DNA from: Saccoglossus kowalevskii
Taxonomy: Eukaryota > Hemichordata > Enteropneusta > Harrimaniidae
Assembly: GCF_000003605.2 (NCBI RefSeq)
Contig: NW_003131851.1
Span: 1-41,669 of the forward strand
Reading direction: 5' to 3'
DNA length: 41,669 bases
Shown here: one piece after another, positions 1 through 41,669 of the stretch
Position numbering within the stretch: the stretch's first letter is position 1
How the letters are laid out: each line of letters begins with the position of its first letter
Program-made: the position numbers and the translations under genes
The notes under the pieces: generated by a model
Database searches by the model: none
The model's input: the letters and a program-made list of their open reading frames with translations, nothing else
What the model was told of the DNA's origin: nothing

Positions 1-300
1 GCTCATTCAGCTCAGACCACTACTCTTAGCACGGTGACAGCTCATACCACTACTTCTAGCACAGTGACAGCTCATACCACTACTCCTAGCATGGTGACAG
101 CTCAGACCACTACTCCTAGCATAGTGACAGCTCATACCACTACTCCTAGCATAGTGACAGCTCAGACCACTACTCCTAGCATAGTGACAGCTCATACCAC
201 TACTCCTAGCATAGTGACAGCTCAGACCACTACTCCTAGCATAGTGACAGCTCATACCACTACTCCTAGCATAGGTTACAGCTCATACCACTACTCCTAG
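1..300 (+). CDS. candidate mucin-like repeat frame, segment 1 (open at the left edge)
   Basis: The frame is open from base 1 and begins with the odd reading AHSAQTTTLSTV. Seven more units follow, alternating His and Gln at codon 4. An extra G near 274 throws the frame into a stop at 298-300. A copy at 29096-29666 lacks this G and reads through, so the break is either very recent or an error. If coding, this is part of a Thr-rich, presumably O-glycosylated secreted domain. That is inferred from composition alone; there is no signal peptide, cysteine-knot or von Willebrand domain to anchor it. Confidence 0.3.
   Translation, partial: AHSAQTTTLSTVTAHTTTSSTVTAHTTTPSMVTAQTTTPSIVTAHTTTPSIVTAQTTTPSIVTAHTTTPSIVTAQTTTPSIVTAHTTTPSIGYSSYHYS
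271..276. other. frame break: extra G
   Basis: ATAGGTTACAG stands where ATAGTTACAG occurs in other copies. The otherwise identical segment at 29096-29666 lacks the extra G. It moves the open frame by +1. Confidence 0.9.
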
Positions 301-304
301 CATA

Positions 305-1036
305 GTGACAGCTCAGACCACTACTCCTAGCATAGTGACAGCTCATACCACTACTCCTAGCATAGTGACAGCTCATACCACTACTCCTAGCATAGTGACA
401 GCTCAGACCACTACTCCTAGCATAGTGACAGCTCATACCACTACTTCTAGCATAGTGACAGCTCATACCACTACTCCTAGAATAGTGACAGCTCAGACCA
501 CTACTCCTAGCATATTGACAGCTCATTCAGCTCAGACCACTACTTCTAGCATAGTGATAGCTCATACCACTACTTCTAGCATAGTGACAGCTCAGACCAC
601 TACTCCTAGCATAGTGACAGCTCATACCACTACTTCTTGCTTGGTGACAGCTCATATCACTACTTCTAGCATAGTGACAGCTCATACCACTAATCCTAGC
701 ATGGTGACAGGTCCTACTACTACTCTTAGCATGGTGACAGCTCATACCACTACTTCTAGCATAGTGACAGCTCATACCACTACTTCTTGCTTGGTGACAG
801 CTCATATCACTACTTCTAGCATAGTGACAGCTCATACCACTAATCCTAGCATGGTGACAGGTCCTACTACTACTCTTAGCATGGTGACAGCTCATACCAC
901 TACTTCTAGCATAGTGACAGCTCAGACCACAACTCCTAGCATAGTGACAGCTCATACCACTACTCCTAGCATGCTGACAGCTCAGACCACTACTCCTTGC
1001 ATAGTGACAGCTCATACCAGCTACTCCTTAGCATAG
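305..1036 (+). CDS. candidate mucin-like repeat frame, segment 2 (243 codons)
   Basis: It continues segment 1 after a +1 shift. It contains the LTAHSAQ three-residue insertion near 524. From 631 a five-unit module carries Cys-Leu (TTTSCL), Ile (AHITTSSI), Asn (TTNPSM) and Gly-Pro (VTGPTTTLSM), and it is repeated at once from 781. The GTG start is arbitrary because the frame is open on both sides of it apart from the indels. It ends when an inserted G at 1020 and an extra T at 1028-1029 disturb the frame. Coding status is uncertain, as for the other segments. Confidence 0.3.
   Translation: MTAQTTTPSIVTAHTTTPSIVTAHTTTPSIVTAQTTTPSIVTAHTTTSSIVTAHTTTPRIVTAQTTTPSILTAHSAQTTTSSIVIAHTTTSSIVTAQTTTPSIVTAHTTTSCLVTAHITTSSIVTAHTTNPSMVTGPTTTLSMVTAHTTTSSIVTAHTTTSCLVTAHITTSSIVTAHTTNPSMVTGPTTTLSMVTAHTTTSSIVTAQTTTPSIVTAHTTTPSMLTAQTTTPCIVTAHTSYSLA
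520..536 (+). repeat. 39-bp unit with a 9-base insertion (AHSAQTTT)
   Basis: CATTCAGCT is inserted before CAG, resembling an imperfect local copy of the flanking CAGCTCA. The same unit occurs at 4, 7763, 29099 and 29618. It keeps the + frame but introduces TGA on the - strand. Confidence 0.9.
631..930 (+). repeat. 150-bp five-unit module in tandem (TTTSCL, AHITTSSI, TTNPSM, VTGPTTTLSM, TTTSSI)
   Basis: Two head-to-tail copies start at 631 and 781. The same tandem pair recurs at 6721 and 6871, and single copies near 7871 and 13271. The five variants always travel together. Confidence 0.9.
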
Positions 1037-1135
1037 TGACAGCTCAGACCACTACTCCTAGCATAGTGACAGCTCATACCACTACTTCTAGCATAGTGAC
1101 AGCTCATACCACTACTCTAGCATGGTGACAGCTCT
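1019..1135. other. cluster of four single-base indels with zero net shift
   Basis: An inserted G at 1020 and an extra T at 1028-1029 are followed by a missing C near 1117 and another near 1134. The frame is therefore wrong for about 115 bases and then restored. The matching segment at 32270-32390 has none of these changes. Confidence 0.9.
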
Positions 1136-2040
1136 ACTACTACTCTTAGCATGGTGACTGCTCATACCACTACTTCTAGCATAGTGACAGCTCATACCAC
1201 TACTCTTAGCATGGAGACAGCTCCAACTACTACTCTTAGCATGGTGACAGCTCATACCACTACTTCTAGCATAGTGACAGCTCAGACCACCACTCCTAGC
1301 ATAGTGACAGCTCATACCACTACTCCTAGCATGGTGACAGCTCAGACCACTACTCCTAGCATAGTGCCAACTCATACCACTACTCCTAGCATGGTGACCG
1401 CTCATACCACTACTCCTTGCATAGTGACAGCTCAGACCACTCCTCCTAGCATAGTGACAGCTCATACCACTACTCCTAGCATGGTGACCACTCATACCAC
1501 TACTCCTTGCATAGTGACAGCTCATACCACTACTCCTAGCATGCTGACAGCTCAGACCACTACTCCTAGCATAGTGACAGTTCATACCACTACTCCTAGC
1601 ATGGTGACCGCTCATACCACTACTCCTTGCATAGTGACAGCTCATACCACTACTCCTAGAATAGTGACAGCTCATACCACTACTCCTAGAATGGTGACAG
1701 CTCAGACCACTACTCCTAGCATAGTGACAGCTCATACCACTACTCCTAGCATGGTGACCGCTCATACCACTACTCCTTGCATAGTGACAGCTCATACCAC
1801 TACTCCTAGCATAGTGACAGCTCATACCACTACTCCTAGCATGGTGACAGCTCATACCACTACTCCTAGCATAGTGACAGCTCATACCACTACTCCTAGC
1901 ATAGTGACAGCTCATACCACTACTCCTAGCATAGTGACAGCTCATACCACTACTCCTAGCATGGTGACAGCTCATACCACTACTTCTAGCATAGTGACAG
2001 CTCATACCACTACTCCTAGCATGGTGACAGCTCCTACTAC
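1045..2040 (+). repeat. block shared with 32296-33291 (offset 31,251)
   Basis: Shared rare variants include ATGGAGACAGCTCCAACT (METAP), GTGCCAACTCAT (VPTH), CAGACCACTCCTCCTAGC (QTTPPSI) and CCTAGAATGG. Differences seen are the deletions at 1117 and 1134, and ATGCTG near 1551. Confidence 0.85.
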
Positions 2041-5000
2041 TACTCTTAGCATGGTGACAGCTCATACCACTACTTCTAGCATGGTGACAGCTCATACCAC
2101 TACTCCTAGCATGGTGACCACTCATACCACTACTCCTTGCATAGTGACAGCTCATACCACTACTCCTAGCAGAGTGACAGCTCATACCACTACTCCTAGC
2201 ATGGTAACAGCTCATACCACTACTCCTAGCATAGTGACAGCTCATACCACTACTCTTAGCATAGTGACAGCTCATACCACTACTCCTAGCATAGTGACAG
2301 CTCATACCACTACTCCTAGCATGGTGACAGCTCATACCACTACTTCTAGCATAGTGACAGCTCATACCACTACTCCTAGCATGGTGACAGCTCCTACTAC
2401 TACTCTTAGCATGGTGACAGCTCATAACACTACTTCTAGCATAGTGACAGCTCATACCACTACTCCTAGGATGGTGACAGCTCCTACTACTACTCTTAGC
2501 ATGGTAACAGCTCATACCACTACTCCTAGCATGGTGACCGCTCATACCACAACTCCTTGCATAGTGACAGCTCATACCACTACTCCTTGCATGGTGACAG
2601 CTCAGACCACTACTCCTAGCATAGTGACAGCTCATACCACTACTCCTAGCATGGTGACCGCTCATACCACTACTCCTTGCATAGTGACAGCTCATACCAC
2701 TACTCCTAGCATAGTGACAGCTCATACCACTAATCCTAGCATAGTGACAGCTCATACCACTACTCCTTGCATAGTGACAGCTCATACCACTACTCCAAGC
2801 ATAGTGACAGCTCAGACCACTACTTCTAGCATAGTGACAGCTCATACCACTACCTCTAGCATAGTGACAGCTCAGACCACTACTCCTAGCATAGTGACAG
2901 CTCAGACCACTACTTCTAGCATAGTGACAGTTCATACCACTACTTCTAGCTTGGTGACAGCTCATACCACTACTTCTAGCATAGTGACAGCTCATACCAC
3001 TACTCCTAGGATGGTGACAGCTCCTACTACTACTCTTAGCATGGTGACAGCTCATACCACTACTTCTAGCATAGTGACAGCTCATACCACTACTCCTAGC
3101 ATGGTGACAGCTCCTACTACTACTCTTAGCATGGTGACAGCTCATACCACTACTTCTAGCATAGTGACAGCTCAGACCACTACTCCTAGCATAGTGACAG
3201 CTCATACCACTACTCTTAGCATGGTGACAGCTCCTACTACTACTCTTAGCATGGTGACAGCTCATACCACTACTTCTAGCACAGTGACAGCTCAGACCAC
3301 CACTCCTAGCACAGTGACAGCTCATACCACTACTCCTAGCATGGTGACAGCTCAGACCACTACTCCTAGCATAGTGACAGCTCATACCACTACTCCTAGC
3401 ATGGTGACCGCTCATACCACTTCTCCTTGCATAGTGACAGCTCAGACCACTACTCCTAGCATAGTGACAGCTCATACCACTACTTCTAGCATAGTAACAG
3501 CTCAGACCACTACTTCTAGCATAGTGACAGCTCATACCACTACTTCTAGCATGGTGACAGCTCATACCACTACTTCTAGCATAGTGACAGCTCATACCAC
3601 TACTCCTAGCATGGTGACAGCTCATACTACTACTCTTAGCATGGTGACAGCTCATACCACTACTTCTAGCATAGTGACAGCTCATACCACTACTCCTAGC
3701 ATGGTGACAGCTCCTACTACTACTCTTAGCATGGTGACAGCTCATACCACTACTTCTAGCATAGTGACAGCTCAGACCACTACTCCTAGCATAGTGACAG
3801 CTCATACCACTACTCCTAGCATGGTGACAGCTCAGACCACTACTCCTAGCATAGTGACAGCTCATACCACTACTTCTAGCATGGTGACAGCTCATACCAC
3901 TACTCCTAGCATAGTGACAGCTCAGACCACTACTTCTAGCATAGTGACAGCTCATACCACTACTCCTAGCATAGTGACAGCTCATACCACTACTCCTAGC
4001 ATGGTGACAGCTCCTACTACTACTCCTAGCATGGTGACAGCTCATACCACTACTTCTAGCATAGTGACAGCTCATACCACTAATCCTAGCATGGTGACAG
4101 GTCCTACTACTACTCTTAGCATAGTGACAGCTCATACCACTACTTCTAGCATAGTGACAGCTCAGACCACAACTCCTAGCATAGTGACAGCTCATACCAC
4201 TACTCCTAGCATGGTGACAGCTCAGACCACTACTCCTAGCATAGTGACAGCTCATACCACTACTCCTAGCATAGTGACAGCTCAGACCACTACTCCTAGC
4301 AAAGTGACAGCTCATACCACTACTCCTAGCATAGTGACAGCTCAGACCACAACTCCTAGCATAGCGACAGCTCATACCACTACTCCTAGCATAGTTACAG
4401 CTCATACCACTACTCCTAGCATAGTGACAGCTCAGACCACTACTCCTAGCATGGTGACCACTCATACCGCTACTCCTTGCATAGTGACAGCTCATACCAC
4501 TACTCCTAGCATGGTGACAGCTCAGACCACTACTCCTAGCAGAGTGACAGTTCATACCACTACTCCTAGCATGGTGACCGCTCCTACCACTACTCCTAGC
4601 ATGGTGACAGCTCATACCACTACTTCTAGCATGGTGACAGCTCATACCACTACTCCTAGCATGGTGACAGCTCATACCACTACTCCTAGCATGGTGACAG
4701 CTCATACCACTACTCCTAGCATGGTGACCGCTCATACCACTACTCCTAGCATGGTGACCGCTCATACCACTACTCCTTGCATAGTGACAGCTCATACCAC
4801 TACTCCTAGCATGGTGACAGCTCATACCACTACTCCTAGCATAGTGACAGCTCATACCACTACTCCTAGCATGGTGACAGCTCATACCACTACTCCTAGC
4901 ATAGTGACAGCTCATACCACTACTCCTAGCATAGTGACAGCTCATACCACTACTCCTAGCATAGTGACAGCTCATACCACTGCTCCTAGCATGGTGACAG

Positions 5001-6355
5001 GTCCTACTACTACTCTTAGCATGGTGACAGCTCATACCACTACTCCTTGCATGGTGACAGCTCAGACCACTCCTCCTAGCATAGTGACAGCTCATACCAC
5101 TACTCCTAGCATGGTGACCACTCATACCACTACTCCTTGCATAGTGACAGCTCATACCACTACTCCTAGCATGGTGACAGCTCAGACCACTACTCCTAGC
5201 ATAGTGACAGTTCATACCACTACTCCTAGCATGGTGACCGCTCATACCACTACTCCTTGCATAGTGACAGCTCATACCACTACTCCTAGAATAGTGACAG
5301 CTCATACCACTACTCCTAGAATGGTGACAGCTCATACCACTACTCCTAGCATAGTGACAGCTCATACCACTACTCCTAGCATAGTGACAGCTCATACCAC
5401 TACTCCTAGCATAGTGACAGCTCATACCACTACTCCTAGCATAGTGACAGCTCATACCACTACTCCTAGCATGGTGACAGCTCATACCACTACTCCTAGC
5501 ATAGTGACAGCTCATACCACTACTCCTAGCATAGTGACAGCTCATACCACTACTCCTAGCATGTTGACAGCTCATACCACTACTCCTAGCATGGTGACAG
5601 CTCATACCACTACTCCTAGCATGGTGACAGCTCATACCACTACTCCTAGCATAGTGACAGCTCATACCACTACTCCTAGCATGGTGACAGCTCATACCAC
5701 TACTCCTTGCATAGTGACAGCTCATACCACTACTCCTAGCATAGTGACAGCTCATACCACTACTCCTAGCATGGTGACAGCTCAGACCACTACTCCTAGC
5801 ATAGTGACAGCTCATACCACTACTCCTAGCATGGTGACCGCTCATACCACTACTCCTTGCATAGTGACAGCTCATACCACTACTCCTAGCATAGTGACAG
5901 CTCATACCACTACTCCTAGCATGGTGACAGCTCATACCACTACTCCTAGCATAGTGACAGCTCATACCACTACTCCTAGCATAGTGACAGCTCATACCAC
6001 TACTCCTTGCATGGTGACCGCTCATGCCCCTACTCCTTGCATAGTGACAGCTCATACCACTACTCCTAGCATAGTGACAGCTCATACCACTACTCCTAGC
6101 ATGGTGACAGCTCAGACCACTACTCCTAGCATAGTGACAGCTCATACCACTACTCCTAGCATGGTGACCGCTCATACCACTACTCCTTGCATAGTGACAC
6201 CTCATACCACTACTCCTAGCATAGTGACAGCTCATACCACTACTCCTAGCATGGTGACAGCTCATACCACTACTCCTAGCATAGTGACAGCTCATACCAC
6301 TACTCCTAGCATAGTGACAGCTCATACCACTACTCATAGCATGGTGACAGCTTAG
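1151..6355 (+). CDS. candidate mucin-like repeat frame, segment 3 (1,734 codons)
   Basis: This open stretch of about 173 units is in the same frame as segment 2 once the 1020-1135 indels cancel. Its left part (to about 2040) matches 32402-33291 closely and shares the rare readings METAP and VPTH. Gln units are common up to about 4540. From 5200 to 5780 the units are nearly all His-type, differing mainly by Ile or Met at the end. Cys-bearing TTTPCI units occur throughout, almost always after a Met-ending unit. It ends at a TAG (6353-6355) where a Gln CAG codon is expected; the frame resumes at once downstream. Confidence 0.35.
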   Translation: MVTAHTTTSSIVTAHTTTLSMETAPTTTLSMVTAHTTTSSIVTAQTTTPSIVTAHTTTPSMVTAQTTTPSIVPTHTTTPSMVTAHTTTPCIVTAQTTPPSIVTAHTTTPSMVTTHTTTPCIVTAHTTTPSMLTAQTTTPSIVTVHTTTPSMVTAHTTTPCIVTAHTTTPRIVTAHTTTPRMVTAQTTTPSIVTAHTTTPSMVTAHTTTPCIVTAHTTTPSIVTAHTTTPSMVTAHTTTPSIVTAHTTTPSIVTAHTTTPSIVTAHTTTPSMVTAHTTTSSIVTAHTTTPSMVTAPTTTLSMVTAHTTTSSMVTAHTTTPSMVTTHTTTPCIVTAHTTTPSRVTAHTTTPSMVTAHTTTPSIVTAHTTTLSIVTAHTTTPSIVTAHTTTPSMVTAHTTTSSIVTAHTTTPSMVTAPTTTLSMVTAHNTTSSIVTAHTTTPRMVTAPTTTLSMVTAHTTTPSMVTAHTTTPCIVTAHTTTPCMVTAQTTTPSIVTAHTTTPSMVTAHTTTPCIVTAHTTTPSIVTAHTTNPSIVTAHTTTPCIVTAHTTTPSIVTAQTTTSSIVTAHTTTSSIVTAQTTTPSIVTAQTTTSSIVTVHTTTSSLVTAHTTTSSIVTAHTTTPRMVTAPTTTLSMVTAHTTTSSIVTAHTTTPSMVTAPTTTLSMVTAHTTTSSIVTAQTTTPSIVTAHTTTLSMVTAPTTTLSMVTAHTTTSSTVTAQTTTPSTVTAHTTTPSMVTAQTTTPSIVTAHTTTPSMVTAHTTSPCIVTAQTTTPSIVTAHTTTSSIVTAQTTTSSIVTAHTTTSSMVTAHTTTSSIVTAHTTTPSMVTAHTTTLSMVTAHTTTSSIVTAHTTTPSMVTAPTTTLSMVTAHTTTSSIVTAQTTTPSIVTAHTTTPSMVTAQTTTPSIVTAHTTTSSMVTAHTTTPSIVTAQTTTSSIVTAHTTTPSIVTAHTTTPSMVTAPTTTPSMVTAHTTTSSIVTAHTTNPSMVTGPTTTLSIVTAHTTTSSIVTAQTTTPSIVTAHTTTPSMVTAQTTTPSIVTAHTTTPSIVTAQTTTPSKVTAHTTTPSIVTAQTTTPSIATAHTTTPSIVTAHTTTPSIVTAQTTTPSMVTTHTATPCIVTAHTTTPSMVTAQTTTPSRVTVHTTTPSMVTAPTTTPSMVTAHTTTSSMVTAHTTTPSMVTAHTTTPSMVTAHTTTPSMVTAHTTTPSMVTAHTTTPCIVTAHTTTPSMVTAHTTTPSIVTAHTTTPSMVTAHTTTPSIVTAHTTTPSIVTAHTTTPSIVTAHTTAPSMVTGPTTTLSMVTAHTTTPCMVTAQTTPPSIVTAHTTTPSMVTTHTTTPCIVTAHTTTPSMVTAQTTTPSIVTVHTTTPSMVTAHTTTPCIVTAHTTTPRIVTAHTTTPRMVTAHTTTPSIVTAHTTTPSIVTAHTTTPSIVTAHTTTPSIVTAHTTTPSMVTAHTTTPSIVTAHTTTPSIVTAHTTTPSMLTAHTTTPSMVTAHTTTPSMVTAHTTTPSIVTAHTTTPSMVTAHTTTPCIVTAHTTTPSIVTAHTTTPSMVTAQTTTPSIVTAHTTTPSMVTAHTTTPCIVTAHTTTPSIVTAHTTTPSMVTAHTTTPSIVTAHTTTPSIVTAHTTTPCMVTAHAPTPCIVTAHTTTPSIVTAHTTTPSMVTAQTTTPSIVTAHTTTPSMVTAHTTTPCIVTPHTTTPSIVTAHTTTPSMVTAHTTTPSIVTAHTTTPSIVTAHTTTHSMVTA
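6353..6355 (+). other. in-frame TAG in place of CAG (first of three)
   Basis: GCTTAGACC replaces GCTCAGACC in a Gln-type unit, a C-to-T change. The frame is open on both sides of it. The same change in a similar two-unit context occurs at 36134 and 37276. Confidence 0.95.
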
Positions 6356-6370
6356 ACCACTACTCCTAGC

Positions 6371-8416
6371 ATGGTGACAGCTCAGACCACTACTCCTAGC
6401 ATAGTGACAGCTCAGACCACTTCTCCTAGCATAGTGACAGCTCATACCACTACTCCTAGCATGGTGACAGTTCCTACTACTACTCTTAGCATGGTGACAG
6501 CTCATACCACTACTTCTAGCATAGTGACAGCTCAGACCACTACTCCCAGCATAGTGACAGCTCATACCACTACTCCTAGCATAGTGACAGCTCATACCAC
6601 TACTCCTAGCATAGTGACAGCTCAGACCACTACTCCTAGCATAGTGATAGCTCATACCACTACTCCTAGCATAGTGACAGCTCATACCACTACTCCTAGC
6701 ATAGTGACAGCTCATACCACTACTTCTTGCTTGGTGACAGCTCATATCACTACTTGTAGCATAGTGACAGCTCATACCACTAATCCTAGCATGGTGACAG
6801 GTCCTACTACTACTCTTAGCATGGTGACAGCTCATACCACTACTTCTAGCATAGTGACAGCTCATACCACTACTTCTTGCTTGGTGACAGCTCATATCAC
6901 TACTTCTAGCATAGTGACAGCTCATACCACTAATCCTAGCATGGTGACAGGTCCTACTACTACTCTTAGCATGGTGACAGCTCATACCACTACTTCTAGC
7001 ATAGTGACAGCTCAGACCACAACTCCTAGCATAGTGACAGCTCATACCACTACTCCTAGCATGGTGACAGCTCAGACCACTACTCCTTGCATAGTGACAG
7101 CTCATACCACTACTCCTAGCATAGTGACAGCTCAGACCACTACTCCTAGCATAGTGACAGCTCATACCACTACTCCTAGCATAGTGACAGCTCAGACCAC
7201 TACTCCTAGCATAGTGACAGCTCAGACCACTACTCCTAGCATAGTTACAGCTCATACCACTACTCCTAGCATAGTGACAGCTCAGACCACTACTCCTAGC
7301 ATAGTGACAGCTCATACCACTACTCCTAGCATAGTGACAGCTCATACCACTACTCCTAGCATAGTGACAGCTCAGACCACTACTCCTAGCATAGTGACAG
7401 CTCATACCACTACTTCTAGCATAGTGACAGCTCATACCACTACTCCTAGAATAGTGACAGCTCAGACCACTACTCCTAGCATAGTGACAGCTCATACCAC
7501 TACTCCTAGCATAGTGACAGCTCAGACCACTACTCCTAGCATAGTGACAGCTCATACCACTACTCCTAGCATATTGACAGCTCATACCACTACTCCTAGC
7601 ATAGTGACAGCTCAGACCACTACTTCTAGCATAGTGACAGCTCAGACCACTACTCCTCGCATAGTGACAGCTCATACCACTACTTCTAGCTTGGTGACAG
7701 CTCATACCACTACTTCTAGCATAGTGACAGCTCATACCACTACTCCTAGCATATTGACAGCTCATTCAGCTCAGACCACTACTTCTAGCATAGTGATAGC
7801 TCATACCACTACTTCTAGCATAGTGACAGCTCAGACCACTACTCCTAGCATAGTGACAGCTCATACCACTACTTCTTGCTTGGTGACAGCTCATATCACT
7901 ACTTCTAGCATAGTGACAGCTCATACCACTAATCCTAGCATGGTGACAGGTCCTACTACTACTCTTAGCATGGTGACAGCTCATACCACTACTTCTAGCA
8001 TAGTGACAGCTCAGACCACAACTCCTAGCATAGTGACAGCTCATACCACTACTCCTAGCATGGTGACAGCTCAGACCACTACTCCTAGCATAGTGACAGC
8101 TCATACCACTACTCCTAGCATAGTGACAGCTCAGACCACTATTCCTAGCATAGTGACAGCTCATACCACTACTCCTAGCATAGTGACAGCTCAGACCACT
8201 ACTCCTAGCATAGTGACAGCTCATACCACTACTCCTAGCATAGTTACAGCTCATACCACAACTCCTAGCATAGTGACAGCTCAGACCACTACTCCTAGCA
8301 TAGTGACAGCTCATACCACTACTCCTAGCATAGTGACAGCTCATACCACTACTCCTAGCATAGTGACAGCTCAGACCACTACTCCTAGCAGTGACAGCTC
8401 AGACCACTACTTCTAG
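6371..8416 (+). CDS. candidate mucin-like repeat frame, segment 4 (681 codons)
   Basis: Same frame as segment 3, separated from it only by the TAG at 6353. It repeats the TTTSCL/AHITT/TTNPSM/VTGP module twice (6721 and 6871), exactly 6,090 bp after the pair at 631 and 781, and once more near 7871. From about 7090 to 7560 it is mostly alternating His and Gln units, a 60-bp super-period. A third copy of the LTAHSAQ insertion lies at 7763. A 2-base deletion near 8390 (AGCAGTG in place of AGCATAGTG) ends the frame. Confidence 0.35.
   Translation: MVTAQTTTPSIVTAQTTSPSIVTAHTTTPSMVTVPTTTLSMVTAHTTTSSIVTAQTTTPSIVTAHTTTPSIVTAHTTTPSIVTAQTTTPSIVIAHTTTPSIVTAHTTTPSIVTAHTTTSCLVTAHITTCSIVTAHTTNPSMVTGPTTTLSMVTAHTTTSSIVTAHTTTSCLVTAHITTSSIVTAHTTNPSMVTGPTTTLSMVTAHTTTSSIVTAQTTTPSIVTAHTTTPSMVTAQTTTPCIVTAHTTTPSIVTAQTTTPSIVTAHTTTPSIVTAQTTTPSIVTAQTTTPSIVTAHTTTPSIVTAQTTTPSIVTAHTTTPSIVTAHTTTPSIVTAQTTTPSIVTAHTTTSSIVTAHTTTPRIVTAQTTTPSIVTAHTTTPSIVTAQTTTPSIVTAHTTTPSILTAHTTTPSIVTAQTTTSSIVTAQTTTPRIVTAHTTTSSLVTAHTTTSSIVTAHTTTPSILTAHSAQTTTSSIVIAHTTTSSIVTAQTTTPSIVTAHTTTSCLVTAHITTSSIVTAHTTNPSMVTGPTTTLSMVTAHTTTSSIVTAQTTTPSIVTAHTTTPSMVTAQTTTPSIVTAHTTTPSIVTAQTTIPSIVTAHTTTPSIVTAQTTTPSIVTAHTTTPSIVTAHTTTPSIVTAQTTTPSIVTAHTTTPSIVTAHTTTPSIVTAQTTTPSSDSSDHYF
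6721..7020 (+). repeat. second tandem pair of the 150-bp five-unit module
   Basis: Offset of 6,090 bp (203 units) from the pair at 631. One unit here reads AHITTCSI instead of AHITTSSI. Confidence 0.9.
8387..8393. other. frame break: 2-base deletion
   Basis: CCTAGCAGTGACAG replaces the usual form with TA between AGCA and GTG. The open frame shifts by two bases here. Confidence 0.9.
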
Positions 8417-11400
8417 CATAGTGACAGCTCATATCACTACTCCTAGAATAGTGACAGCTCAGACCACTACTCCTAGCATAGTGACAGCTCAGACCACTAC
8501 TCCTAGCATAGTGACAGCTCAAACCACTACTCCTAGCATAGTGACAGCTCATACCACTACTCCTAGCATATTGACAGCTCATACCACTACTCCTAGCACG
8601 GTGACAGCTCCTACTACTACTCTTAGCATGGTGACAGCTCATACCACTACATCTAGCATAGTGACAGCTCATACCACTACTCCTAGCATGGTGACAGCTC
8701 CTACTACTACTCTTAGCATGGTGACAGCTCATACCACTACTTCTAGCATGGTGACAGCTCATACCACTACTCCTCGCATGGTGACCGCTCATACCACTAC
8801 TCCTTGCATAGTGACAGCTCATACCACTACCCCTAGCATAGTGACAGCTCATACCACTACTCCTAGCATGGTAACAGCTCATACCACTACTCCTAGCAGA
8901 GTGACAGCTCATACCACTACTCTTAGCATAGTGACAGCTCATACCACTACTCCTAGCATAGTGACAGCTCATACCACTACTCCTAGCATGGTGACAGCTC
9001 ATACCACTACTTCTAGCATAGTGACAGCTCATAAGACTACTCCTAGCATGGTGACAGCTCCTACTACTACTCTTAGCATGGTGACAGCTCATACCACTAC
9101 TTCTAGCATAGTGACAGCTCATACCACTACTCCTAGGATGGTGACAGCTCCTACTACTACTCTTAGCATGGTGACAGCTCATACCACTACTCCTAGCATG
9201 GTGACCGCTCTTACCACAACTCCTTGCATAGTGACAGCTCATACCACTAATCCTTGCATGGTGACAGCTCAGACCACTACTCCTAGCATAGTGCCAGCTC
9301 ATACCACTACCCCTAGCATGGTGACCGCTCATACCACTACTCCTTGCATTGTGACAGCTTATACCACTACTCCTAGCATAGTGACAGCTCATACCACTAC
9401 TCCTAGCATAGTGACAGCTCAGACCACTACTTCTAGCATAGTGACAGTTCATACCACTACTTCTAGCTTGGTGACAGCTCATACCACTACTTCTAGCATA
9501 GTGACAGCTCATACCACTACTCCTAGCATGGTGACAGCTCCTACTACTACTCTTAGCATGGTGACAGCTCATACCACTACTTCTAGCATAGTGACAGCTC
9601 ATACCACTACTCCTAGCATGGTGACAGCTCATACTACTACTCTTAGCATGGTGACAGCTCATACCACTACTTCTAGCATAGTGACAGCTCAGACCACTAC
9701 TCCTAGCATAGTGACAGCTCATACCACTACTCCTAGCATGGTGACAGCTCAGACCACTACTCCTAGCATAGTGACAGCTCATACCACTACTCCTAGCATA
9801 GTGACAGCTCATACCACTACTCCTAGCATAGTGACAGCTCATACCACTACTCCTAGCATGGTGACAGCTCCTACTACTACTCCTAGCATGGTGACAGCTC
9901 ATACCACTACTTCTTGCATAGTGACAGCTCATACCACTAATCCTAGCATGGTGACAGGTCCTACTACTACTCTTAGCACGGTGACAGCTCATACCACTAC
10001 TTCTAGCATAGTGACAGCTCAGACCACAACTCCTAGCATAGTGACAGCTCATACCACTACTCCTAGCATGGTGACAGCTCAGACCACTACTCCTAGCATA
10101 GTGACAGCTCATACCACTACTCCTAGCATAGTGACAGCTCAGACCACTACGCCTAGCATAGTGACAGCTCATACCACTACTCCTAGCATAGTGACAGCTC
10201 AGACCACTACTCCTAGCATAGTGACAGCTCATACCACTACTCCTAGCATAGTTACAGCTCATACCACTACTCCTAGCATAGTGACAGCTCAGACCACTAC
10301 TCCTAGCATAGTGACAGCTCATACCACTACTCCTAGCATAGTGACAGCTCATACCACTACTCCTAGCATAGTGACAGCTCATACCACTACTCCTAGCATA
10401 GTGACAGCTCATACCACTACTCCTAGCATAGTGACAGCTCAGACCACTACTCCTAGCATAGTGACAGTTCATACCACTACTACTAGCATAGTGACAGCTC
10501 ATACCACTACTTCTAGCATAGTGACAGCTCATACCACTACTCCTAGCATGGTGACAGCTCCTACTACTACTCTTAGCATGGTGACAGCTCCTACTACTAC
10601 TCTTAGCATGGTGACAGCTCATACCACTACTTCTAGCATAGTGACAGCTCATACCACTACTCCTAGCATGGTGACAGCTCATACCACTACTCTTAGCATG
10701 GTGACAGCTCATACCACTACTTCTAGCATAGTGACAGCTCAGACCACTACTCCCAGCATAGTGACAGCTCATACCACTACTCCAAGCATGGTGACAGCTC
10801 AGACCACTACTCCCAGCATAGTGACAGCTCATACCACTACTCCTAGCATGGTGACAGCTCAGACCACTACTCCTAGCATAGTGATATCTCATACCACTAC
10901 TCCTAGCATAGTGACAGCTCATACCACTACTCCTAGCATGGTGACAGTTCCTACTACTACTCTTAGCATGGTGACAGCTCATACCACTACTTCTAGCATA
11001 GTGACAGCTCAGACCACTACTCCCAGCATAGTGACAGCTCATACCACTACTCCTAGCATGGTGACAGCTCAGACCACTACTCCTAGCATGGTGACAGCTC
11101 AGACCACTACTCCTAGCATAGTGACCGCTCATACCACTACTCCTAGCATAGTGACAGCTTATACCACTACTCCTAGCATAGTGACAGCTCAGACCACTAC
11201 TCCTAGCATAGTGACAGCTCATACCACTACTCCTAGCATAGTGACAGCTCATACCACTACTCCTAGCATAGTGACAGCTCAGACCACTACTCCTAGCATA
11301 GTGACAGCTCATACCACTACTTCTAGCATAGTGACAGCTCATACCACTACTCCTAGAATAGTGACAGCTCAGACCACTACTCCTAGCATAGTGACAGCTC

Positions 11401-14400
11401 ATACCACTACTCCTAGCATAGTGACAGCTCAGACCACTACTCCTAGCATAGTGACAGCTCATACCACTACTCCTAGCATATTGACAGCTCATACCACTAC
11501 TCCTAGCATAGTGACAGCTCAGACCACTACTTCTAGCATAGTGACAGCTCATACCACTACTTCTAGCATAGTGACAGCTCAGACCACTACTCCTAGCATA
11601 GTGACAGCTCATACCACTACTTCTAGCTTGGTGACAGCTCATACCACTACTTCTAGCATAGTGACAGCTCATACCACTACTCCTAGCACGGTGACAGCTC
11701 CTACTACTACTCTTAGCATGGTGACAGCTCATACCACTACATCTAGCATAGTGACAGCTCATACCACTACTCCTAGCATGGTGACAGCTCCTAATACTAC
11801 TCTTAGCATGGTGACAGCTCATACCACTACTTCTAGCATAGTGACAGCTCATACCACTACTCCTAGCATAGTGACAGCTCAGACCACTACTCCTAGCATA
11901 GTGACAGCTCATACCACTACTCCTAGCATAGTGACAGCTCATACCACTACTCCTAGCATAGTGACAGCTCAGACCACTACTTCTAGCATAGTGACAGCTC
12001 ATACCACTACTTCTAGCATAGTGACAGCTCAGACCACTACTCCTAGCATAGTGACAGCTCATACCACTACTTCTGGCTTGGTGACAGCTCATACCACTAC
12101 TTCTAGCATAGTGACAGCTCATACCACTACTCCTAGCATGGTGACAGCTCCTACTACTACTCTTAGCATGGTGACAGCTCATACCACTACTTCTAGCATA
12201 GTGACAGCTCATACCACTACTCCTAGCATGGTGACAGCTCCTAATACTACTCTTAGCATGGTGACAGCTCATACCACTACTTCTAGCATAGTGACAGCTC
12301 AGACCACTACTCCTCGCATAGTGACAGCTCATACCACTACTCCTAGCATGGTGACAGCTCAGACCACTACTCCTAGCATAGTGACAGCTCAGACCACTAC
12401 TCCTAGCATAGTGACAGCTCATACCACTACTCCTAGCATAGTGACAGCTCATACCACTACTCCTAGCATAGTGACAGCTCAGACCACTACTCCTAGCATA
12501 GTGACAGCTCATACCACTACTCCTAGCATAGTGACAGCTCATACCACTACTCCTAGCATAGTGACAGCTCAGACCACTACTTCTAGCATAGTGACAGCTC
12601 ATACCACTACTTCTAGCATAGTGACAGCTCATACCACTACTCCTAGCATGGTGACAGCTCCTACTACTACTCTTAGCATGGTGACAGCTCATACCACTAC
12701 TTCTAGCATAGTGACAGCTCATACCACTACTCCTAGCATGGTGACAGCTCCTAATACTACTCTTAGCATGGTGACAGCTCATACCACTACTTCTAGCATA
12801 GTGACAGCTCAGACCACTACTCCTCGCATAGTGACAGCTCATACCACTACTCCTAGCATGGTGACAGCTCAGACCACTACTCCTAGCATAGTGACAGCTC
12901 ATACCACTACTCCTAGCATGGTGACCGCTCATACCACTACTCCTTGCATAGTGACAGCTCATACCACTACTCCTAGCATAGTGACAGCTCAGACCACTAC
13001 TCCTAGCATAGTGACAGCTCATACCACTACTCCTAGCATAGTGACATCTCATACCACTACTCCTAGCATAGTGACAGCTCAGACCACTACTCCTAGCATA
13101 GTGACAGCTCATACCACTACTCCTAGCATATTGACAGCTCATACCACTACTCCTAGCATAGTGACAGCTCAGACCACTACTTCTAGCATAGTGATAGCTC
13201 ATACCACTACTTCTAGCATAGTGACAGCTCAGACCACTACTCCTAGCATAGTGACAGCTCATACCACTACTTCTTGCTTGGTGACAGCTCATATCACTAC
13301 TTCTAGCATAGTGACAGCTCATACCACTAATCCTAGCATGGTGACAGGTCCTACTACTACTCTTAGCACGGTGACAGCTCATACCACTACTTCTAGCATA
13401 GTGACAGCTCAGACCACAACTCCTAGCATAGTGACAGCTCATACCACTACTCCTAGCATGGTGACAGCTCAGACCACTACTCCTAGCATAGTGACAGCTC
13501 ATACCATTACTCCTAGCATAGTGACAGCTCAGACCACTACTCCTAGCATAGTGACAGCTCATACCACTACTCCTAGCATAGTGACAGCTCATACCACTAC
13601 TCCTAGCATAGTGACAGCTCAGACCACTACTTCTAGACTAGTGACAGTTCATACCACTACTTCTAGCTTGGTGACAGCTCATACCACTACTTCTAGCATA
13701 GTGACAGCTCATACCACTACTCCTAGCATGGTGACAGCTCCTACTACTACTCTTAGCATGGTGACAGCTCATAGCACTACTTCTAGCATAGTGACAGCTC
13801 ATACCACTACTCCTAGCATGGTGACAGCTCCTACTACTACTCTTAGCATGGTGACAGCTCATACCACTACTTCTAGCATAGTGACAGCTCAGACCACTAC
13901 TCCTAGCATAGTGACAGCTCATACCACTACTCCTAGCATAGTGACAGCTCAGACCACTACTCCTAGCATAGTGACAGCTCATACCACTACTCCTAGCATA
14001 GTTACGGCTCATACCACTACTCCTAGCATAGTGACAGCTCAGACCACTACTCCTAGCATGGTGACCACTCATACCACTACTCCTTGCATAGTGACAGCTC
14101 ATACCACTACTCCTAGCATGGTGACAGCTCAGACCACTACTCCTAGCATAGTGACAGTTCATACCACTACTCCTAGCATGGTGACCGCTCATACCACTAC
14201 TCCTTGCATAGTGACAGCTCATACCACTACTCCTAGCATAGTGACAGCTCATACCACTACTCCTAGCATGGTGACAGCTCAGACCACTACTCCTAGCATA
14301 GTGACAGCTCCTACCACTACTCCTAGCATGGTGACCGCTCATACCACTACTCCTTGCATAGTGACAGCTCATACCACTACTCCTAGCATAGTGACAGCTC

Positions 14401-15707
14401 ATACCACTACTCCTAGCATGGTGACAGCTCATACCACTACTCCTAGCATAGTGACAGCTCATACCACTACTCCTAGCATAGTGACAGCTCATACCACTAC
14501 TCCTAGCATAGTGACAGCTCATACCACTACTCCTAGCATGGTGACAGCTCATACCACTACTTCTAGCATAGTGACAGCTCATACCACTACTCCTAGCATG
14601 GTGACAGCTCCTACTACTACTCTTAGCATGGTGACAGCTCATACCACTACTTCTAGCATGGTGACAGCTCATACCACTACTCCTCGCATGGTGACCGCTC
14701 ATACCACTACTCCTTGCATAGTGACAGCTCATACCACTACTCCTAGCATAGTGACAGCTCATACCACTACTCCTAGCATGGTAACAGCTCATACCACTAC
14801 TCCTAGCAGAGTGACAGCTCATACTACTACTCTTAGCATAGTGACAGCTCATACCACTACTCCTAGCATAGTGACAGCTCATACCACTACTCCTAGCATG
14901 GTGACAGCTCATACCACTACTTCTAGCATAGTGACAGCTCATCCCACTACTCCTAGCATGGTGACAGCTCCTACTACTACTCTTAGTATGGTGACAGCTC
15001 GTACCACTACTTCTAGCATAGTGACAGCTCATACCACTACTCCTAGGATGGTGACAGCTCCTACTACTACTCTTAGCATGGTGACAGCTCATACCACTAC
15101 TCCTAGCATGGTGACCGCTCATACCACAACTCCTTGCATAGTGACAGCTCATACCACTAATCCTTGCATGGTGACAGCTCAGACCACTACTCCTAGCATA
15201 GTGACAGCTCATACCACTACCCCTAGCATGGTGACCGCTCATACCACTACTCCTTGCATAGTGACAGCTTATACCACTACTCCTAGCATAGTGACAGCTC
15301 ATACCACTACTTCTAGCATAGTGACAGCTCAGACCACTACTTCTAGCATAGTGACAGTTCATACCACTACTTCTAGCTTGGTGACAGCTCATACCACTAC
15401 TTCTAGCATAGTGACAGCTCATACCACTACTCCTAGCATGGTGACAGCTCATACCACTACTCCTCGCATGGTGACAGCTCATACCACTACTCCTAGCATA
15501 GTGACAGCTCATACCACTACTCCTAGCATGGTGACAGCTCATACCACTACTCCTAGCATGGTGACAGCTCATACCACTACTCCTAGCATAGTGACAGCTC
15601 ATACCACTACTCCTAGCATAGTGACAGCTCATACCACTACTCCTAGCATAGTGACAGCTCAGACCACTACTTCTAGCATAGTGACAGCTCATACCACCTA
15701 CTTCTAG
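8391..15707 (+). CDS. candidate mucin-like repeat frame, segment 5 (2,438 codons)
   Basis: Second-longest unbroken stretch, about 244 units with no stop or indel. The block 8651-9540 recurs at 14561-15450 with shared rare readings: TTTPRM, TTTPSRV, TTTLSI, TTNPCM and VTAYTTTPSI. Three VTAPNTTLSM units (near 11790, 12240 and 12750) each lie a few hundred bases apart in similar surroundings, indicating local duplication. A TTTSRLVTVH marker lies at 13631. The frame is lost at an extra C near 15697-15698. Composition is Thr-rich with Ser and Pro, as in PTS domains of mucins, but no flanking domain is visible to confirm that family. Confidence 0.38.
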   Translation: MTAQTTTSSIVTAHITTPRIVTAQTTTPSIVTAQTTTPSIVTAQTTTPSIVTAHTTTPSILTAHTTTPSTVTAPTTTLSMVTAHTTTSSIVTAHTTTPSMVTAPTTTLSMVTAHTTTSSMVTAHTTTPRMVTAHTTTPCIVTAHTTTPSIVTAHTTTPSMVTAHTTTPSRVTAHTTTLSIVTAHTTTPSIVTAHTTTPSMVTAHTTTSSIVTAHKTTPSMVTAPTTTLSMVTAHTTTSSIVTAHTTTPRMVTAPTTTLSMVTAHTTTPSMVTALTTTPCIVTAHTTNPCMVTAQTTTPSIVPAHTTTPSMVTAHTTTPCIVTAYTTTPSIVTAHTTTPSIVTAQTTTSSIVTVHTTTSSLVTAHTTTSSIVTAHTTTPSMVTAPTTTLSMVTAHTTTSSIVTAHTTTPSMVTAHTTTLSMVTAHTTTSSIVTAQTTTPSIVTAHTTTPSMVTAQTTTPSIVTAHTTTPSIVTAHTTTPSIVTAHTTTPSMVTAPTTTPSMVTAHTTTSCIVTAHTTNPSMVTGPTTTLSTVTAHTTTSSIVTAQTTTPSIVTAHTTTPSMVTAQTTTPSIVTAHTTTPSIVTAQTTTPSIVTAHTTTPSIVTAQTTTPSIVTAHTTTPSIVTAHTTTPSIVTAQTTTPSIVTAHTTTPSIVTAHTTTPSIVTAHTTTPSIVTAHTTTPSIVTAQTTTPSIVTVHTTTTSIVTAHTTTSSIVTAHTTTPSMVTAPTTTLSMVTAPTTTLSMVTAHTTTSSIVTAHTTTPSMVTAHTTTLSMVTAHTTTSSIVTAQTTTPSIVTAHTTTPSMVTAQTTTPSIVTAHTTTPSMVTAQTTTPSIVISHTTTPSIVTAHTTTPSMVTVPTTTLSMVTAHTTTSSIVTAQTTTPSIVTAHTTTPSMVTAQTTTPSMVTAQTTTPSIVTAHTTTPSIVTAYTTTPSIVTAQTTTPSIVTAHTTTPSIVTAHTTTPSIVTAQTTTPSIVTAHTTTSSIVTAHTTTPRIVTAQTTTPSIVTAHTTTPSIVTAQTTTPSIVTAHTTTPSILTAHTTTPSIVTAQTTTSSIVTAHTTTSSIVTAQTTTPSIVTAHTTTSSLVTAHTTTSSIVTAHTTTPSTVTAPTTTLSMVTAHTTTSSIVTAHTTTPSMVTAPNTTLSMVTAHTTTSSIVTAHTTTPSIVTAQTTTPSIVTAHTTTPSIVTAHTTTPSIVTAQTTTSSIVTAHTTTSSIVTAQTTTPSIVTAHTTTSGLVTAHTTTSSIVTAHTTTPSMVTAPTTTLSMVTAHTTTSSIVTAHTTTPSMVTAPNTTLSMVTAHTTTSSIVTAQTTTPRIVTAHTTTPSMVTAQTTTPSIVTAQTTTPSIVTAHTTTPSIVTAHTTTPSIVTAQTTTPSIVTAHTTTPSIVTAHTTTPSIVTAQTTTSSIVTAHTTTSSIVTAHTTTPSMVTAPTTTLSMVTAHTTTSSIVTAHTTTPSMVTAPNTTLSMVTAHTTTSSIVTAQTTTPRIVTAHTTTPSMVTAQTTTPSIVTAHTTTPSMVTAHTTTPCIVTAHTTTPSIVTAQTTTPSIVTAHTTTPSIVTSHTTTPSIVTAQTTTPSIVTAHTTTPSILTAHTTTPSIVTAQTTTSSIVIAHTTTSSIVTAQTTTPSIVTAHTTTSCLVTAHITTSSIVTAHTTNPSMVTGPTTTLSTVTAHTTTSSIVTAQTTTPSIVTAHTTTPSMVTAQTTTPSIVTAHTITPSIVTAQTTTPSIVTAHTTTPSIVTAHTTTPSIVTAQTTTSRLVTVHTTTSSLVTAHTTTSSIVTAHTTTPSMVTAPTTTLSMVTAHSTTSSIVTAHTTTPSMVTAPTTTLSMVTAHTTTSSIVTAQTTTPSIVTAHTTTPSIVTAQTTTPSIVTAHTTTPSIVTAHTTTPSIVTAQTTTPSMVTTHTTTPCIVTAHTTTPSMVTAQTTTPSIVTVHTTTPSMVTAHTTTPCIVTAHTTTPSIVTAHTTTPSMVTAQTTTPSIVTAPTTTPSMVTAHTTTPCIVTAHTTTPSIVTAHTTTPSMVTAHTTTPSIVTAHTTTPSIVTAHTTTPSIVTAHTTTPSMVTAHTTTSSIVTAHTTTPSMVTAPTTTLSMVTAHTTTSSMVTAHTTTPRMVTAHTTTPCIVTAHTTTPSIVTAHTTTPSMVTAHTTTPSRVTAHTTTLSIVTAHTTTPSIVTAHTTTPSMVTAHTTTSSIVTAHPTTPSMVTAPTTTLSMVTARTTTSSIVTAHTTTPRMVTAPTTTLSMVTAHTTTPSMVTAHTTTPCIVTAHTTNPCMVTAQTTTPSIVTAHTTTPSMVTAHTTTPCIVTAYTTTPSIVTAHTTTSSIVTAQTTTSSIVTVHTTTSSLVTAHTTTSSIVTAHTTTPSMVTAHTTTPRMVTAHTTTPSIVTAHTTTPSMVTAHTTTPSMVTAHTTTPSIVTAHTTTPSIVTAHTTTPSIVTAQTTTSSIVTAHTTYF
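8651..9540 (+). repeat. left copy of an 890-bp block repeated 5,910 bp downstream
   Basis: It shares, in order with 14561-15450, CCTCGCATGG, a GTAACAG unit, AGCAGAGTG, CTTAGCATA, CCTAGGATGG, AATCCTTGC and GCTTATACC. A few single-base differences exist (AAG/CCC near 9033 and 14942). Confidence 0.9.
13631..13680 (+). repeat. TTTSRLVTVHTTTSSL marker module (first of four)
   Basis: TCTAGACTAGTGAC followed by GTTCAT occurs only near 13631, 17051, 23926 and 33566, each time just before the TTTSSL-led module. Confidence 0.9.
14561..15450 (+). repeat. right copy of the 890-bp block
   Basis: The offset is exactly 197 units. Part of the same block (VTALTTTPCI through VTVHTTTSSL) also occurs at about 27290-27560. 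Confidence 0.9.
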
Positions 15708-15803
15708 CATAGTGACAGCTCATACCACTACTCCTAGCATAGTGACAGCTCATACCACTACTTCTAGCTTGGTGACAGCTCATACCACTACTTCTAGCAT
15801 AAG
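15694..15803. other. frame breaks: extra C (15697-15698) and extra A (15801-15802)
   Basis: ACCACCTAC has one C too many and ATAAGTGAC one A too many; both duplicate the neighbouring base. The roughly 100 bases between them lie in a third frame that carries on the repeat pattern undisturbed. Confidence 0.9.
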
Positions 15804-18800
15804 TGACAGCTCATACCACTACTCCTAGCATGGTGACAGCTCCTACTACTACTCTTAGCATGGTGACAGCTCATACCACTACTCCTAGCATAGTGACAGC
15901 TCATACCACTACTTCTAGCATAGTGACAGCTCAGACCACTACTCCTCGCATAGTGACAGCTCATACCACTACTCCTAGCATGGTGACAGCTCAGACCACT
16001 ACTCCTAGCATAGTGACAGCTCATACTACTACTCCTAGCATGGTTGACCGCTCATACCACTACTCTTGCATAGTGACAGCTCATACCACTACTCCTAGCA
16101 TAGTGACAGCTCATACCACTACTCCTAGCATAGTGACAGCTCAGACCACTACTCCTAGCATAGTGACAGCTCATACCACTACTCCTAGCATAGTGACAGC
16201 TCAGACCACAACTCCTAGCATAGCGACAGCTCATACCACTACTCCTAGCATAGTTACAGCTCATACCACTACTCCTAGCATAGTGACAGCTCATACCACT
16301 ACTCCTAGCATGGTGACAGCTCAGACCACTACTCCTAGCATAGTGACAGTTCATACCACTACTCCTAGCATGGTGACCGCTCATACCACTACTCCTTGCA
16401 TAGTGACAGCTCATACCACTACTCCTAGCATAGTGACAGCTCATACCACTACTCCTAGCATGGTGACAGCTCAGACCACTACTCCTAGCATAGTGACAGC
16501 TCATACCACTATTCCTAGCATGGTGACCGCTCATACCACTACTCCTAGCATAGTGACAGCTCATACCACTACTCCTAGCATGGTGACAGCTCATACCACT
16601 ACTCCTAGCATAGTGACAGCTCATACCACTACTCCTAGCATAGTGACAGCTCATACCACTACTCCTAGCATAGTGACAGCTCATACCACTACTCCTAGCA
16701 TAGTGACAGCTCAGACCACTACTCCTAGCATAGTGACAGCTCATACCACTACTCCTAGCATAGTTACGGCTCATACCACTACTCCTAGCATAGTGACAGC
16801 TCAGACCACTACTCCTAGCATGGTGACCACTCATACCACTACTCCTTGCATAATGACAGCTCATACCACTACTCCTAGCATGGTGACAGCTCATACCACT
16901 ACTCCTAGCATAGTGACAGTTCATACCACTACTCCTAGCATGGTGACCGCTCATAACACTACTCCTTGCATAGTGACAGCTCATACCACTACTCCTTGCA
17001 TAGTGACAGCTCATACCACTACTTCTAGCATAGTGACAGCTCAGACCACTACTTCTAGACTAGTGACAGTTCATACCACTACTTCTAGCTTGGTGACAGC
17101 TCATACCACTACTTCTAGCATAGTGACAGCTCATACCACTACTCTTAGCATGGTGACAGCTCCTACTACTACTCTTAGCATGGTGACAGCTCATACCACT
17201 ACTTCTAGCATAGTGACAGCTCATACCACTACTCCTAGCATGGTGACAGCTCCTACTACTACTCTTAGCATGGTGACAGCTCATACCACTACTTCTAGCA
17301 TAGTGACAGCTCAGACCACTACTCCTAGCATAGTGACAGCTCATACCACTACTCCTAGCATGGTGACAGCTCAGACCACTACTCCTAGCATAGTGACAGC
17401 TCATACCACTACTCCTAGCATGGTGACCGCTCATACCACTACTCCTTGCATAGTGACAGCTCAGACCACAACTCCTAGCATAGTGACAGCTCATACCACT
17501 ACTCCTAGCATAGTGACAGCTCATACCACTACTCCTAGCATGGTGACAGCTCATACCACAACTCCTAGCATAGTGACAGCTCATACCACTACTCCTAGCA
17601 TAGTGACAGCTCATACCACTACTCCTAGCATAGTGACAGCTCATACCACTTCTCCTAGCATAGTGACAGCTCAGACCACTACTCCTAGCATAGTGACAGC
17701 TCATACCACTACTCCTAGCATAGTTATGGCTCATACCACTACTCCTAGCATAGTGACAGCTCAGACCACTACTCCTAGCATGGTGACCACTCATACCACT
17801 ACTCCTTGCATAATGACAGCTCATACCACTACTCCTAGCATGGTGACAGCTCATACCACTACTCCTAGCATAGTGACAGTTCATACCACTACTCCTAGCA
17901 TGGTGACCGCTCATACCACTACTCCTTGCATAGTGACAGCTCCTAATACTACTCTTAGCATGGTGACAGCTCATACCACTACTTCTAGCATAGTGACAGC
18001 TCAGACCACTACTCCTCGCATAGTGACAGCTCATACCACTACTCCTAGCATGGTGACAGCTCAGACCACTACTCCTAGCATAGTGACAGCTCATACCACT
18101 ACTTCTAGCATAGTGACAGCTCATACCACTACTCCTAGCATGGTGACAGCTCCTACTACTACTCTTAGCATGGTGACAGCTCATACCACTACTTCTAGCA
18201 TAGTGACAGCTCATACCACTACTCTTAGCATGGTGACAGCTCCTACTACTACTCTTAGCATGGTGGCAGCTCATACCACTACTTCTAGCATAGTGACAGC
18301 TCAGACCACCACTCCTAGCATAGTGACAGCTCATACCACTACTCCTAGCATGGTGACAGCTCAGACCACTACTCCTAGCATAGTGACAGCTCATACCACT
18401 ACTCCTAGCATGGTGACCGCTCATACCACTACTCCTTGCATAGTGACAGCTCAGACCACTCCTCCTAGCATAGTGACAGCTCATACCACTACTCCTAGCA
18501 TGGTGACCACTCATACCACTACTCCTTGCATAGTGACAGCTCATACCACTACTCCTAGCATGGTGACAGCTCAGACCACTACTCCTAGCATAGTGACAGT
18601 TCATACCACTACTCCTAGCATGGTGACCGCTCATACCACTACTCCTTGCATAGTGACAGCTCATACCACTACTCCTAGAATAGTGACAGCTCATACCACT
18701 ACTCCTAGAATGGTGACAGCTCAGACCACTACTCCTAGCATAGTGACAGCTCATACCACTACTCCTAGCATGGTGACCGCTCATACCACTACTCCTTGCA

Positions 18801-19639
18801 TAGTGACAGCTCATACCACTACTCCTAGCATAGTGACAGCTCATACCACTACTCCTAGCATGGTGACAGCTCATACCACTACTCCTAGCATAGTGACAGC
18901 TCATACCACTACTCCTAGCATAGTGACAGCTCATACCACTACTCCTAGCATAGTGACAGCTCATACCACTACTCCTAGCATGGTGACAGCTCATACCACT
19001 ACTCCTAGCATGGTGACCGCTCATACCACTACTCCTTGCATAGTGACAGCTCATACCACTACTCCTAGCATGGTGACAGCTCAGACCACTACTCCTAGCA
19101 TAGTAACAGCTCATACCACTACTCCTAGCATGGTGACCGCTCATACCACTACTCCTTGCATAGTGACAGCTCATACCACTGCTCCTAGCATAGTGACAGC
19201 TCAGACCACTACTCCTAGCATAGTGACAGCTCATACCACTACTCCTAGCATAGTGACAGCTCAGACCACTACTCCTAGCATAGTGACAGCTGATACCACT
19301 ACTCCTAGCATAGTGACAGCTCATACCACTACTCCTAGCATAGTGACAGCTCATACCACTACTTCTAGCTTGGTGACAGCTCATACCACTACTTCTAGCA
19401 TAGTGACAGCTCATACCACTACTCCTAGCATGGTGACAGCTCCTACTACTACTCTTAGCATGGTGACAGCTCATACCACTACTTCTAGCATGGTGACAGC
19501 TCATACCACTACTCTTAGCATGGTGACAGCTCCTACTACTACTCTTAGCATGGTGACAGCTCATACCACTACTTCTAGCATAGTGACAGCTCAGACCACT
19601 ACTCCTAGCATAGTGACAGCTCATACCACTACTTCCTAG
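15803..19639 (+). CDS. candidate mucin-like repeat frame, segment 6 (1,278 codons)
   Basis: It opens after two single-base insertions (15697 and 15801). Inside, an extra T at 16044-16045 and a missing C near 16065 cancel each other, so about seven residues read VDRSYHYS instead of the repeat. The TTTSRLVTVH marker recurs at 17053. From about 18300 to 18990 it resembles 1260-2000 and 32520-33230, including the QTTPPSI unit at 18460. One unit reads IVMAHTTT (near 17725) because the ACG of GTTACGG became ATG. It ends at 19635, where an extra base gives ACTTCCTAGC. Confidence 0.35.
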   Translation: MTAHTTTPSMVTAPTTTLSMVTAHTTTPSIVTAHTTTSSIVTAQTTTPRIVTAHTTTPSMVTAQTTTPSIVTAHTTTPSMVDRSYHYSCIVTAHTTTPSIVTAHTTTPSIVTAQTTTPSIVTAHTTTPSIVTAQTTTPSIATAHTTTPSIVTAHTTTPSIVTAHTTTPSMVTAQTTTPSIVTVHTTTPSMVTAHTTTPCIVTAHTTTPSIVTAHTTTPSMVTAQTTTPSIVTAHTTIPSMVTAHTTTPSIVTAHTTTPSMVTAHTTTPSIVTAHTTTPSIVTAHTTTPSIVTAHTTTPSIVTAQTTTPSIVTAHTTTPSIVTAHTTTPSIVTAQTTTPSMVTTHTTTPCIMTAHTTTPSMVTAHTTTPSIVTVHTTTPSMVTAHNTTPCIVTAHTTTPCIVTAHTTTSSIVTAQTTTSRLVTVHTTTSSLVTAHTTTSSIVTAHTTTLSMVTAPTTTLSMVTAHTTTSSIVTAHTTTPSMVTAPTTTLSMVTAHTTTSSIVTAQTTTPSIVTAHTTTPSMVTAQTTTPSIVTAHTTTPSMVTAHTTTPCIVTAQTTTPSIVTAHTTTPSIVTAHTTTPSMVTAHTTTPSIVTAHTTTPSIVTAHTTTPSIVTAHTTSPSIVTAQTTTPSIVTAHTTTPSIVMAHTTTPSIVTAQTTTPSMVTTHTTTPCIMTAHTTTPSMVTAHTTTPSIVTVHTTTPSMVTAHTTTPCIVTAPNTTLSMVTAHTTTSSIVTAQTTTPRIVTAHTTTPSMVTAQTTTPSIVTAHTTTSSIVTAHTTTPSMVTAPTTTLSMVTAHTTTSSIVTAHTTTLSMVTAPTTTLSMVAAHTTTSSIVTAQTTTPSIVTAHTTTPSMVTAQTTTPSIVTAHTTTPSMVTAHTTTPCIVTAQTTPPSIVTAHTTTPSMVTTHTTTPCIVTAHTTTPSMVTAQTTTPSIVTVHTTTPSMVTAHTTTPCIVTAHTTTPRIVTAHTTTPRMVTAQTTTPSIVTAHTTTPSMVTAHTTTPCIVTAHTTTPSIVTAHTTTPSMVTAHTTTPSIVTAHTTTPSIVTAHTTTPSIVTAHTTTPSMVTAHTTTPSMVTAHTTTPCIVTAHTTTPSMVTAQTTTPSIVTAHTTTPSMVTAHTTTPCIVTAHTTAPSIVTAQTTTPSIVTAHTTTPSIVTAQTTTPSIVTADTTTPSIVTAHTTTPSIVTAHTTTSSLVTAHTTTSSIVTAHTTTPSMVTAPTTTLSMVTAHTTTSSMVTAHTTTLSMVTAPTTTLSMVTAHTTTSSIVTAQTTTPSIVTAHTTTS
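16042..16067. other. compensated frameshift pair (+T, then -C)
   Basis: TGGTTGACCG has an extra T, and 21 bases later ACTCTTGCA lacks a C. The frame is restored, leaving a short unrelated peptide inside segment 6. Confidence 0.9.
19631..19639. other. frame break: ACTTCCTAGC, a mix of two unit types
   Basis: The Ser type reads ACTTCTAGC and the Pro type ACTCCTAGC. This unit holds both variable bases, one more base than either, and shifts the frame by +1. Confidence 0.9.
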
Positions 19640-19643
19640 CATA

Positions 19644-22600
19644 GTGACAGCTCATACCACTACTCCTAGCATGGTGACAGCTCCTACTACTACTCTTAGC
19701 ATGGTGACAGCTCATACCACTACTTCTAGCATAGTGACAGCTCATACCACTACTCCTAGTATGGTGACAGCTCCTACTACTACTCTTAGCATGGTGACAG
19801 CTCATACCACTACTTCTAGCATAGTGACAGCTCAGACCACTACTCCTAGCATAGTGACAGCTCATACCACTACTCCTAGCATGGTGACAGCTCAGACCAC
19901 TACTCCTAGCATAGTGACAGCTCATACCACTACTCCTAGCATGGTGACCGCTCATACCACTACTCCTTGCATAGTGACAGCTCAGACCACAACTCCTAGT
20001 ATAGTGACAGCTCATACCACTACTCCTAGCATAGTGACAGCTCATACCACTACTCCTAGCATGGTGACAGCTCATACCACTACTCCTAGCATAGTGACAG
20101 CTCATACCACTACTTCTAGCATAGTGACAGCTCATACCACTACTCCTACCATAGTGACAGCTCATACCACTACTCCTAGCATGGTGACAGCTCCTACTAC
20201 TACTCCTAGCATGGTGACAGCTCATACCACTACTTCTAGCATAGTGACAGCTCATACCACTACTCCTAGCATGGTGACAGGTCCTACTACTACTCTTAGC
20301 ATAGTGACAGCTCATACCACTACTTCTAGCATAGTGACAGCTCAGACCACAACTCCTAGCATAGTGACAGCTCGTACCACTACTCCTAGCATGGTGACCG
20401 CTCATACCACTACTCCTTGCATAGTGACAGCTCATACCACTACTCCTAGCATAGTGACAGCTCATACCACTACTCCTAGCATGGTGACAGCTCATACCAC
20501 TACTCCTAGCATAGTGACAGCTCATACCACTACTCCTAGCATAGTGACAGCTCATACCACTACTCCTAGCATAGTGACAGCTCATACCACTACTCCTAGC
20601 ATAGTGACAGCTCATACCACTACTCCTAGCATGGTGACAGCTCCTACTACTACTCTTAGCATGGTGACAGCTCATACCACTACTTCTAGCATAGTGACAG
20701 CTCATACCACTACTCCTAGTATGGTGACAGCTCCTACTACTACTCTTAGCATGGTGACAGCTCATACCACTACTTCTAGCATAGTGACAGCTCAGACCAC
20801 TACTCCTAGCATAGTGACAGCTCATACCACTACTCCTTGCATGGTGACAGCTCAGACCACTACTCCTAGCATAGTGACAGCTCATACCACTACTCCTAGC
20901 ATGGTGACCGCTCATACCACTACTCCTTGCATAGTGACAGCTCATACCACAACTCCTAGTATAGTGACAGCTCATACCACTACTCCTAGCATAGTGACAG
21001 CTCATACCACTACTCCTAGCATGGTGACAGCTCATACCACTACTCCTAGCATAGTGACAGCTCATACCACTACTTCTAGCATAGTGACAGCTCATACCAC
21101 TACTCCTACCATAGTGACAGCTCATACCACTACTCCTAGCATGGTGACAGCTCCTACTACTACTCCTAGCATGGTGACAGCTCATACCACTACTTCTAGC
21201 ATAGTGACAGCTCATACCACTAATCCTAGCATGGTGACAGGTCCTACTACTACTCTTAGCATAGTGACAGCTCATACCACTACTTCTAGCATAGTGACAG
21301 CTCAGACCACAACTCCTAGCATAGTGACAGCTCGTACCACTACTCCTAGCATGGTGACAGCTCAGACCACTACTCCTAGCATAGTGACAGCTCATACCAC
21401 TACTCCTAGCATAGTGACAGCTCAGACCACTACTCCTAGCATAGTGACATCTCATACCACTACTCCTAGCATAGTGACAGCTCAGACCACTACTCCTAGC
21501 ATAGTGACAGCTCATACCACTACTCCTAGCATAGTTACAGCTCATACCACTACTCCTAGCATAGCGACAACTCAGACCACTACTCCTAGCATGGTGACCA
21601 CTCATACCGCTACTCCTTGCATAGTGACAGCTCATACCACTACTCCTAGCATGGTGACAGCTCAGACCACTACTCCTAGCAGAGTGACAGTTCATACCAC
21701 TACTCCTAGCATGGTGACCGCTCATACCACTACTCCTTGCATAGTGGCAGCTCATACCACTACTCCTAGCATGGTGACAGCTCATACCACTACTCCTAGC
21801 ATGGTGACAGCTCAGACCACTACTCCTAGCATAGTGACAGCTCATACCACTACTCCTAGCATGGTGACCGCTCATACCACTACTCCTTGCATAGTGACAG
21901 CTCATACCACTACTCCTAGCATAGTGACAGCTCATACCACTACTCCTAGCATGGTGACAGCTCATACCACTACTCCAAGCATAGTGACAGCTCATACCAC
22001 TACTCCTAGCATAGTGACAGCTCATACCACTACTCCTAGCATAGTGACAGCTCATACCACTACTCCTAGCATGGTGACAGCTCATACCACTACTTCTAGC
22101 ATAGTGACAGCTCATACCACTACTCCTAGGATGGTGACAGCTCCTACTACTACTCTTAGCATGGTGACAGCTCATACCACTACTCCTAGCATGGTGACCG
22201 CTCATACCACAACTCCTTGCATAGTGACAGCTCATACCACTACTCCTTGCATGGTGACAGCTCAGACCACTACTCCTAGCATAGTGACAGCTCATACCAC
22301 TACTCCTAGCATGGTGACCGCTCATACCACTACTCCTTGCATAGTGACAGCTCATACCACAACTCCTAGTATAGTGACAGCTCATACCACTACTCCTAGC
22401 ATAGTGACAGCTCATACCACTACTCCTAGCATGGTGACAGCTCATACCACTACTCCTAGCATAGTGACAGCTCATACCACTACTTCTAGCATAGTGACAG
22501 CTCATACCACTACTCCTACCATAGTGACAGCTCATACCACTACTCCTAGCATGGTGACAGCTCCTACTACTACTCCTAGCATGGTGACAGCTCATACCAC

Positions 22601-24206
22601 TACTTCTAGCATAGTGACAGCTCATACCACTACTCCTAGCATGGTGACAGCTCATACCACTACTTCTAGCATAGTGACAGCTCAGACCACTACTCCTAGC
22701 ATAGTGACAGCTCATACCACTACTCCTAGCATGGTGACAGCTCAGACCACTACTCCTAGCATAGTGACAGCTCATACCACTACTCCTAGCATGGTGACCG
22801 CTCATACCACTACTCCTTGCATAGTGACAGCTCAGACCACAACTCTTAGCATAGTGACAGCTCATACCACTACTCCTAGCATAGTGACAGCTCATACCAC
22901 TACTCCTAGCATGGTGACAGCTCATACCACTACTCCTAGCATAGTGACAGCTCATACCACTACTTCTAGCATAGTGACAGCTCATACCACTACTCCTAGC
23001 ATAGTGACAGCTCATACCACTACTCCTAGCATGGTGACAGCTCCTACTACTACTCCTAGCATGGTGACAGCTCATACCACTACTTCTAGCATAGTGACAG
23101 CTCATACCACTAATCCTAGCATGGTGACAGGTCCAACTACTACTCCTAGCATGGTGACAGCTCAGACCACTACTCCTAGCATAGTGACAGCTCATACCAC
23201 TACTCCTAGCATGGTGACCGCTCATACCACTACTCCTTGCATAGTGACAGCTCAGACCACAACTCTTAGCATAGTGACAGCTCATACCACTACTCCTAGC
23301 ATAGTGACAGCTCATACCACTACTCCTAGCATGGTGACAGCTCATACCACTACTCCTAGCATAGTGACAGCTCATACCACTACTTCTAGCATAGTGACAG
23401 CTCATACCACTACTCCTAGCATAGTGACAGCTCATACCACTACTCCTAGCATGGTGACAGCTCCTACTACTACTCCTAGCATGGTGACAGCTCATACCAC
23501 TACTTCTAGCATAGTGACAGCTCATACCACTAATCCTAGCATGGTGACAGCTCCTACTACTACTCTTAGCATGGTGACAGCTCATACCACTACTTCTAGC
23601 ATAGTGACAGCTCATACCACTACTCCTAGGATGGTGACAGCTCCTACTACTACTCTTAGCATGGTGACAGCTCATACCACTACTCCTAGCATGGTGACCG
23701 CTCATACCACAACTCCTTGCATAGTGACAGCTCATACCACTACTCCTTGCATGGTGACAGCTCAGACCACTACTCCTAGCATAGTGACAGCTCATACCAC
23801 TACTCCTAGCATGGTGACCGCTCATACCACTACTCCTTGCATAGTGACAGCTCATACCACTACTCCTAGCATAGTGACAGCTCATACCACTACTTATAGC
23901 ATAGTGACAGCTCAGACCACTACTTCTAGACTAGTGACAGTTCATACCACTACTTCTAGCTTGGTGACAGCTCATACCACTACTTCTAGCATAGTGACAG
24001 CTCATACCACTACTCCTAGCATGGTGACAGCTCCTACTACTACTCTTAGCATGGTGACAGCTCATAGCACTACTTCTAGCATAGTGACAGCTCATACCAC
24101 TACTCCTAGCATGGTGACAGCTCCTACTACTACTCTTAGCATGGTGACAGCTCATACCACTACTTCTAGCATAGTGACAGCTCATACCACTACTCCTACA
24201 TGGTGA
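19644..24206 (+). CDS. candidate mucin-like repeat frame, segment 7 (1,520 codons)
   Basis: This stretch is dominated by local higher-order duplication. Segments sharing the TTTPTIV unit occur at 20141, 21101 and 22511, and a pair sharing QTTTLSI lies at 22841 and 23261. His units and Pro-type VTAPTTTPSM units are frequent and Cys units (TTTPCI) are regular. The TTTSRLVTVH marker appears again at 23926. The frame closes where one G is missing near 24199 (CCTACATGG instead of CCTAGCATGG), shifting directly into the next open segment, which overlaps it by a few bases. Confidence 0.35.
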   Translation: MTAHTTTPSMVTAPTTTLSMVTAHTTTSSIVTAHTTTPSMVTAPTTTLSMVTAHTTTSSIVTAQTTTPSIVTAHTTTPSMVTAQTTTPSIVTAHTTTPSMVTAHTTTPCIVTAQTTTPSIVTAHTTTPSIVTAHTTTPSMVTAHTTTPSIVTAHTTTSSIVTAHTTTPTIVTAHTTTPSMVTAPTTTPSMVTAHTTTSSIVTAHTTTPSMVTGPTTTLSIVTAHTTTSSIVTAQTTTPSIVTARTTTPSMVTAHTTTPCIVTAHTTTPSIVTAHTTTPSMVTAHTTTPSIVTAHTTTPSIVTAHTTTPSIVTAHTTTPSIVTAHTTTPSMVTAPTTTLSMVTAHTTTSSIVTAHTTTPSMVTAPTTTLSMVTAHTTTSSIVTAQTTTPSIVTAHTTTPCMVTAQTTTPSIVTAHTTTPSMVTAHTTTPCIVTAHTTTPSIVTAHTTTPSIVTAHTTTPSMVTAHTTTPSIVTAHTTTSSIVTAHTTTPTIVTAHTTTPSMVTAPTTTPSMVTAHTTTSSIVTAHTTNPSMVTGPTTTLSIVTAHTTTSSIVTAQTTTPSIVTARTTTPSMVTAQTTTPSIVTAHTTTPSIVTAQTTTPSIVTSHTTTPSIVTAQTTTPSIVTAHTTTPSIVTAHTTTPSIATTQTTTPSMVTTHTATPCIVTAHTTTPSMVTAQTTTPSRVTVHTTTPSMVTAHTTTPCIVAAHTTTPSMVTAHTTTPSMVTAQTTTPSIVTAHTTTPSMVTAHTTTPCIVTAHTTTPSIVTAHTTTPSMVTAHTTTPSIVTAHTTTPSIVTAHTTTPSIVTAHTTTPSMVTAHTTTSSIVTAHTTTPRMVTAPTTTLSMVTAHTTTPSMVTAHTTTPCIVTAHTTTPCMVTAQTTTPSIVTAHTTTPSMVTAHTTTPCIVTAHTTTPSIVTAHTTTPSIVTAHTTTPSMVTAHTTTPSIVTAHTTTSSIVTAHTTTPTIVTAHTTTPSMVTAPTTTPSMVTAHTTTSSIVTAHTTTPSMVTAHTTTSSIVTAQTTTPSIVTAHTTTPSMVTAQTTTPSIVTAHTTTPSMVTAHTTTPCIVTAQTTTLSIVTAHTTTPSIVTAHTTTPSMVTAHTTTPSIVTAHTTTSSIVTAHTTTPSIVTAHTTTPSMVTAPTTTPSMVTAHTTTSSIVTAHTTNPSMVTGPTTTPSMVTAQTTTPSIVTAHTTTPSMVTAHTTTPCIVTAQTTTLSIVTAHTTTPSIVTAHTTTPSMVTAHTTTPSIVTAHTTTSSIVTAHTTTPSIVTAHTTTPSMVTAPTTTPSMVTAHTTTSSIVTAHTTNPSMVTAPTTTLSMVTAHTTTSSIVTAHTTTPRMVTAPTTTLSMVTAHTTTPSMVTAHTTTPCIVTAHTTTPCMVTAQTTTPSIVTAHTTTPSMVTAHTTTPCIVTAHTTTPSIVTAHTTTYSIVTAQTTTSRLVTVHTTTSSLVTAHTTTSSIVTAHTTTPSMVTAPTTTLSMVTAHSTTSSIVTAHTTTPSMVTAPTTTLSMVTAHTTTSSIVTAHTTTPTW
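19650..21350 (+). repeat. tandem higher-order repeat with 960-bp (32-unit) period
   Basis: The copies 19650-20390 and 20610-21350 share CCTAGTATGG, AACTCCTAGTATAG, CCTACCATAG and GCTCGTACC at constant spacing. A partial third copy (22330-22620) is offset 1,410 bp from the second. Confidence 0.9.
22780..23560 (+). repeat. tandem duplication with 420-bp (14-unit) period
   Basis: AACTCTTAGC occurs at 22841 and 23261, followed by the same order of units up to TTNPSM. A VTGPTTT unit then follows in the first copy and a VTAPTTT unit in the second. Confidence 0.9.
24195..24203. other. frame break: missing G
   Basis: CCTACATGG stands for CCTAGCATGG. The loss shifts the frame by -1 and undoes the shift at 19635. 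Confidence 0.9.
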
Positions 24207-27200
24207 CAGCTCCTACTACTACTCTTAGCATGGTGACAGCTCATACCACTACTTCTAGCATAGTGACAGCTCAGACCACTACTCCTAGCATAGTGACAGC
24301 TCATACCACTACTCCTAGCATGGTGACAGCTCAGACCACTACTCCTAGCATAGTGACAGCTCATACCACTACTCCTAGCATGGTGACCGCTCATACCACT
24401 ACTCCTTGCATAGTGACAGCTCAGACCACAACTCCTAGCATAGTGACAGCTCATACCACTACTCCTAGCATAGTGACAGCTCATACCACTACTCCTAGCA
24501 TGGTGACAGCTCATACCACTACTCCTAGCATAGTGACAGCTCATACCACTACTCCTAGCATAGTGACAGCTCATACCACTACTCCTAGCATAGTGACAGC
24601 TCATACCACTGCTCCTAGCATGGTGACAGGTCCTACTACTACTCTTAGCACGGTGACAGCTCATACCACTACTTCTAGCATAGTGACAGCTCAGACCACA
24701 ACTCCTAGCATAGTGACAGCTCATACCACTACTCCTAGCATGGTGACAGCTCAGACCACTACTCCTAGCATAGTGACAGCTCATACCACTACTCCTAGCA
24801 TAGTGACAGCTCAGACCACTACTCCTAGCATAGTGACAGCTCATACCACTACTCCTAGCATAGTGACAGCTCAGACCACTACTCCTAGCATAGTGACAGC
24901 TCATACCACTACTCCTAGCATAGTTACGGCTCATACCACTACTCCTAGCATAGTGACAGCTCAGACCACTACTCCTAGCATGGTGACCACTCATACCACT
25001 ACTCCTTGCATAGTGACAGCTCATACCACTACTCCTAGCATGGTGACAGCTCAGACCACTACTCCTAGCATAGTGACAGCTCAGACCACTACTCCTAGCA
25101 TAGTGACAGCTCATACCACTACTTCTAGCTTGGTGACAGCTCATACCACTACTTCTAGCATAGTGACAGCTCATACCACTACTCCTAGCACGGTGACAGC
25201 TCCTACTACTACTCTTAGCATGGTGACAGCTCATACCACTACATCTAGCATAGTGACAGCTCATACCACTACTCCTAGCATGGTGACAGCTCCTAATACT
25301 ACTCTTAGCATGGTGACAGCTCATACCACTACTTCTAGCATAGTGACAGCTCAGACCACTACTCCTAGCATAGTGACAGCTCATACCACTACTAGCATGG
25401 TGACAGCTCAGACCACTACTCCTAGCATAGTGACAGCTCATACCACTACTCCTAGCATGGTGACCGCTCATACCACTACTCCTTGCATAGTGACAGCTCA
25501 GACCACTACTCCTAGCATAGTGACAGCTCATACCACTACTCCTAGCATGGTGACCACTCATACCACTACTCCTTGCATAGTGACAGCTCATACCACTACT
25601 CCTAGCATAGTGACAGCTCAGACCACTACTCCTAGCATAGTGACAGCTCATACCACTACTCCTTGCATAGTGACAGCTCATACCACTACTCCTAGCATAG
25701 TGACAGCTCATACCACTACTCCTAGCATAGTGACAGCTCATACAACTACTCCTAGCATGGTGACAGCTCATACCACTACTCCTTGCATAGTGACAGCTCA
25801 TACCACTACTCCTAGCATAGTGACAGCTCATACCACTACTCCTAGCATGGTGACAGCTCATACCACTACTCCTTGCATAGTGACAGCTCATACCTCTACT
25901 CCTAGCATGGTGACAGCTCATACCACTACTTCTAGCATAGTGACAGCTCATACCACTACTCCTAGCATAGTGACAGCTCATACCACTACTTCTAGTATAG
26001 TGACAGCTCAGACCACTACTCCTAGCATAGTGACAGCTCATACCACTACTCCTAGCATGGTGACAGCTCATACCACTACTCCTAGCATGGTGACAGCTCA
26101 GACCACTACTCCTAGCATAGTGACAGCTCATACCACTGTTCCTAGCATGGTGACCGCTCATACCACTACTCCTAGCATAGTGACAGCTCATACCACTACT
26201 CCTAGCATAGTGACAGCTCATACCACTACTCCTAGCATGGTGACATCTCATACCACTACTCCTAGCATAGTGACAGCTCATACCACTACTCCTAGCATAG
26301 TGACAGCTCATACCACTACTCCTAGCATAGTGACAGCTCATACCACTACTCCTAGCATGGTGACAGCTCATACCACTACTCCTAGCATAGTGACAGCTCA
26401 GACCACTACTCCTAGCATAGTGACAGCTCATACCACTACTCCTTGCATAGTGACAGCTCATACCACTACTCCTAGCATGGTGACAGCTCATACCGCTACT
26501 CCTAGCATAGTGACAGCTCATACCACTACTCCTTGCATAGTGACAGCTCATACCACTACTCTTAGCATAGTGACAGCTCAGACCACTACTCCTAGCATAG
26601 TGACAGCTCATACCACTACTCCTTGCATAGTGACAGCTCATACCACTACTCCTAGCATAGTGACAGCTCATACCACTACTCCTAGCACAGTGACAGCTCA
26701 TACCACTACTCCTAGCATGGTGACAGCTCAGACCACTACTCCTAGCATAGTGACAGCTCATACCACTACTCCTAGCATAGTGACAGCTCAGACCACTACT
26801 CCTAGCATAGTGACAGCTCATACCACTACTCCTAGCATAGTGACAGCTCAGACCACTACTCCTAGCATAGTGACAGCTCATACCACTACTCCTAGCATAG
26901 TTACAGCTCATACCACTACTCCTAGCATAGTGACAGCTCAGACCACTACTCCTAGCATAGTGACAGCTCATACCACTACTCCTAGCATAGTGACAGCTCA
27001 TACCACTACTCCTAGCATAGTGACAGCTCAGACCACTACTCCTAGCATGGTGACAGCTCATACCACTACTCCTAGCATAGTGACAGCTCATACCACTACT
27101 CCTAGCATAGTGACAGCTCATACCACTACTCCTAGCATAGTGACAGCTCATACCACTACTCCTAGCATAGTGACAGCTCAGACCACTACTCCTAGCATAG

Positions 27201-30200
27201 TGACAGCTCATACCACTACTCCTAGGATGGTGACAGCTCATACTACTACTCCTAGCATGGTGACAGCTCAGACCACTACTCCTAGCATGGTGACCGCTCT
27301 TACCACAACTCCTTGCATAGTGACAGCTCATACCACTACTCCTTGCATGGTGACAGCTCAGACCACTACTCCTAGCATAGTGACAGCTCATACCACTACT
27401 CCTAGCATGGTGACCGCTCATACCACTACTCCTTGCATAGTGACAGCTTATACCACTACTCCTAGCATAGTGACAGCTCATACCACTACTTCTAGCATAG
27501 TGACAGCTCAGACCACTACTTCTAGCATAGTGACAGTTCATACCACTACTTCTAGCTTGGTGACAGCTCATACCACTACTTCTAGCATAGTGACAGCTCA
27601 TACCACTACTCCTAGCATGGTGACAGCTCCTACTACTACTCTTAGCATGGTGACAGCTCATACCACTACTTCTAGCATAGTGACAGCTCATACCACTACT
27701 CCTAGCATGGTGACAGCTCCTACTACTACTCTTAGCATGGTGACAGCTCATACCACTACTTCTAGCATAGTGACAGCTCAGACCACTACTCCTAGCATAG
27801 TGACAGCTCATACCACTACTCCTAGCATGGTGACAGCTCAGACCACTACTCCTAGCATAGTGACAGCTCATACCACTACTCCTAGCATGGTGACCGCTCA
27901 TACCACTACTCCTTGCATAGTGACAGCTCAGACCACAAATCCTAGCATAGTGACAGCTCATACCACTACTCCCAGCATAGTGACAGCTCATACCACTACT
28001 CCTAGCATGGTGACAGCTCATACCACTACTCCTAGCATAGTGACAGCTCATACCACTACTCCTAGCATAGTGACAGCTCATACCACTACTCCTAGCATAG
28101 TGACAGCTCATACAACTACTCCTAGCATGGTGACAGCTCCTACTACTACTCCTAGCATGGTGACAGCTCATACCACTACTTCTAGCATAGTGACAGCTCA
28201 TACAACTAATCCTAGCATGGTGACAGGTCCTACTACTACTCTTAGCACGGTGACAGCTCATACCACTACTTCTAGCATAGTGACAGCTCAGACCACAACT
28301 CCTAGCATAGTGACAGCTCATACCACTACTCCTAGCATGGTGACAGCTCAGACCACTACTCCTCGCATAGTGACAGCTCATACCACTACTCCTAGCATAG
28401 TGACAGCTCAGACCACTACTCCTAGCATAGTGACAGCTCATACCACTACTCCTAGCATAGTGACAGCTCAGACCACTACTCCTAGCATAGTGACAGCTCA
28501 TACCACTACTCCTAGCATAGTGACAGCTCATACCACTACTCCTAGCATAGTGACAGCTCAGACCACTACTTCTAGCATAGTGACAGCTCATACCACTACT
28601 TCTAGCATAGTGACAGCTCAGACCACTACTCCTAGCATAGTGACAGCTCATACCACTACTTCTAGCTTGGTGACAGCTCATACCACTACTTCTAGCATAG
28701 TGACAGCTCATACCACTACTCCTAGCATGGTGACAGCTCCTACTACTACTCTTAGCATGGTGACAGCTCATACCACTACTCCTAGCATAGTGACAGCTCA
28801 TACCACTACTTCTAGCATAGTGACAGCTCAGACCACTACTCCTCGCATAGTGACAGCTCATACCACTACTCCTAGCATGGTGACAGCTCAGACCACTACT
28901 CCTAGCATAGTGACAGCTCATACCACTACTCCTAGCATGGTGACCGCTCATACCACTACTCCTTGCATAGTGACAGCTCATACCACTACTCCTAGCATAG
29001 TGACATCTCATACCACTACTCCTAGCATAGTGACAGCTCAGACCACTACTCCTAGCATAGTGACAGCTTATACCACTACTCCTAGCATATTGACAGCTCA
29101 TTCAGCTCAGACCACTACTCTTAGCACGGTGACAGCTCATACCACTACTTCTAGCACAGTGACAGCTCATACCACTACTCCTAGCATGGTGACAGCTCAG
29201 ACCACTACTCCTAGCATAGTGACAGCTCATACCACTACTCCTAGCATAGTGACAGCTCAGACCACTACTCCTAGCATAGTGACAGCTCATACCACTACTC
29301 CTAGCATAGTGACAGCTCAGACCACTACTCCTAGCATAGTGACAGCTCATACCACTACTCCTAGCATAGTTACAGCTCATACCACTACTCCTAGCATAGT
29401 GACAGCTCAGACCACTACTCCTAGCATAGTGACAGCTCATACCACTACTCCTAGCATAGTGACAGCTCATACCACTACTCCTAGCATAGTGACAGCTCAG
29501 ACCACTACTCCTAGCATAGTGACAGCTCATACCACTACTTCTAGCATAGTGACAGCTCATACCACTACTCCTAGAATAGTGACAGCTCAGACCACTACTC
29601 CTAGCATATTGACAGCTCATTCAGCTCAGACCACTACTTCTAGCATAGTGATAGCTCATACCACTACTCCTAGCATAGTGACAGCTCATACCACTACTCC
29701 TAGCATAGTGACAGCTCATACCACTACTCCTAGCATAGTGACAGCTCATACCACTACTCCTAGCATAGTGACAGCTCAGACCACTACTTCTAGCATAGTG
29801 ACAGCTCAGACCACAACTCCTAGCATAGTGACAGCTCATACCACTACTCCTAGCATGGTGACAGCTCAGACCACTACTCCTCGCATAGTGACAGCTCATA
29901 CCACTACTCCTAGCATAGTGACAGCTCAGACCACTACTCCTAGCATAGTGACAGCTCATACCACTACTCCTAGCATAGTGACAGCTCAGACCACTACTCC
30001 TAGCATAGTGACAGCTCATACCACTACTCCTAGCATAGTGACAGCTCATACCACTACTCCTAGCATAGTGACAGCTCAGACCACTACTTCTAGCATAGTG
30101 ACAGCTCATACCACTACTTCTAGCATAGTGACAGCTCAGACCACTACTCCTAGCATAGTGACAGCTCATACCACTACTTCTAGCTTGGTGACAGCTCATA

Positions 30201-33200
30201 CCACTACTTCTAGCATAGTGACAGCTCATACCACTACTCCTAGCATGGTGACAGCTCCTACTACTACTCTTAGCATGGTGACAGCTCATACCACTACTCC
30301 TAGCATAGTGACAGCTCATACCACTACTTCTAGCATAGTGACAGCTCAGACCACTACTCCTCGCATAGTGACAGCTCATACCACTACTCCTAGCATAGTG
30401 ACCGCTCATACCACTACTCCTTGCATAGTGACAGCTCAGACCACTACTCCTAGCATAGTGACAGCTCATACCACTACTCCTAGCATGGTGACCACTCATA
30501 CCACTAGTCCTTGCATAGTGACAGCTCATACCACTACTCCTAGCATGGTGACAGCTCAGATCACTACTACTAGCATAGTGACAGCTCATACCACTACTCC
30601 TAGCATGGTGACCGCTCATACCACTACTCATAGCATAGTGACAGCTCATATCACTATTCCTAGCATAGTGACAGCTCATACCACTACTCCTAGCATAGTG
30701 GCAGCTCAGACCACTACTCCTGGCATAGTGACAGCTCATACCACTACTCCTAGCATAGTGACAGCTCATACCACTACTCCTAGCATAGTGACAGCTCAGA
30801 CCACTACTCCTAGCATAGTGACAGCTCATACCACTACTCCTAGCATAGTGACAGCTCATACCACTAATCCTAGCATAGTGACAGCTCATACCACTACTCC
30901 TTGCATAGTGACAGCTCATACCACTACTCCAAGCATAGTGACAGCTCAGACCACTACTTCTAGCATAGTGACAGCTCATACCACTACTTCTAGCATAGTG
31001 ACAGCTCAGACCACTACTCCTAGCATAGTGACAGCTCATACCACTACTTCTAGCTTGGTGACAGCTCATACCACTACTTCTAGCATAGTGACAGCTCATA
31101 CCACTACTCCTAGCATGGTGACAGCTTCTACTACTACTCTTAGCATGGTGACAGCTCATACCACTACTTCTAGCATAGTGACAGCTCATACCACTACTCC
31201 TCGCATAGTGACAGCTCATACCACTACTCCTAGCATAGTGACAGCTCATACCACTACTCCTAGCATGGTGACAGCTCATACCACTACTCCTAGCATAGTG
31301 ACAGCTCATACCACTACTCCTAGCATGGTGACCGCTCATACCACTACTCCTTGCATAGTGACAGCTCATACCACTACTCCTAGCATGGTGACAGCTCAGA
31401 CCACTACTCCTAGCATAGTAACAGCTCATACCACTACTCCTAGCATGGTGACCGCTCATACCACTACTCCTTGCATAGTGACAGCTCATACCACTGCTCC
31501 TAGCATAGTGACAGCTCAGACCACTACTCCTAGCATAGTGACAGCTCATACCACTACTCCTAGCATAGTGACAGCTCAGACCACTACTCCTAGCATAGTG
31601 ACAGCTGATACCACTACTCCTAGCATAGTGACAGCTCAGACCACTACTCCTAGCATAGTGACAGCTCATACCACTACTTCTAGCTTGGTGACAGCTCATA
31701 CCACTACTTCTAGCATAGTGACAGCTCATACCACTACTCCTAGCATGGTGACAGCTCCTACTACTACTCTTAGCATGGTGACAGCTCATACCACTACTTC
31801 TAGCATAGTGACAGCTCATACCACTACTCTTAGCATGGTGACAGCTCCTACTACTACTCTTAGCATGGTGACAGCTCATACCACTACTTCTAGCATAGTG
31901 ACAGCTCAGACCACCACTCCTAGCATAGTGACAGCTCATACCACTACTCCTAGCATGGTGACAGCTCAGACCACTACTCCTAGCATAGTGACAGCTCATA
32001 CCACTACTCCTAGCATGGTGACCGCTCATACCACTACTCCTTGCATAGTGACAGCTCAGACCACTCCTCCTAGCATAGTGACAGCTCATACCACTACTAG
32101 CATGGTGACCACTCATACCACTACTCCTTGTATAGTGACAGCTCATACCACTACTCCTAGCATGGTGACAGCTCCTAATACTACTCTTAGCATGGTGACA
32201 GCTCATACCACTACTTCTAGCATAGTGACAGCTCAGACCACTACTCCTCGCATAGTGACAGCTCATACCACTACTCCTAGCATGGTGACAGCTCAGACCA
32301 CTACTCCTAGCATAGTGACAGCTCATACCACTACTTCTAGCATAGTGACAGCTCATACCACTACTCCTAGCATGGTGACAGCTCCTACTACTACTCTTAG
32401 CATGGTGACTGCTCATACCACTACTTCTAGCATAGTGACAGCTCATACCACTACTCTTAGCATGGAGACAGCTCCAACTACTACTCTTAGCATGGTGACA
32501 GCTCATACCACTACTTCTAGCATAGTGACAGCTCAGACCACCACTCCTAGCATAGTGACAGCTCATACCACTACTCCTAGCATGGTGACAGCTCAGACCA
32601 CTACTCCTAGCATAGTGCCAACTCATACCACTACTCCTAGCATGGTGACCGCTCATACCACTACTCCTTGCATAGTGACAGCTCAGACCACTCCTCCTAG
32701 CATAGTGACAGCTCATACCACTACTCCTAGCATGGTGACCACTCATACCACTACTCCTTGCATAGTGACAGCTCATACCACTACTCCTAGCATGGTGACA
32801 GCTCAGACCACTACTCCTAGCATAGTGACAGTTCATACCACTACTCCTAGCATGGTGACCGCTCATACCACTACTCCTTGCATAGTGACAGCTCATACCA
32901 CTACTCCTAGAATAGTGACAGCTCATACCACTACTCCTAGAATGGTGACAGCTCAGACCACTACTCCTAGCATAGTGACAGCTCATACCACTACTCCTAG
33001 CATGGTGACCGCTCATACCACTACTCCTTGCATAGTGACAGCTCATACCACTACTCCTAGCATAGTGACAGCTCATACCACTACTCCTAGCATGGTGACA
33101 GCTCATACCACTACTCCTAGCATAGTGACAGCTCATACCACTACTCCTAGCATAGTGACAGCTCATACCACTACTCCTAGCATAGTGACAGCTCATACCA

Positions 33201-36136
33201 CTACTCCTAGCATGGTGACAGCTCATACCACTACTTCTAGCATAGTGACAGCTCATACCACTACTCCTAGGATGGTGACAGCTCCTACTACTACTCTTAG
33301 CATGGTGACAGCTCATACCACTACTCCTAGCATGGCGACCGCTCATACCACAACTCCTTGCATAGTGACAGCTCATACCACTACTCCTTGCATGGTGACA
33401 GCTCAGACCACTACTCCTAGCATAGTGACAGCTCATACCACTACTCCTAGCATGGTGACCGCTCATACCACTACTCCTTGCATAGTGACAGCTCATACCA
33501 CTACTCCTTGCATAGTGACAGCTCATACCACTACTTCTAGCATAGTGACAGCTCAGACCACTACTTCTAGACTAGTGACAGTTCATACCACTACTTCTAG
33601 CTTGGTGACAGCTCATACCACTACTTCTAGCATAGTGACAGCTCATACCACTACTCCTAGCATGGTGACAGCTCCTACTACTACTCTTAGCATGGTGACA
33701 GCTCATACCACTACTTCTAGCATAGTGACAGCTCATACCACTACTCCTAGCATGGTGACAGCTCCTACTACTACTCTTAGCATGGTGACAGCTCATACCA
33801 CTACTTCTAGCATAGTGACAGCTCAGACCACTACTCCTAGCATAGTGACAGCTCATACCACTACTACTAGCATGGTGACAGCTCAGACCACTACTCCTAG
33901 CATAGTGACAGCTCATACCACTACTCCTAGCATGGTGACAGCTCCTACTACTACTCTTAGCATGGTGACAGCTCATACCACTACTTCTAGCATAGTGACA
34001 GCTCATACCACTACTCCTAGGATGGTGACAGCTCCTACTACTACTCTTAGCATGGTGACAGCTCATACCACTACTCCTAGCATGGTGACCGCTCATACCA
34101 CAACTCCTTGCATAGTGACAGCTCATACCACTACTCCTTGCATGGTGACAGCTCAGACCACTACTCCTAGCATAGTGACAGCTCATACCACTACTCCTAG
34201 CATGGTGACAGCTCATACCACTACTTCTAGCATAGTGACAGCTCATACCACAACTCCTAGCATAGTGACAGCTCATACCACTACTCCTAGCATGGTGACA
34301 GCTCATACCACTACTTCTAGCATAGTGACAGCTCATACCACTACTCCTAGCATGGTGACAGCTCCTACTACTACTCTTAGCATGGTGACAGCTCATACCA
34401 CTACTTCTAGCATAGTGACAGCTCATACCACTACTCCTAGGATGGTGACAGCTCCTACTACTACTCTTAGCATGGTGACAGCTCATACCACTACTCCTAG
34501 CATGGTGACCGCTCATACCACAACTCCTTGCATAGTGACAGCTCATACCACTACTCCTTGCATGGTGACAGCTCATACCACTACTCCTAGCATAGTGACA
34601 GCTCATACCACTACTCCTAGCATAGTGACAGCTCATACCACTACTCCTAGCATGGTGACCGCTCATACCACTACTCCTTGCATAGTGACAGCTCATACCA
34701 CTACTCCTAGCATGGTGACAGCTCAGACCACTACTCCTAGCATAGTAACAGCTCATAACACTACTCCTAGCATGGTGACCGCTCATACCACTACTCCTTG
34801 CATTGTGACAGCTCATACCACTGCTCCTAGCATAGTGACAGCTCAGACCACTACTCCTAGCATAGTGACAGCTCATACCACTACTCCCAGCATAGTGACA
34901 GCTCAGACCACTACTCCTAGCATAGTGACAGCTCATACCACTACTCCTAGCATAGTGACAGCTCAGACCACTACTCCTAGCATAGTGACAGCTCATACCA
35001 CTACTTCAAGCTTGGTGACAGCTCATACCACTACTTCTAGCATAGTGACAGCTCATACCACTACTCCTAGCATGGTGACAGCTCCTACTACTACTCTTAG
35101 CATGGTGACAGCTCATACCACTACTTCTAGCATAGTGACAGCTCATACCACTACTCTTAGCATGGTGACAGCTCCTACTACTACTCTTAGCATGGTGACA
35201 GCTCATACCACTACTTCTAGCATAGTGACAGCTCAGACCACCACTCCTAGCACAGTGACAGCTCATACCACTACTCCTAGCATGGTGACAGCTCAGACCA
35301 CTACTCCTAGCATAGTGACAGCTCATACCACTACTCCTAGCATGGTGACCGCTCATACCACTTCTCCTTGCATAGTGACAGCTCAGACCACTCCTCCTAG
35401 CATAATGACAGCTCATACCACTACTCCTAGCATGGTGACCACTCATACCACTACTCCTTGCATAGTGACAGCTCATACCACTACTCCTAGCATGGTGACA
35501 GCTCCTAATACTACTCTTAGCATGGTGACAGCTCATACCACTACTTCTAGCATAGTGACAGCTCAGACCGCTACTCCTCGCATAGTGACAGCTCATACCA
35601 CAACTCCTTGCATAGTGACAGCTCATACCACTACTCCTTGCATGGTGACAGCTCAGACCACTACTCCTAGCATAGTGACAGCTCATACCACTACTCCTAG
35701 CATGGTGACCGCTCATACCACTACTCCTTGCATAGTGACAGCTCATACCACTACTCCTAGCATGGTGACAGCTCAGACCACTACTCCTAGCATAGTAACA
35801 GCTCATACCACTACTCCTAGCATGGTGACCGCTCATACCACTACTCCTTGCATAGTGACAGCTCATACCACTGCTCCTAGCATAGTGACAGCTCAGACCA
35901 CTACTCCTAGCATAGTGACAGCTCATACCACTACTCCTAGCATAGTGACAGCTCAGACCACTACTCCTAGCATAGTGACAGCTCAGACCACTACTCCTAG
36001 CATGGTGACAGCTCAGACCACTACTCCTAGCATAGTGACAGCTCAGACCACTACTCCTAGCATAGTGACAGCTCATACCACTACTCCTAGCACGGTGACA
36101 GCTCATACCACTACTCCTAGCATGGTGACAGCTTAG
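24200..36136 (+). CDS. candidate mucin-like repeat frame, segment 8 (3,978 codons, longest unbroken stretch)
   Basis: Nearly 12 kb with no frameshift, the best single argument for a real long repeat exon. Two units are one codon short (25394 and 32098, reading TTTSMV), and both losses are in frame. Two LTAHSAQ insertions (29099 and 29618) lie 519 bp apart, as do 4 and 524 at the window start. Rare readings VTAYTTT, VTALTTT, METAP and VPTH link it to 9.2 kb and 1.2 kb. It ends at a TAG (36134-36136) in place of a Gln codon, in the same kind of unit as the stop at 6353. If the stops are real, the array is not translated end to end. Confidence 0.4.
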   Translation: MVTAPTTTLSMVTAHTTTSSIVTAQTTTPSIVTAHTTTPSMVTAQTTTPSIVTAHTTTPSMVTAHTTTPCIVTAQTTTPSIVTAHTTTPSIVTAHTTTPSMVTAHTTTPSIVTAHTTTPSIVTAHTTTPSIVTAHTTAPSMVTGPTTTLSTVTAHTTTSSIVTAQTTTPSIVTAHTTTPSMVTAQTTTPSIVTAHTTTPSIVTAQTTTPSIVTAHTTTPSIVTAQTTTPSIVTAHTTTPSIVTAHTTTPSIVTAQTTTPSMVTTHTTTPCIVTAHTTTPSMVTAQTTTPSIVTAQTTTPSIVTAHTTTSSLVTAHTTTSSIVTAHTTTPSTVTAPTTTLSMVTAHTTTSSIVTAHTTTPSMVTAPNTTLSMVTAHTTTSSIVTAQTTTPSIVTAHTTTSMVTAQTTTPSIVTAHTTTPSMVTAHTTTPCIVTAQTTTPSIVTAHTTTPSMVTTHTTTPCIVTAHTTTPSIVTAQTTTPSIVTAHTTTPCIVTAHTTTPSIVTAHTTTPSIVTAHTTTPSMVTAHTTTPCIVTAHTTTPSIVTAHTTTPSMVTAHTTTPCIVTAHTSTPSMVTAHTTTSSIVTAHTTTPSIVTAHTTTSSIVTAQTTTPSIVTAHTTTPSMVTAHTTTPSMVTAQTTTPSIVTAHTTVPSMVTAHTTTPSIVTAHTTTPSIVTAHTTTPSMVTSHTTTPSIVTAHTTTPSIVTAHTTTPSIVTAHTTTPSMVTAHTTTPSIVTAQTTTPSIVTAHTTTPCIVTAHTTTPSMVTAHTATPSIVTAHTTTPCIVTAHTTTLSIVTAQTTTPSIVTAHTTTPCIVTAHTTTPSIVTAHTTTPSTVTAHTTTPSMVTAQTTTPSIVTAHTTTPSIVTAQTTTPSIVTAHTTTPSIVTAQTTTPSIVTAHTTTPSIVTAHTTTPSIVTAQTTTPSIVTAHTTTPSIVTAHTTTPSIVTAQTTTPSMVTAHTTTPSIVTAHTTTPSIVTAHTTTPSIVTAHTTTPSIVTAQTTTPSIVTAHTTTPRMVTAHTTTPSMVTAQTTTPSMVTALTTTPCIVTAHTTTPCMVTAQTTTPSIVTAHTTTPSMVTAHTTTPCIVTAYTTTPSIVTAHTTTSSIVTAQTTTSSIVTVHTTTSSLVTAHTTTSSIVTAHTTTPSMVTAPTTTLSMVTAHTTTSSIVTAHTTTPSMVTAPTTTLSMVTAHTTTSSIVTAQTTTPSIVTAHTTTPSMVTAQTTTPSIVTAHTTTPSMVTAHTTTPCIVTAQTTNPSIVTAHTTTPSIVTAHTTTPSMVTAHTTTPSIVTAHTTTPSIVTAHTTTPSIVTAHTTTPSMVTAPTTTPSMVTAHTTTSSIVTAHTTNPSMVTGPTTTLSTVTAHTTTSSIVTAQTTTPSIVTAHTTTPSMVTAQTTTPRIVTAHTTTPSIVTAQTTTPSIVTAHTTTPSIVTAQTTTPSIVTAHTTTPSIVTAHTTTPSIVTAQTTTSSIVTAHTTTSSIVTAQTTTPSIVTAHTTTSSLVTAHTTTSSIVTAHTTTPSMVTAPTTTLSMVTAHTTTPSIVTAHTTTSSIVTAQTTTPRIVTAHTTTPSMVTAQTTTPSIVTAHTTTPSMVTAHTTTPCIVTAHTTTPSIVTSHTTTPSIVTAQTTTPSIVTAYTTTPSILTAHSAQTTTLSTVTAHTTTSSTVTAHTTTPSMVTAQTTTPSIVTAHTTTPSIVTAQTTTPSIVTAHTTTPSIVTAQTTTPSIVTAHTTTPSIVTAHTTTPSIVTAQTTTPSIVTAHTTTPSIVTAHTTTPSIVTAQTTTPSIVTAHTTTSSIVTAHTTTPRIVTAQTTTPSILTAHSAQTTTSSIVIAHTTTPSIVTAHTTTPSIVTAHTTTPSIVTAHTTTPSIVTAQTTTSSIVTAQTTTPSIVTAHTTTPSMVTAQTTTPRIVTAHTTTPSIVTAQTTTPSIVTAHTTTPSIVTAQTTTPSIVTAHTTTPSIVTAHTTTPSIVTAQTTTSSIVTAHTTTSSIVTAQTTTPSIVTAHTTTSSLVTAHTTTSSIVTAHTTTPSMVTAPTTTLSMVTAHTTTPSIVTAHTTTSSIVTAQTTTPRIVTAHTTTPSIVTAHTTTPCIVTAQTTTPSIVTAHTTTPSMVTTHTTSPCIVTAHTTTPSMVTAQITTTSIVTAHTTTPSMVTAHTTTHSIVTAHITIPSIVTAHTTTPSIVAAQTTTPGIVTAHTTTPSIVTAHTTTPSIVTAQTTTPSIVTAHTTTPSIVTAHTTNPSIVTAHTTTPCIVTAHTTTPSIVTAQTTTSSIVTAHTTTSSIVTAQTTTPSIVTAHTTTSSLVTAHTTTSSIVTAHTTTPSMVTASTTTLSMVTAHTTTSSIVTAHTTTPRIVTAHTTTPSIVTAHTTTPSMVTAHTTTPSIVTAHTTTPSMVTAHTTTPCIVTAHTTTPSMVTAQTTTPSIVTAHTTTPSMVTAHTTTPCIVTAHTTAPSIVTAQTTTPSIVTAHTTTPSIVTAQTTTPSIVTADTTTPSIVTAQTTTPSIVTAHTTTSSLVTAHTTTSSIVTAHTTTPSMVTAPTTTLSMVTAHTTTSSIVTAHTTTLSMVTAPTTTLSMVTAHTTTSSIVTAQTTTPSIVTAHTTTPSMVTAQTTTPSIVTAHTTTPSMVTAHTTTPCIVTAQTTPPSIVTAHTTTSMVTTHTTTPCIVTAHTTTPSMVTAPNTTLSMVTAHTTTSSIVTAQTTTPRIVTAHTTTPSMVTAQTTTPSIVTAHTTTSSIVTAHTTTPSMVTAPTTTLSMVTAHTTTSSIVTAHTTTLSMETAPTTTLSMVTAHTTTSSIVTAQTTTPSIVTAHTTTPSMVTAQTTTPSIVPTHTTTPSMVTAHTTTPCIVTAQTTPPSIVTAHTTTPSMVTTHTTTPCIVTAHTTTPSMVTAQTTTPSIVTVHTTTPSMVTAHTTTPCIVTAHTTTPRIVTAHTTTPRMVTAQTTTPSIVTAHTTTPSMVTAHTTTPCIVTAHTTTPSIVTAHTTTPSMVTAHTTTPSIVTAHTTTPSIVTAHTTTPSIVTAHTTTPSMVTAHTTTSSIVTAHTTTPRMVTAPTTTLSMVTAHTTTPSMATAHTTTPCIVTAHTTTPCMVTAQTTTPSIVTAHTTTPSMVTAHTTTPCIVTAHTTTPCIVTAHTTTSSIVTAQTTTSRLVTVHTTTSSLVTAHTTTSSIVTAHTTTPSMVTAPTTTLSMVTAHTTTSSIVTAHTTTPSMVTAPTTTLSMVTAHTTTSSIVTAQTTTPSIVTAHTTTTSMVTAQTTTPSIVTAHTTTPSMVTAPTTTLSMVTAHTTTSSIVTAHTTTPRMVTAPTTTLSMVTAHTTTPSMVTAHTTTPCIVTAHTTTPCMVTAQTTTPSIVTAHTTTPSMVTAHTTTSSIVTAHTTTPSIVTAHTTTPSMVTAHTTTSSIVTAHTTTPSMVTAPTTTLSMVTAHTTTSSIVTAHTTTPRMVTAPTTTLSMVTAHTTTPSMVTAHTTTPCIVTAHTTTPCMVTAHTTTPSIVTAHTTTPSIVTAHTTTPSMVTAHTTTPCIVTAHTTTPSMVTAQTTTPSIVTAHNTTPSMVTAHTTTPCIVTAHTTAPSIVTAQTTTPSIVTAHTTTPSIVTAQTTTPSIVTAHTTTPSIVTAQTTTPSIVTAHTTTSSLVTAHTTTSSIVTAHTTTPSMVTAPTTTLSMVTAHTTTSSIVTAHTTTLSMVTAPTTTLSMVTAHTTTSSIVTAQTTTPSTVTAHTTTPSMVTAQTTTPSIVTAHTTTPSMVTAHTTSPCIVTAQTTPPSIMTAHTTTPSMVTTHTTTPCIVTAHTTTPSMVTAPNTTLSMVTAHTTTSSIVTAQTATPRIVTAHTTTPCIVTAHTTTPCMVTAQTTTPSIVTAHTTTPSMVTAHTTTPCIVTAHTTTPSMVTAQTTTPSIVTAHTTTPSMVTAHTTTPCIVTAHTTAPSIVTAQTTTPSIVTAHTTTPSIVTAQTTTPSIVTAQTTTPSMVTAQTTTPSIVTAQTTTPSIVTAHTTTPSTVTAHTTTPSMVTA
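25391..25400 (+). repeat. 27-bp unit lacking one codon (first of two)
   Basis: ACCACTACTAGCATGG lacks one 3-base step, reading TTTSM. The second case is near 32098. Both keep the frame. Confidence 0.9.
29096..29666 (+). repeat. right copy of the segment at 1-572
   Basis: It matches base 1 onward at an offset of 29,095, changing to 29,094 after the extra G at 274. The frame is intact in this copy. Confidence 0.9.
30480..30700 (+). repeat. segment shared with 38972-39192 (offset 8,492)
   Basis: It carries ACTAGTCCTTGC, CAGATCACTACTACT and CATATCACTATTCC in the same order and spacing as the other copy. The near copy has a CATAGC unit where the far one has CTTGC. Confidence 0.85.
32296..33291 (+). 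repeat. right copy of the block at 1045-2040
   Basis: Frame intact here. A related copy lacking some of the markers lies at about 18300-18990. Confidence 0.85.
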
Positions 36137-36867
36137 ACCACTACTCCTAGCATGGTGACAGCTCAGACCACTACTCCTAGCATAGTGACAGCTCAGACCA
36201 CTACTCCTAGCATAGTGACAGCTCATACCACTACTCATAGCATAGTGACAGCTCAGACCACTACTCCTAGCATAGTGACAGCTCATACCACTACTCCTAG
36301 CATAGTGGCAGCTCAGACCACTACTCCTGGCATAGTGACAGCTCATACCACTACTCCTAGCATAGTGACAGCTCATACCACTACTCCTAGCATAGTGACA
36401 GCTCAGACCACTACCCCTAGCATAGTGACAGCTCATACCACTACTCCTAGCATAGTGACAGCTCATACCACTAATCCTAGCATAGTGACAGCTCATACCA
36501 CTACTCCTTGCATAGTGACAGCTCATACCACTACTCCAAGCATAGTGACAGCTCAGACCACTACTTCTAGCATAGTGACAGCTCATACCACTACTTCTAG
36601 CATAGTGACAGCTCAGACCACTACTCCTAGCATAGTGACAGCTCATACCACTACTTCTAGCTTGGTGACAGCTCATACCACTACTTCTAGCATAGTGACA
36701 GCTCATACCACTACTCCTAGCATGGTGACAGCTCCTACTACTACTCTTAGCATGGTGACAGCTCATACCACTACTTCTAGCATAGTGACAGCTCATACCA
36801 CTACTCCTAGCATGGTGACAGCTCCTACTACTACTACTCTTAGCATGGTGACAGCTCATACCACTAC
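35976..36867 (+). repeat. left copy of a duplication offset by 1,142 bp
   Basis: It shares with 37118-38009 the TAG unit, the TTTHSI and TTTPGI units, the CCAAGC unit and the extra ACT codon. The offset is 38 units plus 3 minus 1, explained by the extra codon and the lost base near 36930. Confidence 0.9.
36134..36136 (+). other. in-frame TAG in place of CAG (second of three)
   Basis: The same C-to-T change as at 6353, between a Met-ending His unit upstream and a Met-Gln unit downstream. It sits inside the left copy of the 1,142-bp-offset duplication. Confidence 0.95.
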
Positions 36868-36940
36868 TCCTAGCATAGTGATAGCTCATACCACTACTTC
36901 TAGCATAGTGACAGCTCTTAGCACTACTTCCACATGGTGA
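36152..36940 (+). CDS. candidate mucin-like repeat frame, segment 9 (262 codons)
   Basis: It resumes in the frame of segment 8 after the TAG. Most of it is the left copy of a 1,142-bp-offset duplication whose right copy starts near 37118. It carries a THSI unit, a TTTPGI unit and a Pro-type unit with one extra Thr codon (36824-36842). Its last residues, ALSTTSTW, belong to the divergent island. The frame is lost near 36930, where TTCCACATGG replaces the expected TTCTAGCATGG. Confidence 0.25.
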   Translation: MVTAQTTTPSIVTAQTTTPSIVTAHTTTHSIVTAQTTTPSIVTAHTTTPSIVAAQTTTPGIVTAHTTTPSIVTAHTTTPSIVTAQTTTPSIVTAHTTTPSIVTAHTTNPSIVTAHTTTPCIVTAHTTTPSIVTAQTTTSSIVTAHTTTSSIVTAQTTTPSIVTAHTTTSSLVTAHTTTSSIVTAHTTTPSMVTAPTTTLSMVTAHTTTSSIVTAHTTTPSMVTAPTTTTLSMVTAHTTTPSIVIAHTTTSSIVTALSTTSTW

Positions 36941-37117
36941 CAGCTCATACCATTACATCTATCATAGTGACAGCTCATAGCATTACTTCTAGCATGGTGA
37001 CAGCTCATACCACTACTCCTAGCATAGTGATAGCTCATACCACTACTTCTATCATAGCGACAGCTCATAGCATTACTTCTAGCATGGTGACAGCTCGTAC
37101 CACTACTTCTAGCATGG
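36868..37117 (+). repeat. divergent island of repeat units
   Basis: About eight units here carry several changes each: GTGATAG, GCTCTTAGC, CATTACATC, ATCATAG and CATAGCATTACT. A 90-bp (three-unit) internal duplication is visible, with ATCATAG at 36961 and ATCATAGCG at 37051. No other 250-bp stretch in the window is as diverged. Confidence 0.85.
36926..36936. other. frame break in the divergent island (-1)
   Basis: TTCCACATGG replaces TTCTAGCATGG, a loss of one base together with substitutions. Confidence 0.85.
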
Positions 37118-37278
37118 TGACAGCTCAGACCACTACTCCTAGCATGGTGACAGCTCAGACCACTACTCCTAGCATAGTGACAGCTCAGACCACTACTCCT
37201 AGCATAGTGACAGCTCATACCACTACTCCTAGCACGGTGACAGCTCATACCACTACTCCTAGCATGGTGACAGCTTAG
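36934..37278 (+). CDS. candidate mucin-like repeat frame, segment 10 (114 codons, divergent units)
   Basis: A short open stretch covering most of the divergent island. Units read AHTITSIIV, AHSITSSMV, AHTTTSIIAT and ARTTTSSMV, with more Ile and Ser than elsewhere. It ends at the third TAG (37276-37278), exactly 1,142 bp after the second, so the stop was copied with the surrounding block. This is weak as an independent coding region; it is best read as part of the same broken frame. Confidence 0.2.
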   Translation: MVTAHTITSIIVTAHSITSSMVTAHTTTPSIVIAHTTTSIIATAHSITSSMVTARTTTSSMVTAQTTTPSMVTAQTTTPSIVTAQTTTPSIVTAHTTTPSTVTAHTTTPSMVTA

Positions 37279-38009
37279 ACCACTACTCCTAGCATGGTGA
37301 CAGCTCAGACCACTACTCCTAGCATATTGACAGCTCAGACCACTACTCCTAGCATAGTGACAGCTCATACCACTACTCATAGCATAGTGACAGCTCAGAC
37401 CACTACTCCTAGCATAGTGACAGCTCATACCACTACTCCTAGCATAGTGGCAGCTCAGACCACTACTCCTGGCATAGTGACAGCTCATACCACTACTCCT
37501 AGCATAGTGACAGCTCATACCACTACTCCTAGCATAGTGACAGCTCAGACCACTACTCCTAGCATAGTGACAGCTCATACCACTACTCCTAGCATAGTGA
37601 CAGCTCATACCACTAATCCTAGCATAGTGACAGCTCATACCACTACTCCTTGCATAGTGACAGCTCATACCACTACTCCAAGCATAGTGACAGCTCAGAC
37701 CACTACTTCTAGCATAGTGACAGCTCATACCACTACTTCTAGCATAGTGACAGCTCAGACCACTACTCCTAGCATAGTGACAGCTCATACCACTACTTCT
37801 AGCTTGGTGACAGCTCATACCACTACTTCTAGCATAGTGACAGCTCATACCACTACTCCTAGCATGGTGACAGCTTCTACTACTACTCTTAGCATGGTGA
37901 CAGCTCATACCACTACTTCTAGCATAGTGACAGCTCATACCACTACTCCTAGCATGGTGACAGCTCCTACTACTACTACTCTTAGCATGGTGACAGCTCA
38001 TACCACTAC
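37118..38009 (+). repeat. right copy of the duplication offset by 1,142 bp
   Basis: Private differences from the left copy include ATATTG near 37324 and GCTTCT near 37874. Confidence 0.9.
37276..37278 (+). other. in-frame TAG in place of CAG (third of three)
   Basis: It lies exactly 1,142 bp after the second TAG, in the right copy of the same duplication. Confidence 0.95.
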
Positions 38010-41000
38010 TTCTAGCATAGTGACAGCTCAGACCACTACTCCCAGCATAGTGACAGCTCATACCACTGCTCCTAGCATGGTGACAGCTCAGACCACTACT
38101 CCCAGCATAGTGACAGCTCATACCACTACTCCTAGCATGGTGACAGCTCAGACCACTACTCCTAGCATAGTGACAGCTCATACCACTACTCCTAGCATAG
38201 TGACAGCTCATACCACTACTCCTAGCATGGTGACAGCTCCTACTACTACTCTTAGCATGGCGACAGCTCATACCACTACTTCTAGCATAGTGACAGCTCA
38301 GACCACTACTCCCAGCATAGTGACAGCTCATACCACTACTCCTAGCATGGTGACAGCTCAGACCACTACTCCTAGCATGGTGACTGCTCAGACCACTACT
38401 CCTAGCATAGTGACCGCTCATACCACTACTCCTTGCATAGTGACAGCTCAGACCACTACTCCTAGCATAGTGACAGCTCATACCACTACTCCTAGCATGG
38501 TGACCGCTCATACCACTAGTCCTTGCATAGTGACAGCTCATACCACTACTCCTAGCATGGTGACAGCTCAGACCACTACTCCCAGCATAGTGACAGCTCA
38601 TACCACTACTCCTAGCATGGTGACAGCTCAGACCACTACTCCTAGCATAGTGACAGCTCATACCACTACTCCTAGCATAGTGACAGCTCATACCACTACT
38701 CCTAGCATGGTGACAGCTCCTACTACTACTCTTAGCATGGTGACAGCTCATACCACTACTTCTAGCATAGTGACAGCTCAGACCACTACTCCCAGCATAG
38801 TGACAGCTCATACCACTACTCCTAGCATGGTGACAGCTCAGACCACTACTCCTAGCATGGTGACAGCTCAGACAACTACTCCTAGCATAGTGACCGCTCA
38901 TACCACTACTCCTTGCATAGTGACAGCTCAGACCACTACTCCTAGCATAGTGACAGCTCATACCACTACTCCTAGCATGGTGACCACTCATACCACTAGT
39001 CCTTGCATAGTGACAGCTCATACCACTACTCCTAGCATGGTGACAGCTCAGATCACTACTACTAGCATAGTGACAGCTCATACCACTACTCCTAGCATGG
39101 TGACCGCTCATACCACTACTCCTTGCATAGTGACAGCTCATATCACTATTCCTAGCATAGTGACAGCTCATACCACTACTCCTAGCATGGTGACAGCTCA
39201 GACCACTACTCCTAGCATAGTGACAGCTCATACCACTACTTCTAGCTTGGTGACAGCTCATACCACTACTTCTAGCATAGTGACAGCTCATACCACTACT
39301 CCTAGCATGGTGACAGCTCCTACTACTACTCTTAGCATGGTGACAGCTCATACCACTACTTCTAGCATAGTGACAGCTAATACCACTACTCTTAGCATGG
39401 TGACAGCTCCTACTACTACTCTTAGCATGGTGACAGCTCATAACACTACTTCTAGCATAGTGACTGCTCAGACCACTACTCCTAGCATAGTGACAGCTCA
39501 TACCACTACTCCTAGCATGGTGACAGCTCAGACCACTACTCCTAGCATAGAGACAGCTCATACCACTACTCCTAGCATGGTGACCGCTCATACCACTACT
39601 CCTTGCATAGTGACAGCTCATACCACTACTCCTAGCATAGTGACAGCTCATACCACTACTCCTAGCATGGTGACAGCTCAGACCACTACTCCTAGCATAG
39701 TGACAGCTCATACCACTACTCCTAGCATGGTGACCGCTCATACCACTACTCCTTGCATAGTGACAGCTCATACCACTACTCCTAGCATAGTGACAGCTCA
39801 TACCACTACTCCTAGCATGGTGACAGCTCATACCACTACTCCTAGCATAGTGACAGCTCATACCACTACTCCTAGCATAGTGACAGCTCATACCACTACT
39901 CCTTGCATGGTGACCGCTCATGCCCCTACTCCTTGCATAGTGACAGCTCATACCACTACTCCTAGCATAGTGACAGCTCATACCACTACTCCTAGCATGG
40001 TGACAGCTCAGACCACTACTCCTAGCATAGTGACAGCTCATACCACTACTCCTAGCATGGTGACCGCTCATACCACTACTCCTTGCATAGTGACAGCTCA
40101 TACCACTACTCCTAGCATAGTGACAGCTCATACCACTACTCCTAGCATGGTGACAGCTCATACCACTACTTCTAGCATAGTGACAGCTCATACCACTACT
40201 CCTAGCATGGTGACAGCTCATACTACTACTTCTAGCATGGTGACAGCTCATACCACTACTTCTAGCATAGTGACAGCTCATACCACTACTCCTAGCATAG
40301 TGACAGCTCCTACTACTACTCTTAGCATGGTGACAGCTCATACCACTACTCCTTGCATAGTGACAGCTCATACCACTACTCCTAGCATAGTGACAGCTCA
40401 TACCACTACTCCTAGCATGGTGACAGCTCATACCACTACTCCTAGCATAGTGACAGCTCATACCACTACTCCTAGCATAGTGACAGCTCATACCACTACT
40501 CCTAGCATAGTGACAGCTCATACCACTACTCCTAGCATGGTGACAGCTCATACCACTACTTCTAGCATAGTGACAGCTCATACCACTACTCCTAGCATGG
40601 TGACAGCTCCTACTACTACTCTTAGCATGGTGACAGCTCATACCACTACTTCTAGCATAGTGACAGCTCAGACCACTACTCCTCGCATAGTGACAGCTCA
40701 TACCACTACTCCTAGCATGGTGACAGCTCAGACCACTACTCCTAGCATAGTGACAGCTCATACCACTACTTCTAGCATAGTGACAGCTCATACCACTACT
40801 CCTAGCATGGTGACAGCTCCTACTACTACTCTTAGCATGGTGACAGCTCATACCACTACTTCTAGCATAGTGACAGCTCATACCACTACTCCTAGCATGG
40901 TGACAGCTCATACTACTACTCTTAGCATGGTGACAGCTCATACCACTACTTCTAGCATAGTGACAGCTCAGACCACTACTCCTAGCATAGTGACAGCTCA

Positions 41001-41669
41001 TACCACTACTCCTAGCATAGTGACAGCTCAGACCACTACTCCTAGCATAGTGACAGCTCATACCACTACTCCTAGCATAGTTACAGCTCATACCACTACT
41101 CCTAGCATAGCGACAGCTCAGACCACTACTCCTAGCATGGTGACCACTCATACCGCTACTCCTTGCATAGTGACAGCTCATACCACTACTCCTAGCATGG
41201 TGACAGCTCAGACCACTACTCCTAGCATAGTGACAGTTCATACCACTACTCCTAGCATGGTGACCGCTCATACCACTACTCCTTGCATAGTGGCAGCTCA
41301 TACCACTACTCCTAGCATAGTGACAGCTCATACCACTACTCCTAGCATGGTGACAGCTCAGACCACTACTCCTAGCATAGTGACAGCTCATACCACTACT
41401 CCTAGCATGGTGACCGCTCATACCACTACTCCTTGCATAGTGACAGCTCATACCACTACTCCTAGCATAGTGACAGCTCATACCACTACTCCTAGCATGG
41501 TGACAGCTCATACCACTACTCCTAGCATAGTGACAGCTCATACCACTACTCCTAGCATAGTGACAGCTCATACCACTACTCCTAGCATAGTGACAGCTCA
41601 TACCACTACTCCTAGCATGGTGACAGCTCATACCACTACTTCTAGCATAGTGACAGCTCATACCACTAC
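37294..41669 (+). CDS. candidate mucin-like repeat frame, segment 11 (open at the right edge, about 1,458 codons)
   Basis: The frame of segment 10 resumes after the TAG and I see no stop or shift before the window ends. It includes the right copy of the 1,142-bp duplication (37118-38009), a 480-bp-period tandem duplication (38030-39000), and stretches shared with 30.5 kb (AQITTTSI and AHITIPSI units) and with 6.0 kb (AHAPTPCI unit at 39922). Two units between about 40130 and 40250 mix Met and Ser types. As before, a Thr/Ser/Pro-rich secreted domain is the most natural product if it is translated. Confidence 0.35.
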   Translation, partial: MVTAQTTTPSILTAQTTTPSIVTAHTTTHSIVTAQTTTPSIVTAHTTTPSIVAAQTTTPGIVTAHTTTPSIVTAHTTTPSIVTAQTTTPSIVTAHTTTPSIVTAHTTNPSIVTAHTTTPCIVTAHTTTPSIVTAQTTTSSIVTAHTTTSSIVTAQTTTPSIVTAHTTTSSLVTAHTTTSSIVTAHTTTPSMVTASTTTLSMVTAHTTTSSIVTAHTTTPSMVTAPTTTTLSMVTAHTTTSSIVTAQTTTPSIVTAHTTAPSMVTAQTTTPSIVTAHTTTPSMVTAQTTTPSIVTAHTTTPSIVTAHTTTPSMVTAPTTTLSMATAHTTTSSIVTAQTTTPSIVTAHTTTPSMVTAQTTTPSMVTAQTTTPSIVTAHTTTPCIVTAQTTTPSIVTAHTTTPSMVTAHTTSPCIVTAHTTTPSMVTAQTTTPSIVTAHTTTPSMVTAQTTTPSIVTAHTTTPSIVTAHTTTPSMVTAPTTTLSMVTAHTTTSSIVTAQTTTPSIVTAHTTTPSMVTAQTTTPSMVTAQTTTPSIVTAHTTTPCIVTAQTTTPSIVTAHTTTPSMVTTHTTSPCIVTAHTTTPSMVTAQITTTSIVTAHTTTPSMVTAHTTTPCIVTAHITIPSIVTAHTTTPSMVTAQTTTPSIVTAHTTTSSLVTAHTTTSSIVTAHTTTPSMVTAPTTTLSMVTAHTTTSSIVTANTTTLSMVTAPTTTLSMVTAHNTTSSIVTAQTTTPSIVTAHTTTPSMVTAQTTTPSIETAHTTTPSMVTAHTTTPCIVTAHTTTPSIVTAHTTTPSMVTAQTTTPSIVTAHTTTPSMVTAHTTTPCIVTAHTTTPSIVTAHTTTPSMVTAHTTTPSIVTAHTTTPSIVTAHTTTPCMVTAHAPTPCIVTAHTTTPSIVTAHTTTPSMVTAQTTTPSIVTAHTTTPSMVTAHTTTPCIVTAHTTTPSIVTAHTTTPSMVTAHTTTSSIVTAHTTTPSMVTAHTTTSSMVTAHTTTSSIVTAHTTTPSIVTAPTTTLSMVTAHTTTPCIVTAHTTTPSIVTAHTTTPSMVTAHTTTPSIVTAHTTTPSIVTAHTTTPSIVTAHTTTPSMVTAHTTTSSIVTAHTTTPSMVTAPTTTLSMVTAHTTTSSIVTAQTTTPRIVTAHTTTPSMVTAQTTTPSIVTAHTTTSSIVTAHTTTPSMVTAPTTTLSMVTAHTTTSSIVTAHTTTPSMVTAHTTTLSMVTAHTTTSSIVTAQTTTPSIVTAHTTTPSIVTAQTTTPSIVTAHTTTPSIVTAHTTTPSIATAQTTTPSMVTTHTATPCIVTAHTTTPSMVTAQTTTPSIVTVHTTTPSMVTAHTTTPCIVAAHTTTPSIVTAHTTTPSMVTAQTTTPSIVTAHTTTPSMVTAHTTTPCIVTAHTTTPSIVTAHTTTPSMVTAHTTTPSIVTAHTTTPSIVTAHTTTPSIVTAHTTTPSMVTAHTTTSSIVTAHTT
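38030..39000 (+). repeat. tandem duplication with 480-bp (16-unit) period
   Basis: The copies run 38030-38520 and 38510-39000, each with CCCAGCATAG units and ending at ACCACTAGTCCTTGC (38511 and 38991). GGCGACAG near 38260 and GTGACTGC near 38382 distinguish the first copy. Confidence 0.9.

Follow-up and report, generated by a model that had tools for sequence, protein, structure and literature searches.

The window analyzed here, a stretch of 41,669 bases comprising the entire contig C2339 of the Saccoglossus kowalevskii assembly, raises the question of whether a 30-bp unit that fills a whole contig is an exon of a giant mucin-like protein or a minisatellite. The window is a single head-to-tail array of approximately 1,389 units (Table 1). 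Tandem Repeats Finder reported a period of 30 bp from position 8 to 41669 (1387.5 copies, 91% matches, 0% indels), and a wrap-around alignment gave 1,389 units, the two partial end units counted in; no unique sequence within the 41,669 bases was seen with either method. Bases 1–36 correspond to the 39-bp variant unit at 29093 in truncated form, hence the repeat begins at base 1. The earlier note had described the window as consisting entirely of about 1,389 such units and as open at both ends. Both points were borne out, as the two methods agree and the window, being all of its contig, cannot be extended inside the assembly. With 1,387.5 head-to-tail copies of 30 bp, the array lies within the unit range of minisatellites (about 10–100 bp). 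The regular 30-mers of the window (1,367) comprise 166 distinct sequences. An array of this size is far beyond chance expectation.

The unit pattern was counted in the host assembly (572 Mb; 4,830 contigs), allowing up to three mismatches. All 2,445 matches fell into three small contigs, namely the window (1,343), C2148 (831), and C3585 (271), and none into any other contig; for more diverged units, 150 of 3,345 candidates were scored. C2148 (25,847 bp, 844 regular units) is made up of the same 30-bp array. In C3585, the array covers positions 6133–19985 and contains higher-order repeats of 1.9–2.4 kb, built of 30-bp and 36-bp units. The units of C3585 are more degenerate, and this contig may be an edge of the array. 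No junction between array and unique sequence was found; positions 1–6132 of C3585 are N, and the other contig ends read fall inside the array. The three contigs, not joined to one place in the assembly, together hold at least 81 kb of array, which probably represents one locus; the confinement of the unit matches to three small contigs fits this assumption. Conventional satellite DNA, a multi-locus (e.g., centromeric) repeat of which three contigs were assembled, would account for contigs of repeat alone and for the higher-order repeat in C3585. We consider it improbable, because the unit pattern (up to three mismatches) occurs in no further contig and amounts to about 81 kb in total, although satellite DNA may have been collapsed or omitted by the assembly.

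Along the window, the unit variants follow a non-random order. The longest run of identical unit order comprises 19 units (5 in one shuffle), and the information between adjacent units is 2.34 bits compared with 1.51 bits in 200 shuffles. A false expansion of a shorter array during assembly might leave a block repeated at an offset of 1,142 bp, of which 600 bp are 100% identical, as well as clustered single-base indels, both of which are present. It hardly explains, however, 166 unit types in an order that does not repeat over 41 kb, with a longest exact self-repeat found of 617 bp, and such an artefact is scarcely credible as the source of the array's length. The non-random variant order and the restriction of unit matches to three small contigs support the earlier description of the array, if non-coding, as an unusually long, structured minisatellite. 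Such an array may have grown by unequal exchange or conversion of multi-unit blocks, and the same block-wise process would keep it homogeneous.

Table 1. Features of the 30-bp array in the window (positions in bases of the forward strand).
Feature	Position	Strand	Remarks
30-bp tandem array, ~1,389 units, whole contig C2339	1..41669	+	Consensus ACAGCTCATACCACTACTCCTAGCATAGTG (TAHTTTPSIV)
31-bp unit, +1, frame-breaking	247..277	+	Single copy
39-bp unit, in-frame 9-bp insertion	518..556	+	More at 7757, 29093, 29612; truncated one at window start
Four single-base indels (+1 +1 −1 −1)	1007..1156	+	Clustered over three units
In-frame TAG	6353..6355	+	Unit start 6347
28-bp unit, 2-bp deletion, frame-breaking	8366..8393	+	Single copy
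Four single-base indels (+1 +1 +1 −1)	15684..16075	+	Clustered over four units
31-bp unit, +1, frame-breaking	19616..19646	+	Single copy
29-bp unit, −1, frame-breaking	24177..24205	+	Single copy
27-bp unit, in-frame 3-bp deletion	25376..25402	+	Second copy 32081
Block repeated at offset 1142	35900..36799	+	Second copy ~37042–37941; three 300-bp tiles 96%, 100%, 100% identical; limits approximate
In-frame TAG	36134..36136	+	Unit start 36128; terminates longest open run (3,988 aa)
33-bp unit, in-frame 3-bp insertion	36818..36850	+	Second copy 37960
29-bp unit, −1, frame-breaking	36911..36939	+	Single copy, within more diverged patch
In-frame TAG	37276..37278	+	Unit start 37270; surroundings duplicate those of 36128 unit

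The plus strand of the consensus translates into TAHTTTPSIV, a Thr-rich, mucin-like peptide in which six of ten residues are Pro, Thr, or Ser. Of the 1,367 regular window units, 1,364 keep this frame open, and just 6.9% of shuffled units give an open frame this rich in the three residues. A mucin exon, relaxed or decayed, is the main rival to a neutral minisatellite. That the array belongs to an animal gene as a mucin-type PTS exon, with translated, O-glycosylated Thr-rich repeats whose exact residues are little constrained, is a tentative possibility; most frame breaks would then be assembly errors, and the TAG units would belong to a null or rare allele or to a non-functional copy. The apparent single locus agrees with an exon, as do the VWD matches of the genome, which number at least 158. 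Among the matches listed, however, no VWD lies on the three array contigs, and Pfam gave no family for two translated stretches of 1,000 and 1,463 amino acids. Long human mucin arrays exist: in the portion of the preprint available to us (PMC13345508), MUC12 proteins reach 23,080 residues, a MUC4 VNTR allele measures 27,843 bp, and the MUC16 repeat is the most degenerate and relatively relaxed. The length of the window, which the earlier note had thought exceptional even among mucins, is surpassed by the MUC12 value. We regard it as unlikely that a single mucin-type exon, at least 81 kb long and encoding over 27,000 residues of Thr-rich ten-residue repeat, extends through all three contigs, its apparent frame breaks being errors or tolerated alleles. 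If true, this exon would exceed in length the longest human mucin allele given in that portion of PMC13345508 and would be among the longest animal repeat exons.

As assembled, the frame does not run unbroken through the window, which contains 13 frame-breaking indels and three in-frame TAG codons. Of the regular units, 3 of 1,367 in the window and 1 of 844 in C2148 contain TAG, and one frame-breaking 29-bp unit occurs seven times in C3585, spaced 1.9–2.4 kb apart. These four TAG units over two contigs and the recurrent frameshift unit argue against a mucin exon. The indel spectrum is more favorable to it. Across the three contigs, 24 of 26 frame-breaking indel variants are single-copy, of the 17 in-frame variants 9 occur in several copies, and 9 of the 11 multi-copy variants keep the frame, being multiples of three. 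In a simulation, the single-copy share of neutral indel types was about one quarter; multi-copy frame-breaking indels are thus rarer than plain neutrality predicts, unless many of the single-copy ones are assembly errors. The frame-breaking indels of the window are clustered and tend to alter short base runs (run-length type), as an exon with assembly errors would have it. On the other hand, slippage of ACC/ACT triplets can yield +3, −3, and +6 indels without selection. The stricter rule that every multi-copy indel preserves the frame (three in-frame multi-copy types vs. 13 single-copy frame-breaking indels in the window, P = 0.0018) was weakened by the sibling contigs, in which two multi-copy frame-breaking variants occur.

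Substitutions gave no sign of protein-level selection. In the window, 44 synonymous events were counted (46.4 expected), omega was 1.07 (bootstrap 0.78–1.54), and Thr/Ser losses (56 vs. 54.1 expected) indicate no retention of these residues. Over all three contigs, omega was 1.10 for 412 substitution events without synonymous excess, and one stop event was observed where 1.2 were expected. The estimate was calibrated with 160 simulated arrays, which are not real mucins (40 per true omega of 1, 0.7, 0.5, and 0.3); the window's value of 1.07 was reached by 10/40, 3/40, 0/40, and 0/40 of them, respectively. Omega near 1 and the lack of Thr/Ser retention argue against selection on the residues of a mucin exon, as judged by a test uncalibrated on real mucins. 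A weak synonymous lean was found for the youngest changes (67 single-copy events in the window; 22 synonymous vs. 17.6 expected, P = 0.11), and Thr/Ser gains amounted to 17 vs. 12.0 expected (P = 0.075). The antisense frame, HYARSSGMSC, is also nearly open (six stops when the regular units of the window are joined) and unconstrained (omega 0.93, three contigs). Of the repeat exon of about 13,900 residues suggested earlier, the open frame of the individual units remains, whereas the 13 frame-breaking indels, the three TAG codons, and the substitutions speak against it.

Searches for known families returned little. No Rfam family was found in bases 1–6000, the part searched, and no tRNA in the window; single-strand folding was no better than that of shuffles (z −0.47 and −0.29). 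The 30-mer of the unit had no match in viral contigs and genome contigs, a collection from which records near the window's genome are possibly left out, and matched plasmids (one record, E 3) and phages (two records, E 0.9 and 3) with short pieces only. A literature search with a set of peptide and DNA strings found no paper containing them. All 27 PDB chains among the matches listed (best E 4e-24) carry TAL-effector-type or designed TALE-like names (TAL effector, Hax3, dHax3, TALE repeat protein, TOD4, TOD6), the last two being probably of the TALE-like type. These matches were rejected as an artefact of repeat and composition, because repeats of about 34 residues, as in TAL effectors, are matched here to units of ten residues and Pfam gave no family.

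On balance, we favor the view that the array is a neutrally evolving giant minisatellite of the VNTR type, very large but ordinary, which occupies a single locus spanning at least 81 kb and was left by the assembler as three repeat contigs. Its plus strand would be readable, now by chance or formerly, as a Thr/Ser/Pro-rich peptide, and the array, not one open frame as assembled, would now evolve without detectable protein-level constraint and presumably without translation. Counted against a neutral minisatellite are the scarcity of multi-copy frame-breaking indels, the weak synonymous lean of the youngest changes, the Thr/Ser gains, the unit length divisible by three, and the rarity of such Pro/Thr/Ser-rich open frames among shuffled units. 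If non-coding, the array is a clean case of a 30-bp repeat that reached 80 kb by block exchange with one frame nearly stop-free without selection. An open frame would then not by itself indicate a gene, a point worth heeding when giant repeat proteins are annotated. If coding, it is one of the longest known repeat exons.

The array resembles satellite DNA with higher-order repeats in the 1.9–2.4 kb organization of C3585, but differs from it in the unit of 30 bp and in the occurrence of the unit pattern in three small contigs only. With mucin PTS-domain VNTR exons such as those of human MUC4 and MUC12 (as far as covered by the accessible portion of PMC13345508), it shares a Thr/Ser/Pro-rich repeat of 3n length, a size of tens of kilobases, and more degenerate units, here in C3585. 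Unlike these exons, it has a frame interrupted by two multi-copy units, one carrying TAG and the other a frameshift; constraint was not detected, and no mucin exon was seen beside the array, whose readable contig ends are repeat. Like minisatellites and VNTR loci, it consists of head-to-tail units of tens of bases with variant units and block-wise similarity at apparently one locus, and it departs from typical members of this class in its great length of 41 kb, or at least 81 kb with the sibling contigs.

One 30-bp tandem array fills the whole 41,669-base window, as the earlier note had claimed; it was recovered with Tandem Repeats Finder (see the table) and resolved by wrap-around alignment into 1,389 units including two partial ends. 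Among the 1,367 regular 30-mers, 166 different sequences occur, which translate into 113 different peptides, and the 30-bp units diverge from their consensus by 4.9% on average. Along 41 windows of 1 kb (1-41000), the GC content was flat (0.465-0.497) and the GC skew ranged from -0.336 to -0.395.

The genome (572,110,611 bases, 4,830 contigs, of which C2339 is the window in its entirety) was searched on both strands with a 32-base unit pattern allowing up to three mismatches. This gave 1,343 forward and 1,102 reverse matches, and none for the control pattern read backwards. The counts per contig (window 1,343, C2148 831, C3585 271) add up to all 2,445 matches, and the unit is therefore confined, at up to three mismatches, to these contigs. 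Their arrays sum to 81,369 bp and would most simply represent one locus. Among the matches listed by a protein search, all were on the same three contigs (150 of 3,345 candidates scored, list truncated); a few more diverged unit copies may lie elsewhere. The regular units of C3585 diverge by 11% from the window consensus. Units of 36 bp also occur on this contig (26 in all), as does a higher-order repeat spaced by 1,904-2,447 bp, its six intervals being 88-98% alike; when a pattern was built from one special unit of C3585, all 16 of its genome matches fell within that contig. According to excerpts of PMC13345508, roughly half of the human mucins examined there have more degenerate units at their array boundaries; by analogy, C3585 may be an edge of the array. 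Matches to the VWD domain numbered at least 158 in the genome (150 of 425 candidates scored) and were located on C889, C1503, C2922, C3574, and others, several of them clustered on single contigs. Together with the size of the genome, they would suggest an animal.

Coordinates of features in the three array contigs
Feature	Contig	Position	Remark
30-bp array	C2339 (window)	8-41669	1,387.5 copies, 91% matches
TAG unit	C2339 (window)	6347	
TAG unit	C2339 (window)	36128	inside duplicated block
TAG unit	C2339 (window)	37270	inside duplicated block
Duplicated block	C2339 (window)	near 35.9-36.8 kb	duplicated at 1,142 bp offset
TAL-effector-type matches	C2339 (window)	37279-39279	translated plus frame
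Array	C2148	throughout	contig of 25,847 bp
N	C3585	1-6132	contig of 19,985 bp
Array	C3585	6133-19985	

The unit types are non-randomly ordered along the window. Adjacent units shared 2.34 bits of mutual information, whereas 200 shuffles gave 1.51 (sd 0.03); the most frequent triplet of unit types occurred 28 times. Ten pairs of identical runs of at least 12 units, 14 to 1,129 units apart, were detected; the longest comprised 19 units, compared with 5 after one shuffle of the unit order. Since neighboring units (8.5% divergence) are no more similar than random pairs (8.2%), the pieces exchanged would usually be longer than one unit. Exact runs of at least 200 bp common to the window and C2148 number 179 (longest 703 bp), and the 40 examined were spread over many diagonals, not one.

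The plus strand translates as TAHTTTPSIV and is open in 1,364 of the 1,367 regular window units, with a longest open run of 3,988 aa. Few one-step routes lead from the unit to a stop codon, so that the scarcity of stops cannot be taken as a sign of a gene. Counted in regular units only, the window showed one stop event (0.9 expected if all 176 events were neutral), and the 418 regular units (of 458 units) of C3585 contained no stop (0.2 expected). An identical TAG unit recurs at three window sites and once among 844 regular units of C2148, and was therefore most likely inherited rather than produced by random read error. Strong-looking phmmer E-values for TAL-effector-type chains were judged a repeat artefact.

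Protein-level constraint was assessed by linking each rarer unit type to the nearest commoner one (in the window, 2 of 165 links were dropped as exceeding two steps) and by relocating each change to other equal bases for the expectation. Besides the one stop, the window events comprised 44 synonymous and 131 nonsynonymous changes (46.4 and 128.7 expected), corresponding to an omega of 1.07 (bootstrap 0.78-1.54). Thr/Ser losses (56 versus 54.1 expected) and gains (17 versus 12.0, P 0.075) were counted as well, and 17 of the 73 distinct changes were synonymous (18.6 expected). With links of up to three steps, omega was 1.09 in the window, 1.13 in C2148, and 1.21 in C3585 (pooled 1.10, 412 events). 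Of 40 simulated block-exchange arrays per setting, 10 yielded an estimate of at least 1.07 at a true omega of 1 and 3 did so at 0.7, but none at either 0.5 or 0.3. Under this model, calibrated on simulated arrays only, strong or moderate constraint is excluded, but not weak constraint. The youngest changes lean weakly toward constraint: in single-copy window types, 22 of 67 events were synonymous (17.6 expected, P 0.11), and the nonsynonymous to synonymous ratio was 45:22 versus 86:22 in the remaining events (P 0.07). Despite fourfold degeneracy at this site, all 1,388 aligned window units have T as the third base of the GCT codon; none of the 176 events fell there (about six if even), and the overall evenness test was not significant (P 0.28).

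Thirteen frame-breaking indels were found in 12 window units, each single-copy. Eight have another such indel within 400 bp (P 0.013), and four fall in a stretch of 114 bp, a clustering that occurred in none of 20,000 random placements. By eye, six of seven single-base insertions double the adjacent base (P 0.048), and CC is shortened in three of five single-base deletions (P 0.042). Many of these indels may be assembly errors. Four C2148 units, with three different backgrounds, carry GCTATACC in place of GCTCATACC, reflecting either an error that recurs or a deletion that is spreading. When the three contigs are taken together, 24 frame-breaking unit variants are single-copy and 2 multi-copy, versus 8 and 9 for in-frame variants; these counts leave out pieces of 6, 9, 10, 17, and 22 bases and include two to three frame-breaking variants near the C2148 ends. 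Several of the in-frame variants represent the same event, and one combines -1 with +1. In simulation, only roughly one neutral indel type in four was single-copy, so the counts favor a coding array, but simulated unit types were likewise less often single-copy (0.28) than those observed (72 of 166).

The scarcity of multi-copy frame-breaking indels, together with the Thr-rich frame, keeps a relaxed or decayed mucin exon viable, if rather unlikely. However, slippage in the ACC/ACT/CCT triplet run appears to account for the +3, -3, and +6 variants with no need of selection, and one frame-breaking 29-bp unit is present in seven copies in C3585, spaced 1.9-2.4 kb. Given this multi-copy frameshift, the multi-copy TAG unit, and an omega close to 1, the array as assembled is unlikely to be an exon translated without interruption. 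We consider the array to be probably a non-coding giant minisatellite.

The window's length, if coding, had been regarded as exceptional even among mucins; this does not hold against human mucins as described in excerpts of a preprint (PMC13345508), where MUC12 proteins range from 4,677 to 23,080 aa. The longest human MUC4 allele given there is 27,843 bp. In the same excerpts, MUC16 has the most degenerate repeat among the mucins studied, and in CHM13 the open frame is kept at all mucin loci studied except MUC19.
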